Of a DNA stretch of 64,000 nucleotides, positions 1 to 64,000 are shown piece after piece; position 1 is the first letter of the stretch, and each line of letters starts with the position of its first letter. This stretch comes from Verrucosispora sp. NA02020. GTDB taxonomy: Bacteria; Actinomycetota; Actinomycetes; Mycobacteriales; Micromonosporaceae. Below the pieces are notes generated by a model. It was not told the DNA's origin. It worked only from the letters and a program-made list of their open reading frames with translations, and searched no databases. The translations under genes and the position numbers were made by a program. Where the stretch lies: the NCBI RefSeq assembly GCF_013364215.1, contig NZ_CP054923.1, positions 992,001 to 1,056,000 on the forward strand, given 5' to 3'.

Positions 1-195
1 GGTGCCCCGGTCGTACGCGGCCAGTCCGATCGCGATCGGCAGGCCCACCGCGGAGAGGCCGGCGGCCAGGCCGACCGCCTGCCAGCAGAGGATCGCGACC
101 CGAGGGGTGCGCCAGGTCCAGGTGGAACGGGTGAGTACCTGCGCGATCAGCCAGCAGGCCAGCATCGCGGCGGCGAAGTGCACGGTCTGCGCCAC
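1..195 (-). CDS. M56 family (BlaR1-like) metallopeptidase, N-terminal fragment
   Basis: The reading frame is open from a GTG at 195 to the window edge, so only the first 65 residues are present. It starts 10 bases after the stop of the BlaI-type regulator. The fragment has two hydrophobic segments (about residues 7-22 and 36-60) separated by a short Arg/Trp-rich loop, as in the multi-helix N-terminal part of BlaR1/MecR1 membrane peptidases. BlaI-M56 pairs are common in actinobacteria, where the membrane peptidase is thought to sense an envelope signal and inactivate the repressor. The HExxH catalytic motif lies outside the window, so the assignment rests mainly on the gene pairing. Confidence 0.7.
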   Translation of the reverse strand, partial: MAQTVHFAAAMLACWLIAQVLTRSTWTWRTPRVAILCWQAVGLAAGLSAVGLPIAIGLAAYDRGT

Positions 196-205
196 GTCGT
201 CGCCC

Positions 206-706
206 CTACCGCTCCGCGGTCTCGTCGGCCCGACCCGGCCGGGTCGTCCGGTCCCGTCGGATCGCCTGTTCCGGTGCGGGTGCCTCGACCTGATCGGTCA
301 ACGCCGCACCGTCGCCCGGCCCGTCCGGCGTACCCGGGGTCATCCCGGCCTCGGCGGAGAGCGCGGCCCGCAGGACATCGGCCTCGGTGCCCGTCACCGA
401 GCGGGCGAAGCGGACCAGTGCCGCGTCGCGGCTGCCACCCAGGTCCAGGGCGTCGAGCATGATCTGGGCGATGTACGCCTCGCGGCTGGCGGTGGCCCGA
501 TAGCGCCAGGCCCGCCCTTCCCGCTCGCGCTGCACCATGCCCTTGCCGGCGAGCCGGTCCAGCACCGTCATCACCGTCGTGTACGCCAACTCGCGCCCGG
601 CCAGCACGTCGGCGACCTCGCGCACCGTCACCCCGTCGGACGCGGCGGGAACCGTGTCCCACAGCACGTCCATCACCGCACGCTCAAGATCCCCCAGCCG
701 AGTCAC
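206..706 (-). CDS. BlaI/MecI/CopY family transcriptional regulator
   Basis: 166 residues from a GTG start. The N-terminal ~80 residues form the winged helix of the BlaI/MecI family: a start resembling 'LGDLERAVMDVLW', then 'LAYTTVMTVLDRLAGKGMV', the recognition helix and wing. The next stretch, 'AYIAQIMLDALDLGG', is the dimerisation helix region. The C-terminal ~45 residues are Pro/Gly/Arg-rich and probably disordered. These repressors bind dyad operators and are released when a partner M56 peptidase is triggered. The partner gene follows 10 bases downstream in the same direction, so the two are probably cotranscribed and autoregulated. No convincing BlaI operator dyad was found just upstream. 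Confidence 0.9.
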   Translation of the reverse strand: MTRLGDLERAVMDVLWDTVPAASDGVTVREVADVLAGRELAYTTVMTVLDRLAGKGMVQREREGRAWRYRATASREAYIAQIMLDALDLGGSRDAALVRFARSVTGTEADVLRAALSAEAGMTPGTPDGPGDGAALTDQVEAPAPEQAIRRDRTTRPGRADETAER

Positions 707-871
707 CCCTGAATCCTACCCCCCGTAGTAGACCCCCCGCCCCGCACCCGCCTCCCACACCCGCCTCCCACACCCGCTCCCCGCACGCCCCGCGAACACC
801 CCCGCAACCGGTGACTCAGCGAAAGGCGGCACCCCGAAGCCGCCACCAGACCTCCGACCGCGCCCAGGTCA

Positions 872-945
872 GGTTTCCGGGGGGAGCCCACCCGCGCAGG
901 GATCAAGCCTGACCGCCCGGAGCGGGTGGGCTCCCCCCGGAAACC
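872..945. terminator. 24-bp perfect inverted repeat (terminator-like hairpin)
   Basis: Bases 872-895 and 922-945 are exact reverse complements, separated by 26 bases. The arms begin GGTTTCCGGGGGG. The hairpin lies 36 bases past the stop of the deoC operon (read on the minus strand) and upstream of the blaI-like gene. It has no T-tract, as is usual for high-GC actinobacterial terminators. The rest of 707-980 shows no convincing gene. Confidence 0.6.
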
Positions 946-980
946 CCCACAGCGAGAAACCACAAGAGCAAGAAAAGGAA

Positions 981-1805
981 TCACACCCCCTTGGGATGCC
1001 ACACCGTCTTCGTCTCCAGCAACGCCGTCATCCGCCCGAGCCCCGGATCAGCCGACCAGTCGTGCCCGGAGCCCACCGGACGGAGTACCCGCTTGAGGTT
1101 CTCCGCGGCCTTGATCTCCAGGTCGACCGCCAGGTCCGCGTCGGTGACCCCGGTCAGGTCGATCGCGTTGACGTCCATGTGGGCGGCCAGCGTGGGTACG
1201 GTCTCCGGCAGCCGCCCGGTGAGGATGTTGACGACACCGCCGGGCAGGTCGGAGGTGGCGAGCACCTCGGCGAGGGTGATCGCGGCCAGTGGCGCGTCCG
1301 GGGAGGCGGCGACCACGACGGTGTTGCCGGTGACGATCGCCGGAGCGATCACGCTGACCAGGCCGAGCAGGGCCGGGCTCTCCGGGGCCACCACGGCGAC
1401 CACGCCGGTCGGCTCGGGTGCGGAGAGGTTGAAGTAGGGGCCGGCGACCGGGTTCGCGCCGCCGTACACCTGCGGCAGCTTGTCGGACCAGCCCGCGTAC
1501 CAGACCCAGCGGTCGGTGGCGGCGTCGACTTCGTCGGCGGGTACGCCGAGACCGATGAACTGGTCGCGGCGGCCCTCCAGCATCTCGGCGACGCGGTAGA
1601 GGATCTGACCCCGGTTGTACGCGGTCGCTCCGGCCCAGCCCTTCACGGCGGCGCGGGCGGCGACCACGGCGTCCCGGGCGTCCTTGCGGGAGGCCAGCGA
1701 CACGTTGGAGTCCTGCACGAGATACGACCGTCCCGACTCGCTACGCGGGAACTTCCCGCCGATGAAGAGCTTGTACGTCTTGCGTACCGCGACCCGCTCA
1801 GACAT
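981..1805 (-). CDS. truncated aldehyde dehydrogenase family protein lacking the catalytic domain
   Basis: 274 residues, against about 480 for normal family members. Residues 10-230 match the N-terminal and NAD-binding half of aldehyde dehydrogenases: 'LFIGGKFPRSESGR' near the start, then 'APAIVTGNTVVVAASPDAP' and 'LPGGVVNILTG'. The ELGGK glutamate and catalytic cysteine region is absent. A C-terminal tail resembling the end of the family ('LLETKTVWHP') follows directly, so the catalytic middle looks deleted rather than the gene cut off. It overlaps the full-length dehydrogenase upstream by 8 bases, so the two are translationally coupled. It may be a non-catalytic partner or structural subunit; a direct oxidation role is unlikely. 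Confidence 0.85.
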   Translation of the reverse strand: MSERVAVRKTYKLFIGGKFPRSESGRSYLVQDSNVSLASRKDARDAVVAARAAVKGWAGATAYNRGQILYRVAEMLEGRRDQFIGLGVPADEVDAATDRWVWYAGWSDKLPQVYGGANPVAGPYFNLSAPEPTGVVAVVAPESPALLGLVSVIAPAIVTGNTVVVAASPDAPLAAITLAEVLATSDLPGGVVNILTGRLPETVPTLAAHMDVNAIDLTGVTDADLAVDLEIKAAENLKRVLRPVGSGHDWSADPGLGRMTALLETKTVWHPKGV

Positions 1806-3228
1806 TGAGGTACGCCTCCAGCCCGTGCCGGCCGCCCTCGCGACCGTAGCCCGACTCCTTGTAGCCGCCGAACGGCGAGGTGGGGTCGAACTTGTTGAAG
1901 GTGTTGGCCCAGACGACTCCGGCGCGCAGCCGGTCGGCCATCCACAGGATGCGGGAACCCTTCTCGGTCCAGATTCCGGCGCTGAGCCCGTACGGCGTGT
2001 TGTTGGCCTTCTCCACGGCCTCGGCAGGGGTGCGGAAGGTCAGCACGGACAGCACCGGGCCGAAGATCTCCTCGCGGGCGATCCGGTGGGCCTGGGTGAC
2101 GCCGGTGAAGATGGTCGGCGCGAACCAGAAGCCACGGTCCGGCAGCTCACACGGCGGTGACCAGCGCTGCGCGCCCTCGGCGGCGCCGGCTTCGGTCAGC
2201 TCGTGGATCCGGGCGAGCTGGGCGGCGGAGTTGATGGCACCGACGTCGGTGTTCTTGTCCAGCGGGTCGCCGACGCGCAGCAGCGCCATCCGACGCTTGA
2301 GCGATTCCAACACCTGCTCGGCGACGGACTCCTGGACCAGCAGCCGGGATCCGGCGCAGCAGACGTGCCCCTGGTTGAAGAAGATGCCGTTGACGATGCC
2401 CTCGACCGCCTGGTCGACGGGGGCGTCGTCGAAGACGATGTTGGCGGCCTTGCCGCCGAGTTCCAGGGTGAGCTTCTTGTCGGTGCCGGCGACGGCGCGG
2501 GCGATGGCCCGGCCGACGTCGGTGGAGCCGGTGAACGCCACCTTGTCCACGCCGTCGTGTTCGACCAGGGCCCGGCCGGTCTCCCCGGCGCCGGTGACGA
2601 TGTTGACCACACCGGCCGGCAGGTCGGCCTGCTGGCAGATCTCGGCGAAGAGCAGCGCGGTCAGCGGGGTGGTCTCGGCGGGCTTGAGCACCACCGTGTT
2701 GCCGGCGGCGAGCGCCGGGGCGATCTTCCAGGCCAGCATCAGCAGCGGGAAGTTCCACGGGATGACCTGCGCGGCGACGCCGAGCGGTCGCGGGTTCGCG
2801 CCGAACCCGGCGTGCTCCAGCTTGTCCGCCCAGCCCGCGTAGTAGAAGAAGTGCGCGGCGACCAGCGGCAGGTCGACGTCGCGGGACTCCCTGATCGGCT
2901 TGCCGTTGTCCAGCGACTCCAGCACGGCCAGCTCACGCGAGCGTTCCTGGATGAGGCGGGCGATCCGGAACAGGTACTTGGCCCGGTCCCGGCCCGGCAT
3001 CGGACCCCAGACCTTGTCGTACGCCGTCCGCGCGGCCCGGACCGCGCGGTCCACGTCCTGGCTGCCGCCCTCGGCGACCTCGGCGAGTACCTCCTCCGAG
3101 GAGGGGCTGATCGACTTGAAGCTGCCGCCGTCGGCCGGGTCGACGAAGGTGCCGTCGATGAACAGGCCGTAGGAGGGCTTGATCTCCACCACCGAGCGCG
3201 ACTCGGGGGCGGGTGCGTATTCGAACAT
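1798..3228 (-). CDS. aldehyde dehydrogenase, full length
   Basis: 476 residues, the normal length for NAD(P)-dependent aldehyde dehydrogenases. Visible motifs in order are IPWNF (~156-160), the NAD-site 'FTGSTDVGR' (~232-240), ELGGK with the general-base Glu256, and 'FNQGHVCCAGSR' with the catalytic Cys at ~290. The enzyme sits 5 bases downstream of deoC. DeoC releases acetaldehyde from deoxyribose 5-phosphate, so this dehydrogenase plausibly oxidises that acetaldehyde toward acetate. The substrate is inferred from context, not from the sequence. It overlaps the next gene, the half-length dehydrogenase, by 8 bases. Confidence 0.93.
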   Translation of the reverse strand: MFEYAPAPESRSVVEIKPSYGLFIDGTFVDPADGGSFKSISPSSEEVLAEVAEGGSQDVDRAVRAARTAYDKVWGPMPGRDRAKYLFRIARLIQERSRELAVLESLDNGKPIRESRDVDLPLVAAHFFYYAGWADKLEHAGFGANPRPLGVAAQVIPWNFPLLMLAWKIAPALAAGNTVVLKPAETTPLTALLFAEICQQADLPAGVVNIVTGAGETGRALVEHDGVDKVAFTGSTDVGRAIARAVAGTDKKLTLELGGKAANIVFDDAPVDQAVEGIVNGIFFNQGHVCCAGSRLLVQESVAEQVLESLKRRMALLRVGDPLDKNTDVGAINSAAQLARIHELTEAGAAEGAQRWSPPCELPDRGFWFAPTIFTGVTQAHRIAREEIFGPVLSVLTFRTPAEAVEKANNTPYGLSAGIWTEKGSRILWMADRLRAGVVWANTFNKFDPTSPFGGYKESGYGREGGRHGLEAYLNV

Positions 3229-3233
3229 CGCGT

Positions 3234-4193
3234 TCAGTCCAGGGTGAAGTAGTCGGGACCGGCGTAGACACCGGTCGTCAGCTTGGTGCGCTGCATGAGC
3301 AGGTCGTTGAGCAGGCTGGACGCGCCGAAGCGGAACCAGTCCGGGTCCAGCCAGTCCGGCCCGACGGTCTCGTTGACCATGACCAGGTACTTGACGGCGT
3401 CCTTGGTGGTCTTGATGCCGCCGGCCGGCTTCACGCCGACCTGTCGACCGGTGGCGGCGCGGAAGTCGCGGACCGCCTCCAGCATGACCAGCGTCACCGG
3501 CAGGGTGGCCGCGACCGGGACCTTGCCGGTGGAGGTCTTGATGAAGTCGCCGCCGGCCAGCATCGCCAGCCAGGAGGCGCGGCGTACGTTGTCGTAGGTG
3601 GCCAGTTCGCCGGTTTCCAGGATCACCTTGAGGTGGGCGTCCCCGCAGGCATCCTTGGTCGCCACGATCTCGTCGTACACCTCGGCGTAGCGACCGGCCA
3701 GGAACGCGCCCCGGTTGATGACCATGTCGATCTCGTCGGCGCCCGCCTCGACGGCGGCCCGGGTGTCGGCGAGCTTGATCTCCAAGGGCGCCTGACCGGA
3801 CGGGAACGAGGTCGCCACGCTGGCCAGGTGCACGTTCGAGCCGCGCAGCACCTCGGCCACGTGGGGGACCATCGCGGGATAGACGCAGACCGCGCCGACA
3901 TGCGGGCAGGAGGGGTCGGCCGGGTCGGGGCGCAGCGCCTTGGCGGCGAGCGCGCGTACCTTGCCGGGGGTGTCCGCGCCTTCGAGCGTGGTGAGGTCGA
4001 CCATTCGGATCGCGAGGTCGATCGCCTGTGCCTTGGCGGTGGTCTTGATGGAGCGGGTGCCGAGTTGGGCTGCCCGCTGCTCCGCGCCGACCTGGTCCAC
4101 GCCCGGTAGGCCGTGCAGGAAGGTCCGCAGAGCGGTCTCGGATCGTCCCAGCTCGGAGAGGTCCGACCGGGCCGACGTCGCTGTCGCCGTCAT
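3234..4193 (-). CDS. deoC: deoxyribose-phosphate aldolase
   Basis: 319 residues; converts 2-deoxy-D-ribose 5-phosphate to glyceraldehyde 3-phosphate and acetaldehyde in deoxynucleoside breakdown. The (beta/alpha)8 barrel motifs are clear: 'GADEIDMVIN' with the proton-relay Asp ~156, 'DFIKTSTGK' with Schiff-base Lys ~219, and 'VGVKPAGGI' with the second active-site Lys ~255. About 60 extra N-terminal residues precede the barrel, as in other longer actinobacterial DeoC proteins. It is first in an operon with the two aldehyde dehydrogenase genes and is divergent from upp, which also serves nucleobase salvage. The shared 132-bp gap (4194-4325) must hold both promoters. Confidence 0.96.
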   Translation of the reverse strand: MTATATSARSDLSELGRSETALRTFLHGLPGVDQVGAEQRAAQLGTRSIKTTAKAQAIDLAIRMVDLTTLEGADTPGKVRALAAKALRPDPADPSCPHVGAVCVYPAMVPHVAEVLRGSNVHLASVATSFPSGQAPLEIKLADTRAAVEAGADEIDMVINRGAFLAGRYAEVYDEIVATKDACGDAHLKVILETGELATYDNVRRASWLAMLAGGDFIKTSTGKVPVAATLPVTLVMLEAVRDFRAATGRQVGVKPAGGIKTTKDAVKYLVMVNETVGPDWLDPDWFRFGASSLLNDLLMQRTKLTTGVYAGPDYFTLD

Positions 4194-4325
4194 GCGCCGA
4201 AGTCTACGCAGGCGGGAGCCACCCGATCTTGATCATGACGGCGGGCGGGTGTCCCGGGTGAGCGACGTCGCTGCTCGGGGCCGGGGCCCGTGCGCCGGGG
4301 TCCGGGGCGGGTAGGTTGAGCGATC

Positions 4326-4958
4326 GTGGACGTACACGTCATTGACCATCCGCTCGCCCAGTCCCGGCTGACCGCCATGCGGGACGAACGGACCGATTCC
4401 GCCTCGTTCCGGGCGGCGCTGCACGAACTCACCACCATGCTGGTGTACGAGGCCGCGCGCTCCTTCCCGATCGAGCGGTACCCGGTGCAGACCCCGGTGA
4501 CCGGCACCGAGGGCACCCGGCTGGCCAACCCGCCGCTGCTGGTGCCGGTGCTGCGGGCCGGTCTCGGCATGGCCGACGCCGCGCTGGGTCTGCTGCCGGA
4601 GTCGTCGATGGGCTTCGTCGGGCTGGCTCGGGACGAGGAGACCTTCGAGCCGCGCGCCTACATGGAGTCGCTGCCCCGCGACCTGAGCGGCCTGCCGGTG
4701 CTGGTCCTGGACCCGATGCTGGCCACCGGTGGCTCGTTGGAGCACTGCTGCCGGCTGCTGGCCGACCGTGGCTGCACCGACATCACGGTGCTCTGCGTAC
4801 TCGCCGCACCGGCCGGCATCGCCCGGCTGGAGCGGTCCGGCCTGCCGCTGCGTCTGGTCACCGCGTCGATCGACGACGGCCTCAACGACAGCATGTTCAT
4901 CGTGCCCGGTCTCGGTGACGCCGGGGACCGCCAGTTCGGCGGCATGCCCCGGTTCTGA
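4326..4958 (+). CDS. upp: uracil phosphoribosyltransferase
   Basis: 210 residues from GTG; makes UMP from uracil and PRPP in pyrimidine salvage. The PRPP-binding motif '[13 protein letters not shown]' (~128-140) is intact, as is the C-terminal uracil-binding part ending in '[17 protein letters not shown]'. The length is the family norm. It is divergent from deoC, and pairing base salvage with deoxyribose catabolism makes sense. The start gives the conserved beginning '[20 protein letters not shown]'. Confidence 0.97.
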
Positions 4959-5037
4959 TCCGTCCTTCGTCGTCCCACGCTCGTGGTGGCGGGTTTGTCG
5001 TGCGGGCGGTGGCATCGAGCGGCTACCGTCTCGGGCC

Positions 5038-5712
5038 ATGACTGGTGTTCCGCTCGCCGAGGAACTGCTCCTGCTGGCGTACGACGACGAAACCGGCAAG
5101 GCGACCATGCCCCGGATCAGCCTCGACCTGGGCATGGCAGCCGCCGTGTTGATCGAGCTGGCCCTGGCGGGCCGGATCGCGTACGCCGAAGGCGCTCTGA
5201 CGGTGGTCGACGCGACACCGACGGGCGAGCCGATCACCGACGACGTGCTGTCCCGGATCGCGGCGGACACCCCGCACAGCCCGTCCTCCTGGGTGCAGCG
5301 GCTGCGGCACGGTCTGCGCGACAAGGTCCTCGGTGACCTGTGCGCACACGGAGTGGTCCGGGACGTCGACGAGACGGAGATGGGCTTCATCCACGTGCAC
5401 CGCTACCCGGTGCTGGACCCCTCGGTGGAGGCGGAGACCCGCCAACGGCTCGCCGCCGCGCTGACCGGTGAGGCACCCGACGAGCGGACCGCCGCCCTGG
5501 CGACGCTGGTCGCCGTACTCCGGATGGAGTCGGCGCTGGGGGCGACCGGCGAGGACGCCACCGAGGCCCTCCGCCGGTTGGAGGAGATCGCCAGTGGTGC
5601 CGGCTTCTCCGGCGAGGTGGGCCTGGAAAGCTCCGTGGTCCGCCCCTCGGTCGGCCTGGTGGTCGCCGCCCTGGGCCGCGCCGTCCAGGCGGCTCTCGGC
5701 CCCCGTCGCTGA
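5038..5712 (+). CDS. GPP34 (Golgi phosphoprotein 3-like) family protein
   Basis: 224 residues from an ATG at 5038. The pattern 'LAEELLLLAYDDETGK' at the N-terminus, followed by an alpha-helical body ('AAAVLIELALAGRIAY', 'LSRIAADTPHSPSSWVQRL'), is typical of actinobacterial GPP34 proteins. These relate to eukaryotic GOLPH3, a phosphoinositide-binding peripheral membrane protein. Their bacterial role is not established. There is no signal peptide or membrane helix. A stretch of direct repeats rich in 'CGTCCTCCTG' follows the stop, then the first 70-bp inverted-repeat element. Confidence 0.85.
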   Translation: MTGVPLAEELLLLAYDDETGKATMPRISLDLGMAAAVLIELALAGRIAYAEGALTVVDATPTGEPITDDVLSRIAADTPHSPSSWVQRLRHGLRDKVLGDLCAHGVVRDVDETEMGFIHVHRYPVLDPSVEAETRQRLAAALTGEAPDERTAALATLVAVLRMESALGATGEDATEALRRLEEIASGAGFSGEVGLESSVVRPSVGLVVAALGRAVQAALGPRR

Positions 5713-5812
5713 CCCGCCCGCCCCGCCGTCCTCCTGCCCTCGCCGTCGCCCTCCCGGCGCCGTCCTCCTGCCCTGCCGCGTCGTCGCCTTGCCCCGCCGA
5801 CGTCCTGGGCGC

Positions 5813-5883
5813 CGATCATGGAGTTGTGGTCGCGAGTTTGTGTTGATACGTCCACATCTGCGGCTGCCACGACTCCATGATCG
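5813..5883. repeat. 70-bp inverted-repeat element, copy A
   Basis: The ends are inverted: CGATCATGGAGT at 5813-5824 pairs with 5872-5883. With one wobble position the pairing extends to about 17 bp. The same ends occur at 20283-20352 and 61760-61829. It sits between the convergent GPP34 and DUF397 genes. Possible roles are a bidirectional terminator or a non-autonomous mobile repeat. Confidence 0.75.
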
Positions 5884-5948
5884 ACGCCGGACGGACGGAC
5901 GTCGGCCGCCCGACGCCCGACGTGCGGCGCTCGACGTGGGGTGAGGGG

Positions 5949-6152
5949 TCAGTGGGACAGATGCTCGGTGCGGACGGCGGTGACGAAGGCGGACCAGGCG
6001 GTGGGCGTGACGGTGAGGGTCGGGCCGGTCGGGTCCTTGCTGTCGCGGATGCCGACGACGTCGGACAGGTTGTCGGCGACCTCGACGCAGTCGCCGCCGT
6101 TGGTGCCGCTGCGGGTGCTGGTGCGCCACGTCGCGCCGGTCAGGTCACTCAT
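5949..6152 (-). CDS. DUF397 domain-containing protein
   Basis: 67 residues, beginning MSDLTGATWRTSTRSG. The W(R/K)(T/S)S(T/S)RSG start, the 'NGGDCVEVA' core and the C-terminal 'W.AFV..V' pattern are diagnostic of DUF397, a small family very abundant in filamentous actinobacteria. These proteins are nearly always encoded beside an XRE/DUF5753 regulator and are regarded as its partner or effector in a toxin-antitoxin-like pair. Here the ATG overlaps the end of that regulator gene by 8 bases, so the two are coupled. The start at 6152 gives the canonical N-terminus; a longer in-frame extension is only a shadow. Confidence 0.9.
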   Translation of the reverse strand: MSDLTGATWRTSTRSGTNGGDCVEVADNLSDVVGIRDSKDPTGPTLTVTPTAWSAFVTAVRTEHLSH

Positions 6153-7059
6153 AGCACTCTCCCCGGATGGCATCGATGAGCTCCATCGATTCTCTCTCCC
6201 CGAGCGCGATGGATTCCAGCCCACGCCAGACCCGTACGTAGGCGGCGATCTCGTGCGGCTGGTCGAGATAGAGCGCGCCGGTGAGCCCTTCGACATAGAC
6301 GGTGGGCGGTTCGGACGGGCTTCCGAGCAGGGAATCCGGGAAGTCGAGCAGCACGAAAGTGCCCGCCTCGGCGGCGAGTGGCGGGCCGGCGGCGAGCGGC
6401 AGGACGCGGATCGAGATGTTGTGCCGTTGGCCGACGGCAAGCAGGTGGCGGAGTTGACCGGCCATCACCGGCCGGTCGGGCACCGGGCGGCGCAGCACCG
6501 CCTCGCTCAACATCACGGTCAGTTCCGGAGCGGGTGGAAGGCGCCGGGTCAGTAGTCCCTGCCGCTGGATCCGGAAGTTGACCGCCTTCTTTCGTTCCTC
6601 CTCGCCCAATTCGGGCCGGTTGAGAAGAAAGAGCGCGGTGGCGTACTCGGGAGTCTGTAGTAGTCCCGGCACCAGTTCGGCGTTGTAGTGGCGCACGCTA
6701 CTCGCCACGTTCTCCAGCCCGATGTAGAGCGAGAACCAGGCGGGGATGGACTGGCCGTACGCGTGCCACCATCCCTCGGCCTTGCTGACCTCGGCGAGCC
6801 CGACCAGCACGCTCGCCTGGTCGGGTGTGGCCTGGTAAAGCTCGCAGAGCACGCGCACGTCCGGGCCCCTGGCCGGGGAGAGGCCGCGCTCGATCCGCCA
6901 GATCTTCTGTCGCGAGCAGTCCAACTGCTCGGCTGCCGCCTCGATGCTGACCCTGGCATCGACCCGCAGTTGGGTGAGCAGCCTGCCGAGCTGTCGTCGC
7001 GGGACGGTCGAACCGTTCGTTGCATGCACCGTGCAACACTCCTCAGTTCCAGAATGCAA
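6145..7059 (-). CDS. XRE-family regulator with DUF5753 (Scr1-type) domain
   Basis: 304 residues. An N-terminal Cro/CI helix-turn-helix (~25-80, 'QLGRLLTQLRVDARVSIEAA', 'LDCSRQKIWRIERG') is followed by the ~180-residue DUF5753 domain. Its landmarks 'VRHYNAELVPGLLQTPEYA' and 'LLDFP..PTVYVEGLTGALYLD' are clear. The gene is the first of a pair with the overlapping DUF397 gene. Such pairs are linked to development and antibiotic control in Streptomyces (WhiJ, Scr1/Scr2 type). The start is uncertain: ATG at 7059 or GTG at 7029 are both in frame and both precede the helix-turn-helix. Confidence 0.9.
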   Translation of the reverse strand: MHSGTEECCTVHATNGSTVPRRQLGRLLTQLRVDARVSIEAAAEQLDCSRQKIWRIERGLSPARGPDVRVLCELYQATPDQASVLVGLAEVSKAEGWWHAYGQSIPAWFSLYIGLENVASSVRHYNAELVPGLLQTPEYATALFLLNRPELGEEERKKAVNFRIQRQGLLTRRLPPAPELTVMLSEAVLRRPVPDRPVMAGQLRHLLAVGQRHNISIRVLPLAAGPPLAAEAGTFVLLDFPDSLLGSPSEPPTVYVEGLTGALYLDQPHEIAAYVRVWRGLESIALGERESMELIDAIRGECYE

Positions 7060-7196
7060 CCAAATTCCACCGTCGAGGAAACGTATTGCGAACTCGTTTC
7101 CGCCGGATGCGGAAATGGCGATGGTTGATGGAGTGATGCTATTTGTCGACGCGCAACGCGGGCAAGCGGTAGCGCTCGGTGATTGTGCTCGGGTGT

Positions 7197-7247
7197 TAGG
7201 AGGGGACCCCTACTATGCACGAGGCGTTAATAAGGTGCCCTTCCTTA
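7197..7247. repeat. AGGAGGGG-type palindromic repeat, copy 1 (hybrid arms)
   Basis: An imperfect inverted repeat whose left arm resembles the 'AGGAGGGG.CCCCT' arms of the copies at 25.7 and 39.4 kb. Its right arm, 7222-7246, is identical over 25 bases to the reverse complement of 29466-29490. It overlaps the TAA stop of the phosphoglucomutase gene, so it probably acts as that gene's terminator. The remaining DNA up to 7059 is lower in GC and should carry the promoter of the XRE gene. Confidence 0.7.
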
Positions 7248-8990
7248 CATCCCTAAAGCCCGCGCAACCTCCAGCCGCAACTCTCCGACGGCGCTCTCCG
7301 CGCGAGTACGGGCCGCTGCGACGTCACCGTCGGCGACCTGCTCGACCACCTCCAGGTACGCCTTGAGCTTCGGCTCGGTGCCGGAGGGCCGGATCACCAC
7401 CCGGGCCGCCCCGGTACGCAGGATGATCACGTCCGCCTCGGGCAGCAGGTCCTGTGCTTCGATGACCGGTTGGCCGAGCAGCGTGTCCGGGGTGGCCGCC
7501 CGGATCCGGGCCATCGCGTCGGTGATCAGCCGCAGGTCGTCGACGCGGACCGAGAGTTGATCAGTGTGGTGGACGCCGAACTCGGCGGCCAACTCGTCCA
7601 GCCGGTCGGTGAGCCTACGGCCCTGGGTCTTGAGGTCGGCGGCCAACTCGGCCACGGTCAGCGCGGCGGTGATGCCGTCCTTGTCGCGTACGTGGTCGGG
7701 GGCGACGCAGTAGCCGAGTGCCTCCTCGTAGCCGAACACCAGCGGCGCGGACCCGTCCCCGGCCCGCACGATCCACTTGAACCCGGTCAGCGTCTCGCCG
7801 TACGGCAGGTTCCGGGCGGTGCACATCGCCCGCAGCAGCGACGACGAGACGATGGTGGTGGCGTACAGGCCGGTCACGCCGCGCCGCATCAGGTGGTCGG
7901 CGAGGAGCACCCCGACCTCGTCACCCCGCAGCATCCGCCAGCCCGCACCGCCCGCACCGCCCGCACCGCCCGCACCGCCCGCTGGGCCGCTCGGCCCACC
8001 CGTGACGGGGGCAGAGGGCGCGCCGCCCGGAGTCCGGACCGCTACGGCGCAGCGGTCGGCGTCGGGGTCGTTGGCGATGGCGAGATCCGCGCCGGTGGTG
8101 TCGGCGAGCGCGACCAGCAGGTCCACCGCGCCCGGTTCCTCCGGGTTGGGGAAGCTGACCGTCGGGAAGTCGGCGTCCGGTTCGGCCTGCTCCGGGACCA
8201 CGCCGGGCACCGGGAAACCGGCGGCGGCGAAGGCGGCGGTGAGGACCGCCGCGCCGACGCCGTGCAGCGGCGTGTACGCCACCGTCAGGTCGCGGGATCC
8301 GCCGGGCGACACCACCTGCACCGCCCGTGCCACGTACGCGGCCACCAGGTCGTCACCGAGCACCTCGCCCCCGGGACCGAGTGGCACCCGGCTCAGCGGG
8401 CCGACCGCCCGGATGGCGGCCTCGATGCCGGTGTCGGCCGGCGGCACGATCTGCGCCCCGGCGCCGGACTCCCCGCCCAGCTCGGCACCGAGATAGACCT
8501 TGTAACCGTTGTCCTGCGGCGGGTTGTGGCTCGCCGTCACCATCACCCCGGCGACCGCACCCAGTTGCCGCACCGCGTACGCGAGCACCGGAGTGGGCAG
8601 CGGGCGGGGGAGCAGCAGGGCCGGGCGACCCGCACCGGTGGCCACCCGGGCGGTCTGCTCGGCGAACGCGCGGGAGCCGCGCCGGGCGTCGTACCCGATG
8701 ACCAGCGGGCCGGTGCCGCCCTCGGCGGCGAGCCAGGCGACCAGCCCGGCGGCGGCCTGGGTGACCACGGCGAGGTTCATGCCGTTGGGACCGGCGCGCA
8801 GCGGGCCGCGCAGCCCGGCGGTGCCGAAGGTCAGCGGCCCGGCGAAGCGGTCCGCCAGTTCGGCGGCGCTGTCCGGCAGGCGGTCGAGCACCGCCCGCAG
8901 TTCCGCCTGGTCGGCCGGGTCGGGGTCGTCGGCGAGCCAGCGCTGGGCTTGCTCGCGGATGGTGTCGATGTCAGTGGTCTCCGCCGCCAT
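7245..8990 (-). CDS. phospho-sugar mutase (phosphoglucomutase/phosphomannomutase)
   Basis: 581 residues. Motifs in order are the phosphoserine loop 'VTASHNPPQDNGYKVY', the metal-binding 'NDPDADRCAV', the sugar-specificity 'GYEEALGYCV', and the phosphate-binding 'RPSGTEPKLKAYLE' near the C-terminus. The protein interconverts hexose 1- and 6-phosphates and feeds glycogen, trehalose and cell-wall sugar synthesis. Length matches PgmB/ManB-type long alpha-D-phosphohexomutases of actinobacteria. One oddity is a glycine/alanine insert 'GPAGGAGGAGGAGGAGW', encoded by a 9-base tandem repeat at about 7941-7981, just after the metal-binding loop. It is probably a disordered surface loop. Confidence 0.93.
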   Translation of the reverse strand: MAAETTDIDTIREQAQRWLADDPDPADQAELRAVLDRLPDSAAELADRFAGPLTFGTAGLRGPLRAGPNGMNLAVVTQAAAGLVAWLAAEGGTGPLVIGYDARRGSRAFAEQTARVATGAGRPALLLPRPLPTPVLAYAVRQLGAVAGVMVTASHNPPQDNGYKVYLGAELGGESGAGAQIVPPADTGIEAAIRAVGPLSRVPLGPGGEVLGDDLVAAYVARAVQVVSPGGSRDLTVAYTPLHGVGAAVLTAAFAAAGFPVPGVVPEQAEPDADFPTVSFPNPEEPGAVDLLVALADTTGADLAIANDPDADRCAVAVRTPGGAPSAPVTGGPSGPAGGAGGAGGAGGAGWRMLRGDEVGVLLADHLMRRGVTGLYATTIVSSSLLRAMCTARNLPYGETLTGFKWIVRAGDGSAPLVFGYEEALGYCVAPDHVRDKDGITAALTVAELAADLKTQGRRLTDRLDELAAEFGVHHTDQLSVRVDDLRLITDAMARIRAATPDTLLGQPVIEAQDLLPEADVIILRTGAARVVIRPSGTEPKLKAYLEVVEQVADGDVAAARTRAESAVGELRLEVARALGM

Positions 8991-9036
8991 TGCCTCTTGA
9001 TAGCACGGCGGCGGATCACCGTGGACGTCTCCCCGG

Positions 9037-11157
<2,121 letters not shown>

Positions 11158-11364
11158 AGAAAAGCCACCGGGGGAAGTCGAGGGGGCTGGGACACAACCT
11201 CTCTATCTTGCTGGTTCAGACGCCCGATGCGAAACCCGGCGCGGCGGACGTTTACCGACCGGAACGGTACGTGTGCATGTCCTCACGTCGAGTGTCGGCG
11301 TCGGGCGGCTCAGTGTGCGCTATCCCTCACCCTGTGACCAGCACATTCGTCCTACCATCCGGTG
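11158..11364. promoter_or_regulatory. divergent promoter region, kinase and mutase genes
   Basis: The 207-bp gap between the divergent kinase gene (GTG at 11157) and the mutase gene (ATG at 11365) must carry both promoters. It is less GC-rich than the flanking genes. No clear operator dyad or riboswitch fold was recognised, and individual -10/-35 boxes cannot be placed with confidence. Confidence 0.4.
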
Positions 11365-12951
<1,587 letters not shown>

Positions 12952-13431
12952 GCCGTTCTCGGCACTCTTCCGGTCGCTTCTCGCCACTCTTCCGGTCGCT
13001 GTACGTGTCGACGCGGCCGTCTCCGGGTATCCCGTCCGAATGATCTCGTTGACGCACACCCTGTGCGGTCGAGGACTGTCCGGACGTGTGAACGTCCACC
13101 GGTGCCGATCGCCGTGGGTGGTCGGGTAATTGTCGTACCGTCAGTTCATCGCGCCGACTAATGCGACAATTCGGAACGACGGGCGACGAGTTTCGACAAG
13201 ATTCTCCGCCCGCATCCCCGATTACGCGTTGTAGGAGGTGGGGGGCGGATGGCAGCGTACGAACGCGATCTACCTGCTGTCCCACCCGTCCACGGGCACT
13301 CCAAGCAGGGCATACGTGACGCTGTGCGGTCCGACCATCACCGGAACGAGGTTGCGCAGAGTTACCTTCAGGGGTCTACGCTGTCTGCTGTCCCCGATGA
13401 TCCATCCATTTCTAGTGATCGAGAATTCGAC
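12952..13431 (+). promoter_or_regulatory. 480-bp gap with long leader upstream of the M20 peptidase gene
   Basis: No confident gene. From about 13020 the GC content drops below that of the flanking genes, consistent with promoter and leader DNA. An excellent Shine-Dalgarno AGGAGG at 13233-13238 stands 10 bases before an ATG at 13249 that is in frame with the M20 gene. The 61 codons between 13249 and 13431 have many A/T third positions, unlike genuine genes here. This is either an untranslated leader or a recently extended N-terminus. Confidence 0.5.
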
Positions 13432-14694
13432 GTGACGAGTGCGTTGACCATGCCGACCGGCGAGCAATTGGCGTCGTCCTGGCCCGAGGCGCCACCGACC
13501 GGTGGCCAGCCCCTGCCGTCCGAGCTGGACCACCTGCTCGCCCTCCGGGTACCGGGCCTTATCGCCACGCGCCGTCACATTCACGCGCATCCGGAGCTGT
13601 CCGGTTCGGAGTTCGACACCGCCGCCCTGATCGCCCGGGAACTCACCCTGGCCGGGCTCAGCCCCCGCATGCTGCCGAAGGGCAACGGGGTCATCTGCGA
13701 CGTGAACGGCCGCCCCGACGGGCCGGTGATCGCGCTGCGCGCCGACATCGACGCGCTGCCGCTGACCGACGTCAAGGACGTGCCGTACCGCTCCACCGTG
13801 GACGGGGTCTGCCACGCCTGCGGGCACGACGTGCACACCACGATCCTGCTCGGTGTCGGCATGCTGCTCGCCCAACTCGCCGACCTGGGCGAGCTGCCCG
13901 GCCGGGTCCGGTTGATCTTCCAGCCGGCCGAGGAGATCCTGCCCTGCGGATCGCTCGAAGTGATCGAGGCGGGCGGACTGGACGACGTGGTGCAGATCTT
14001 CGCGCTGCACTGCGACCCGAACCAGCCGGTCGGCAAGGTCGGCCTGCGGGTCGGGCCGATCACCGCCGCCGCCGACAACGTGACCGTCCGGCTCACCGGG
14101 CCGGGCGGGCACACCGCCCGCCCGCACCTGACCGTCGACCTGGTCGACGCGCTCGGCCGGCTGATCACCGAGGTGCCCGCGCTGATCAGCCGCCGGGTGC
14201 CGGCCAACAGCGGGCTGCTGCTGGTCTTCGGTCACGCCTCCGCCGGCACCCGTTACAACGTCATCCCCTCCGAGGCGTCCGCCTCCGGCACGCTGCGGGT
14301 GATGGACCGGGACGCCTGGGAACAGGCCCCGAAGATCGTCACCCAGGTGGTCCGGGACGTGATCGCCCCCACCGGGGCCACGGTCGACCTGGAGTACCTG
14401 CGGGGCCGCCCGCCGGTCTGCAACGACGCGGCGGCGATCAACGTGCTGACCTCGGCCACCGTCGCCGCGCTCGGCCCGGAGGGCGTCGCCGAGACCCCGC
14501 AGAGCATGGGCGGCGAGGACTTCTCCTGGTATCTGGAGTACGTCCCCGGCGCGCTGGCCCGGCTCGGGGTCGGCCGCTCCGGGCCGAACGTGGACCTGCA
14601 CCGGGCGTCGTTCGACGTGGACGAACGGTGCATCCCGGCGGGCGTACGACTCATGGTGCAGACCGCGCTCCAGGCACTGGCGGCGGTTCGCTGA
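13432..14694 (+). CDS. M20 family metallopeptidase / amidohydrolase
   Basis: 420 residues if started at GTG 13432 (481 from the ATG at 13249, which has the better Shine-Dalgarno). The fold is an amidohydrolase of the AmiA/HipO type (N-acyl-amino-acid or peptide amide hydrolysis). Visible are 'RRHIHAHPELSG', 'ALRADIDALPL', the metal ligands in 'CHACGHDVHTTILLG', 'IFQPAEE' with the catalytic acid, and the lid domain with 'GPGGHTARPH'. A C-terminal 'MGGEDFSWYLE' completes the metal site. No signal peptide is apparent, so it is probably cytoplasmic. Its 3' end overlaps the opposing DUF4349 gene by 44 bases. Confidence 0.92.
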   Translation: MTSALTMPTGEQLASSWPEAPPTGGQPLPSELDHLLALRVPGLIATRRHIHAHPELSGSEFDTAALIARELTLAGLSPRMLPKGNGVICDVNGRPDGPVIALRADIDALPLTDVKDVPYRSTVDGVCHACGHDVHTTILLGVGMLLAQLADLGELPGRVRLIFQPAEEILPCGSLEVIEAGGLDDVVQIFALHCDPNQPVGKVGLRVGPITAAADNVTVRLTGPGGHTARPHLTVDLVDALGRLITEVPALISRRVPANSGLLLVFGHASAGTRYNVIPSEASASGTLRVMDRDAWEQAPKIVTQVVRDVIAPTGATVDLEYLRGRPPVCNDAAAINVLTSATVAALGPEGVAETPQSMGGEDFSWYLEYVPGALARLGVGRSGPNVDLHRASFDVDERCIPAGVRLMVQTALQALAAVR

Positions 14695-15664
14695 CCGACG
14701 ACGACCCGAGGTTCACCCCGGGCGGTGGCGGCGTGCCGATCGGCGCGACCAGCACCGGCTCGGGGCGGACCCGGCGGCGTCGGCGGTGGCTCCACCACCA
14801 GAGCGCGCCCAGCGGTACGCCGAGGACCAGCAGCCAGGGCAGCACCGCGCCGAGCACGGTGAGCAGGACGGTCATCGAGGCGAGAAAGACCGTCCAGCCC
14901 CCGCTCAGCCCGGCCAGGAAGCCGATCTCCCGCTCCTCGTCGGCGGTGCTGGCGTCCGGCCCCACCAGCGTCACGGTGATCGTGGAGAGCGCGGTCAGAT
15001 CGGCGAGCCGCCGCTTCTTCGCCTCCAGCGAGGCGAGGTCGGCCTCCCGTCGGGCCAGCTCGTTCTCCAGGCTGACCAGGTCGGCGATCGAGTCGGCCCG
15101 GTCGAGCAGCCGGCGACCGCTCTCCACCCGGGCCCGCTGGGTGGCGATGCGCGCATCGAGGTCGACGGTCTCCTCGGTGACGTCCTCGGTGTCGATCTGC
15201 CGGCGTTCCTGCCGACCGAGACCGGCCAACTCCTCGACCACCGGATAGAACCGGTCCGCCGGCACGCGCAGGGTCAGTTCCGCGACCGCGTCCGCGTCCG
15301 AGCTGCGGCGCTGGTCGCCGCCGACGAAGCCACCCACCCGGGTGGCCGCACCGGTCGCCGCCCGTGCCGCGGCCTCCACGTCGTCCACCTGCACCCGGAT
15401 GGATCCGGTGTAGACGATGGACCGCTGGTCGACCCGGGTGTCCGCCGCCGCGCCGGCACCGCCCCGCTGATCCGCCGGACCGGGCCGCTCGCCCGCCGGA
15501 CCGGCGCCGTCCGCCGCCTGCGGCGCGGCGGCCCGGCCCGCCTCGTCGGAGGTCGCCGCGCTGTCGCCGCCGCTGTCGCCACTGCCGCAGCCGGTCACCA
15601 CCAGCAGCATGACCAGCGCAGTCAGTCCCGTCGCCGCGTGCCGGCGGGCTCTTGTCGGAGTCAT
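14651..15664 (-). CDS. DUF4349 domain-containing lipoprotein
   Basis: 337 residues. The N-terminus has an Arg-rich start, a hydrophobic core 'LTALVMLLVVTGC' and a lipobox Cys at ~26, so it is a membrane-anchored lipoprotein. A disordered Ala/Gly/Pro linker leads to the DUF4349 domain: 'RSIVYTGSIRVQVDDVEAA', 'GGFVGGDQRR', 'LTLRVPADRFYPVVEEL'. A coiled coil follows ('LENELARREADLASLEAKKR'), then a C-terminal membrane helix 'VFLASMTVLLTVLGAVLPW' and an Arg-rich cytoplasmic tail. The function of the family is unknown. It is convergent with, and slightly overlaps, the M20 gene. Confidence 0.88.
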   Translation of the reverse strand: MTPTRARRHAATGLTALVMLLVVTGCGSGDSGGDSAATSDEAGRAAAPQAADGAGPAGERPGPADQRGGAGAAADTRVDQRSIVYTGSIRVQVDDVEAAARAATGAATRVGGFVGGDQRRSSDADAVAELTLRVPADRFYPVVEELAGLGRQERRQIDTEDVTEETVDLDARIATQRARVESGRRLLDRADSIADLVSLENELARREADLASLEAKKRRLADLTALSTITVTLVGPDASTADEEREIGFLAGLSGGWTVFLASMTVLLTVLGAVLPWLLVLGVPLGALWWWSHRRRRRVRPEPVLVAPIGTPPPPGVNLGSSSVSEPPPVPGARSAP

Positions 15665-15777
15665 CGATGTTCCCTTCTTCGACCCTGAGCGGGTGATAGC
15701 TCGGACGTCGAGCGCTGCCTCCCCGGTTCCGGCAGACTGCGCTCAGGACGTCACGATTCGATATGGGAGGCATCACG

Positions 15778-16410
15778 ATGCGGATCACCAAGTACGCCCA
15801 CTCGTGCCTGCGGGTCGAGCACGACGGGGGAGTGCTGGTCGTCGATCCGGGTGTGTTCAGCGAGGCCGCCGTGGCACTGGACGGGGCCGACGCGGTCCTG
15901 ATCACCCACGAGCACCAGGACCACGTGGACGCCGAGGCGATCAACCGGCAACTGGCCCGGCGGCCGTTCACCATCCACGGACCGGCCTCGGTGGCCGGAC
16001 CGCTCGGCGACGCGGCCGAGGCGCTGCGCCCGGTCGCCCCCGGAGACACGTTCACCGCCGCCGGTGTCCCGGTCCGCGCCTACGGCGGTCGGCACGCGGT
16101 CATCCACCCGGACATCCCGCTCGTCGACAACCTCGGCTACCTGCTGGACGAGGTGGTCTACCACCCCGGCGACGCGCTGTTCGTGCCGGACGACATCCAG
16201 GTCGACACGCTCTTCGCCCCGATTCACGCGCCCTGGTCGAAGTTCTCCGAGGTGGTCGACTTCATCCGGGCGGTGGCACCGCGCCGGGTCTACGCGCTGC
16301 ACGACGCCCTGCTCAACACCAACGGCCTCGCGGTGCTCGACCGGCAGTACACCGCCCTGTCCGGCAGCGAGTACCGACGGCTGGAGCCGGGCAGCCGGCT
16401 CGACGGCTGA
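15778..16410 (+). CDS. MBL-fold metallo-hydrolase
   Basis: 210 residues. The start at 15778 is chosen because GGGAGG lies 8 bases upstream; an in-frame ATG at 15763 lies before that site. The metallo-beta-lactamase fold is shown by 'ITKYAHSCLRVEHDGG' at the start, 'LVVDPGVF', the zinc motif 'THEHQDHVD' (HxHxDH), and later histidines in 'YHPGDALF' and 'ALHD'. It resembles UlaG/YcbL-like or phosphodiesterase-type hydrolases; the substrate cannot be told. The next gene starts 4 bases after its stop. Confidence 0.88.
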   Translation: MRITKYAHSCLRVEHDGGVLVVDPGVFSEAAVALDGADAVLITHEHQDHVDAEAINRQLARRPFTIHGPASVAGPLGDAAEALRPVAPGDTFTAAGVPVRAYGGRHAVIHPDIPLVDNLGYLLDEVVYHPGDALFVPDDIQVDTLFAPIHAPWSKFSEVVDFIRAVAPRRVYALHDALLNTNGLAVLDRQYTALSGSEYRRLEPGSRLDG

Positions 16411-16414
16411 GTCG

Positions 16415-17347
16415 ATGCCCGCACCGCCGTCCGACCCGGTGCCGCGGCTCTACCGCACGCCACCGGACCGTTTCGTCGCCGCCCGCGACGAAGCGGTGGC
16501 GCAGGCCCGGCACTCCGGGGACGTGCGGGGAGCCCGCGAGATCGCCCGACTGCGTCGCCCCACGGTCGCCGCCTGGCTGGTCAACCTGCTCGCCATCGAG
16601 CGACCCGAGCTGGTGGGCGACCTGGCGCAGTTGGCCGACGCGTTGCGGGACGCCCAGCGCGAGCTACGCGGTCCGCGCCTGCGGGAACTCTCCGCGCAGC
16701 GGCGGTCCGTGGTCGCCGCCCTGGTCGCCGAGGTACGCCGGCTCGCCGCCGACGTGCCGGGGGCGCCGTCGGCCGGGAAGCTGCCGCTGGCCGAGGTCGA
16801 GGCGACCCTCAACGCGGCCCTCGCCGACCCCGGCGTGGCCGAGCAGGTGCGATCCGGTCGACTGCTCCGCCCCGCCCACTACGCCGGGTTCGGCGAGGTG
16901 CCCCGGCCCCAACTGCGGCTGGTCACCGGCGAGGAGGAGCCGCCCGCACCGGCGCCACCCGACCGTCGGCAGGACCGCGGCGCGATGCGGGCCGAACAGG
17001 CCCGACGGGCCGCCCGTGCCGAGCTGACCCGCCGCCGCAGGGCGCTGGAGAAGGAGCTGACCCGGGCGCGTACCGACCAGGAACGGGCCGAGACGGACCT
17101 CGACGCCGCGCAGTCCGCCGAGCGCGCCGGCACGGCCGCGCTGGACGCGGTCGAGACGGAACTGGCCGAGCTGGAACGCCGCCGGGCCGTCACCGAGCAG
17201 GAACTGAGCCGGTCCCGACTGGCCCGCCGGGCCGCCGAACGGGCCGCCGCCGTCGCCCGGCGACGCACCGGTGAGGTGGAGGCCGCGATGGAGGCGTTGA
17301 CCGCCGAGGAGGGGGATGCCGACTCGGGCACCGGCGCGGCAGACTGA
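16415..17347 (+). CDS. hypothetical coiled-coil protein
   Basis: 310 residues, not recognised as a named family. The N-terminal ~180 residues are helical and globular ('YRTPPDRFVAARDEAVAQAR', 'RRPTVAAWLVNLLA', 'LVGDLAQLADALRDAQRELR'). The C-terminal ~110 are a continuous charged coiled coil rich in Arg, Glu and Ala ('RRRRALEKELTRARTDQ'). No signal peptide or membrane segment is seen. It begins 4 bases after the MBL-fold gene, so the two form an operon. Similar proteins occur widely in actinobacteria, sometimes described as transposase-like by mistake; nothing here supports that. Confidence 0.8.
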   Translation: MPAPPSDPVPRLYRTPPDRFVAARDEAVAQARHSGDVRGAREIARLRRPTVAAWLVNLLAIERPELVGDLAQLADALRDAQRELRGPRLRELSAQRRSVVAALVAEVRRLAADVPGAPSAGKLPLAEVEATLNAALADPGVAEQVRSGRLLRPAHYAGFGEVPRPQLRLVTGEEEPPAPAPPDRRQDRGAMRAEQARRAARAELTRRRRALEKELTRARTDQERAETDLDAAQSAERAGTAALDAVETELAELERRRAVTEQELSRSRLARRAAERAAAVARRRTGEVEAAMEALTAEEGDADSGTGAAD

Positions 17348-17421
17348 TCCGTCATGGACGGACCTTCGGTCGGATCCTTCGTGGACGGACGCTCGGACGC
17401 CTGCGCGCCGGGCGGCACCGC

Positions 17422-18159
17422 ATGACCCCGGAACAGGTGGCGGCGGCCAGCAAGCCGGTGGTGCTCGCGCTCGGCGAGGCGTACGGCCGGTGCCCCACCA
17501 CGCTGCGTCGGGCCCGGCTGCTCGGCATCTCCGGCTGGGCCTTCTACATCACCGGGCGCGCCGGGGCGCTGGGTGACGTACGGGCCGAGACGGTCGCCGC
17601 CGCGCTCGGGTTCATCGCCCCCGACGCCGTCGCCGACGGCTGGGACGCCGCCGCCCGCACCGTGCGCCCTACCGAGGTGGCCGCCGCCAGTCTGGCCGAG
17701 TGCTGTCGCTGGGGCGAGGACCAGCTTTCCGCGCTGCCCCGCGTCGACCGGCTCGCCACCCTCCTGGAACGGACCGTCGCGGCGGCCGACGCCAGCGCCA
17801 TGCCGCTCTTCGCCGCCTGGCGGGCCGTGCCCTCCGAGCCGGGGAGCCCGGGTGCGCGGGCCGCCGCCGGGCTGCGCCTGCTCCGCGAGCACTTCACCGG
17901 CGCGCACCTGGTGGCCGTACGGGCCGGCGGGATGACGCCGCTGGAGGCGGTGCTGGCCGGGCCGGAGGGCGAGAGCGGGGCGATGGCCTGCGGGTGGCCG
18001 CCACCGTACCCGCCGGTCGGGCCGCTGGTGCGTCGCCGGCTCTGGGCCGAGGCGGTGACCGACCGTCTGGTCGCGCCCGCCTTCGCCGTGCTCGGCCCGG
18101 CCGACGGCGCCGAACTGGTCGAGTTGTTGACCGAGGCGCGGGCGCACACGCAGGGCTGA
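17422..18159 (+). CDS. conserved hypothetical protein, SCO6745-like
   Basis: 245 residues. The pattern 'LLGISGWAFYITGRAGALGDV' followed by 'AALGFIAPDAVADGWDAA' resembles the SCO6745 family of helical actinobacterial proteins, sometimes annotated as EvbL or helix-turn-helix proteins. Their function is unknown. There is no signal peptide. It starts 74 bases after the coiled-coil gene and may share its transcript. The sequence in between has short GGACGGAC repeats. The family call is from memory of the motif, so moderate confidence. Confidence 0.72.
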   Translation: MTPEQVAAASKPVVLALGEAYGRCPTTLRRARLLGISGWAFYITGRAGALGDVRAETVAAALGFIAPDAVADGWDAAARTVRPTEVAAASLAECCRWGEDQLSALPRVDRLATLLERTVAAADASAMPLFAAWRAVPSEPGSPGARAAAGLRLLREHFTGAHLVAVRAGGMTPLEAVLAGPEGESGAMACGWPPPYPPVGPLVRRRLWAEAVTDRLVAPAFAVLGPADGAELVELLTEARAHTQG

Positions 18160-18253
18160 CCGGCGGTGTCGGGCGGTGACCGGCGTCCGGCTCGGCGGGG
18201 GTGCCGGGCAGGGCGCCGCCGGTCGGTAGCAGACTGGGGGTGTGGGAGACGCG

Positions 18254-18709
18254 CTAGGCCGACGCCGTGCCGGTGGGGCGGGACCGCAGCTCGACGACGT
18301 AGTCGTCCGGCGCGCCCGCCTTCTCGGCGGCGTTCGCGATCTCCGAGACGTACCACGAGGTGGGCAGGCCACCCTCGTAGCCGTCGAAGACGTACACCCA
18401 CGCCGTCACGTCGCCGTCCAGCGTCGAGACCCGGACGGTCAGCTTCCGGTACGTACCGGCGGTGACACCCTCGATCTCGTCGAGCTGGGCCGCGTCGTAC
18501 GCGTGGATGTCGTAGAGCGCCACGAAGACGCGGTCGCCGGGGGACTCGACCACGGTGCTGACGGCACCCTCCCAGCCGATCACGTCCTCGCCGGCGAAGG
18601 TGAGTCGCCAGCCTTCCAGCCAGCCGATGCCCACCATGGGGGAATGCGGGCAGTAGGCCCGCATTCGGGCAGGGTCCAGGTTCGAGCCGTAGGCGGCGTA
18701 CAGACGCAC
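18254..18709 (-). CDS. gamma-glutamylcyclotransferase family protein
   Basis: 151 residues from GTG. The defining 'LYAAYGSNLDPARM' substrate loop is at the N-terminus, followed by 'LEGWRLTFAG', 'VALYDIHAYDAAQLDEIEG' with the conserved acidic Glu, and 'WVYVFDGYEG'. These small enzymes cyclise gamma-glutamyl compounds to 5-oxoproline; AIG2-like members act on various gamma-glutamylamines. The substrate cannot be fixed from sequence. It is divergent from the LpdA-like gene with only ~100 bases between. Confidence 0.9.
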   Translation of the reverse strand: MRLYAAYGSNLDPARMRAYCPHSPMVGIGWLEGWRLTFAGEDVIGWEGAVSTVVESPGDRVFVALYDIHAYDAAQLDEIEGVTAGTYRKLTVRVSTLDGDVTAWVYVFDGYEGGLPTSWYVSEIANAAEKAGAPDDYVVELRSRPTGTASA

Positions 18710-18815
18710 GGCGATGACGATAGCCCGCCGGGCGGGTGGGGGAGAATACGACGGTGCGTGTCGGACGCGTCGGGGAGAAGAAAGTCACTGTGAGCATGGA
18801 CGAAGGGCGGTCGTG

Positions 18816-20219
18816 GTGAGCCAGATCGTGATCATCGGCGGGGGGCCGGCCGGTTACGAGGCCGCGCTGGTCGCCGCTCAACTGGACGCCGCCGTCACCG
18901 TGGTGGAGGCCGACGGCGCGGGCGGAGCCTGCGTGCTGTCCGACTGCGTACCGTCGAAGACGTTCATCGCCAGCTCCGAGGTGGTGACCGGATATCGGGA
19001 CACCGAGGTGTTCGGGGTGCACTCCGACGGCCTGGAGGCGGTCACCGTCGACGCCCGGGCGGTCCACGAGCGGGTCAAGCGGCTCGCCCTGGCGCAGTCG
19101 TCCGACATCCACGCGAAGCTGCTCAAGGCCGGGGTCACCTTCGTCTCCGGGCAGGCCCGGCTGGGTGAGGACACCCTCGGCCACACCCACCGGGTGATCG
19201 TCACGCCCGACGGCGGCGCGGCACCGTACTCGATCAGTGCCTCGACCGTGCTGGTCGCCACCGGCGCGACCCCCCGCCAACTGCCCACCGCCGTGCCCGA
19301 CGGCGAGCGCATCCTCACCTGGCGGCAGGTGTACGACCTGCCCGAGCTGCCCGAGCACCTGATCGTGGTCGGCTCCGGCGTGACCGGCGCCGAGTTCGCC
19401 AGCGCCTACCTGGCGATGGGGGTCGAGGTCACCCTGGTCTCCAGCCGGGACCGGGTGATGCCGCACGAGGACGCCGACGCGGCGCAGGCGATCGAGCGGG
19501 TCTTCCGGGCCCGGGGCATGAGCATCCTGAACAACTCCCGCGCCGAGGGGGTCCGCCGGACCGACGACGGCGTCGAGGTCGTCCTCTCCGACGGCCGCAA
19601 GGTGTACGGCTCGCACGCGCTGATCGCGGTCGGCTCGATCCCGAACACCGAGGAGCTGGGCCTGGCCGAGTACGGCGTCACGCTGGCCCGGGGCGGTTAC
19701 GTGACCGTGGACCGGGTCTCCCGCACCAACGTCCCCGGCATCTACGCGGCCGGTGACTGCACGGGTGTCCTGCCGCTGGCCAGTGTCGCCGCGATGCAGG
19801 GCCGGATCGCCATGTGGCACGCGCTCGGCGAGGCGGTCCGGCCGCTGCGGCTGCGTACCGTCTCGGCGAACGTCTTCACCGACCCCGAGCTGGCCACCGT
19901 GGGTGTGTCGCAGGACGAGATGGACGCCGGCAAGGTGCCGGCCCGGCAGGTGATGCTGCCGTTGGCCGGTAACGCCCGGGCGAAGATGGACGAGGTGGCC
20001 GACGGTTTCGTCAAGCTGTTCTGCCGTCCGGCCAGCGGTCAGGTGATCGGTGGCGTGGTGGTGGCGCCGAAGGCGAGCGAGCTGATCCTGCCGATCACGA
20101 TGGCGGTGGAGAACAACCTCACCGTCAACGAGCTGGCCCAGACCATCACCATCTATCCCAGCCTCTCCGGCTCCCTCACCGAAGCCGCCCGCCAACTCAT
20201 GCTCCACGAACTCGAATAA
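18816..20219 (+). CDS. lpdA: NAD(P)H-quinone dehydrogenase, LpdA-like flavoprotein
   Basis: 467 residues from GTG. Pyridine nucleotide-disulfide oxidoreductase architecture: FAD motif 'IIGGGPAGYEAAL' (~6-18), redox pair Cys39/Cys44 in 'GGACVLSDC', NAD(P) motif 'IVVGSGVTGAEFASAY', and 'GIYAAGDCTG'. In true lipoamide dehydrogenases the C-terminus has a catalytic His-Glu pair (HPTLSE). Here the corresponding stretch reads 'IYPSLSGSLTEAAR', so both are missing. That matches mycobacterial LpdA (Rv3303c), a quinone reductase without lipoamide dehydrogenase activity. No E2/E1 genes are nearby, which agrees. Confidence 0.9.
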   Translation: MSQIVIIGGGPAGYEAALVAAQLDAAVTVVEADGAGGACVLSDCVPSKTFIASSEVVTGYRDTEVFGVHSDGLEAVTVDARAVHERVKRLALAQSSDIHAKLLKAGVTFVSGQARLGEDTLGHTHRVIVTPDGGAAPYSISASTVLVATGATPRQLPTAVPDGERILTWRQVYDLPELPEHLIVVGSGVTGAEFASAYLAMGVEVTLVSSRDRVMPHEDADAAQAIERVFRARGMSILNNSRAEGVRRTDDGVEVVLSDGRKVYGSHALIAVGSIPNTEELGLAEYGVTLARGGYVTVDRVSRTNVPGIYAAGDCTGVLPLASVAAMQGRIAMWHALGEAVRPLRLRTVSANVFTDPELATVGVSQDEMDAGKVPARQVMLPLAGNARAKMDEVADGFVKLFCRPASGQVIGGVVVAPKASELILPITMAVENNLTVNELAQTITIYPSLSGSLTEAARQLMLHELE

Positions 20220-20282
20220 CCACCCGCCCGCCGCACCCCCGCCCTGCCCCCGCCGTGCCCGTCCCCGCCCGCTGAGCCCCCG

Positions 20283-20352
20283 CGATCATGGAGTTGTGCC
20301 TGTCGATAGGTGCACTTCGGCGGCTTTTGTCGAAGCCATAACACCATGATCG
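20283..20352. repeat. 70-bp inverted-repeat element, copy B
   Basis: The ends CGATCATGG (20283-20291) and CCATGATCG (20344-20352) match copies A and C; on the left, homology to the other copies continues as AGTTG. It lies between the convergent lpdA-like and DUF998 genes and supplies the last 21 codons and the stop of the DUF998 gene. Short GCCGGGTTC direct repeats follow it. Confidence 0.78.
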
Positions 20353-21017
20353 CCGGGTTCGCCGGGTTCGCCGGGGAGAGGCCCGGGGCGGGGTGTGGGG
20401 AGGAGGGTGGCGGCCAGGACGGTGAGCAGGGCTACCTCGGCGAGGATGAGGGCGCGCTCGATCAGGCCGTAGTAGGCGCGGTCGCCGGGGTAGGCGGACC
20501 AGATCATCGCGGCGGCGAGGAGCAGGCTGGCGACGGCCAGCGCGCGCAGCCACCGGGCGGTGCGAGCGGTGCTGGCGGTGCGAGCGGTGGTGGGCAACTG
20601 GGCGGCGATCAGCCAACCGGCGAGCGGCAGTGCCAGGAAGGCGACCACTGAGGCATACCGGTGCAGGTAGGCGGCGGTGTCCATCTCGGTGCCGGGCGGG
20701 TTGGTGGGTACCAGTCCGGCCAGCAGCAGCCCCCCGGCCCAGGCGGCGAGCAGCACCTGGGCCGCGCCGACGCGACCACGGCCGGTACCGCCGGGTCGGT
20801 CGAGGCGGCGTAGTCCCAGGACGAGCACGGCGGACGCCCCGCCGAGGGTGAGCATGGCGAGGTGGATGGCCCCACCGGACTCGGAGACGGCGTAGTCGCT
20901 GACGGTCAGGCTCAACGGGTCCAGGTCCTCGACACCCGCGTGGCCGACCACGGCGAGCAGCGCCGCGAGGACGATGCCGCCGAGCGCCAGCGTCGCGCTG
21001 TTCCGGGTTGCAGGCAT
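20286..21017 (-). CDS. DUF998 family integral membrane protein
   Basis: 243 residues with about six hydrophobic helices ('LALGGIVLAALLAVVGHAG', 'LTLGGASAVLVLGLR', 'VLLAAWAGGLLLAGLVP', 'ASVVAFLALPLAGWLIAA', 'ALAVASLLLAAAMIW', 'ALILAEVALLTVLAATLL'). The 'DPLSLTVSDYAVSESGGAIH' loop is typical of DUF998 membrane proteins, whose function is unknown. The C-terminal tail after the last helix is unusual: a GEPGEPG linker and then 21 residues encoded by the inverted-repeat element. The normal C-terminus was probably shorter or different. Confidence 0.85.
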   Translation of the reverse strand: MPATRNSATLALGGIVLAALLAVVGHAGVEDLDPLSLTVSDYAVSESGGAIHLAMLTLGGASAVLVLGLRRLDRPGGTGRGRVGAAQVLLAAWAGGLLLAGLVPTNPPGTEMDTAAYLHRYASVVAFLALPLAGWLIAAQLPTTARTASTARTARWLRALAVASLLLAAAMIWSAYPGDRAYYGLIERALILAEVALLTVLAATLLPTPRPGPLPGEPGEPGDHGVMASTKAAEVHLSTGTTP

Positions 21018-21508
21018 GGCTCAGCCTGTCGCGGCGGGCACCTCAGACGGATCCGGGACGAGCACCGAAATCCGTCCTCGGGGACACCCCCGAGTGGCGA
21101 TCCGGCTTTCCCCGGTGACGGGCGTCGGGGTACCGGAGGGGAGCGTGTCACCTCTGTCCGGTCACCGGGTGAGTTGACCGGAACATACCGAGAGTGACGG
21201 AGTGTCCGACATCACCGCGTCGGTCGCGGGCGCTGATGACCAGCCGCACCGTCTCCCGCCCCGGGGTCGACGGGCACCTTTCGGCACTACTACCAGGGAG
21301 ATCGGGCAGGGTCGTCGCCAATCGATGGTCGCGGGATCGGCGTCGGGACGCGTACCGTTGTCGGCGCGCGGCCCAGTGGGCGCCGGGTCCCCCGTTCCTG
21401 GTGCCCGGGTCGCCGCCGGGCCGCTGGCAGGTCCCGTGCCAGCGGCCCGGCCACCCTCCGCCGCCCGCCACCGTTGATGACGGGTGAGAACCCGGCGGCG
21501 TTGATCGG
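21018..21508. other. 491-bp gene-poor stretch between DUF998 and DoxX genes
   Basis: The stretch separates the DUF998 start (21017) from the DoxX stop (21509), both on the minus strand. Open frames here have no recognisable domain and poor codon bias. The only clear structure is the hairpin at 21415-21451. The part nearest 21018 should hold the DUF998 promoter. Confidence 0.5.
21415..21451. terminator. 15-bp perfect hairpin, probable terminator of the DoxX gene
   Basis: Bases 21415-21429 (GCCGGGCCGCTGGCA) pair exactly with 21437-21451 around a 7-base loop. It lies 58 bases beyond the DoxX stop in the direction of that gene. No T-tract is present. Confidence 0.6.
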
Positions 21509-21952
21509 TCATGGCCCGACGGCGACCGCGACGGCGGCGGCGAGAAAGACGACCTGGAGTGCGGTACGGACGCCGAGTGGGGTGACCGGGCGCCCGCCCA
21601 GGCTGAGTCCTCGGCGCGCGGCCGAGACGTTCGCCGGGAACATCGCCAGCATCAGTACGGCCAGTCCGGCGGCGGTCCAGCGGGCGGTGGCCGGCACCAG
21701 CAGGCCGAGCGCGCCCACGAGTTCCAGCACGCCGGTCACCGTGACCAGCAGGTCCGGTCGGGGCAGTCGGGGCGGGACCATCTCGATCAGGTCGCGTCGC
21801 CGGCCGGTGAAGTGTGCGATCCCGGTCAGCACGAACATCACGGCCAGCCCGACCCGCAGGGCCGGGTGCCAGCCGTCGAGCACGGAAATCCCGACCAGGC
21901 CGGCCAGTCGGGCGAGCGCGGTGCCCGCCACCAGGGCGATCAGCGGAGCCAT
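21509..21952 (-). CDS. DoxX family membrane protein
   Basis: 147 residues starting MAPLIALVAG, with AGGAGG 7 bases upstream. Four hydrophobic helices are visible, with the typical 'LRVGLAVMFVLTGIAHFTGRR' and 'VTGVLELVGALGLLVPA' segments of DoxX proteins. The Gly-rich 'FPANVSAARRGLSLGGRP' loop is also usual. DoxX members are linked to redox stress and quinone chemistry but the molecular role is unclear. The gene is divergent from a TetR regulator, and two dyads in the shared promoter region suggest direct repression. Confidence 0.87.
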   Translation of the reverse strand: MAPLIALVAGTALARLAGLVGISVLDGWHPALRVGLAVMFVLTGIAHFTGRRRDLIEMVPPRLPRPDLLVTVTGVLELVGALGLLVPATARWTAAGLAVLMLAMFPANVSAARRGLSLGGRPVTPLGVRTALQVVFLAAAVAVAVGP

Positions 21953-21969
21953 CGGTACCTCCTCGAAGA

Positions 21970-22027
21970 CCAATCTTGTCGCCGACAAGATTGGCTCGTG
22001 ATGGCGTATCTTGTCAATGGCAAGATA
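21970..22027. promoter_or_regulatory. two TetR-type operator dyads between doxX and tetR genes
   Basis: Operator 1 spans 21970-21994: perfect 11-bp arms CCAATCTTGTC / GACAAGATTGG with a 3-base centre. Operator 2 spans 22007-22027: TATCTTGTC / GGCAAGATA with one mismatch and the same 3-base centre. The centres are 35 bases apart and both dyads are followed by GGCTCG. They fill the whole divergent promoter region and are the obvious binding sites for the adjacent TetR protein. Confidence 0.85.
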
Positions 22028-22037
22028 GGCTCGGGTG

Positions 22038-22652
22038 ATGACCGGCACCCGCGGCTACCACCACGGCGACCTGCCTCGTGCCCTGCTCGCCGCGGCGGAG
22101 GAGGCGATCAGGGAGTCGGGCCCGGCGGCGCTGAGCCTGCGTGACCTGGCCCGACGTGCCGGCGTCTCGCACGCCGCTCCGGCCCACCACTTCGGCGACC
22201 GGGCCGGCCTCTTCACCGCGCTCGCGGTGCAGGGCTTCGACCTGCTCGCCGAGGCGCTGGAATCGACCGGCGGCGAACTGCTGGACCTCGGCGTGGCGTA
22301 CGTCGACTTCGCCGTGCGGCACCGCGCCCATTTCGAGGTGATGTTCCACCCCGATCTCTACCGATCCGATGCCGCCGAGGTCCGGGCCGCCCGGAACCGT
22401 GCCGGTGCCGCCCTGCATGCCGGGGTGACGGCACTGCCCGCCGCTTCGACGGACGCCGGCGACGGGCGGGGCGACGGGCGGGGCGGCGTGCACGGGCCGC
22501 TTGGTGACGCCCTGGCCGCATGGTCGATCGTGCACGGCTTCGCCACGCTCTGGCTGGCCGACGCGCTACCACCCGGGGTGGGTGACGACCCGCGAGAGGT
22601 TGCCCGAACGGTGATCGAGCGCCTCTTCGCTCCGGCGGCGGACCCCGGCTGA
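22038..22652 (+). CDS. TetR/AcrR family transcriptional regulator
   Basis: 204 residues from ATG 22038, which lies 10 bases after operator 2; there is no good Shine-Dalgarno, so the message may be almost leaderless. The N-terminal helix-turn-helix is 'LSLRDLARRAGVSHAAPAHH' followed by FGDRAGLF. The C-terminal domain, with 'HRAHFEVMFHPDLYRSDAAE' and 'AWSIVHGFATLWLADAL', is the WHG-type ligand domain. A Gly/Asp-rich loop near residue 150 is probably disordered. It most likely represses itself and the divergent doxX gene. The inducer is unknown. Confidence 0.9.
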   Translation: MTGTRGYHHGDLPRALLAAAEEAIRESGPAALSLRDLARRAGVSHAAPAHHFGDRAGLFTALAVQGFDLLAEALESTGGELLDLGVAYVDFAVRHRAHFEVMFHPDLYRSDAAEVRAARNRAGAALHAGVTALPAASTDAGDGRGDGRGGVHGPLGDALAAWSIVHGFATLWLADALPPGVGDDPREVARTVIERLFAPAADPG

Positions 22653-22680
22653 CCGAACCCCGACCGTCACCAGCCGACCG

Positions 22681-24135
<1,455 letters not shown>

Positions 24136-24732
24136 TCAGCTCACCAACAGCGCGACCGCTACCACCACCATCACCAGCGCGATCACGCCGTCGAGCACCT
24201 GCCAGACCCGGGCCCGGGCGAGCATCGGCGCGAGCCGGTACGCCCCCGCGCCGAGTGCGCTGAACCAGACGACGCTGGCCACCGCCGCGCCCAGGCCGAA
24301 CAGCCACCGGTGCGGCTGCTGCTGCGCGATGCCGCCGAGCAGCAGCACGGTGTCCAGGTAGACGTGCGGGTTGAGGTAGGTGAAGGCGAGGCAGGCCAGC
24401 AGCGTCGCGCCGAGCCGCGCCGGGGGCCGCTCGGCCGGCGTGAGCGCGCTCGGACGCCACGCGCGGCGGGCGGCCAGGGCCGCGTACCCGAGCAGGAAGG
24501 CGGCCCCGCCCCAGCGGATCGCGGTGAGCAGGTCGGGTCGGGCCGCCACCACCGACCCCACCCCGGCGATGCCGACGCCGATCAGCAGGGCGTCGGAGAT
24601 CGCGCAGGTCAGGACGACCGGCACCACGTGTTCCCGGCGCAGACCCTGACGGAGTACGAAGGCGTTCTGCGCGCCGATGGCGACGATGAGGGCGATGGAG
24701 AGGGAGAAACCGGCGACGACAGAGGTGAGCAC
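24136..24732 (-). CDS. LysE/ArgO family amino-acid exporter
   Basis: 198 residues from GTG with six hydrophobic helices. The family landmark 'LIVAIGAQNAFVLRQGLRR' is at residues 14-32 and 'AFTYLNPHVYLDTVLLLGG' in the middle. LysE/ArgO proteins export lysine and arginine at the inner membrane. The gene is divergent from an ArgP/LysG-type LysR regulator, the usual arrangement in which the regulator senses basic amino acids and induces the exporter. The two signals together make the call strong. Confidence 0.93.
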   Translation of the reverse strand: MLTSVVAGFSLSIALIVAIGAQNAFVLRQGLRREHVVPVVLTCAISDALLIGVGIAGVGSVVAARPDLLTAIRWGGAAFLLGYAALAARRAWRPSALTPAERPPARLGATLLACLAFTYLNPHVYLDTVLLLGGIAQQQPHRWLFGLGAAVASVVWFSALGAGAYRLAPMLARARVWQVLDGVIALVMVVVAVALLVS

Positions 24733-24768
24733 GACGCCGACGGTAGGAGCGCGGGTACGGATCAGTCC

Positions 24769-24796
24769 AGCTAAAGATTCTTCATCCGGTTAAGCT
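24769..24796. promoter_or_regulatory. candidate ArgP/LysG operator
   Basis: An imperfect dyad AGCTAAA (24769-24775) / TTAAGCT (24790-24796) sits in an AT-rich patch between the divergent exporter and regulator genes. Position, A/T richness and spacing fit a LysR-type box, but the match is short. Confidence 0.45.
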
Positions 24797-24803
24797 GAGC
24801 TGC

Positions 24804-25700
24804 ATGGGCGGTCTGGACTCCACCCAGCTCCGGACGCTCGCCGCCGTGGTCGCGGAGGGCAGTTTCGAGGCGGCGGCACGCCTGTTGCACGTCACGCCCT
24901 CGGCGGTCAGCCAGCGCATCAAGACACTGGAGGAGACCGTCGGGCAGGTGCTCGTCCGGCGGCACCGTCCCTGCGACGCCACCGAGGCCGGGCGACCGCT
25001 GCTGCGTCTGGCCGGGCAACTCGCCCTGCTCGAACGGGAGGCGCTGGCCGATGCCCGGGGGCCGCTCGGCGGCGACCGGGACCGTACCCGGGTCGCGATC
25101 GTGGTCAACGCCGACTCGCTCGCCACCTGGTTCCCCGCTGCCCTGGCCCGGCTGCCCGACCAGCCGGAACTCTCCTTCGACATCCGGCAGGACGACCAGG
25201 ACCACACCGCCGCCCTGCTCCGCGACGGGGTGGTGACCGCTGCGGTGACCGCCCAACGCGAGGCGGTGCAGGGCTGCCGGGTACGCCGTCTCGGCGCGAT
25301 GCGCTACCGGGCGCTGGCCGCGCCGTCGATGGCCCGACGATGGTTCGCCGACGGCCTCACCCGGGCTGCGGCAGCCGCCGCACCGGTGGTGGTCTTCGAC
25401 CGCAAGGACCGGATCCAACACCGCTTCCTGCGTACGGTGACCGGGCACGCGGTCGACCCACCGGTGCACTACGTGCCGTCGGTCCCGGCGTTCAACGAGT
25501 CGATCCGGCTCGGCCTCGGCTGGGGGATGATGGCCGAGCAGATCGCCGACGCCGACGTGGCCGCCGGACGCTGCGTGGACATCGCCCCCGGCCGGGTGCT
25601 GGACACCCCGCTCTACTGGCAGCACTGGCGACTCGACTCGCCGGTGCTGACCGCGCTGACCACCGCCGTCTGCACGGTGGCCGCCGAATCCCTGCGCTGA
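24804..25700 (+). CDS. argP: LysR family regulator, ArgP/LysG type
   Basis: 298 residues from ATG. The N-terminal winged helix is typical: 'LRTLAAVVAEGSFEAAARLL', then HVTPSAVSQRIKTLE. The effector domain has the ArgP/IciA features 'VAIVVNADSLATWF', 'LSFDIRQDDQDHTAALLRDG' and 'FDRKDRIQHRFL'. ArgP-type regulators bind lysine/arginine and control the adjacent exporter. The regulator-exporter divergence here reproduces that design. Its 3' end abuts a 20-base direct duplication and then a palindromic repeat that separates it from the convergent carboxylase gene. Confidence 0.92.
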   Translation: MGGLDSTQLRTLAAVVAEGSFEAAARLLHVTPSAVSQRIKTLEETVGQVLVRRHRPCDATEAGRPLLRLAGQLALLEREALADARGPLGGDRDRTRVAIVVNADSLATWFPAALARLPDQPELSFDIRQDDQDHTAALLRDGVVTAAVTAQREAVQGCRVRRLGAMRYRALAAPSMARRWFADGLTRAAAAAAPVVVFDRKDRIQHRFLRTVTGHAVDPPVHYVPSVPAFNESIRLGLGWGMMAEQIADADVAAGRCVDIAPGRVLDTPLYWQHWRLDSPVLTALTTAVCTVAAESLR

Positions 25701-25724
25701 GATGTCAGGACCTGCGCTGAGATG

Positions 25725-25776
25725 TAAGGAGGGGTCCCCTGCTATACACCAGGCGTTAGCAGGGGACCCCTCCTTA
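25725..25776. repeat. AGGAGGGG-type palindromic repeat, copy 2 (bidirectional terminator)
   Basis: A perfect 20-bp inverted repeat: 25725-25744 pairs with 25757-25776 around a 12-base loop (TACACCAGGCGT). The arms contain AAGGAGGGGTCCCCTGCTA. It stands between convergent argP and the carboxylase alpha gene. The copy at 39.45 kb is nearly identical. Confidence 0.85.
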
Positions 25777-25790
25777 CCTCCGGGAACGCC

Positions 25791-27542
25791 TCAGGCGATG
25801 GTGCAGATGGCGGCGCCGGCGGTGATCACCGCGCCGACCTCGGCGGCCAGGCCGCCGACCGTACCCGCCTTGTGCGCGTGCAACGGCTGCTCCATCTTCA
25901 TCGCCTCCAGCACCACGACCAGGTCGCCCTCGGCCACGGTGTCGCCGTCGGCGACCGCGATCTTGACGATCGTGCCCTGCATCGGCGAGGTGAGCGCGTC
26001 ACCGCCCGCCGCCGCGCCGGCCGTGGCACCGCCACCCCGACGGGTGGGCTTCTTCGCGCTCGGTGCGGCACCCGCCGTACCCGCGCCCAGCCCGGCGGGG
26101 AGGCTGACCTCCAGCCGCTTGCCGCCCACCTCGACCACGACCGTCTCGCGCTCCGCCGGGGCGGCCGGGCCGTCGGCCACTGCGGTGAACGGCGCAACCG
26201 TGTTGTCGAACTCGGTCTCGATCCAGCGGGTGTGCACCGTGAACGGCTCGGCGGTGAACGCCGGGTCACGGACCACCAGGCGGTGGAACGGCAGCGCGGT
26301 GGCCATCCCCTCGATCACCATCTCGTCCAGCGCCCGCCGGGCCCGCTCCAGCGCCTCGGCGCGGGTCTCCCCGGTGATGACGACCTTGGCGAGCAGGCTG
26401 TCGAAGTTGCCGCCGATCACGTCGCCGGCCGAGATGCCGGTGTCCACCCGCACGCCGGGCCCGCTCGGCAGCCGCAGGGCGGTCACCGTGCCGGGAGCGG
26501 GCAGGAAGCCGCGACCCGGGTCCTCGCCGTTGATCCGGAACTCGATGGAGTGCCCGCGCGGCGTCGGGTCCTCGGTGAGCCGCAGCTTCTCCCCGTCGGC
26601 GATGCGGAACTGCTCGCGTACCAGGTCGATGCCGGCGGTCTCCTCGGTCACCGGGTGCTCCACCTGGAGCCGGGTGTTGACCTCCAGGAAGGAGATGGTG
26701 CCGTCGTTGCCGACCAGGTACTCCACCGTCCCGGCACCGTGGTAGCCGGCCTCCCGGCAGATGGCCTTCGCGCTCTCGTGGATCTGCGTGCGCTGCGCGG
26801 CGGTGAGGAACGGCGCCGGTGCCTCCTCGACCAACTTCTGGTGCCGGCGCTGCAACGAGCAGTCCCGGGTGCCGGCGACGATCACGTTGCCGTGCTGGTC
26901 GGCCAGGACCTGCGCCTCGACGTGGCGCGGCTGGTCGAGGTACCGCTCGACGAAGCACTCGCCCCGACCGAAGGCCGCGACCGCCTCGCGGGTGGCCGAC
27001 TCGAAGAGCTGCGGGATCTCCTCCATGGTGCGGGCCACCTTCAGGCCACGCCCGCCGCCCCCGAAGGCGGCCTTGATCGCCACCGGCAGACCGTGGTCGA
27101 CGGCGAAGGCCATCACCTCGTCCGGGCTGTCCACCGGGTCCGGGGTGCCGGGCACCAGGGGAGCACCGGCCCGCTGGGCGATGTGCCGGGCGGTGACCTT
27201 GTCACCGAGGTCGCGGATCGCCTGCGGGGTGGGACCGATCCAGGTCAGGCCCGCGTCGATGACCGCCTGGGCGAAGTCGGCGTTCTCGGAGAGGAAGCCG
27301 TAGCCGGGGTGCACCGCGTCGACGCCGGCCCGGGCAGCGACGTCGATCAGTTTGTCGATGCGGAGGTAGGTATTCGCAGCGGTGTCGCCCTCCAGGGCGT
27401 ACGCTTCGTCGGCGAGCGTGGCGTGCAGGGCATCCCGGTCGGAGTCCGCGTACACCGCGACGCTGCCCAGGCCGGCGTCCTGGCACGCGCGGATGACCCG
27501 GACGGCGATCTCGCCCCGGTTGGCGATGAGTACCTTGCGCAC
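25791..27542 (-). CDS. accA: acetyl/propionyl-CoA carboxylase alpha chain (biotin carboxylase + BCCP)
   Basis: 583 residues from the GTG at 27542, chosen because GGAGGAG lies ~9 bases upstream and it gives the conserved start '[18 protein letters not shown]'. An ATG at 27590 would only add a non-conserved leader. The biotin carboxylase domain fills ~1-450: ATP-grasp loop '[14 protein letters not shown]', '[15 protein letters not shown]' and 'EFRINGEDP'. A linker and the biotin carrier domain follow, with the biotinylated Lys in '[16 protein letters not shown]'. It charges biotin with CO2 for the beta chain at 39.5 kb. BirA at 41.2 kb would attach the biotin. Confidence 0.95.
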
Positions 27543-27724
27543 CTTGGTGGCTCCTCCCGGCGGGTTTCTGACCGGGAGTTTATAGCTCACGGTGGTGCCC
27601 CGAACGATCGCTCAGTGTGGGATGACGCACTGTCTGGCCAGGTCGTCGGCGGCGTGGTGTCGTACCGATGTGGTGGAGTGCCGTGACGATATGGCCGGAG
27701 AGTGGCCATGAGCGGGGAGTGGAA

Positions 27725-28684
27725 ATGATCGAGACCAGAGGGCTGCGGAAGTCGTTCCGCAGCCGGGCCGGTCGGGAGACGAAGACCGTCGAGGCGGTAC
27801 GCGGCGTCGACCTGGACGTCCCGGCCGGTGAGATCTTCGGGTTCCTCGGCCCGAACGGCGCCGGCAAGACCACCACGTTGCGGATGCTGGCGACGCTGAT
27901 CGAGCCGGACGGCGGGCAGGCCACCATCGCCGGTGCCGACCTGCTCAAGAACCCGGGTGAGGTACGCCGTCGGATCGGCTACGTGGCCCAGGGCGGCAGC
28001 ACCTGGGACGAGTCGACCGCGCGTGAGGAACTCGTGCTCCAGGCCCGGATGTACGGCATCGGCAAGGCCGAGGCCCAACGTCGGGCGGTACGCGCGCTGG
28101 AGGCGTTCCAGCTCAGCGAGTTCGCCGACCGCAAGTGCAAGACGTACTCGGGCGGTCAGCGACGGCGGGTCGAGATCGCGCTCGGCATCATCCACGAGCC
28201 GAAGATCGTCTTCCTGGACGAGCCCACCACCGGCCTGGACCCGCAGAGCCGGGCGCACATGTGGGACGAGATCCGGCGGCTGCGGACCGACGGGATGACC
28301 GTCTTCATCACCACGCACTACCTGGACGAGGCCGACGCGCTCTGCGACCGCATCGCGATCATGGACCACGGCGAGGTGGTCGCCGAGGGTACGCCGACCG
28401 CCCTCAAACGGGAGATCTCCGGCGACGTCGTGCTGGTCGGCCTCGACATCGTGGCCACCGGCGAGGCGGAGAAACTGCTCGACGGCGAGGAGTACGTGAA
28501 CCGGCTGGAGAGTCTGGAGGACGGCGGCCTGCGTCTCTTCGTCGACGACGGCGCGACCGCCATCCCGCGGATCCTGCGCCGTGTCGACGGTGCCGGTCTC
28601 GACCTCAAGTCGATCGAGCTGCACCGCCCGAGCCTCGACGACGTCTTCCTCACCAAGACCGGCCGCTCGCTGCGCGAGTCCTGA
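27725..28684 (+). CDS. ABC transporter ATP-binding protein, daunorubicin-resistance (DrrA) type
   Basis: 319 residues. The ATG at 27725 is preferred because GGGGAG lies ~8 bases upstream. Motifs are Walker A GPNGAGKTTT (~42-51), signature YSGGQ (~141-145), Walker B 'IVFLDEP' (~161-167) and the H-loop 'TTHYLDEAD'. The C-terminal extension ending 'LDDVFLTKTGRSLRES' is the DrrA-type regulatory region. It powers the permease encoded 20 bases downstream, probably for lipophilic drug or lipid export. No biosynthetic cluster surrounds it, so the substrate is open. Confidence 0.94.
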   Translation: MIETRGLRKSFRSRAGRETKTVEAVRGVDLDVPAGEIFGFLGPNGAGKTTTLRMLATLIEPDGGQATIAGADLLKNPGEVRRRIGYVAQGGSTWDESTAREELVLQARMYGIGKAEAQRRAVRALEAFQLSEFADRKCKTYSGGQRRRVEIALGIIHEPKIVFLDEPTTGLDPQSRAHMWDEIRRLRTDGMTVFITTHYLDEADALCDRIAIMDHGEVVAEGTPTALKREISGDVVLVGLDIVATGEAEKLLDGEEYVNRLESLEDGGLRLFVDDGATAIPRILRRVDGAGLDLKSIELHRPSLDDVFLTKTGRSLRES

Positions 28685-28704
28685 CCCGACCAGGAGAAAG
28701 TCCC

Positions 28705-29460
28705 ATGAAGCTCGCCCGCGACACCTGGCTGATCTTCCAGCGGCAGTTCCACCTGCTGCTGCGCAACCCCGTGTGGGTCTTCGTCGGCGTCTTCCAGCCG
28801 GTGATGTATCTCCTCCTGTTCGCCCCGCTGCTCAAGCCCGCGCTGAACGCGCCGACCCAGGCCGAGGCGTACAAGATCTTCGTTCCCGGCCTGCTGGTGC
28901 TGCTGGCCATCTTCGGCGGCCTGTTCCAGGGCTTCGGCCTGATCGCCGAGCTGCGCGCCGGAGTGATCGAACGCTCCCGGGTCACCCCCGTCAGCCGGCT
29001 CGCCCTGCTGCTCGGCCGCTCGCTGCGCGACGTGGTGTCGCTGATGGTCCAGGCGGTCATCATCACCCTGCTGGCGCTCCTGTTCGACCTGCGGGTCTTC
29101 ATCGGCGACCTGCTGCTGGCATACCTGATGCTCGCCCTGATCGCGCTGATGACGTCGGCGGTCAGCTACGGCGTCGCGCTCAAGGTCAAGAGCGAGGACG
29201 CGCTGGCTCCGCTGATGAACACGGTCGCCCAGCCGGTGCTGCTGCTCTCCGGCATTCTGCTCCCGCTCGCCTTCGCGCCCGGCTGGTTGCAGGGCGTCGC
29301 CAAGTGGAATCCGTTCTCCTGGGCGGTGGACGGCACCCGCGCGCTGTTCAACGGCGACATCGGCAACGACCGGGTCTGGCAGGGGCTGACCATCATCGCG
29401 ATCCTCGCCGCCGCCGGCGTCTATTGGGCGGCCCGCCAGTTCGCCCGCAGCGTCCGGTGA
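28705..29460 (+). CDS. ABC-2 type transporter permease, DrrB-like
   Basis: 251 residues from ATG with AGGAG 9 bases upstream. Six hydrophobic segments are visible, including 'NPVWVFVGVFQPVMYLLLFA', 'LLVLLAIFGGLFQGFGLIA' and 'VAQPVLLLSGILLPLAF'. The 'ELRAGVIERSRVTPVSRLAL' cytoplasmic loop is the ABC-2 signature. It forms the membrane half of the exporter with the ATPase gene immediately upstream. A decayed copy of the palindromic repeat follows its stop. Confidence 0.93.
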   Translation: MKLARDTWLIFQRQFHLLLRNPVWVFVGVFQPVMYLLLFAPLLKPALNAPTQAEAYKIFVPGLLVLLAIFGGLFQGFGLIAELRAGVIERSRVTPVSRLALLLGRSLRDVVSLMVQAVIITLLALLFDLRVFIGDLLLAYLMLALIALMTSAVSYGVALKVKSEDALAPLMNTVAQPVLLLSGILLPLAFAPGWLQGVAKWNPFSWAVDGTRALFNGDIGNDRVWQGLTIIAILAAAGVYWAARQFARSVR

Positions 29461-29463
29461 CGT

Positions 29464-29516
29464 GAAAGGAAGGGCACCTTATTAACGCCTGCGGTAGAGC
29501 ACGGGCACCCTGTTAA
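29464..29516. repeat. AGGAGGGG-type palindromic repeat, copy 4 (degenerate)
   Basis: Bases 29466-29490 (beginning AAGGAAGGGCACC) are identical over 25 positions to the reverse complement of the right arm of copy 1. The second arm is degraded. It lies right after the ABC permease stop and before the convergent O-methyltransferase gene. Nothing else is seen up to 29639. Confidence 0.65.
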
Positions 29517-29639
29517 CGCCCCGCTCACCCAGCGGCGGCACGACCGACACTCAGCGGCACGGCCGACGATCGCCGATCCGGACGCCGGCACCGGTCCGCG
29601 TACCCCAACCGGGGAGGCGACCGGTGCCGGCGTGAACGG

Positions 29640-30293
29640 TCAGTGCACGCGGGCGAGAGTCAGGCCGTCGGCGATCGGCAGCATCACCGCGTCGACCCGT
29701 ACGTCGGCGAGGACGTCGTCGTTGAACGCCGCGATGGCCCGGTCCGCCTCGCTCTCCGGCGCCACCACCCGTCCGTGCCGCAGCACGTTGTCCACGGCGA
29801 TCACGCCACCCGGCCGCATCCGGGGCACCAACTCATCCCAGTAGAGCGGATAGCTGGTCTTGTCGGCGTCGATGAAGGCGAAGTCCAGATACCGCTCCTG
29901 CGGCAACTCCCGCAACGTCTCCCCGGCCGGGCCGATACGCAGCTCGACCCGGTCGTCGACACCGGCCCGCGCCCAGTACCGGCGCGCGATACCGGTGTAC
30001 TCCTCGGAGATGTCGAAGCAGGTCAGGCGCCCGCCGTCCGTCAGGCCCCGGGCGATCGCCAACGAGGAGAGACCGGTGAACGTGCCCACCTCCACCGCGT
30101 TGCGGACACCGAGCAAGCGGGTCAGGAACGTCAGGAAGGCGGCCTGCTCCGGCGCCACCTGCATGGAGGCGTGCTCCGGCAGGAGGGCGAGGGTCTCCTC
30201 GGCCAGGTCGCGGACGATCTCGTCCGGTGGCGCGCCGTGCGCGACGAGGTACGCGTGCAACTCGTCGGTGAGCGGAATCGACTTCAGCGTCAT
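29640..30293 (-). CDS. class I SAM-dependent O-methyltransferase
   Basis: 217 residues. The SAM motif I 'NAVEVGTFTGLSSLAIARGL', motif 'LTCFDISEEYTGIARRYW', and the metal-binding 'FAFIDADKTSYPLYWDEL' followed by 'VIAVDNVLRHGRV' identify the catechol/caffeoyl-CoA type (COMT, divalent-metal dependent). The substrate is unknown; these enzymes methylate vicinal hydroxyls. It is 9 bases downstream of the maf gene in the same direction, so they are probably cotranscribed. Confidence 0.93.
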   Translation of the reverse strand: MTLKSIPLTDELHAYLVAHGAPPDEIVRDLAEETLALLPEHASMQVAPEQAAFLTFLTRLLGVRNAVEVGTFTGLSSLAIARGLTDGGRLTCFDISEEYTGIARRYWARAGVDDRVELRIGPAGETLRELPQERYLDFAFIDADKTSYPLYWDELVPRMRPGGVIAVDNVLRHGRVVAPESEADRAIAAFNDDVLADVRVDAVMLPIADGLTLARVH

Positions 30294-30302
30294 GTTCGGA
30301 CG

Positions 30303-30965
30303 CTAACCGAGCGGCTCGACGATCTGGTTACCGGGCGCCACTTTCGTCCACAAATCGGTGATTCGCAGGTCCAGCTCGCCGAGCAGCCGCCGCAGCAACG
30401 GCATCGACAACCCGACGACCGTGCCCGGATCACCCTCGATCCGCTCCACGAACGCCCCGCCCAACCCGTCGATCGTGAACGCGCCGGCCACCGCCAGCGG
30501 CTCGCCGGTGGCCACGTAGGTGGCGATCTCCCGGTCACTGATGTCGGCGAAGTGCACCACCGTGGAGGCCACGGCCTCGGCCCGACGCCCACTGACGATG
30601 TCGATGAGACAGTGGCCGCTGTGCAGCACTCCGCTGCGCCCCCGCATCCGCTCCCACCGTCGGGTAGCGTCTGCCGCGTCGTCGGGCTTGCCGAAGATCT
30701 CACCGTCGAACGCGAGCACCGAGTCGCAGCCGAGCACCAGCGTCCGTTGACCGTCGCCGGGCGCCAGCCGGGTCAGCACCGCCTCCGTCTTGAGTCGGGC
30801 CAACTCCAGGCAGAGATCCTCCGCCCGATCGGTCACCACCACACTCTCGTCGACACCACTGACCAGCACGTCCGGCTCGATGCCGGCGGCCTGCAGAGTC
30901 TTACGGCGGGCAGGGCTCGCCGAAGCGAGCACGAGGCGGAGCGGAAGCACATCAGACACGCGCAC
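30303..30965 (-). CDS. maf: Maf family nucleoside-triphosphate pyrophosphatase
   Basis: About 220 residues from GTG 30965 (GTG 30959 is also possible). Maf motifs: 'LVLASASPARRKTLQAAGI' at the N-terminus, 'VLGCDSVLAFDGEIFGKP' with the catalytic Asp, and 'RMRGRSGVLHSGHCLI'. Maf hydrolyses non-canonical or modified NTPs/dTTP to monophosphates. In many actinobacteria maf follows the carboxylase beta and epsilon genes. Here the same order is kept but separated by an inserted secretion segment. Confidence 0.93.
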   Translation of the reverse strand: MRVSDVLPLRLVLASASPARRKTLQAAGIEPDVLVSGVDESVVVTDRAEDLCLELARLKTEAVLTRLAPGDGQRTLVLGCDSVLAFDGEIFGKPDDAADATRRWERMRGRSGVLHSGHCLIDIVSGRRAEAVASTVVHFADISDREIATYVATGEPLAVAGAFTIDGLGGAFVERIEGDPGTVVGLSMPLLRRLLGELDLRITDLWTKVAPGNQIVEPLG

Positions 30966-30996
30966 GACGGTACCGCCAACCGTCCGCCCAGACCCC

Positions 30997-32154
30997 TCAG
31001 CGGCTGATGCGTGGCGGCGGGTCGTCCGACCGTCGCCGCCGCCGGACCCACCACACCCCACCGGCACCGGCCGCCAGCAGCACCGCCAGAGTCACCAGAC
31101 CTCGCACGGCCGCACCGTCCTGATCGGCCTCAGGACCCACGGCGCGCGTCGTGCCCGGCCCAGGAGTGGCCGACCCGCTCGACCCAAAACCCCTCGGCGG
31201 TACGTCTGCCGTGAGCGCCGCCACCAGATCGATCACGCCGTAGCCGTACTGGTCGTCGCGCCCAGGAGGCCCCTTGTCGATCGCGGTCGCCGTCAACCGG
31301 TGCGCCACCTCGTCCGCCGGCAGATACGGATACTTGGCCCGAATCAACGCCGCCGCCCCGGCAACAATGGCAGCAGCGTTAGAAGTTCCGCTACTTCGCC
31401 GATAGTCGCTTTGCGGGTCGAGGCTGAAGATGTCTAGGGCGGGAGCCGCCAAATCCAATTGTGGTCCAGTGACTGAAATCCTTGCATGCTTCCCATTTTG
31501 GTCTATGCCGCCAACGGCGATCACCGTATCGGCGGCCGCAGGGTAAATTACTCCCGGGTCGGTCGGGTTGTTGCCTCCGGCTGCCACGACTATCACGTTG
31601 GCCGAATGTGCCGCCTCCAGTGCCTGCAGCAAGCGAGGGCTGGGGCCGCCTCCACCAGAGATGCTGACTACGGCTGCCCCCGCGGTGATTGCAAACTCGA
31701 TGCCTTCTGCAAGTCGGTCAGCGTTTCCTTCGTTGCTGGCATCCGAGGTCTTTATGGGAATCACTTGCGCCTTGGGGGCAATTCCTAGCGCGCCTTTGGT
31801 TGCGTTCTGTCCGTGTGCAGCAATGAGGCCAGCCATTGCGGTGCCGTGACCATTTGGATCATCGTGGGCGCTGCTGGAGTCTCCGGGAAGCAGATTCTTT
31901 CCCTTCTTAAGGTTCAGTCGGATATCCGGGTGTTGGCTAACTCCGGTATCAAGAATTGCTACGGTGACGCCTTCGCCTTGGCTAATGCGGTGTGCCTCCT
32001 GCGCGCTTAGATAGCGCAGGTGCCACTGGTCGTTGCGGATGCGGCTTGCATTGTCGGGAGGTGTCACCTCAGTGGCTGCCTGGATGGCTGTGCCCGGCAA
32101 GAGGATGGCCAAGGCCGATCCGGCAGCGAGCACTCGCGAGTGTCGCTTGCTCAC
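30997..32154 (-). CDS. mycP: mycosin-like type VII secretion S8 peptidase
   Basis: 385 residues from GTG. Signal peptide (~1-27, ending AIQAAT), then a subtilisin domain with Asp69 (AILDTG), His103 (NGHGTAMAGL), oxyanion 'AAGGNN' and Ser258 (SSGTSNAAAIVAG). A Pro/Gly linker and a C-terminal membrane helix ('GLVTLAVLLAAGAGGVWWV') with an Arg-rich end match mycosins. MycP peptidases are needed for ESX/type VII secretion. The gene overlaps the upstream proline-rich gene by 4 bases (GTGA). The first two thirds are much lower in GC than the last third. No EccB-EccE genes are in view. Confidence 0.9.
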   Translation of the reverse strand: MSKRHSRVLAAGSALAILLPGTAIQAATEVTPPDNASRIRNDQWHLRYLSAQEAHRISQGEGVTVAILDTGVSQHPDIRLNLKKGKNLLPGDSSSAHDDPNGHGTAMAGLIAAHGQNATKGALGIAPKAQVIPIKTSDASNEGNADRLAEGIEFAITAGAAVVSISGGGGPSPRLLQALEAAHSANVIVVAAGGNNPTDPGVIYPAAADTVIAVGGIDQNGKHARISVTGPQLDLAAPALDIFSLDPQSDYRRSSGTSNAAAIVAGAAALIRAKYPYLPADEVAHRLTATAIDKGPPGRDDQYGYGVIDLVAALTADVPPRGFGSSGSATPGPGTTRAVGPEADQDGAAVRGLVTLAVLLAAGAGGVWWVRRRRRSDDPPPRISR

Positions 32155-33497
32155 CTCGGAAAGCCGATTGCTGGACCAGGGTCAATCGGTCCATCGTCCC
32201 TGGGTGGCAAGACGATAGGGTCCACACCCTCCTCCGTCTGCCATGGATGGTCAGGATCCCACTTGCGGCCGTCCTCATCCCTCTGGGTGTCTCTTATTGG
32301 GCGGCCTGACGTGTTGCCGGGGACCATGCCTCCAGGAAAGCCTCCAGTGGGTGGCATGTAATGGGCTCGTGGGAAACCTCTCCCGGTTCCTGGTCGAGAT
32401 CCGGCTCCGCCGGCAGGGGCGGTCCCTGCTGCGCCTCCGCCGATTACGCCGCCTATCGGATTGACTCGGCGCGGCTGGGTTCCACCGGGTGTCGACTGGC
32501 TGGGGCTCGCGCTAGGCAAGCCGCCTATCAAGCCATTCGGGTGCATAAAGCGTGATCCGGCTGGCGGTGGCAGAGGGGAGGAGCTATTCGCGCTAGGCCG
32601 CCAAGAGTGCGAGGAATGGTTAGGTTTAGGTCGATCATTCGGCCCTGAAGCGGGCGAAGCGGGAGGTGTCATTCCTGGCGAGGGGGGTTGGTTAGGCGTA
32701 AGTGGGCTCTGTATGACTGGATTGGTTGGTGGTGGAGTCGCGACGGAGGCGTTTCCACTTAGCAACGGTCCAGACGGCTGAGCTGTCGAGTTGGGTTGTG
32801 GCGCTGGTCTGGGTTGCTTGAAGCGTGCAGAAGGCGCCGGTAGCGGTGCTGGCACGATCGGTGGGATCGCCGGTGCTCCGGTGGGGCTGTAAGCCTCCGA
32901 ATAGTCAGGGGCGCGATCTGAGTGCCGAAGTGGCGGGGGGTGGCGGAGGGTTACTTGGGCCTGTTGGAGGTCGCTGCTCAGGCCGTACATGATGCCGCGC
33001 GCCCTGACGTTCAACTGCTCCAGATCGGCGTCGGTCACCGGTGGTTGGCTGTTCCGGCTGCCGGCGACGGCTTTCGGGTCGGCGGCTGTCTGTTCCCATC
33101 CGCGCTTCTGTCGGAGCTTGTCCGCGTACTCGTCGTGGATCTTCTTGAGTTCGGTGCGGGTGCTGGTGATGGCCTGGGTGGCAGCGGTGAGCGCGCTCTG
33201 GTTGGCGCTGGCGGCGTCGTGCGTGCGCTGCACCTGCGCGATCAGGTCGTCCAGCTCGGCGAGGTAGGCGCGGGCGGCCTCGTTGGTGTCGGGCGGCCAG
33301 GCCCGGGCGAGACGCTGGCGGTACGTCCGGAGGCGGTGCAGGTGTTGGTCGGCCAGCTCGGAGATCTTGCGCCAGCCGGCGACGTGCCGCCAGTGGTTGT
33401 CGGGATCGTGGTCCTGGAGGCAGGCCCACATGTCGGCGACGCTCATCAGGTACCAGTCGGTGAGGCCGCCGCTGCGGCCGACTCCCGGGTCCCTCAC
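32151..33497 (-). CDS. PPE-like proline-rich type VII secretion-associated protein
   Basis: 448 residues from GTG; the family is not precisely identified. Residues ~15-165 are helical ('DNHWRHVAGWRKISELADQ', 'YRQRLARAWPPDTNEAARAY', then 'LDDLIAQVQRTHDAA') and resemble the WXG100/PPE-like helical hairpin of type VII substrates. The rest is a Pro/Ser/Gly/Asn-rich disordered region ending in a conserved-looking acidic 'PDHPWQTEEGVDPIVLPP'. It overlaps both neighbours by 4 bases and precedes a mycosin, so it is probably a secreted substrate. The N-terminal part has normal high GC; most of the Pro-rich part is lower in GC. Confidence 0.75.
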   Translation of the reverse strand: MRDPGVGRSGGLTDWYLMSVADMWACLQDHDPDNHWRHVAGWRKISELADQHLHRLRTYRQRLARAWPPDTNEAARAYLAELDDLIAQVQRTHDAASANQSALTAATQAITSTRTELKKIHDEYADKLRQKRGWEQTAADPKAVAGSRNSQPPVTDADLEQLNVRARGIMYGLSSDLQQAQVTLRHPPPLRHSDRAPDYSEAYSPTGAPAIPPIVPAPLPAPSARFKQPRPAPQPNSTAQPSGPLLSGNASVATPPPTNPVIQSPLTPNQPPSPGMTPPASPASGPNDRPKPNHSSHSWRPSANSSSPLPPPAGSRFMHPNGLIGGLPSASPSQSTPGGTQPRRVNPIGGVIGGGAAGTAPAGGAGSRPGTGRGFPRAHYMPPTGGFPGGMVPGNTSGRPIRDTQRDEDGRKWDPDHPWQTEEGVDPIVLPPRDDGPIDPGPAIGFPR

Positions 33498-33955
33498 GGC
33501 AGCATCACCGACCCGTCGTTGTCGGGGCCGGTCGGATTGGTCAGCGACGGTGAGGGTGTGGGCTGGGTGGGTACGTCTCCCGGCTGCCTGAGCGCCTGCT
33601 GGACGTCGGCGATGCGGGCTGCGGAGAAGGCGTCGGTGTCGGCGTACCGGTCGGCCACCTGTCTGGCGGCGCGCGCCAGGTGGCCGGTGGTGTGGCCGAG
33701 GCCCCAGACGGCGTTCGTCGTGGCCTGCTGTGTCTCCCAGTGGGCCCGCATGAACTGCACCAGCTCGATGAAGGCGTCCGCCGGATTCGGCACCCGGGTC
33801 AGCATGTCGTCCGCGATGCGCGGCAGGTGGGGCGCGTAGTTGCCGTCCACCTCGGCGCGGAGCATGTCGGCGAATTCCCGCATCTGGCGGAGGTCCGCCT
33901 CGACGCCACGGTGGCCGCCTGACCAGGACGCCTGTCGATCATCCTCAGGGATCAT
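33494..33955 (-). CDS. small helical protein, putative type VII secretion target
   Basis: 153 residues from ATG 33955 (MIPEDDRQAS). Predominantly helical ('DLRQMREFADMLRAEVDGNY', 'FIELVQFMRAHWETQQATT'), with a disordered Pro/Thr tail. The size and helical character recall ESX-type helper or WXG100-like proteins, but no exact WXG motif is seen. It overlaps the next gene by 4 bases, and the next one overlaps mycP by 4, so the three form a tight operon. The function is inferred from context only. Confidence 0.72.
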   Translation of the reverse strand: MIPEDDRQASWSGGHRGVEADLRQMREFADMLRAEVDGNYAPHLPRIADDMLTRVPNPADAFIELVQFMRAHWETQQATTNAVWGLGHTTGHLARAARQVADRYADTDAFSAARIADVQQALRQPGDVPTQPTPSPSLTNPTGPDNDGSVMLP

Positions 33956-34056
33956 CGGCCCTCCAAACTGTAACGGCCCGGTTCCCCTCTGTGAGGCTAA
34001 TCCTTGGACGCCTCCCCGGCAGCCCCGGTCGCCGTCGACAGCCTCGCCGATCCGCG

Positions 34057-34269
34057 TCAGCGGGGCAGACCGGAGGCGCGCCAGGCGCCGCTTCCCGGGA
34101 GCAGTGTGGCACCGGCCGGTCGGCCGCTGCGGGCCCAGACCGAGACCGGGGTGGTGGCGGCGACGGGGGCCGGGCGGGAGCGGACGACGATCGCGCCCAC
34201 CAGCGCGGCCAGTTCCTCGGCGGTCGGCACGCCGCGGACGACCCGGAACAGCGGCTCCTCGACAGACAT
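34057..34269 (-). CDS. accE: acyl-CoA carboxylase epsilon subunit
   Basis: 70 residues (MSVEEPLFRVVRGVPTAEEL to the end WRASGLPR). The 'PLFRVVRG.PTAEELAALV' start and the 'SVWARSGRP' plus 'GSGAWRASGLPR' end are the signature of the small epsilon subunit. This subunit stimulates alpha-beta acyl-CoA carboxylases of actinobacteria (AccE/PccE). It normally lies next to the beta gene and maf. Here the beta gene is 5.2 kb away and maf 3 kb away, with foreign-looking genes in between. Confidence 0.9.
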   Translation of the reverse strand: MSVEEPLFRVVRGVPTAEELAALVGAIVVRSRPAPVAATTPVSVWARSGRPAGATLLPGSGAWRASGLPR

Positions 34270-34361
34270 GCACCCCAGCGTACGCGCTGTGAGCTCGACC
34301 TCCGGCACACAGTGGCGTGCCGACGGTGTGAGCGTCGGGGGTGGCGGGTACCGTCTCAGCG

Positions 34362-36737
34362 ATGTCTGAGCCTTCCCCCCAACTCGTCGCCGACCGGTAC
34401 CGGCTCCTCTCGCCGCTCGGTCAGGGCGGCATGGGCCGGGTATGGAAGGCGCGCGACGAGGTGCTGCACCGTGACGTCGCCATCAAGGAGTTGGTCCCGC
34501 CGCCGGGCCTGACCAACGAGGAGCGCCGCGAGATGCGCGAACGCTCGCTGCGGGAGGCGCGCGCCATCGCCCGCCTCAACAACATCAACGTGGTACGCAT
34601 CTTCGACGTGCTCCGCACCGACGGTGACCCGTGGATCGTGATGGAGTACGTCGCGTCCCGTTCGTTGCAGGACACCCTCGCCGAGGACGGGCCGGTGCCG
34701 GCGGCCCAGGCGGTGCAGATCGGGCTGGGCGTGCTCAACGCCCTGAAGGCGGCGCACAAGGCCGGCATCATGCACCGCGACGTCAAGCCCGGCAACGTGC
34801 TGCTCGGCACCGACGGTCGGGTGGTGCTGACCGACTTCGGCCTGGCCACGATCCCCGGCGACCCGAACGTCACGCGCACCGGCATGGTGCTCGGCTCCCC
34901 GGCGTACATCTCGCCCGAGCGTGCCCGGGACGGCACCACCGGTCCGGAGGCGGACCTCTGGTCGCTGGGTGCCACGCTCTACGCCGCCGTGGAGGGCAAG
35001 TCACCGTTCGCCCGACCGTCGGCGATCAGCACCCTGGCCGCGCTCGCCACCGAACCGGTGCCGCCGGCCCGTAACGCCGGACCGCTCAAGCAGGTGCTCG
35101 CCGGGCTGCTGCGCAAGGACCCCGAGGAGCGGATCACCGCCGAGTCGGCCGAGCGGATGCTGCGCCGGGCCAGCGGTAAGCGGAGTCGGGGCATCTCGCT
35201 GCTCGACGGTGTGCGCCGGCCGGGGCCGAACGGGCCGCGTGAACCGCGTCAGCCGATGGTGCCCGCGCCCCGCCCGTCGGGGGAGCAGCCCACCGCGCCG
35301 GTGACTCCGCCCGTGCCCCGTACGCCCTCGGCCGTGGGTCCGCTCGCGGCGGGTGCCGCCGCAGCCGGCGCGACCACCTCCGGTCCGTCTGGCTCCGGTG
35401 CGACGGCCGGAAAGCCGCCGGTCTCCGACGCCGCGCCGACGGCGAAGGTCGCGGCTCCCACCGGCGCGGACGCCGATCCGACCACGAAGATGGACGCCGA
35501 CCTGACCGCGAAGGTCGACGCCGGTCAGGACGCGGACCCGACGACGAAGGTGGACGCGGCGTCGACCGCTGCCGGTGCCGCCGGTGCGGGGCTGACGTCA
35601 GGTGCGGACGCGGCATCGTCCGCGACGGATTCCGGGGCCGACTCCGGCGGGTCGACCACGGAGACCGCGACCGGCCGCGACGACGCCCCGGCGGCCCAGG
35701 ACGGCGGGGACACCGCCCCGGCCGGTACGCCGACGACGCCGGACGGATCCGACGCGACCGTGCGGGCTGCCGCGACCAGCGGAGCAGCCGCTGCCTCGGC
35801 CGACGTCACCAAGGTCGACGGTCCCGCTGTGGAGGCGAAGGCACAGGCCGACGCGAGCGCGACGACCGACCGGCCCGGCTCGGGCGAGCCGACCCGTCGG
35901 GTCGGCCCACCGGCTCCCACGGCGGCCGCCACCCCCGTCGCGCCCGCCTCGACCTCGTTGATGCCGTCGGCACCGGTGAGCCCGGCGGCACCGGCTCGGG
36001 GTTCCGTCTTCAAGACCGGCCAACTCCGTTCCGAGCGCACCCGCCGTGCCGTGCTGGTCGGCGCACTGGTCGCGCTGCTGCTCGTCGGCCTGGTGGTGGC
36101 GGTTCCGCTGCTCACCAGCGGTGACGGCGACGGCGGCGACACCCCGCAGGACACGGCCGGCACGTCCGAGTCGTCCGCACCGCCGACCTCGGAGCCGGCC
36201 GCGCCACCACCGACCTCCGCCGCACCGCCCAGCGCCTCCCCGTCGGCGTCCCCGTCACCCACCCCGTCCGAGAGCGCCGCCGGTGGCCTGCCCGAGGGCT
36301 GGACGTTGCGGAACGACCCGGTGGGCTTCAAGGTGCCGGTGCCGGAGGGCTGGCGGCGCAGTTCCGGCTCCACCTGGGTCAAGTACCGCGACCCGAACGG
36401 CGTCAGCGAGCTGACCATCGACCGCACCTCGTCGCCGCAGCGGGACGCGGCGGCCACCTGGCGGCAGCTCGAACCGGGTCGGAAGAACGTCCGTGGCGTG
36501 CAGAACTACCGGTTCATCGACATCTCGACGATCGACTGCAAGTGGCGGACCTGCGCCGACTGGGACTGGAACCAGACCCGCAACGGGGTCGAGCTGCGGG
36601 TACGCAACCGGGGCTTCGTCACCGCCAGCAACCGGGGCTTCGCCCTGCGCTGGGAGGTGCCGAACAGCGAGTGGGACGCGCAGTTGCCGAACTTCGAGAC
36701 GGCGTTCCGCGAGTTCGTGCCGGACCGTCAGGACTGA
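34362..36737 (+). CDS. membrane Ser/Thr protein kinase with Ala/Thr-rich linker
   Basis: 791 residues from ATG 34362. Kinase domain (~13-275): GQGGMGRVW, Lys42, HRD ~138-140, DFG ~158-160, activation loop 'NVTRTGMVLGSPAYISPERA'. A ~290-residue Ala/Thr/Asp/Pro linker contains repeated DPTTK(M/V)DA and related units. The single membrane helix 'VLVGALVALLLVGLVVAVPL' leads to a Ser/Pro-rich stalk and an extracytoplasmic C-terminal domain with two Cys. The layout parallels the kinase at 9.0 kb, and both outer domains start similarly (VP.GW.R). It is divergent from the accE gene with 92 bases between. Confidence 0.92.
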   Translation: MSEPSPQLVADRYRLLSPLGQGGMGRVWKARDEVLHRDVAIKELVPPPGLTNEERREMRERSLREARAIARLNNINVVRIFDVLRTDGDPWIVMEYVASRSLQDTLAEDGPVPAAQAVQIGLGVLNALKAAHKAGIMHRDVKPGNVLLGTDGRVVLTDFGLATIPGDPNVTRTGMVLGSPAYISPERARDGTTGPEADLWSLGATLYAAVEGKSPFARPSAISTLAALATEPVPPARNAGPLKQVLAGLLRKDPEERITAESAERMLRRASGKRSRGISLLDGVRRPGPNGPREPRQPMVPAPRPSGEQPTAPVTPPVPRTPSAVGPLAAGAAAAGATTSGPSGSGATAGKPPVSDAAPTAKVAAPTGADADPTTKMDADLTAKVDAGQDADPTTKVDAASTAAGAAGAGLTSGADAASSATDSGADSGGSTTETATGRDDAPAAQDGGDTAPAGTPTTPDGSDATVRAAATSGAAAASADVTKVDGPAVEAKAQADASATTDRPGSGEPTRRVGPPAPTAAATPVAPASTSLMPSAPVSPAAPARGSVFKTGQLRSERTRRAVLVGALVALLLVGLVVAVPLLTSGDGDGGDTPQDTAGTSESSAPPTSEPAAPPPTSAAPPSASPSASPSPTPSESAAGGLPEGWTLRNDPVGFKVPVPEGWRRSSGSTWVKYRDPNGVSELTIDRTSSPQRDAAATWRQLEPGRKNVRGVQNYRFIDISTIDCKWRTCADWDWNQTRNGVELRVRNRGFVTASNRGFALRWEVPNSEWDAQLPNFETAFREFVPDRQD

Positions 36738-36825
36738 GGTCCGCCGACAGCAGGGCGGTCGAGACGAGGCATGACCGTCCGTCGTTCGGGGTACCTGATC
36801 TCGAAGGACGGAAGGGAGGCCCGAG

Positions 36826-37062
36826 ATGGGTTACCGACCAAGGGATGCCCGAACCCGACTGACACTGTGGACGAGCGCAGTGGTGGGTGTCGGCGTACTA
36901 CTGTTCGTCACCTTCGGAGTCGCACTGCTGGCCACGTTGCTGAGCGTCGTGACGCTCGCCGGGGCCGCGTACGTGGGGTGGGCCGTCACCCGTCGGGGCA
37001 CGGTGGCCCGGCACGGCGGTGTCGGCGTACCCGTGGCACTCGCCGCGCGACGGCGGGCCTGA
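36826..37062 (+). CDS. small membrane protein, hypothetical
   Basis: 78 residues from ATG 36826 with GGGAGG ~8 bases upstream. It has one long or two short hydrophobic segments ('TLWTSAVVGVGVLLFVTFGV', then ALLATLLSVVTLAGAAYVGW) between basic ends. It follows the kinase gene by 88 bases in the same direction and might share its transcript. No family is recognised. Confidence 0.68.
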   Translation: MGYRPRDARTRLTLWTSAVVGVGVLLFVTFGVALLATLLSVVTLAGAAYVGWAVTRRGTVARHGGVGVPVALAARRRA

Positions 37063-37142
37063 ACCGGCGGTGGTCACGCCACGGCGGCGGGCCGACGTCC
37101 CGAATCCACTCGGTGGACGTCGACCCGCCGTCGTGACGTGTC

Positions 37143-37898
37143 TCAGGCGGTGTTGTTGGCCAGAGCGATCAGCCGGTTGCGGTCGCCGTTCCAGTAGTTG
37201 CGGTCGACCGCGCCACTGATGCCGGCGACGCTGCCCGAGTCGGTGTACTGCCAGAAGCTCCAGACCGGTGCGCCGGCCGGCAGCGCGCCGACCGAGGAGG
37301 ACCAGCGGGCGACCCAGACCGGGTGGTTGGTCCATGGGCCGGTCCAACTGCCGGTGCACTGGTTCCAGAAGCTGGTGGTGGTGTAGATGACCGCGTACCG
37401 GCCGGTACGCGAGCGGTAGGTGTTCAGGAAGTCCTGCACCCAGTTGCGCATGCCGGTGGTGCTCAGGCCGTAGCAGTAGCCGCCGCTGTACGGGTTCGCC
37501 TCCAGGTCCAGCGCGGCGGGGAGCGTACGGCTGTCGGCCGACCACGCGCCGCCGTTCGAGGCCAGGTAGTTCGCCTGAACGGCGCCGGAGGAGATGTTCG
37601 GCCGGGCGAAGTGGTACGCGCCCCGGATCACCCCGGCGTTGTACGCGTTGACGTAGTTCGTGTTGAAGTTCGGGTCCTTGTAGCTCGTACCCTCGGTGGC
37701 CTTGATGAAGGCGAACTGGATGCCCGCGTTGCGCACGCTCGTCCAGTTGATGGTGCCCTGGTAGCGCGAGACGTCGATGCCGGGCACGGTGGCTGCCGCA
37801 GCGGGGGTCGCGGTGGCGACGAGCCCGGCAGCAGCGGTCGCGAGTACGGTGAGCGCGGCGGCGGTCAGCCGGCGCAGCGTTGGTCTGGTCCGACCCAT
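37143..37898 (-). CDS. secreted GH25 lysozyme (muramidase)
   Basis: 251 residues from ATG 37898, with AGGAGG upstream. A signal peptide (~1-38, ending 'ATPAAAA') precedes a single GH25 domain: 'VPGIDVSRYQGTINWTSV' with the catalytic Asp, 'IQFAFIKATEGTSYKDPNF', 'VIRGAYHFARP' and 'PAALDLEAN' with the catalytic Glu/Asp. It cleaves the N-acetylmuramyl bond of peptidoglycan outside the cell. It has no cell-wall binding domain. The 97-bp upstream gap is AT-rich (37915-37990) with a run GAAAGTTTTCTTAGTAT on the minus strand, probably promoter DNA. Confidence 0.94.
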   Translation of the reverse strand: MGRTRPTLRRLTAAALTVLATAAAGLVATATPAAAATVPGIDVSRYQGTINWTSVRNAGIQFAFIKATEGTSYKDPNFNTNYVNAYNAGVIRGAYHFARPNISSGAVQANYLASNGGAWSADSRTLPAALDLEANPYSGGYCYGLSTTGMRNWVQDFLNTYRSRTGRYAVIYTTTSFWNQCTGSWTGPWTNHPVWVARWSSSVGALPAGAPVWSFWQYTDSGSVAGISGAVDRNYWNGDRNRLIALANNTA

Positions 37899-37995
37899 GG
37901 CGTCCTCCTGAGACGACTGTCGATAGACAGACATCTTTGAAGGTGAATGCCTGCCAAGGCAAGAGATACTAAGAAAACTTTCAATGCGGAACGAG

Positions 37996-38547
37996 TCAAC
38001 GCAGGGTGGCCGGGTCGACCTGCCACTGGAAGGGTTCGGTGAGAGCGAGCGTTTCGCCCGCCTTGGCCACCCGCTCCTCGACGTAATGGCCGCCGTCGAG
38101 CCGGTGCAACCGCAGCGAATGCGTCTCGCCGTCCTGCTCGACCAACAGATACCACGGGATGCGCGCGATCGCGTAGAGCTGCATCTTGAGCACGCGGTCC
38201 GCAGCGGCGTTGCCGGGCGAGACGAGCTCGCACACGAGCGTCACCTCGGCCGCCTCGATCACCGTGCCCTCGTCGTCGGTGTCCGCCACGACGATGTCCG
38301 GGATCGCGATCCGGTCCGGTCCGAGACGAAGGTTGACCGCCTCGAAGACCGTCAGTCCCGTCGGCTCGACCGCCGTGTCGATGCTGTTCGCCAACCGGCG
38401 CGACACGAGTTGGTGTCGCTTGCTCGGGGCAGGGCTCACGATCAGGCTCCCGTCGAGCAGCTCGATCCGGTCGTGGGTGTCGCCCATGGCGAAGTACTCG
38501 ACCTCTGTCCAGAGGCCGACATGGGGTTCCAGAGGGGCCGCGCTCAC
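37996..38547 (-). CDS. Uma2 family endonuclease-like protein (DUF820)
   Basis: 183 residues from GTG. The restriction-endonuclease-like core is visible: '[20 protein letters not shown]', '[13 protein letters not shown]' with a PD motif, '[12 protein letters not shown]' (the ExK-type position reads E.V), and '[20 protein letters not shown]'. Uma2 proteins are numerous in cyanobacteria and actinobacteria and have no settled role; many are paralogues scattered by transfer. It lies 97 bases upstream of the lysozyme gene in the same direction. Confidence 0.88.
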
Positions 38548-38678
38548 CGCCGTTCACCTCCTGGTCCGATCGCCACCCGGTCAGTCTCACACGATACGGG
38601 CGGGTGCCCCGGCACCGACGCCGAAGGAGACGGCCCGCCCTGGGACCTTCGTGCCCTGCGGGCGTAGGCTGCCGCCCC

Positions 38679-39425
38679 ATGGTGTCGATCGAGGGCATGA
38701 CCGCGTTCTGGGACCGTCTGCTCGGCGCGCAGCCCGACCCGCTCCCGCTGCTGGTGCTGCTGACCGGCCTGGTCGCGCTGGTGGTGGTCTCCACCCGGAT
38801 GCCGTGGCGGATCGCCCGCAACGCGATCACCATCGCGCACGAGGGCGGGCACGCGTTGGCGGCCGTACTCACCGGACGCAAGCTGCACGGCATCCGGCTG
38901 CACTCGGACACCTCGGGCCTCACGCTCTCGGCCGGGCGTCCCACCGGACCGGGCATGGTGCTCACCCTGCTCGCCGGCTATCTGGCCCCGCCGCTGGTCG
39001 GTCTGGGCGGGGCGTGGTTGCTCGCCGGAAACCGGATCACGCTGCTGCTCTGGCTCGCGGTGGTCCTGCTGCTGGCGATGCTGATCATGATCCGCAACGT
39101 GTACGGGGCACTGACACTGGTCGTCACGGGTGGCGCCGTGCTTGCGATCTCCTGGTACGCCAGCCCGCAGGTGCAGGCCGCCTTCGCCTGGACCGGCGTG
39201 TGGTTCCTGCTGCTCGGCGGCGTACGCCCGGTGGTGGAGTTGCAGCGGCTGCGCACCCGGCGCGGGATGCCGGCCTCCGACGCCGACCAGTTGGCGGGCA
39301 TCACGCCGCTGCCGCCGTTCTTCTGGGTGCTGCTCTTCGGCATCGTCAACGTCGTCGTGCTGGTGGTGGGCGGCCGGATGCTGGCCGGGCCGCTGCTGAC
39401 CGACGCCGGCATCGCCTTCTGGTGA
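38679..39425 (+). CDS. M50 family metallopeptidase
   Basis: 248 residues from ATG 38679 (ATG 38697 also possible). Several membrane helices surround the zinc motif 'ITIAHEGGHALAAVLTGRKL' (HExxH form HEGGH), with a third-ligand region in the last third. A TM pair 'VLTLLAGYLAPPLVGLGGAW' and 'LLLWLAVVLLLAMLIMI' follows. M50 peptidases cleave within membranes, for example site-2 processing of anti-sigma factors. This short actinobacterial type lacks a PDZ domain and its substrate is unknown. It is convergent with the carboxylase beta gene. Confidence 0.88.
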   Translation: MVSIEGMTAFWDRLLGAQPDPLPLLVLLTGLVALVVVSTRMPWRIARNAITIAHEGGHALAAVLTGRKLHGIRLHSDTSGLTLSAGRPTGPGMVLTLLAGYLAPPLVGLGGAWLLAGNRITLLLWLAVVLLLAMLIMIRNVYGALTLVVTGGAVLAISWYASPQVQAAFAWTGVWFLLLGGVRPVVELQRLRTRRGMPASDADQLAGITPLPPFFWVLLFGIVNVVVLVVGGRMLAGPLLTDAGIAFW

Positions 39426-39450
39426 GCTACGCCGGTGTGCGGCGCAGTTG

Positions 39451-39500
39451 TTAGGAGGGGTCCCCTGCTATACGCCAGGCGTTAGCAGGGGACCCCTCCT
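39451..39500. repeat. AGGAGGGG-type palindromic repeat, copy 3 (bidirectional terminator)
   Basis: Bases 39453-39470 and 39483-39500 are perfect 18-bp inverted arms around TACGCCAGGCGT. Except for one loop base and a few flanking bases it repeats copy 2 at 25.7 kb. It stands between the convergent M50 and carboxylase beta genes. Confidence 0.85.
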
Positions 39501-39513
39501 TGCACGCGACCCC

Positions 39514-41097
<1,584 letters not shown>

Positions 41098-41171
41098 CCT
41101 GGGAATATAACGATGGTTCAGGTCGCCGCCGCTGTGCAGTTCGCCTCACCCGTGGCCCGTAGGCTGGCCGG

Positions 41172-42047
41172 ATGCCGGATTCGCCGTACACCGACCTCGA
41201 TCGTCCGCCGCTGTCGGCGACCCGGTTGCGCCGGGCGCTGGTGGCGCCGTACGGCCCGTGGACGCGTCTGGATCTGAGGGCCGAGACCGGTTCCACGAAC
41301 GCCGACGTCGTCGAGGCGGCCCGGACGGGGGAGCCGGAGGGCCTCGTCGTGGTCGCCGAGCGGCAGAGCGCCGGGCGGGGGCGGCGGGGGCGGGCCTGGC
41401 AGTCACCGCCGCGCGCGGGCATCGCGACCAGCGTGCTGCTGCGGCCCGGCCAGGCCGTGCCGGACCGTGCCTGGTCGCCGGCACCACCGTCCGGGTACGG
41501 CTGGCTGCCGCTGTTGGCCGGTGTCGCGCTGGTCGAGGCGGTGACTCTGTTGGCGGAACTGGACGCCACCCTCAAGTGGCCCAACGACCTGCTGCTCGGG
41601 GACGCCAAGTGCGCCGGGATCCTCGCCGAGGCGGTGCCCGGACCGGGTCCGGAGGATCCGCCCGCGATCGTGCTCGGTGTCGGGTTGAACGTCACGCTGC
41701 GCGCCGACGAGCTACCGGAACATCCGACCGGACTGCCGGCCACCTCCCTGCAACTGGCCGGTGCGGTGGCCACCGACCGGGACCCCCTGCTGCGGGCACT
41801 GCTCCGGGCGGTCGCCGACTGGTACGCCCGCTGGCGTGCCGCCGGAGGGGACGCGGCCGCCTGCGGCCTGCGGGACGCGTACCTGGCGGTGTGCGGGACC
41901 GTGGGCCGCGAGGTGCGGGCCTTCCTGCCCGACGGCACGGAGCTCACCGGCACCGCCACCGGGGTCGACCTCGACGGTCGGCTTCTGGTCACCACCGCCG
42001 CCGGGGAACGCTCCCTGGCCGCCGCCGACGTCCTCCACCTGCGCTGA
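41172..42047 (+). CDS. birA: biotin--[acetyl-CoA-carboxylase] ligase
   Basis: 291 residues. The motif 'GRGRRGRAW' (biotinyl-AMP loop) and 'LKWPNDLLL' with the downstream 'GVGLNVTL' identify biotin protein ligase. There is no N-terminal DNA-binding domain, so it is a ligase without repressor function. A C-terminal SH3-like domain ('TGTATGVDLDGRLLVTTAAG') completes it. It is divergent from pccB with 74 bases between and modifies the lysine of the alpha chain. Confidence 0.95.
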   Translation: MPDSPYTDLDRPPLSATRLRRALVAPYGPWTRLDLRAETGSTNADVVEAARTGEPEGLVVVAERQSAGRGRRGRAWQSPPRAGIATSVLLRPGQAVPDRAWSPAPPSGYGWLPLLAGVALVEAVTLLAELDATLKWPNDLLLGDAKCAGILAEAVPGPGPEDPPAIVLGVGLNVTLRADELPEHPTGLPATSLQLAGAVATDRDPLLRALLRAVADWYARWRAAGGDAAACGLRDAYLAVCGTVGREVRAFLPDGTELTGTATGVDLDGRLLVTTAAGERSLAAADVLHLR

Positions 42048-42164
42048 CCCCGGCCGGGCCGAATCGTCGGCGGGGTACGCCGCCGAGGTCGGCCGCGTGG
42101 CGGATGTGAGGGGGTGGCACTGGGGGGTTACGGTCTGCGCGTCCGTTCCTGCGAGGAGGTTTCC

Positions 42165-42725
42165 GTGGCGTTCCCCGAGGACGTGCTCACCGAAGACGAG
42201 CATGTCGTGCTGCACCTGCATCCGCACTGGAAGACCATGGTCCGTCCGGTCGTGGTGCTGGTGTTCGCCATCGCCGCGGTGGCGGTCGGTGTGCTGTTCC
42301 TGCCCGCCGGTGGGGGCGGCTCGATCACGCTCGCCGTGATCGGCGGCCTGGCGTTGCTGGCCGTACTGGTGCTGACCGTCTGGCCGTGGATCGGTTGGCG
42401 CACCACGCACTTCCTGTTCACCAACGAGCGGGTGGTGCTCCAGCACGGCGTCTTCTCCCGCGAGCGGCGGGACATCCCGCTCAGCCGGGTCAACGACCAC
42501 TCCATGAACCAGCAGTTCGTCGGCCGGCTGCTCGGCTACGGCACGCTCACCATCGAGTCGGCCGGCGAACGCGGCCAGTCCGTGCTTCCCGACGTGCCGA
42601 AGGTGGACCGGGTGCAGACGAAGCTCTACGAGCTGGTCGAGGCCTTCCACGACAAGCACTCGCTCGGCGACGGCGAACTGCGCGAGATCCTCGCCGAACG
42701 GGACACCAAGGGTGGCGGCCTCTGA
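42165..42725 (+). CDS. PH domain-containing membrane protein
   Basis: 186 residues from the GTG at 42165, chosen for GAGGAGGT 6 bases upstream. Two membrane helices ('VVVLVFAIAAVAVGVLFLP', 'IGGLALLAVLVLTVWPWIG') precede a bacterial PH (bPH/DUF304) domain: 'TTHFLFTNERVVLQHGVFSR', 'IPLSRVNDHSM' and 'GYGTLTIESAGERGQ'. YdbS/YdbT-like proteins of this type have no settled biochemical role. It follows birA by 117 bases in the same direction. Confidence 0.88.
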   Translation: MAFPEDVLTEDEHVVLHLHPHWKTMVRPVVVLVFAIAAVAVGVLFLPAGGGGSITLAVIGGLALLAVLVLTVWPWIGWRTTHFLFTNERVVLQHGVFSRERRDIPLSRVNDHSMNQQFVGRLLGYGTLTIESAGERGQSVLPDVPKVDRVQTKLYELVEAFHDKHSLGDGELREILAERDTKGGGL

Positions 42726-42761
42726 GGCTGCCCCACCCGGTCCACGACCGGACGGCATGGG

Positions 42762-42793
42762 AAACGCCCGTCGGCGAGTGCCGGCGGGCGTTT
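42762..42793. terminator. intrinsic terminator between PH-domain and GtrA genes
   Basis: AAACGCCCGTCGGC (42762-42775) pairs with GCCGGCGGGCGTTT (42780-42793) with one G-T wobble around a 4-base loop. A short T-run on the plus side and A-run on the minus side make it usable in both directions. It is between convergent genes. Confidence 0.8.
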
Positions 42794-42805
42794 TCGTCGT
42801 CCGGG

Positions 42806-43525
42806 TCAGCGGCGCCGGAACCGGCGCGGCGCGGGAGCCGGCTGGAGTTGGGCGGCCAACTCCTCCTCCAGTTCCTTGTCCAGCCCCGCCAACTCGGCCT
42901 GCGGGGCCGTCGGCGTCGGCCGGGGCTGCACCGCCAGCGGCGGCGGCACTGGTGGCGGAGTGGCTGGTGGCTCCTCCTCCTCCAGCTCCGTCATGGCCTC
43001 GGCGAGTTCGGCGACCGGGTCCATCCCGGCCATTGTGTCCCACTCGTCGCGGGGCAGCCCGGCCCAGGTGGTCTGGGTGGGCTCGACCGCCGGTGCGGGC
43101 TGGAAGACGAACGTGCGGTACGACCAGAAGCGGAAGAGTGTCGCCAGCAGCACACCAACCGTCTTGGCGACGTTCAGGGCCAGCAGGCCGGTGACGCCCA
43201 GCCCGTATTTGGCGGCTGCCAGCACGCCCAGCTCGATCAGCAGACCCACGCCGTTGAAGAGGAAGAACAGGGCGTATTCGCGCTGCATGGCCGACTTGGG
43301 CCGATCGCGATACGTCCAGTGTCGATTCATCAGATATGACGTGATCGTCGCCACCACGGTGGCCACGACCGTCGCCTTCAACTGCCCATCGACGAAGACG
43401 GTGAGTGCGAGCGCGTTGAACACGGCGTAGTTGATGACCGTGTTGACGCCGCCGACCAGGCCGAACTTGAGAGCCTCGTGGATGAACTTCTGCCAGCGCT
43501 CAGGCAGCAGACGGACGAGAGGCAT
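42806..43525 (-). CDS. GtrA family membrane protein with acidic C-terminal tail
   Basis: 239 residues from ATG 43525. Four membrane helices of the GtrA fold: 'FGLVGGVNTVINYAVFNALA', 'ATVVATVVATITSYLMNRHW', 'EYALFFLFNGVGLLIELGVL' and 'LNVAKTVGVLLATLFRFWSY'. The 'NRHWTYRD' and 'FRFWSYR' motifs are diagnostic. GtrA proteins are thought to flip polyprenyl-linked sugars for cell-surface glycosylation. About 90 residues of acidic/proline-rich tail follow, unusual for the family. A second GtrA gene lies just upstream. Confidence 0.9.
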   Translation of the reverse strand: MPLVRLLPERWQKFIHEALKFGLVGGVNTVINYAVFNALALTVFVDGQLKATVVATVVATITSYLMNRHWTYRDRPKSAMQREYALFFLFNGVGLLIELGVLAAAKYGLGVTGLLALNVAKTVGVLLATLFRFWSYRTFVFQPAPAVEPTQTTWAGLPRDEWDTMAGMDPVAELAEAMTELEEEEPPATPPPVPPPLAVQPRPTPTAPQAELAGLDKELEEELAAQLQPAPAPRRFRRR

Positions 43526-43626
43526 GGGCAACACCTTAGGGCAGTGGGCGGGGTACGGCTGGCTTCGGACGGGACCGGCTGACTGTGACGGGACCAGGTG
43601 GCTCTGACGGGACCGGAGGCGGCAGG

Positions 43627-44154
43627 TCACGCGTCCCGGTCCGGGTCCGCTTCCGCACCGGTCGGGGTTCCCGCTTCGACGAAGACGAACCGTCGGTACG
43701 ACCAGAAACGGAACAGCGTCCCGAGCCCGGTGCCGACGACGAAGCTGGCGATGTTGTCGGCCAGGCGGGTCTGGAAGATCTCCGGCCAGATGCTGCCCAG
43801 CCCGTACCTGCTGATGGCCAGGCACCCCACCGCGATGCCCAGGCCCACCGCGTTGAAGAAGAAGAACAGCGCGTACTCGCGGGCCGGGTTGGAGCGCTTG
43901 CGGTGCCGCCAGGTCCAGAACCGGTTGCCCAGGAAGGCGAAGGTCGCCGCGATCACCGTAGCGATGGTCTTGGCGGTGACCTGCTCGACGTTCTGCGGCC
44001 CGATCAGGTAGTTGAACAGGGCGAAGTCGATGACGAAGGCGATGCCGCCCACGGTCGCGAACTTGCTCATCTCCCGCACGAGGTGACCGAACCGGTCGAC
44101 CAGGGAGTGGACCAGACCCGTGCGGGTCTGCGGGGAGCCTGGCTCCCCGGTCAT
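43627..44154 (-). CDS. GtrA family membrane protein
   Basis: 175 residues from ATG 44154 (a GTG at 44166 would add four). Four helices and the GtrA signatures 'FVIDFALFNYLIG', 'FAFLGNRFWTWRHRKRSNPA' and 'GTLFRFWSYRRFVF' are present. It is 101 bases upstream of a related gene in the same direction; the two are paralogues sharing the loop 'REYALFF.FN.VGL'. Together they may handle prenyl-phosphate sugar translocation. The long 414-bp gap upstream separates it from divergent pckG. Confidence 0.9.
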   Translation of the reverse strand: MTGEPGSPQTRTGLVHSLVDRFGHLVREMSKFATVGGIAFVIDFALFNYLIGPQNVEQVTAKTIATVIAATFAFLGNRFWTWRHRKRSNPAREYALFFFFNAVGLGIAVGCLAISRYGLGSIWPEIFQTRLADNIASFVVGTGLGTLFRFWSYRRFVFVEAGTPTGAEADPDRDA

Positions 44155-44166
44155 TGTGGCGGCCAC

Positions 44167-44580
44167 GAAGCGAGCGTACCGGTTGCCGGGGTCGCGATCG
44201 GGTAGCAACGGCCACCGGGGCCCGCCGGGGCGGTGGTACGGACAGGCACGAACGGAGCGTAACCGGGCGGCTGCGATTCGGTGTTGTTTCGCACTTCCGC
44301 TCACGAGGTCGAAAAGTGACCTGTGACTCTTTGGCGTAGCGCCGTTGACCTGAGGTCCGCCGCAGGATTTGCGTGAAACTGCGCGTGAAAGCGGGTAAAG
44401 GCTCGTGATGCCGCAGCGTGGCCGCACCTTGTGCAGTTCTTCACAACCAGTACCACTGACTGGGGCTGTACATCGGTTTACGCTGAGCCCAATCCCATGT
44501 TTCCACGAAGGCGACGCATCGCGGCGCCGAGACTCGTGCACTCCATAGACCGGTCAGCGTCGACCACAAGGAGATGTGTC
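44167..44580. other. 414-bp intergenic region upstream of pckG and GtrA gene
   Basis: No gene is supported. The region holds the promoters of divergent pckG and GtrA genes. The half next to pckG is noticeably less GC-rich and contains the CRP-like dyad at 44430-44445. A strong AAGGAG at 44568-44573 serves pckG. Confidence 0.55.
44430..44445. promoter_or_regulatory. candidate CRP/GlxR-type operator upstream of pckG
   Basis: TGTGC-N6-TCACA, one base from the palindromic TGTGA-N6-TCACA consensus of CRP/GlxR regulators. It lies 136 bases before the pckG start. cAMP-receptor control of PEPCK is known in other actinobacteria, so the role is plausible. Confidence 0.55.
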
Positions 44581-46431
<1,851 letters not shown>

Positions 46432-46462
46432 TCGACGCCGGATCCGGGCATCATCGGATCTC

Positions 46463-47323
46463 ATGAGGACGGCCGCCGAGACCGAGGTCCGGCGGCCGTC
46501 CGCCGTCCGGGCGCTGACCGCACTGCTCGCCGTGACCGCTGCGGCCACCGTCGTGGTCGAGGTGCTCAACTGGTGGTACGCGCCGGAGCAGGGCTTCGGC
46601 CTGGCGGTGCGTACCGGTTGGGCGATGCTGCGCTCGTTCGGCTTCCTGCTGCTGATCGGCCACGTGCGCCGGGGCCGGACGGTGGCCCGCCCGCTCGGCC
46701 TGATCCTGGCGATCACCACGGTCTTCGCGGTGGGCCGGCTGATCGTGCCCCGGCAGGGCGTGCCGTCCCTGCCGGGCCTGCTCGGCTTCGCCCTGCTCAC
46801 CGCGCTCTGCGCGACCGTGGTCTGGCTGCTGTACCGGTCCCCGGCGATCGCCGGGCACCTGGTGCGACACCGGTCCCGGCTGGTGATCGACCGGTCCGGC
46901 ATCTCCTGGCGGGAGACACCGCCGCGCCGGCCGGAGACGAACGCCTGGCTGCTGACCAGCCGGGTCGCCGCGTTCACCTACAGCCCGCTGATGCTGGTGC
47001 CCGCCCTGGTCGCCACCGCCGGGATCGTCGACGGTCGACTGATCGCCGTGCCGGCGGTGCTGTTCTGGCTGGGCGCCGGCATCGCGACCAGCTACCTGGT
47101 GCTGTTCTGCACGGCCTTCCTGCTGCGGGGCAAACGCTGGGCGGGCACCCTGCTCGTGGTGGTCAGCGTCGCCGTACTCGCGGTCGACCTGCCGCTGTGC
47201 TGGTGGCTGCTCGGCGTCGACGGTCTGGTCCGGGACGGCGCCCCACTGGTCGCCGCCGCCGTCCTCGCCGTCTACGGCGTGCGCCGGGCCGCCCGAGTCC
47301 CCACCCCGGCGTCCCCGGCCTGA
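46463..47323 (+). CDS. polytopic membrane protein, hypothetical
   Basis: 286 residues from ATG 46463, with no recognised family. About eight hydrophobic helices, for example 'ALTALLAVTAAATVVVEVLN', 'LLGFALLTALCATVVWLLY' and 'LLVVVSVAVLAVDLPLCWWL'. A basic loop in the middle ('HLVRHRSRLVIDRSG') should be cytoplasmic. It follows pckG by 31 bases in the same direction, so it could be cotranscribed. Nothing visible suggests its substrate. Confidence 0.75.
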   Translation: MRTAAETEVRRPSAVRALTALLAVTAAATVVVEVLNWWYAPEQGFGLAVRTGWAMLRSFGFLLLIGHVRRGRTVARPLGLILAITTVFAVGRLIVPRQGVPSLPGLLGFALLTALCATVVWLLYRSPAIAGHLVRHRSRLVIDRSGISWRETPPRRPETNAWLLTSRVAAFTYSPLMLVPALVATAGIVDGRLIAVPAVLFWLGAGIATSYLVLFCTAFLLRGKRWAGTLLVVVSVAVLAVDLPLCWWLLGVDGLVRDGAPLVAAAVLAVYGVRRAARVPTPASPA

Positions 47324-47393
47324 TCCCGCCGCGCGTCCGCACCCGACCACCGCGCCCGGCGTGTCGGCGGGCCGGATGGGAGGTGTTGCTCGG

Positions 47394-47468
47394 GCCCTTT
47401 GCTCTGCTTCACCCGACGCAACAGAATTCATGCGTCTTCGGTGCGTGGGGTGAAGCAGAGCAAAGGGC
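47394..47468. repeat. 21-bp perfect inverted repeat (TTTGCTCTGCTTC hairpin)
   Basis: 47394-47414 pairs exactly with 47448-47468 (arm core TTTGCTCTGCTTCACCC). Inside the 33-base loop is a second small stem, GACGCA (47415-47420) / TGCGTC (47431-47436). It lies between the membrane protein and uppS genes, both on the plus strand. The rest of 47324-47640 shows no gene. Confidence 0.75.
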
Positions 47469-47643
47469 GCTCCGGGGGTGACCGGCAACCCACGTGACAG
47501 CCCGTGGGAGAGGCGCGGCGACGGCGTGGTAGCGGCGTCGGCGCAGGTGGTGGGCGGGGTGCGGGGGCGGTGCGGAAGGGCCACGGCGTGGTGTCGGCCA
47601 CCGGCACCCGGATCCGGGTGGGGGCTCGCTACCCTGCAAGGTG

Positions 47644-48414
47644 ATGACTCTGCGGAAAATTCTCTACTCCGTCTACGAGCGGCGGTTGACCGCCAAGCTC
47701 GCGGGCCGCCCCGTGCCCCAGCACGTGGGTGTGATGTGCGACGGCAACCGCAGGTGGGCCCGGGAGATGGGGCTCGTCGACCCCAACGACGGGCACCGGA
47801 TGGGCGCCGAGCGCATCAAGGAGCTGCTGCGGTGGTGCGACGCCGCCGGCGTCGGGCACGTGACGCTCTGGCTGCTCTCCACCGACAACCTGTCGCGGCC
47901 GGCGGAGCAGCTCGACCCGCTGCTCCAGATCATCGAGGACCTGACGACCGAGCTGGCCGAGCAGGGCAACCCGTGGCGGCTGCGGATGGTCGGGGCACTG
48001 GACGTGCTCCCCGCGCAGCATGCCGCCGCGCTCAAGGCAGCCGAGGAGCGCACCCGGGAGCGCAGCGGCGGCGCCCAGGTCAACATCGCGGTCGGGTACG
48101 GCGGCCGGCGGGAGATCATCGACGCGGTGCGCTCACTGCTGCTGGAGCAGGCGGCCAACGGCGGCACGCTGGAGGACCTGGCCGGCTCGCTGGACGTCGA
48201 CGACATCTCCGAGCACCTCTACACCCGGGGGCTGCCGGACCCGGATCTGATCATCCGGACCAGCGGCGAGCAGCGCATGTCGGGCTTCATGCTCTGGCAG
48301 TCGGCGCACTCGGAGTTCTATTTCTGCGAACTCAACTGGCCGGACTTCCGTCGCGTCGACTTCCTCCGCGCCCTGCGCTCGTACGCCACCCGCCAGCGCC
48401 GCTACGGCGTCTGA
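47644..48414 (+). CDS. uppS: isoprenyl transferase (cis-prenyltransferase, UppS type)
   Basis: 256 residues from ATG (a GTG 3 bases upstream is also possible). Cis-prenyltransferase motifs: 'HVGVMCDGNRRWAREMG' with the catalytic Asp, 'TLWLLSTDNLSRP', 'INIAVGYGGRREI'-like stretch, and 'RTSGEQRMSGFMLWQSAHSE'. It adds C5 units to make polyprenyl diphosphate, the lipid carrier for peptidoglycan and arabinogalactan-like polymers. The close similarity to the short-chain Z-prenyltransferase type of mycobacteria makes the exact chain length open. Confidence 0.94.
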   Translation: MTLRKILYSVYERRLTAKLAGRPVPQHVGVMCDGNRRWAREMGLVDPNDGHRMGAERIKELLRWCDAAGVGHVTLWLLSTDNLSRPAEQLDPLLQIIEDLTTELAEQGNPWRLRMVGALDVLPAQHAAALKAAEERTRERSGGAQVNIAVGYGGRREIIDAVRSLLLEQAANGGTLEDLAGSLDVDDISEHLYTRGLPDPDLIIRTSGEQRMSGFMLWQSAHSEFYFCELNWPDFRRVDFLRALRSYATRQRRYGV

Positions 48415-48451
48415 CCGTCGCATCGGCCTGAGGCGACACCGCCGTACCGCC

Positions 48452-49309
48452 TCAGGTGAGGTGGTGCGTGGCCTCGGTGAGGAAGTCGCCCAGCGCGGCG
48501 GGGGAGTCGATGGTGAGGTCGGCGGCCTCGGCGACCTCGTCACCGGTCTCCGGGTTGGCCACCGCGACGCAGACGCCCAGGAAGTCGGGGTCGGTGGCGG
48601 CGCGGGCCCGCAACGCGGCGAAGGCCTTGATGTCGGAGACGTCGTCGCCGAAATACCAGGCACCGCCGACGCCCTGCACCAGCTCGCCGATCACCATGCC
48701 CTTGTCCCGGTCGACCGGCGGCTTGACCTCCAGCACCATCCGCCCGACCTGCAACCGCAGGCCGAGGCGCTCGGCCTGCGCGCGACCCCACTCCTCGATG
48801 GTGGCGGCCAACTGCGGGGCGGTACGCCAGTGCAGCGCCACGGAGAGCCGCTTGTACTCGACGAGGGCACCCGGCGGCAGCTCGGCACGGGCCAGGTCGG
48901 CGAGTTCGGCCATGGTCGGCACCCAGGGCAGCGCGGCCGGCTCGGTGACGGTCTCGCCGCCCGAGTGGCTGTGCTCCAGGCCGTAGAGCCCGTAGAGGTC
49001 GACGCCGGTGAGCCCGCCGAAGTGCTCGCGCAGGAATTCCACCGGACGCGCGGAGACGATCGCGATCCGCCGGACGACCGGGGCGAGTGTCTCGATCGCG
49101 GCCAGCACCTTCGGCGCGGGTTGCACCTGCGTGGGATCGTCGGCCACTGGCGCGAGTGTGCCGTCGAAGTCGAAGAAGAGGATGGTCTCGGCTGCCCGGT
49201 CGGCGGTTGTCTGCCAGGCCTGGTCGGCGTTCAACGGGGTCTTCGGCGGCTGGTTGCCCAGATTCAACGGCGGCACGCGCGTCAGCGTACCCCGGCTTCG
49301 GCCGGTCAT
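48452..49309 (-). CDS. otsB: trehalose-6-phosphate phosphatase
   Basis: 285 residues. HAD-family motif I 'ILFFDFDGTLAPVADDP' (~43-59), motif II 'IAIVSARP', 'YGLYGLEHS' typical for OtsB, and 'DKGMVIGELVQGVGGAWYFG' with the acidic motif 'GDDVSDIKAFAAL'. It removes phosphate from trehalose 6-phosphate in the OtsAB route. An OtsA gene is not in view. The start could also be GTG a dozen codons in; the first conserved element lies well after both. It is convergent with uppS. Confidence 0.93.
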   Translation of the reverse strand: MTGRSRGTLTRVPPLNLGNQPPKTPLNADQAWQTTADRAAETILFFDFDGTLAPVADDPTQVQPAPKVLAAIETLAPVVRRIAIVSARPVEFLREHFGGLTGVDLYGLYGLEHSHSGGETVTEPAALPWVPTMAELADLARAELPPGALVEYKRLSVALHWRTAPQLAATIEEWGRAQAERLGLRLQVGRMVLEVKPPVDRDKGMVIGELVQGVGGAWYFGDDVSDIKAFAALRARAATDPDFLGVCVAVANPETGDEVAEAADLTIDSPAALGDFLTEATHHLT

Positions 49310-49364
49310 TCCTGGCGTGGAGCCGGCGCGGTCGTCGGGCGGGGTCAGCGTTCGGCGCGCGGGG

Positions 49365-49718
49365 TCAGCGTTCGGCGGCTCCCCGGCCCCGACGTACGAA
49401 GGGCACCACGGCCGCTTCCTGGCCGTGGCTGAGCAGGTAGCCCTCCACGAAACCGGTGTTCCGGTCGCCGGTGTGGGCCTCGATGTCCCGGAGCCGCTCG
49501 ACCAGGAACTCGGTGAGCGCGGTAAGCCGGTCGTCGAGCCGGTCGTGCAGCTCGGCGAGGACGGCCAGGACGATCGCGGTGGCCGCGGTGGTGAGCGCGA
49601 GAAGGTTCACGAGCAGGGGAAGCTGCCCGCCGTTCAGAGCCAGGGTGACCGCGTTCCCGGTGACGCAGAGCGTCAACGAGACCGTCGCGACCACGACCGC
49701 CATCCATTTCAGGGTCAT
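49365..49718 (-). CDS. small two-helix membrane protein, hypothetical
   Basis: 117 residues. Two hydrophobic segments ('WMAVVVATVSLTLCVTGNAV', 'LPLLVNLLALTTAATAIVLA') are followed by a charged helix ('DRLDDRLTALTEFLVERLRD') and an Arg-rich end. GGGGG lies upstream of the ATG. The family is not recognised. At its 3' end a 17-base stretch is duplicated in tandem (49341-49376), so the final codons sit in a duplicated block. Confidence 0.75.
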   Translation of the reverse strand: MTLKWMAVVVATVSLTLCVTGNAVTLALNGGQLPLLVNLLALTTAATAIVLAVLAELHDRLDDRLTALTEFLVERLRDIEAHTGDRNTGFVEGYLLSHGQEAAVVPFVRRGRGAAER

Positions 49719-49877
49719 GACAGACCCCCTTCTGTCCCGCAGGGCTGGGTTCGGCCTTGTCCCGTCCCCCCGCCGACGACGAGCCCAAGCAGTACGAATA
49801 CGGACGCTAGCGCGCCCGTTCCGACCCCGTAGCGAAACGAATGAGGCTGACCTGCCGTTCTTTCGCCATCTGAGGAA

Positions 49878-50318
49878 CTAACTGGCGGCGTCGCCTCGTT
49901 TTCGGACACCGGCCGGCAGGGTCGGGCGATATGCGAGATAACGAATGGTTTCTCTAATGTGGAACTTCTCCGCGTCGGAGACCTCCGGGTCGACCAGTCG
50001 GCGCAGGAGCGCCTCGACGTCGGGGTCCATCGGCGGTGGCGGCGGGGCGGACCGGCGCGACGCCGTACGGTCCCAGCCGAGCGCCGCGAAGGCCGCAGCC
50101 GGGTCGAGCCCGAGCCCCTCGCAGAACGCGACCACCCGTTCCGCCTCCGGGTCGCTGGCCCAGTCGCCGCGGACCCAGCGGTTGATGGTCTGGCGTGAGA
50201 CGCCGGTGCGTCGGGAGACCTCGGTGCCGCTCCACGCCCGGGTGGCCCGGGCCTCATCGATGGCGCGTCGGACGAAGGTGGCGAAGGCGATCTTCCGCGC
50301 GTTGGCCGTCTCGGTCAC
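49878..50318 (-). CDS. XRE-like helix-turn-helix regulator
   Basis: 146 residues from GTG 50318 (VTETANARKIAFATF). The helix-turn-helix is 'SGTEVSRRTGVSRQTINRWV' followed by RGDWASDPEAERVVAFCEGLG. A second part with 'MDPDVEALLRRLVDPEVSD' and 'RETIRYLAYRP' is the helical tail. The start codon sits inside a perfect dyad GGTCAC-GTG-GTGACC, consistent with autoregulation. It is divergent from two small genes of unknown function at 50.6-51.3 kb. Confidence 0.82.
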   Translation of the reverse strand: MTETANARKIAFATFVRRAIDEARATRAWSGTEVSRRTGVSRQTINRWVRGDWASDPEAERVVAFCEGLGLDPAAAFAALGWDRTASRRSAPPPPPMDPDVEALLRRLVDPEVSDAEKFHIRETIRYLAYRPTLPAGVRKRGDAAS

Positions 50319-50530
50319 GTGGTGACCGTACGGCGAATGCGCCTCATGAGAAGTCCCGGGCACGCCTTTGTCACGCTTGCGTGACGCTGATCCTGGCCTG
50401 GCAATTCGGGATGAAGCGCTGTTCTTGAGGGGTGTCACCTGGGCAGGATAGATGTCCGTGGGGGTCGGGGCAAACAAACGAAAAGCTGATACTGTCACGC
50501 CCATGGGACAACCTACGGTGTGTCACGTGA
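50313..50530. promoter_or_regulatory. palindrome-rich GTCAC divergent regulatory region
   Basis: Three perfect palindromes share the GTCAC core: 50313-50327 (GGTCAC-GTG-GTGACC), 50370-50385 (GTCACGC-TT-GCGTGAC) and 50523-50530 (TCACGTGA). More TGTCACG half-sites lie between. They fill the gap between the XRE gene and the divergent gene at 50583, and are the likely targets of that regulator. Confidence 0.6.
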
Positions 50531-50582
50531 ATGAGACGATAGGTGCTCAGCTGCGTCACGCGCTCGGTGCAAGGGGGGAGTG

Positions 50583-50927
50583 GTGACCGAACTCGCGACC
50601 CGTGCCCAGGCATTCGGTCTGATCGCGGAGGGCGTCGCCGCCGGCCTGATCGCGCCGTGGCGGCTCTATCTCGCCCGGGGCTGTCGCTACCTGTCGCTGT
50701 CCGTCGGTGACCGGGCCGAGTGGAACGCCTGGCGTACCCACCTCGGCTGCCCGGAACTCAGCGTCCGGGTCTACGACGCCGGCGGGGAGATCCGCCGCTC
50801 CTCGGTGGCCGAGGTGGTGGTGGACGGCTGCCGGATCAGCGTCGAGCTGGTCGAGGAGATCGGCACCGACGATCTCGACCGGTTGCTGATCGCCGACCCC
50901 ACCACGGTCGAACCGGAGGAGAAGTGA
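50583..50927 (+). CDS. small hypothetical protein
   Basis: 114 residues from GTG 50583 with GGGGGAG just upstream. It is soluble, with a compact alpha/beta look ('LIAPWRLYLARGCRYLSLSV', 'WNAWRTHLGCPELSVRVYDA', 'VVVDGCRISVELVEEIG'). The family is not recognised. It is the first gene rightward from the GTCAC-rich region and is followed 28 bases later by a small membrane gene. The two may be a regulated pair. Confidence 0.72.
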   Translation: MTELATRAQAFGLIAEGVAAGLIAPWRLYLARGCRYLSLSVGDRAEWNAWRTHLGCPELSVRVYDAGGEIRRSSVAEVVVDGCRISVELVEEIGTDDLDRLLIADPTTVEPEEK

Positions 50928-50955
50928 CGAGCGGGCGAGGAACCGGGGCCGCCGG

Positions 50956-51288
50956 ATGAGCCCGTTCCTCGCGATCTTCCTCGTCCTGGTGCTGGCCGCC
51001 ACGAGCTATGCCGCCGGTCGGCTGCACGGGCAGCTCAGCTACCGGATCGGCTACCGCTTCGGCTACCGCCAGGGGTACTTCGACGGTGACCGGGGAGCGT
51101 GGAACCGGCGTCGTCGGGACGCGCAGGCGGCCATCGCCACCGCACTCGCGGTGACCGCGCCCGCCAAGCGGGTCTCCGCCGGGGTGGTCCGACCCGGCAC
51201 CACGTACACCGGATCGTCGTTCACGGAGCCGGCCGCCTCGGTTGTGGGGCGGCACCCGACCAGCACCCTGGTCCGGCGGACCGGCTGA
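50956..51288 (+). CDS. small membrane-anchored protein with YR.GYR repeats
   Basis: 110 residues from ATG. An N-terminal hydrophobic helix ('FLAIFLVLVLAATSYAAG') is followed by a short repeat 'YRIGYRFGYRQGYFDGDRG', basic and aromatic, then an Ala-rich helix and a disordered Thr/Ser tail. The family is not recognised. The basic aromatic segment could lie at the membrane surface. It follows the small gene at 50583. Confidence 0.72.
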   Translation: MSPFLAIFLVLVLAATSYAAGRLHGQLSYRIGYRFGYRQGYFDGDRGAWNRRRRDAQAAIATALAVTAPAKRVSAGVVRPGTTYTGSSFTEPAASVVGRHPTSTLVRRTG

Positions 51289-51569
51289 GTCCGGTGACGG
51301 TGGGTCCACCGGCCGGGATGCGCGCAGGGGGCATGCATCCCGGCCGGTCCGCCGCCTGATCCGCCGGTGGCACCAGCAGTTAACGAAAGGCCACTAGCCG
51401 GGACGGGTGCGGGCGGCTAGCGTCTAGGCATGGCGCGGGATTGTCCCGAGCCAGCCGGCCCGCCCGGCCTGCGACCTCGCACACGGGGCCCGCATCCGAC
51501 CCCGTGTCAGCCGGGCACCGGAGGAGGCGGACCGCGGGTGGCCGGGTGCCCATCCGCCGGAGCAGGCCT

Positions 51570-52985
51570 GTGACGACTCGCCGTACTACCCCCGGTGCCG
51601 ACCAGAGCCCGGCCTCGACTGCCACGACTCGCCGCACCACCCGTAGCCGCCGGACCGCCGCGGCCGGGTCGGCGGACACCAGGGAGCCCCGACCAGCGGG
51701 CCAATCCTTCGTCCTGGACACCTCCGTGCTACTCAGCGACCCGGCGGCGTTCCACCGCTTCGCCGAGCACGAGGTGGTGCTGCCGCTGGTGGTGATCTCC
51801 GAGCTGGAGGGCAAACGACACCATCCCGAGCTGGGCTGGTTCGCCCGACAGTCGCTGCGCACGCTGGACGAGTTGCGGGTACGCCACGGCCGGCTGGACC
51901 GGCCGATACCCGCCAACGACGTCGGCGGCACGCTGCGGGTGGAGCTGAACCACACCGACGACGGGGTGCTGCCGCCCGGTTTCCGCAACGAGTCCAACGA
52001 CGCCCGGATCCTCTCCGTCGCGTTGAACCTCGCCGCCGAGGGGCGGGAGGTGACACTGGTCAGCAAGGACATGCCGTTGCGGGTCAAGGCCGCCTCGGTC
52101 GGGCTGCGGGCCGACGAGTACCGGCACGGCCAGGCGAGCGACCCGACCTGGACCGGGATGGCGGATCTGGAGTTGGGCGAGGAGGACATCTCCCGGCTCT
52201 ACGGCGGCGAGACCATCGACGTGGACGCCGCCGCCGGCCTGCCCTGCCACACCGGTCTGGTGCTGCACTCCGCCCGGGGCTCGGCGCTCGCCCGGGTGTT
52301 GCCGGACAAGACCGTACGGCTGGTGCGCGGCGACCGGGAGGCGTTCGGGGTGCACGGGCGCTCGGCGGAGCAGCGGATCGCCCTGGACCTGTTGCTCGAC
52401 GAGTCGATCGGCATCGTCTCGCTCGGCGGCCGGGCCGGCACCGGCAAGTCCGCGCTGGCGCTCTGCGCCGGGTTGGAGGCGGTGATGGAGCGTCGCCGGC
52501 ACAAGAAGGTGATCGTCTTCCGCCCCCTGTACGCCGTCGGCGGCCAGGAACTGGGCTACCTGCCGGGGTCGGAGTCGGAGAAGATGTCGCCCTGGGCGCA
52601 GGCGGTCTTCGACACGCTCGGCGCGGTGGTGCACGAGAACGTCCTGGAGGAGGTCACCTCCCGGGGGCTGCTCGAGGTGCTGCCGCTGACCCACATCCGG
52701 GGTCGGAGCCTGCACGACGCGTTCGTCATCGTGGACGAGGCGCAGTCGTTGGAGCGGGGCGTCCTGTTGACCGTGCTGTCCCGGATCGGCCAGGGCTCCC
52801 GGGTGGTGCTGACGCACGACGTCGCGCAGCGGGACAACCTGCGGGTGGGTCGGCACGACGGCGTCACCGCCGTGATCGAGGCACTCAAGGGTCATCACCT
52901 GTTCGCGCACGTCACGCTCAGCCGATCGGAGCGATCTCCGATCGCCGCCATGGTGACCGACCTGTTGGAGGATGTTCCCCAATGA
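51570..52985 (+). CDS. PhoH family protein with N-terminal PIN domain
   Basis: 471 residues from GTG 51570 (GGAG upstream). The ~45-residue basic leader is followed by a PIN nuclease domain ('[16 protein letters not shown]', '[11 protein letters not shown]', '[12 protein letters not shown]', '[13 protein letters not shown]') with the acidic residues present. A PhoH P-loop ATPase follows: '[19 protein letters not shown]' (Walker A) and '[14 protein letters not shown]' (Walker B). PIN-PhoH proteins are RNA helicase/RNases, sometimes paired with an upstream antitoxin (PhoAT). No obvious antitoxin gene precedes it in the 281-bp gap. Confidence 0.93.
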
Positions 52986-53019
52986 TGCCCGTTTAGGGCG
53001 TTTTAGAGCTGTTATTTGC

Positions 53020-53035
53020 CGTGACCCATGTCACA
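53020..53035. promoter_or_regulatory. candidate CRP-type operator upstream of the transglycosylase-like gene
   Basis: CGTGA-N6-TCACA dyad; nine of ten half-site bases match TGTGA-N6-TCACA. It lies 243 bases before the secreted SLT-like gene, in an AT-rich patch right after the PhoH stop. CRP control of cell-wall remodelling genes (rpfA) is known in mycobacteria. Confidence 0.5.
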
Positions 53036-53277
53036 ATCGAGGCTGGCGGTTTCCCATCAGCCTCACCGTGCGCGATGGTGTCCAGCGGGCGCCCACGCAC
53101 CTGACGCATCGTTGGTGATCGTTCGTCACTCCACGAGGGGGTCGGCCGATTCGCCGGGAAGCGGACGGGGTGCGTCTTCGGCCACCGGCCTCACCGGTGG
53201 CGGGCGCTCGCGGCACGCCTCGGCCCGGTATGGCCGTGGTCACGCCGCGTCCCTGACCCCGACGAAGGGATCACCAC

Positions 53278-53961
53278 GTGAGTCGGCCATGGAGCCGGTT
53301 CACCGCCCGCGCCACAGCCGTAGCGCTGCTGAGCATGGGCGTGGCCGGCGGTTTCTACCTCAGCGAGGACCGCCAGTCTCAGCGCCAGGGCCCAGGCGCG
53401 CAGGTGGCCGGAAGTGTCACCGAGATCGACGTCGAGTACCGACAGGAGTCGCAGCGGGTCTCCCGTCAGGTTCGCGCCGCTCGGGAACAGGCCACCGAGA
53501 CCAGGAAGCGGGCCCGTGCCGCCGCCGAGAAGGCCCGCAAGGCCGAAGAGGCAGCGCGCAAGAAGAAGGCCGAGCAGGAGCGGAAGGCCCGAGAAGAGGC
53601 CGCGGCGCGTGCCGCCTCCCGGCCGTACGACGGCCCGATCCCCGCCTCCTGCGCGGAGTACGGCGGCAACCGCAAGATCGGTTGCGCCATGATGATCGAC
53701 GCAGGATTCAATATCGACCAGTTCCCCTGCCTCGACAAGCTGTGGAACAAGGAGAGCGGCTGGAACCACAAGGCCCGCAACCCCTCCTCCGGCGCCTACG
53801 GCATCCCACAGGCGTACCCGGGCAACAAGATGGCCTCGGTCGGCGCCGACTGGCAGACCAACCCGGCCACCCAGATCACCTGGGGGCTCGGTTACATCAA
53901 GGGCCGGTACAGCAATCCCTGCGGCGCGTGGGCGAAGTCGCAGAGTTCGGGCTACTACTGA
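53278..53961 (+). CDS. secreted coiled-coil protein with transglycosylase-like (SLT) domain
   Basis: 227 residues from GTG. A signal-like N-terminal helix ('ATAVALLSMGVAGGFYLSED') leads to a ~70-residue charged coiled coil ('KARKAEEAARKKKAEQERKA'), then a small domain 'NKESGWNHKARNPSSGAYGI' plus 'QAYPGNKMA'. The catalytic Glu is in 'KESGW', with the motif order of lytic transglycosylase-like secreted proteins of actinobacteria. It probably trims peptidoglycan. The C-terminus has three Cys. A CRP-like dyad and a 292-bp leader precede it. Confidence 0.88.
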   Translation: MSRPWSRFTARATAVALLSMGVAGGFYLSEDRQSQRQGPGAQVAGSVTEIDVEYRQESQRVSRQVRAAREQATETRKRARAAAEKARKAEEAARKKKAEQERKAREEAAARAASRPYDGPIPASCAEYGGNRKIGCAMMIDAGFNIDQFPCLDKLWNKESGWNHKARNPSSGAYGIPQAYPGNKMASVGADWQTNPATQITWGLGYIKGRYSNPCGAWAKSQSSGYY

Positions 53962-53983
53962 GTCCCACCTGAGCACCTTGACG

Positions 53984-54016
53984 ACGGCGGTACGCGGCAC
54001 TCGCGTACCGCCGTCT
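53984..54016. terminator. intrinsic terminator-like hairpin after the SLT gene
   Basis: 14-bp perfect arms (GACGGCGGTACGCG, 53984-53997, with 54003-54016) around a 5-base loop, 23 bases after the stop. Confidence 0.75.
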
Positions 54017-54076
54017 TCGTCCCCGGTGGTGGGCGAAAAGTGGCGGCTGCCCGCGATTGCTGATAGCTCTTGACGG

Positions 54077-54730
54077 GTGACCCTGCAGCCCGGAAGCGGC
54101 GACCCCCACCGGTTCGGCACCGATGCGTTCTACGCCTCCATCGGCCGGGCCTTCGTCGCCATGTGCGCGGTGGTGCCGGTCCTCTTCCTGATCGAGGGTC
54201 TCGACCAGTGGCTCGGCGCCGGCTTCGACGCCGCCGCCGGCATCATCCCGCAGCGCATCGACGGGCTGGACGGCGTCTTCTTCTCACCGTTCCTGCACCA
54301 CGGCTTCGACCACCTCTACAGCAACAGCATCCCGCTGATCCTGCTCGGCACCTTCGTGCTGGCCGCGGGCGCCCGCCGGTTCCTCTGGTCGACCCTGGTG
54401 ATCGTGCTGGTCAGCGGGCTGGGTGTGTGGTTCACCGGCTCGCCCAACACGATCGTGGTGGGCGCCAGCGGTGTCATCTTCGGCTACCTCGGCATCCTGC
54501 TGACCCGGGGCATCTTCGAGCGGAGCTGGTGGAACTTCGCCGTCTTCCTGCTGGTCGGCCTCCTCTACGGCGGCCAGTTGGTCGGCGTCCTGCCCACCGA
54601 CGAGCGGATCTCCTGGCAGGGACACCTGTTCGGGCTGCTCGGCGGCATCGTGGCCGCGATCATCTTCCGGCGTCGCCGGACCGACCTCGACGGGCCGTAC
54701 CGCTCCGAGTCCCCGATGACGATGCCCTGA
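54077..54730 (+). CDS. rhomboid family intramembrane serine protease
   Basis: 217 residues from GTG. Rhomboid motifs: 'LHHGFDHLYSNSIPLILLG', catalytic Ser in 'VVGASGVIFGYLG' and catalytic His in 'ISWQGHLFGLLGG'. About six membrane helices are present. It cleaves membrane proteins within the bilayer; the substrate is unknown. Its last 71 bases overlap the convergent DMT transporter gene. Confidence 0.93.
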   Translation: MTLQPGSGDPHRFGTDAFYASIGRAFVAMCAVVPVLFLIEGLDQWLGAGFDAAAGIIPQRIDGLDGVFFSPFLHHGFDHLYSNSIPLILLGTFVLAAGARRFLWSTLVIVLVSGLGVWFTGSPNTIVVGASGVIFGYLGILLTRGIFERSWWNFAVFLLVGLLYGGQLVGVLPTDERISWQGHLFGLLGGIVAAIIFRRRRTDLDGPYRSESPMTMP

Positions 54731-55733
54731 CCCCGTCGCCGTCACGCCGCCGGGCCCGAGCGGCCGCGCCGATCCGGCCACCGAGCGCGGCGACAGCCAC
54801 CGCCACCAGCGTCAGCGCCGCGCCGAGCACCGTACTCGTCGCCGGGCGGGTCTGCGCGGAGGGAAGCAGCACGTCCAGCAGCACCGCGCCGACGACCTGA
54901 CCGGCGACGGTGGCCAGGCCGAGCAGCAGCACGCCGGTGAGGCGGACCACCGCCGCCGCCACCGCGATGAAGGTCACCCCGATCGGCCCGCCCAGATAGA
55001 GCCACGGCTCGGCGGGCAGGTCACCGGCGGGCACACCGCGTACGGCGAGGCTGACCACGAAGACGGCCAGCAGGGCGGCCGTACCGACGGCGAAGTTGAC
55101 CAGCGTGGCGGTCACCGTGCTCCGGGTGGCCTCGCGGACCCGCCCGTTCACCGCCTGCTGCCAGGCCACCCCGACGCCGGCCAGCAGCGGCAGCAGGGCC
55201 AGACCGATGGTGGCCGGTTCGGCCAGCCGATCTCCGACGGCCAACAGCACCGCGGCCACGGTGAGGACCGCACCGGCGAGCCGGGCGAGGGTCACCGGCT
55301 GCGGCCCGCTCGGGCCGACCCCGGCCCGGTCCACGACGAGACTGCTGCCGGACTGTCCGGCGACCACCGCCACGGTGAACACGGCGACGCCGAGCGTACC
55401 GACGGTGGCGCTCTGGGTGAAGACGAGGAACGCTCCGCAGACCCCGCCGAGGCACTGCCAGAGCCGCAACCTGCCGGTGCCGAGCGCGGCGCGCAGCGCG
55501 GTCAGGCCCCGACGCCCGTTCCCGGTGGCGACGCCGAGCACCACCAGCACCAGCAGCCCCAGGCCGAACGAGACCAACGCGGCGGCGACCCCGTCGTCGA
55601 GCCGTACGCCCAACTCGCCGTTGATCCGCGACTGGGTGGCGACGGCGACCCCGGCGACGGCTCCCAGCGCCACGGCACCGGCCCGCCGACCGGCCGACAC
55701 CGTCGGCCCGGTCGCCGTCGCGCCCTGACTCAA
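54660..55733 (-). CDS. DMT family transporter (YdcZ/DUF606 type)
   Basis: 357 residues from a TTG at 55733 whose sequence TTGA overlaps the glpX stop, so it is coupled to glpX. About ten helices in two DUF606-like repeats ('[17 protein letters not shown]', '[18 protein letters not shown]'). Both repeats share the 'Q..(I/V)NG.(L/V)' motif at the start of a helix. The substrate is unknown. The C-terminal 40 residues are a basic Gly/Ser-rich tail that runs into the rhomboid gene on the other strand. Confidence 0.85.
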
Positions 55734-56761
55734 GCCTGTTGGTCCAGGGGGCGGCCGTCGAAGTCCACCGCCGAATAGAGCGCCAGCTTCTCCAACTTGT
55801 GGAACGAGTCGATCACCCGGATCGTGCCGCTCTTGGACCGCATCACGATCGACTGCGTGTACGCCCCACCCGAGCGGTAGCGCACACCCTTCAGCAGGTC
55901 ACCGGAGGTGACACCGGTCGCCACGAAGAAGCAGTTGTCCCCGGTGACCAGGTCGTCGGTGGTGAGCACCCGGTCCAGGTCGTGCCCGGCGGCGAGCGCC
56001 TTCTCCCGCTCGGCGTCGTCGCGTGGCCAGAGCTTGGCCTGCATCATCCCGCCCATGCACTTGAGCGCGCAGGCGGCGGTGATCCCCTCCGGGGTCCCGC
56101 CGATGCCCATCAGCACGTCGACGTCGGACTCGCCCCGGGCGGCGGCGATGACACCGGCGATGTCGCCGTCGGAGATGAACCGGATGCCCGCCCCGGTACG
56201 CCGGATCTCCTCCACCAGCCCGTCGTGCCGGGACCGGTCGAGTACGCAGACCGTCACCTCGTCGAGGCCGGTGCCCTTGACCTTGGCGATGCGGCGCAGG
56301 TTGTCGGCCACCCCGGCGTTGATGTCGACCACGTCCGCGTACGCCGGGCCGACCGCGAGCTTCTCCATGTAGAACACGGCGCTCGGGTCGAACATCGCAC
56401 CCCGTTCGGCGACCGCCAGCACCGCGAGCGCGTTCGGCATGCCCTTGCTCATCAGCGTGGTGCCGTCGATCGGGTCGACCGCGACGTCCACCTCCGGGCC
56501 GGTGCCGTCGCCGACCTCCTCGCCGTTGAAGAGCATCGGGGCGTTGTCCTTCTCGCCCTCGCCGATCACCACGACACCCTTCATCGGGATCGAGTTGATC
56601 AGCTTGCGCATGGCGTCGACGGCGGCGCCGTCGCCGCCCTCCTTGTTACCCCGGCCGACCCAGCGACCGGCGGCCATCGCCGCGGCCTCGGTCACCCGGA
56701 CCAGGTCGAGGGCGATGTTGCGGTCGAGGTTCTGTGGGGTACGCGTCCTGGCGGTTGTCAT
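55730..56761 (-). CDS. glpX: fructose-1,6-bisphosphatase, class II
   Basis: 343 residues from ATG 56761 with GAGGAGG upstream. GlpX motifs: '[18 protein letters not shown]', '[12 protein letters not shown]' with Glu ligands, '[18 protein letters not shown]' (DPxDGT) and '[19 protein letters not shown]'. It dephosphorylates fructose 1,6-bisphosphate, the main FBPase of actinobacteria. It is divergent from a DUF4245 gene, as in mycobacteria, and cotranscribed with a DMT transporter. Confidence 0.97.
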
Positions 56762-56909
56762 GAACGGCTCCTCCTCGCGGCGGTGCGGGGTTGACCGGGC
56801 CGGGTCCTGCCGGCTTCGTTCCTGATCCTCACACGATGGCGGACCCGCGACCGGGGCGGGGCGGTGATGGGCCGGATACCGCCGGTCGGGCGGCTGCGAG
56901 AATGGCCCG

Positions 56910-57572
56910 GTGGAACCCGCACAGCCTGCCGACCGCGCAACCGCAGACCAGCCGTCGACGGCCGAGCAGCCGACCGTCGACCGGGCCGCCGGACCGGACG
57001 TACCCGAGGACCGGCCGGAGCCGACGCGGACCGCCGGGGAACCGGCGGCCGAGACCGCCCCGGGACGCTCCGAGCGCAGACCCCGCGACATGGCCATCTC
57101 GCTGCTGGTGCTGCTGGTCCCGATCGCCCTGCTGATCGCCTTCTCCCGGGGTTTCCTCGGTGGGGACGCGCCGAGCACGGTGAACCCGACCCCCGCCTTC
57201 GATCAGGCGCGCTCGGCCGCCGCCTTCCCGGTCTCCGAGCCGTCCGGGCTGCCCGACGGGTGGAAGACCGTACGTGCGGCGTACCGGACCACGGAGGAGG
57301 GCGCGACCCTGCGGGTGGGCTATCTCACTCCCGAGGGGCGTGGTCTGCAACTCGTGCAGAGCAACGTTCCGCCGGAGCGGCTGCTGCCCACCGAGCTGAC
57401 CGAGCAGGGGCGACCGCAGGGGCAGGCCGACCTCGGGTCGGGCGCCTGGCAGCGGTACACCGGGCGGGGCAACGAGCAGGCATTGGTGTTGCTCGAACCG
57501 GAGCGGACCGTGATCGTCGTCGGGGACGCCCGGGACAACGAACTGCGCGAGATGGCCACCGCCGTCGACTGA
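56910..57572 (+). CDS. DUF4245 domain-containing membrane protein
   Basis: 220 residues from GTG. A disordered Pro/Ala/Glu-rich cytoplasmic part (~1-60) is followed by one membrane helix ('[20 protein letters not shown]') and an outside domain with '[18 protein letters not shown]', '[18 protein letters not shown]' and '[18 protein letters not shown]'. This fits DUF4245, whose gene is habitually divergent from glpX in actinobacteria. Its function is unknown. Confidence 0.87.
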
Positions 57573-57666
57573 GCCTGCTTCGTGGTGATTGCGGGCGGCG
57601 TCGGCAGGGAACAGGAGAGGCGAGCCACCGGCGCGGGAAGCGTCGGGTGACCGCTGGGAGACACCG

Positions 57667-58500
57667 ATGACCATTCGCAGACTGAGCGCCGGTCTCATGG
57701 CCGCCGCCTTGCTCACGCCTGGAGTCGCCGCCTGCACAACCTCCGGTGACACCGCGCCCACCACCACCGCCACACCGTCCGCCACCGGCTCCGGCGCACC
57801 CGCCGCGGACTCCGAGGCCAAGCAGGCGCTGCTGGACTCGACCAAGGAGATCAGCAACGGCAACTTCCGGTTCACCATGTCCGGCGTCGGCTCGGTCGCC
57901 GAGGGCCAGGTGCACCAGCCGAGCCAGAGCGCCGAGATCCGGGTACGCCTGGGCGAGCCGACCGACGACCTGGCGATCAGCCTCGACCTGATCCACGCCA
58001 AGCCGGACAGCTGGGTCAAGGTGGACCTCAAGGGCGGCGCCGCGACCAGCGTGCCCGGCCTCGACCGGCTGAACCTCGGCAAGTTCCAGCACCTCGACCA
58101 GAGCCGGATCCAGGGTGACCGCAACCTCGGCTTCGACTTCGACAAGGTCGACCCGGCCGGGAGCGCCGCGCTCACCCAGGCGGTCACCGAGGTGCAGCGT
58201 ACCGGTGACGGCACCTTCTCCGGCACCATCGACGTCTCCAAGGCCGCCGAGGCAGGCTCGCTGGACCAGGGCGTGGTCACCGCGCTCGGCCCGGAGGCCA
58301 ACGCGGTGCCCTTCACCGCCACCACCGACGCGCAGGGCCGCCTCACCGAACTGGTGCTGCGGATGCCGCCGACGGGGGCCGCCGCCGGCCAGGAGATCAA
58401 GATGACGTACAGCGACTACGGCAACGCGACCGCCGCGCAGAAGCCCCCGGCCGACCAGGTCGTCGAGGCGCCGCCGGAGTTGTACAACCTGTTCAAGTAA
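57667..58500 (+). CDS. LppX_LprAFG-type lipoprotein
   Basis: 277 residues from ATG. Signal peptide with lipobox 'LLTPGVAACTT' (Cys ~23). The remainder, after a Thr/Ser/Pro linker, is the LppX/LprG-like half-barrel ('TKEISNGNFRFTMSGVGSVA', 'DSWVKVDLKGGA', 'LTELVLRMPPTG'). Members bind and carry lipids across the cell envelope in mycobacteria. Here the lipid is unknown. A strong hairpin follows the gene. Confidence 0.88.
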   Translation: MTIRRLSAGLMAAALLTPGVAACTTSGDTAPTTTATPSATGSGAPAADSEAKQALLDSTKEISNGNFRFTMSGVGSVAEGQVHQPSQSAEIRVRLGEPTDDLAISLDLIHAKPDSWVKVDLKGGAATSVPGLDRLNLGKFQHLDQSRIQGDRNLGFDFDKVDPAGSAALTQAVTEVQRTGDGTFSGTIDVSKAAEAGSLDQGVVTALGPEANAVPFTATTDAQGRLTELVLRMPPTGAAAGQEIKMTYSDYGNATAAQKPPADQVVEAPPELYNLFK

Positions 58501-58525
58501 GCGGTCCCTCGCGGGGCGGCGACGA

Positions 58526-58559
58526 GACGCGGCGGGAGCCTTCCGGCTCCCGCCGCGTC
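58526..58559. terminator. 15-bp perfect hairpin, bidirectional terminator
   Basis: GACGCGGCGGGAGCC (58526-58540) pairs with 58545-58559 around TTCC. It lies between the convergent lipoprotein and xseB genes. Confidence 0.82.
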
Positions 58560-58581
58560 GTGTCCGGGGTACGTCCAGGCG

Positions 58582-58803
58582 TCAGGTCGTCGACTCCTGG
58601 CGGGCGGCGTCGATCCGGGCACGGGCGCCGTCGAGGCGACTCTGGCAGATCACCGCCAACGCCTCACCGCGCTCCCACAGGGCCAGCGACTCCTCCAGCG
58701 ACGTCCCGCCGGCCTCCAGCCGCTCCACCACCGACGCCAGTTCGGCACGAGCCTGTTCGTAGCTGAGCCGCTCGTCCGACCCGTCGGTCTTCTCGTCAGT
58801 CAT
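58582..58803 (-). CDS. xseB: exodeoxyribonuclease VII small subunit
   Basis: 73 residues from ATG 58803. The pattern 'LSYEQARAELASVVERLEAG' followed by 'SLEESLALWERGEALA' and 'CQSRLDGARARID' is the XseB signature. It forms the stalk of the XseA-XseB single-strand exonuclease. It follows xseA by 31 bases in the same direction. Confidence 0.95.
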   Translation of the reverse strand: MTDEKTDGSDERLSYEQARAELASVVERLEAGGTSLEESLALWERGEALAVICQSRLDGARARIDAARQESTT

Positions 58804-58834
58804 CGCTTGCCTCTCCCACAACAGGGCCGACAGG

Positions 58835-60085
58835 TCAGGGGTTCACGGTGGCCGACAGTTCGCCGTCGGCGACGCGTACCCGCAGCGGGTCGCCGGGTGC
58901 CACGTCGCCGGCGGCGCGGACCACGTGGCCGTCGGCGCGCTGCACGATGGCGTACCCCCGGTCCAGGGTGGCGGCCGGTGAGAGCGCGCGCAGCCGGGCC
59001 AGGGTGTGCCGCAGGTCGTCGTCGGCGGCGGCGATGCGGTGGTCCAGGCAGCGCACGGCCCGCTGGCGCAGGGCGGCCAGGTCACCGGCCCGCTGCTCCA
59101 CCATCACCTGCGGGCGGGCCAGCGCCGGACGGGAGCGCAGCGCCTCGATCCGGTGCGACTCGCGGTCGACCAGGTGGTGCACCGCGCGCCGCAGCCGGTG
59201 GCGGGCCTGCCCGATCAGGCGTACCTCCTCGGCCAGGTCGGGCACCACCCGCTTGGCCGCGTCGGTCGGGGTCGACGCGCGGACGTCGGCCACGTAGTCG
59301 ACCAGCGGCGCGTCCGTCTCGTGGCCGATCGCGCTGACCACCGGCGTACGGCAGGCGAACACCGCCCGGCAGAGGGCCTCGTCGGAGAAGGGCAGCAGGT
59401 CCTCGATGCCGCCACCGCCCCGGGCCAGGATGATCACATCGATGCTCGGGTCGCCGTCCAGCACCTTGAGCGCGTCCACGATCTGCGGCACGGCACCGGG
59501 GCCCTGCACGGCCACGTTCACCGTCCGGAACTCCACCGCCGGCCAGCGGCGACGGGCGTTGGTGAGCACGTCCCGCTCGGCGGCGCTGGCCCGGCCGGTG
59601 ATCAGCCCGATCCGCTGCGGCAGGAACGGCGGCCGGCGCTTGCGGGCCCGGTCGAACAGCCCCTCGGCGGCGAGCAGCTTCTTGAGCTTCTCCAGCCGTG
59701 CCAGCAGCTCACCGAGACCCACCTGCCGGATCTCGTCGGCCCGCAGGCTGAGCGTGCCCCGGGCGGCATAGAACTCCGGCTTGGCGTGCAGCACGACGCG
59801 GGCGCCCTCGCGCAGCTCCGGCGCGCCGGTGTCGAGCACGTCGCGGTTGGTGGTGACGGTCAGGCTCAGATCCGCCGACGGGTCACGCAACGTGAGGAAC
59901 ACGGTGCTGGCGCCGGGCCGCCGGCTGATCTGCGCCACCTGCCCGTCGACCCAGACCCAGCCCAGGCGCGCCACCCAGGCGCCGATCTTCTGACTGACCA
60001 CGCGCACCGGCCACGGCTCCTCCGCCGTGCTGGCGCCTGTGCCGGCAGCCGTCCCGCTCCCGGTCGCCGTCCCACCCGTACTCAC
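58835..60085 (-). CDS. xseA: exodeoxyribonuclease VII large subunit
   Basis: 416 residues from GTG. After a Thr/Gly-rich leader come the OB-fold ('[20 protein letters not shown]') and the catalytic region: '[20 protein letters not shown]', '[20 protein letters not shown]' and '[20 protein letters not shown]'. The coiled-coil C-terminal part binds XseB ('[17 protein letters not shown]'). The enzyme degrades single-stranded DNA from both ends. It is divergent from ispH. Confidence 0.95.
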
Positions 60086-60205
60086 CCGCCCACCCTAAGC
60101 CCACCCACCGACCGCCTCGCTGATCACGACCGGGGCGGCGGCCGACGGGGTCGGCGGCGGGGCGCGCGCGGTGCCGGGGGCGCGGGCGGCACGTACGATG
60201 GGGGC

Positions 60206-61195
60206 GTGACTGAGGGCGAGAGGACTTCCGGGACCGGTAAGCGCGTGCTGCTCGCGAAGCCCCGTGGATACTGCGCGGGCGTCGACCGGGCGGTGCAGAC
60301 CGTCGAGGAGGCGCTCAAGCTCTACGGTGCCCCGATCTACGTCCGCAAGGAGATCGTGCACAACAAGCACGTGGTGCGGACCCTGGAGGCCCAGGGCGCG
60401 ATCTTCGTCGAGGAGAACGAGGAGGTCCCCGAGGGGTCCACCGTCATCTTCTCCGCGCACGGCGTGGCGCCCGAGGTCTACGAGCAGGCGAAGGAGCGGT
60501 CGCTCAAGGCGATCGACGCGACCTGCCCGCTGGTGACCAAGGTGCACCACGAGGCCAAGCGGTTCGCCGCCGAGGACTACGACATCCTGCTCATCGGCCA
60601 CGAGGGTCACGAGGAGGTGATCGGCACCTCCGGCGAGGCCCCCGACCACATCCAGTTGGTGGACGGCCCCGAGGACGCCGACCGCGTCACCGTGCGCGAC
60701 CCGAGCAAGGTCGTCTGGCTGTCGCAGACCACGCTCTCGGTCGACGAGACCCTGGAGACCGTGGCCCGGCTCAAGAAGCGGCTGCCACTGCTCCAGTCCC
60801 CGCCCAGCGACGACATCTGCTACGCCACCAGCAACCGGCAGCACGTGGTCAAGGAGATCGCGGCCGAGTGCGACGTGGTGCTCGTGGTGGGGTCGCGCAA
60901 CTCCTCCAACTCCGTACGGCTGGTCGAGGTGGCCCTGGACGCCGGTGCCCGCGCCGGACACCTGGTCGACTTCGCCCACGAGATCGACGACGCCTGGCTG
61001 ACCGACGCCCGGACGGTGGGCCTCACCTCCGGCGCGAGCGTGCCGGAGGAACTGGTGCAGCAGGTGCTCGCGCACCTCGCCGAGCGCGGCTTCGCCGACG
61101 TCGAGGAGGTGGTGACCGCCAACGAGCGCCTCACCTTCTCGCTGCCGCAGGAACTCAAGCGCGACATGAAGGCCGCTGCGGCGGCCCAGAGCTGA
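60206..61195 (+). CDS. ispH: 4-hydroxy-3-methylbut-2-enyl diphosphate reductase
   Basis: 329 residues from GTG (an upstream ATG runs into a stop at once). The three cysteines that hold the 4Fe-4S cluster are at ~23 ('[12 protein letters not shown]'), ~107 ('[14 protein letters not shown]') and ~205 ('[11 protein letters not shown]'). It makes IPP and DMAPP in the last step of the MEP pathway, which feeds the UppS-type prenyltransferase in this window. It is divergent from xseA with 120 bases between. Confidence 0.96.
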
Positions 61196-61248
61196 TCCGT
61201 CGGCACGCGCCGATGGAACGGTTGACCTTCCGGACACGTCAGACCGGC

Positions 61249-61704
61249 ATGAGGACCCTTCGGATCGCCGCCACCGCGCTGATCGTCTGCACGGCGCTCG
61301 TCGCCTGCGGCGGTCAGGACGCCGGGACCGGCCCCACCACCGCCCCGACCCCGACGGGAGCGTCACCCGTGACCGAGCTGCCGACCCCGGATCCGACCGG
61401 CCCCGTGCCCCCGCCCTCCGACCCGGTGGACCCGACCGCCCCGGTCAGCCCGCCGCCGGCCGGCACGACCCGGGGCGTGCCGACCTCGCCGCCGGTCACC
61501 GGTGAGATGACGCTCACCGGTCGGGTCGAGGCCGGCGTGGAGCCCGGCTGCCTGCTGCTCGACGGCTACCTGCTGTTGGGCGGGCCACGTGACGTACTCA
61601 CCTCCGGTGCCTCGGTGACGGTGACCGGTCGGCCCAACCCGAGCCTGATGACGACGTGCCAGCAGGGCACCCCCTTCCAGGTCGCCACCGCCAAGCGCGG
61701 CTGA
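61249..61704 (+). CDS. small lipoprotein, hypothetical
   Basis: 151 residues from ATG 61249, which puts a lipobox Cys at ~20 ('LIVCTALVACGG'); an ATG at 61213 would make the leader too long. A Pro/Thr-rich linker precedes a ~65-residue beta-rich domain ('MTLTGRVEAGVEPGCLLLDG', 'TSGASVTVTGRPNPSLMTTC') with two Cys. It may be a small surface-exposed OB-like domain. The family is not recognised. Confidence 0.75.
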   Translation: MRTLRIAATALIVCTALVACGGQDAGTGPTTAPTPTGASPVTELPTPDPTGPVPPPSDPVDPTAPVSPPPAGTTRGVPTSPPVTGEMTLTGRVEAGVEPGCLLLDGYLLLGGPRDVLTSGASVTVTGRPNPSLMTTCQQGTPFQVATAKRG

Positions 61705-61759
61705 CCCACCCCACCCGCGCTGCGGTACGCGCCCCCGGGCGCGCACCGCAGCGCCCTGT

Positions 61760-61829
61760 CGATCATGGAGTTGCGGCAGCGGCAGAAGGCGCGTATCACC
61801 CCCAACTGCTCGCCAAAAGTCCATGATCG
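61760..61829. repeat. 70-bp inverted-repeat element, copy C
   Basis: CGATCATGG (61760-61768) and CCATGATCG (61821-61829) bound a 52-base interior, with AGTTG after the left end as in copies A and B. It lies between the convergent small lipoprotein and S8 peptidase genes. Confidence 0.78.
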
Positions 61830-61870
61830 GCGGGCGTGTCCGGCGGTGGTGGAGAGGACAGCGAAAAGGC

Positions 61871-61907
61871 GGAAGCCCGCCTCCGGGTGGACCGGAGACG
61901 GGCTTCC
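61871..61907. terminator. terminator-like hairpin of the S8 peptidase gene
   Basis: GGAAGCCCGCCTCCGG (61871-61886) pairs with 61892-61907 with one mismatch around a 5-base loop, 20 bases beyond the peptidase stop on the minus strand. Confidence 0.75.
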
Positions 61908-61926
61908 TGGTGGTGCGGTGGTGGTG

Positions 61927-64000
61927 TCAGTTCACTGCGCCGACGGAGACCGCGCCGCGGCCGACGACTGCGCCTTCGGTGGTCACCACGGTCAGCTCAC
62001 CGTAGAGCGCCCGACCCGCCGACGGGGTGGACTGGGCGGTCACCGAACCCGAGAGGTTGCCGGTGGCGCCGTTGGCCAGGGTGAGCGTGCCACCCGAGGC
62101 CGTCAGGGTGCCGAGCGACGGGGACGAGAACGAGTCCCGGTAGTCGTACTGGGTGCTGCCACCCGCACCGTCCACCGCGTACGCGTCCACGACGACCCGG
62201 TAGGTGCCCGCGACCGGGTTGGTCAGGGTCACCGCCTCCTCCGAGTCACCGTCGGCCTGCTGCCCGACCAGGGTGGTGCCCCGGTAGATGAACAGGTCGA
62301 GGTCGGCGCTTGCGTTGGACGGGTTGCCGATGCGGGCGGTGAAGCTGGTGGCGCCCGCCGGCACCTCGACGGTGAACTCCTGCTTGGCCAGCTCGACGAT
62401 GGTCGGCCGCTCGGTGTGCACGCTGGACAGCGGGCCACCCTGGCCGGTCACCGAGACCGGGCCGAAGGTGTTCTTCAGCGACCAGGTCACCGGGGTCGGG
62501 ACACCGGCGGTGACCGCCGGCAGCTCGACCACGGCCGGCTCGACCGCGACGCCCTGTACCCGTGCCTGGAGCTGGTACGGGTTGTTCAGGGCCGGCGAGG
62601 TCCGCCGCGACTCCACCTCGATCTCCCAGACACCCGGCAGTGGGTTCTGGTAGTCACGCTCGAACGCGTTGCAGACGACCGTGCTGGCGAAGTTGGTGTA
62701 GCAGGCCAGGCTGGAGGTGCTCTCCACCGGGACGCCGTACGGGTTGAAGGCGATGAAGCGGGTCTGCGACCCGGTGGCGATGCCGGAGAGGTTCACCTGC
62801 AACGCCCCGGCACCCGGCGGCACCGTCACGAAGTACGACGTGGTGCTGTTGCGCTCCACGGTGCCCCGCGCCGAGTAGGCGAAGGCGGGCTTGCTGACGT
62901 CGTTCGAGGCCACCACGACGGCGGAGAACTCGAAGTCGATCGTGTTGGTGCGCGGGTCGTCGACCGTGACGATCGTGCCGTGGGCACCGGCGGTCTTCGG
63001 CTTCGCGGTGACCGTGATGGTCACGGTCTTGTTCAGCGGCAGCGTGACGTTCTTCGGCGCCGAGAAGGTGCCGTTGTTGCCGCGCAGGCCGATGTTGTGC
63101 TTCACGTTGCCGGTCGGGCCGCTGGTCCGGGTCAGCTTGACCTGGTACGACTTCGACTGGTTGACCTTGTGTCCGCCGTTGGCGGCGTCACACCGGTTGT
63201 AGACGCCGGTGCCGCTGTTCGGCGTGGCGAGCTGGCCGGAGAGGACGGTGCAGACCGGAGCCTCGGCGGTGTAGTCGTTCGGCTCGCTGCTCTTGCGCAG
63301 CAGCTTCCAGGCACCCGGCACGTCGAACATGCCGTAGCCCTGACCGAAGGTGGCGGTGTTCGCGATCGGCTTGGCCGAGCTGTAGATCGCCCGGCGCAGC
63401 GCGGCCGGGGTCACGCCCTGGTCAGTGGCCTTGGCGGCCGAGAGCAGCAGCGCGGCACCACCGGCGGCCTGCGGGGAGGCCATCGACGTACCGTTGGACA
63501 TGCCGTAACCCGACGGGAGCGGGTAGCCGGCCTCGGCGACCGGGTTGCCGGCCTGCCAGACCGGGGTGGTGGAGATGGCAGAGCCCGGAGCGGCGATGTT
63601 CGGCTTGGCGCCACCGTCCTCACGCGGGCCGCGCGAGGAGAAGTTGAACAGGGCGTTCTTCTGCTTGACCACCGAGCCGTAGTTGGCCAGCCAGGTGTCC
63701 TTGCTGATGCTGGCCGCGACGCTGACCACGTTGGTGGACGCGGACGGGTCGCCGATGGTGTTCACACCCGGGCCGGAGTTGCCGGCCGAGATGAACATCT
63801 GCACACCGTAGGTGGTGATCAGGTTGTTGTAGAGGACGGCGCGGGCGTTGTTGCCGTCGTTGAGCGCCGGCAGGCCGCCGATCGACATGTTGATGACGTC
63901 GACGCCCCGGTTGATCACCAGGTCGGCCATGCCGGTGGTGAGCGCCGCGTACGTGCAGCCGCCGCCCCAGGAGCAGGCGCGCGAGGAGACGACCTTGGCG
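61927..64000 (-). CDS. secreted S8 family serine peptidase, C-terminal part (runs off the window)
   Basis: At least 691 residues; the frame stays open to 64000, so the start and the Asp/His part are outside. Visible: 'VINMSIGGLPAL', oxyanion Asn in 'MFISAGNSGPGV', 'FSSRGPREDGGAKPNIAAPG' and the catalytic Ser in 'GTSMASPQAAGGAAL'. Downstream are Ig-like/jelly-roll modules ('KSYQVKLTRTSG', 'GVWEIEVESRR', 'LDLFIYRGTTLVGQ'). This is a large secreted subtilisin of the Streptomyces/Micromonospora type. No C-terminal anchor is seen. A terminator hairpin follows. Confidence 0.9.
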   Translation of the reverse strand, partial: AKVVSSRACSWGGGCTYAALTTGMADLVINRGVDVINMSIGGLPALNDGNNARAVLYNNLITTYGVQMFISAGNSGPGVNTIGDPSASTNVVSVAASISKDTWLANYGSVVKQKNALFNFSSRGPREDGGAKPNIAAPGSAISTTPVWQAGNPVAEAGYPLPSGYGMSNGTSMASPQAAGGAALLLSAAKATDQGVTPAALRRAIYSSAKPIANTATFGQGYGMFDVPGAWKLLRKSSEPNDYTAEAPVCTVLSGQLATPNSGTGVYNRCDAANGGHKVNQSKSYQVKLTRTSGPTGNVKHNIGLRGNNGTFSAPKNVTLPLNKTVTITVTAKPKTAGAHGTIVTVDDPRTNTIDFEFSAVVVASNDVSKPAFAYSARGTVERNSTTSYFVTVPPGAGALQVNLSGIATGSQTRFIAFNPYGVPVESTSSLACYTNFASTVVCNAFERDYQNPLPGVWEIEVESRRTSPALNNPYQLQARVQGVAVEPAVVELPAVTAGVPTPVTWSLKNTFGPVSVTGQGGPLSSVHTERPTIVELAKQEFTVEVPAGATSFTARIGNPSNASADLDLFIYRGTTLVGQQADGDSEEAVTLTNPVAGTYRVVVDAYAVDGAGGSTQYDYRDSFSSPSLGTLTASGGTLTLANGATGNLSGSVTAQSTPSAGRALYGELTVVTTEGAVVGRGAVSVGAVN

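What the first reader, a model, noticed from the sequence alone, without database searches (positions are those of the whole stretch)
5813..61829. A family of ~70-bp inverted repeats with CGATCATGG ends, always between convergent genes
Three copies (5813-5883, 20283-20352, 61760-61829) share inverted CGATCATGG ends and AGTTG after the left end, but have different interiors of near-constant length. All three sit between convergent genes, all in the same orientation. Their ends are far better conserved than their centres. They could be bidirectional terminators, RNA stem elements or a non-autonomous mobile repeat. No target-site duplications were seen.
Basis: partly seen in the sequence, partly recalled or inferred. 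Interest (0 to 1): 0.7.

Follow-up and report, generated by a model that had tools for sequence, protein, structure and literature searches.

The report
Spaced palindromes marking Micromonospora gene ends
The three repeats belong to a family of fixed-length, mirror-ended DNA elements that sit just behind genes in Micromonospora and some related bacteria and look like docking sites for an unknown DNA-bending protein.

Summary
In detail: three copies in the window, 0.00 expected. The genome (a Micromonospora) holds 57 full-length copies and very few degraded ones. A profile finds the element in 92 of 121 genus genomes, and relatives in two other families of the order. 'Always between convergent genes' fails genome-wide (19 of 50; 53 of 276 gaps are convergent). 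The better rule is 'behind a gene's 3' end' (median 66 bp here, 18 bp in other species). Four features favour recognition as DNA: length fixed at 68-69 bp around a poorly conserved interior; interior A/T patches every 9.5-10 bp; arms uniform within a genome but shifted between genomes; little sign of compensatory pairing within the genome (the mixed alignment is less clear). Both flanks, read inward, are C-rich and G-poor. RAYT-type transposases are absent from 8 of 10 copy-rich genomes tested. Best reading: paired half-sites for a dedicated DNA-bending protein that blocks transcription from both sides. Protein and block are inferred. At window site 3 the neighbours have hairpins of their own, so the element is not the only terminator there. 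Sister families C and D, with other fixed lengths, share the genome.

The parts
5813..5883 (.). Copy 1 of element A: arms 5814-5829 and 5867-5882, interior 5830-5866 (69 bp between the outer GATC ends inclusive); between predicted genes 5038-5712 (+) and 5949-6152 (-)
20283..20352 (.). Copy 2 of element A: arms 20284-20299 and 20336-20351 (68 bp); between predicted genes 18813-20219 (+) and 20286-21017 (-), whose stop TGA lies in the left arm; an element stands at the same locus in L069, L119, L127 and G021
61760..61829 (.). Copy 3 of element A: arms 61761-61776 and 61813-61828 (68 bp); between predicted genes 61249-61704 (+) and 61927-63999 (-)
61717..61754 (.). GC-rich hairpin behind the left gene of site 3 (read from the sequence by eye, not folded)
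61871..61907 (.). GC-rich hairpin behind the right gene of site 3; a similar hairpin by pattern in 25 of 27 orthologous gaps
47394..47468 (.). One copy of sister family D (core 71 bp, arms CCTTTGCTCTGCTTC); 12 places in the genome, all of the same length

Best explanation
Each element is a DNA site for a dedicated, still unidentified sequence-specific protein. Two subunits or dimers bind the inverted arms (CGYCGATCATGGAGTTGTGGY) at a fixed total of 68-69 bp, and the stretch between them bends or wraps, with A/T-rich minor grooves facing one side every helical turn; the interior halves differ, so the complex has a polarity. Sitting behind stop codons in stretches that are C-rich and G-poor on both incoming strands, the complex would stop RNA polymerase from either side, probably together with Rho. 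Shown: arms, fixed length, phasing, polarity rule, 3'-end placement, C-rich flanks, arm shifts between genomes. Inferred: the protein, the bending, the block to transcription and Rho.
For: Length 68 or 69 bp in 46 of 50 copies around an interior with little consensus; 113 of 128 in other species; 68-70 bp in 20 of 20 in G031 and in G021, 66 bp in 19 of 20 in G281. A/T periodicity 4.9 at 9.5-10 bp against at most 1.14 in 300 shuffles. Arms uniform in a genome but different between genomes, with one locus half shifted (L220/L314). No pairing excess over arm positions 9-16 in the own genome. Few wrecks: 57 full copies, then one half copy and one lone arm before the weak rows. Nearest gene 3' end at a median of 66 bp (43 of 50 copies have one) and 18 bp (83 of 91). 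Inward flanks C 0.50, G 0.25, against skew -0.02 after stops without element. Less structure directly after stops followed by an element: MFE -10.6 against -16.5, z 0.08 against -0.46.
Against: No protein was identified. At site 3 a hairpin of the right gene's own persists in 25 of 27 orthologous gaps while the element is found only in the own genome: the element is an extra there. 29 of 121 genus genomes showed no match at E 1e-6, so it is dispensable or replaceable. The C-rich bias is also present on sides facing gene starts (-0.31 against -0.38), and convergent gaps without the element in other species have a weaker bias of the same sign (-0.13/+0.12). On the mixed alignment, percentage paired, cells changed on both sides and the covariation score exceed all 500 shuffles, though the number of pairs with two-sided changes does not (168 of 500); single arm positions (12, 17, 18) covary in some sets. 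Gene calls come from my own script.
Confidence: 0.4

Rival explanations
1. A REPIN-like non-autonomous mobile repeat: arms are kept because an enzyme acting in trans needs them, copies survive behind genes because insertions elsewhere are removed, and there is no host duty.
For: Two conserved inverted ends with a highly diverse short spacer is how REPINs are described (PMC8049555, passages). Several families share the habitat, and at the site-3 gap other species carry C-like, D or H palindromes (L285, L290, L300, L295). In G024 and its kin interiors of different copies resemble one another. Copy number differs widely among species.
Against: PF01797 (Y1/RAYT transposases) is absent from 8 of 10 copy-rich genomes and present in 5 of 8 genomes without exact-profile hits. 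REP singlets, described as common remnants of REPINs, are almost lacking here. The A/T phasing and fixed length need a further cause. Five loci compared showed no clean empty site. Other transposases were not searched for.
Confidence: 0.3
2. An RNA-level element: a long bidirectional hairpin that ends or protects transcripts from both sides.
For: All three window copies fold far better than shuffles on both strands, z -3.7 to -5.7. Placement behind stops. Stem-loops can mark Rho-dependent 3' ends in E. coli, as cited in a Streptomyces Term-seq paper (PMC8269248, passages). Some covariation on the mixed alignment.
Against: Arm letters are conserved, not just pairing; within the own genome arms do not pair above chance; mirrored interior positions are less complementary than chance in most length classes; chimeric halves fold as well. 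No T-run. No Rfam family reached the gathering score in the window.
Confidence: 0.18
3. A supercoiling site: gyrase or another general chromatin protein wraps the phased DNA where convergent transcription piles up positive supercoils, as proposed for BIME-type repeats in E. coli (recalled).
For: Phased A/T patches suggest wrapping. Convergent gaps are enriched: 19 of 50 against 53 of 276 gaps, and 50 of 92 against 74 of 335 in other species.
Against: Most own-genome copies are not between convergent genes. Long sequence-specific arms that shift between genomes fit a dedicated partner better than a housekeeping enzyme.
Confidence: 0.1

Closest known systems
REPINs (REP doublets forming hairpins) with RAYT transposases
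   Same: Two inverted conserved ends around a short, highly diverse spacer; extragenic; many copies; recognisable at the same locus in several species
   Different: No RAYT-type gene in 8 of 10 copy-rich genomes; fixed total length and helically phased spacer; almost no single-arm remnants
Bidirectional intrinsic terminators of convergent genes
   Same: Symmetrical, stable hairpin on either strand, located behind stop codons
   Different: No T-run; arm sequence conserved across loci; interior not built to pair; coexists with other hairpins at site 3
Rho-dependent terminators
   Same: C-rich, G-poor approach on both strands
   Different: A conserved, spacing-fixed palindrome is not part of that kind (recalled); Rho dependence untested
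E. coli BIME/REP gyrase sites (recalled)
   Same: Extragenic palindromic repeats near transcription-unit ends; hint of DNA wrapping
   Different: Other sequence, fixed spacing of long arms, arm letters specific to lineages; gyrase binding untested

Membership tests
REPIN | Two inverted conserved sequences separated by a short, highly diverse spacer | tested here: met
   (50 copies); definition from passages of PMC8049555
REPIN | Duplicated by a RAYT (Y1 transposase) encoded in the genome | tested here: not met
   no PF01797 match in 8 of 10 copy-rich genomes, own genome included
REPIN | Each end is itself a REP, a short imperfect palindrome (recalled) | tested here: inconclusive
   No obvious palindrome inside the arm by eye; no computation made
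Intrinsic terminator | Stable GC-rich RNA hairpin | tested here: met
   three window copies, both strands
Intrinsic terminator | U-rich tract directly behind the hairpin | tested here: not met
   flanks of 50 copies are GC-rich (CGYC on either side)
Rho-dependent terminator | C-rich, G-poor leader before the end | tested here: met
Rho-dependent terminator | Termination depends on Rho | not testable with these tools
   needs an experiment
MITE | Target-site duplication | tested here: inconclusive
   none seen by eye in the flanks; no clean empty site among five loci
MITE | A related autonomous transposon with the same ends | not tested
   only the gene between two close copies and the half copy were looked at
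BIME-2 / gyrase site | Binding or cleavage by DNA gyrase | not testable with these tools
   needs an experiment
Known RNA family (Rfam 15) | Match at the gathering score | tested here: not met
   0 in the window; seven loci, matches over elements only far below gathering scores

The most novel reading that the evidence does not exclude
Micromonospora and relatives carry a system of gene-end markers: several families of palindromic sites (A 68-69, B 67-68, C 60-61, D 71, H 52 bp in the copies seen), each with its own arms and fixed spacing, each read by its own co-evolving DNA-bending protein that blocks transcription from both sides. I know of no bacterial transcription boundary of this protein-built, spacing-defined kind.
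Probability: 0.25. Interest if true: 0.85.

Novelty: new variant of a known kind. Interest (0 to 1): 0.66.

Why it matters
How transcription stops in GC-rich actinobacteria, where hairpins with U-tracts are not the rule, is poorly understood. If these sites are protein-bound boundaries, they are a ready bait for a new gene-end factor, with 57 natural test sites in one genome. If they are mobile instead, they are REPIN-like populations without the usual enzyme, which also needs an explanation.

Tried and rejected
RNA structure of the interior: whole elements fold only slightly better than with shuffled interiors (mean z -0.38 to -0.68) and not better than chimeras of halves (z +0.11 and +0.21). 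A transposase between close copies: the ORF between the two copies of L020 does not look like one to me (DUF559-like is recalled). An insertion sequence splitting the half copy at 6441589: none beside it; its other arm is degraded. Viral origin: 0 stretches in viral contigs for one pattern. Empty sites: of the loci compared I aligned five; losses were ragged. Wider spread: 2 of 396 phylum genomes, both of the genus, but that search scored only 11 candidates per genome and would miss variant arms. Literature: the 16-base arm is in no paper of the library; CGATCATGG is in 130 papers, 20 listed, none with a relevant title; word searches showed no description in the entries listed. Of papers I saw passages of PMC8049555 and PMC8269248, otherwise listings only.

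Corrections on checking: my notes say 58 full-length copies with 7 variant arms; the rows give 57. Of these, 51 have exact arms (L271 is the one that one search counted but did not list) and 6 have variant arms, two of them identical. The site-3 survey first covered only gaps in one orientation; it was completed for 27 of 30 loci and with the profile for all 30.

Full report
What is there. The three copies are as reported. In the window's genome (7.28 Mb) GATCATGG-N40-65-CCATGATC has 51 places and the reversed control none. A sequence-only profile from 86 copies (50 own, 36 of others) finds 57 full-length copies, 51 with exact and 6 with variant arms (rows recounted). Scores then fall from E 1e-9 to a half copy (1e-5), a lone arm (5e-4) and weak rows.

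Who has it. L064 (genome G024, window's genus) and L115 (M. chokoriensis) are identical over the printed element and flanks, which fixes the genus. 92 of 121 genus genomes match at E 1e-6. In the order 62 of 298 match at 1e-4: 36 of the genus, one of another genus of the family, 20 of family f16 and 5 of f10. Family names are not given; I read copies from G179, G256, G281, G371 and G374 only, so weak single hits elsewhere are unchecked.

Anatomy. Of 50 own copies 28 are 68 bp, 18 are 69, three 67, one 66. The first eight bases of each arm are fixed by the pattern; conservation goes on to about base 17 and outward as CGYC. The interior has little consensus except A/T patches near 24-26, 34-35 and 44-46. 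Their periodic power at 9.5-10 bp is 4.9 against at most 1.14 in 300 interior shuffles, over 46 copies. The patches recur in 128 copies from other species and in G031 and G021 (20 copies each), and are weaker in G281. That length stays so constant while the interior diverges suggests selection on arm spacing (inference).

A polarity. On one strand the two outer patches are both A-rich or both T-rich in 31 of 50 own and 81 of 128 other copies; T-left/A-right occurs once in each set, A-left/T-right 9 and 26 times. Mirrored positions 23-34 are less complementary than with right halves dealt anew: z -4.4 and -2.4 in own copies of 68 and 69 bp, -4.4 and -2.4 in others of 69 and 70 bp, but -0.9 in others of 68 bp. 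Relatedness may inflate the mixed set. Direction shows no clear link to genes.

DNA or RNA. The window copies fold well as RNA. In the own genome arm positions 9-16 pair at 0.80 and 0.79 against 0.79 and 0.79 expected, although position 12 is high in one length class; positions 12, 17 and 18 are high in other species' sets. On the mixed alignment three of five measures exceed all 500 shuffles, further pair types are reached by 3 and pairs with two-sided changes by 168. Part of this lies at position 17, where the own genome prefers C and others T, so it can reflect shifts between genomes. Arms are GATCTTGG in G021, GATCATGC in G031, GATCATGGGG in G281 (20 copies each) and mostly GATCTTGC in four copies of G179. 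At one locus shared by eight species the G031 copy has one arm of each kind. Over 101 orthologous pairs with flanks under 97% identical, arms are 0.86, interiors 0.61 and adjacent 32-bp flanks 0.50 identical; random pairs give 0.85, 0.39 and 0.43. Pairs are not independent and copies were picked by their arms.

Where it sits. Own genome, 50 of 57 copies: 19 convergent, 24 tandem, 7 divergent. Among gaps of at least 68 bp in the same loci, which include the elements' own gaps, 53 of 276 are convergent. Other species: 50 of 92 convergent against 74 of 335 gaps; 36 copies near locus ends were skipped. G031 6, G021 8, G281 9 of 20. Distance to the nearest 3' end: median 66 bp (43 of 50 have one) and 18 bp (83 of 91). 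Genes come from my own script, so divergent cases may hide missed genes.

C-rich surroundings. Read inward, both flanks are C-rich in every context, over about 100 bp in the own genome and 50 bp in others; sides facing gene starts show it too. Sixty bases after stops have skew -0.02 without (n 205) and -0.32 with (n 55) an element. Convergent gaps without it have -0.02/-0.02 in own loci (n 40) and -0.13/+0.12 in other species (n 30). This resembles Rho-loading leaders in both directions (inference).

Not simply the terminator. At site 3 both neighbours have hairpins. In 27 of 30 orthologous loci both genes were found; the right gene's hairpin pattern is in 25, other palindromes in four (C-like L285, L290; H L295; D L300), and element A only in the own genome. 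So the element is an extra there. In general, genes followed by an element have less structure after the stop (n 44 against 196).

Sister families. Scans gave B (67-68 bp, 19 copies in hand, some next to an A copy), C (60-61 bp in 8 of 9), D (71 bp in 6 of 6) and H (52 bp in 3 of 3). In the own genome C has 29 places of 58-59 bp by a shorter pattern and D 12 of one length. Inward skew: C -0.45, B -0.22, D -0.08, H -0.12, so the C-rich setting is not shared by all.

Mobility. PF01797 is missing in 8 of 10 copy-rich genomes and present in 5 of 8 poor ones. Other enzymes were not sought.

Verdict. Geometry, placement and lineage-specific arms are best explained by a dedicated DNA-binding, DNA-bending protein at gene ends. 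That it stops transcription is the likeliest use, not a shown one. A REPIN-like origin with another enzyme is the main rival and could be true at the same time.

Noticed in passing
window 47394-47468: A copy of palindrome family D (CCTTTGCTCTGCT arms); the genome has 12 places, all of exactly the same length with differing centres.
   Followed up: partly
own genome, 29 places listed; e.g. L018 4883, L034 5094: Palindrome family C (TTGATCAAG arms, 58-59 bp by this pattern), with strongly C-rich inward flanks in the nine copies in hand.
   Followed up: partly
L096 7582, L117 6369, L104 3986, L175 3448, L079 6002, L107 4796, L129 5628, L102 3493: Palindrome family B (GATCTTGCA arms) stands within about 15-30 bp of an A copy in tandem in several Micromonospora loci.
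   Followed up: partly
G000:C1 about 169-243 kb and 318-393 kb: Three C places recur at an offset of exactly 149,334 bp and an identical A copy at 149,613 bp, which suggests a large duplication or an assembly artefact.
   Followed up: no
L353-L372 (G281): In genome G281 of another family many interiors carry two same-strand GACACG-like hexamers about one helical turn apart, placed to one side of the centre.
   Followed up: no
L057, L071, L072, L105, L109, L168, L176, L220: One element stands at the same locus in eight species; in L057 and L109 it lies between genes resembling an MFS transporter and a PLP enzyme (names recalled), with predicted frames ending or starting inside the arms.
   Followed up: partly
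L035 645, L040 757, L059 257: Near-perfect hairpins sharing ATGTAAGGAGGGG arms occur in the own genome (family F).
   Followed up: no
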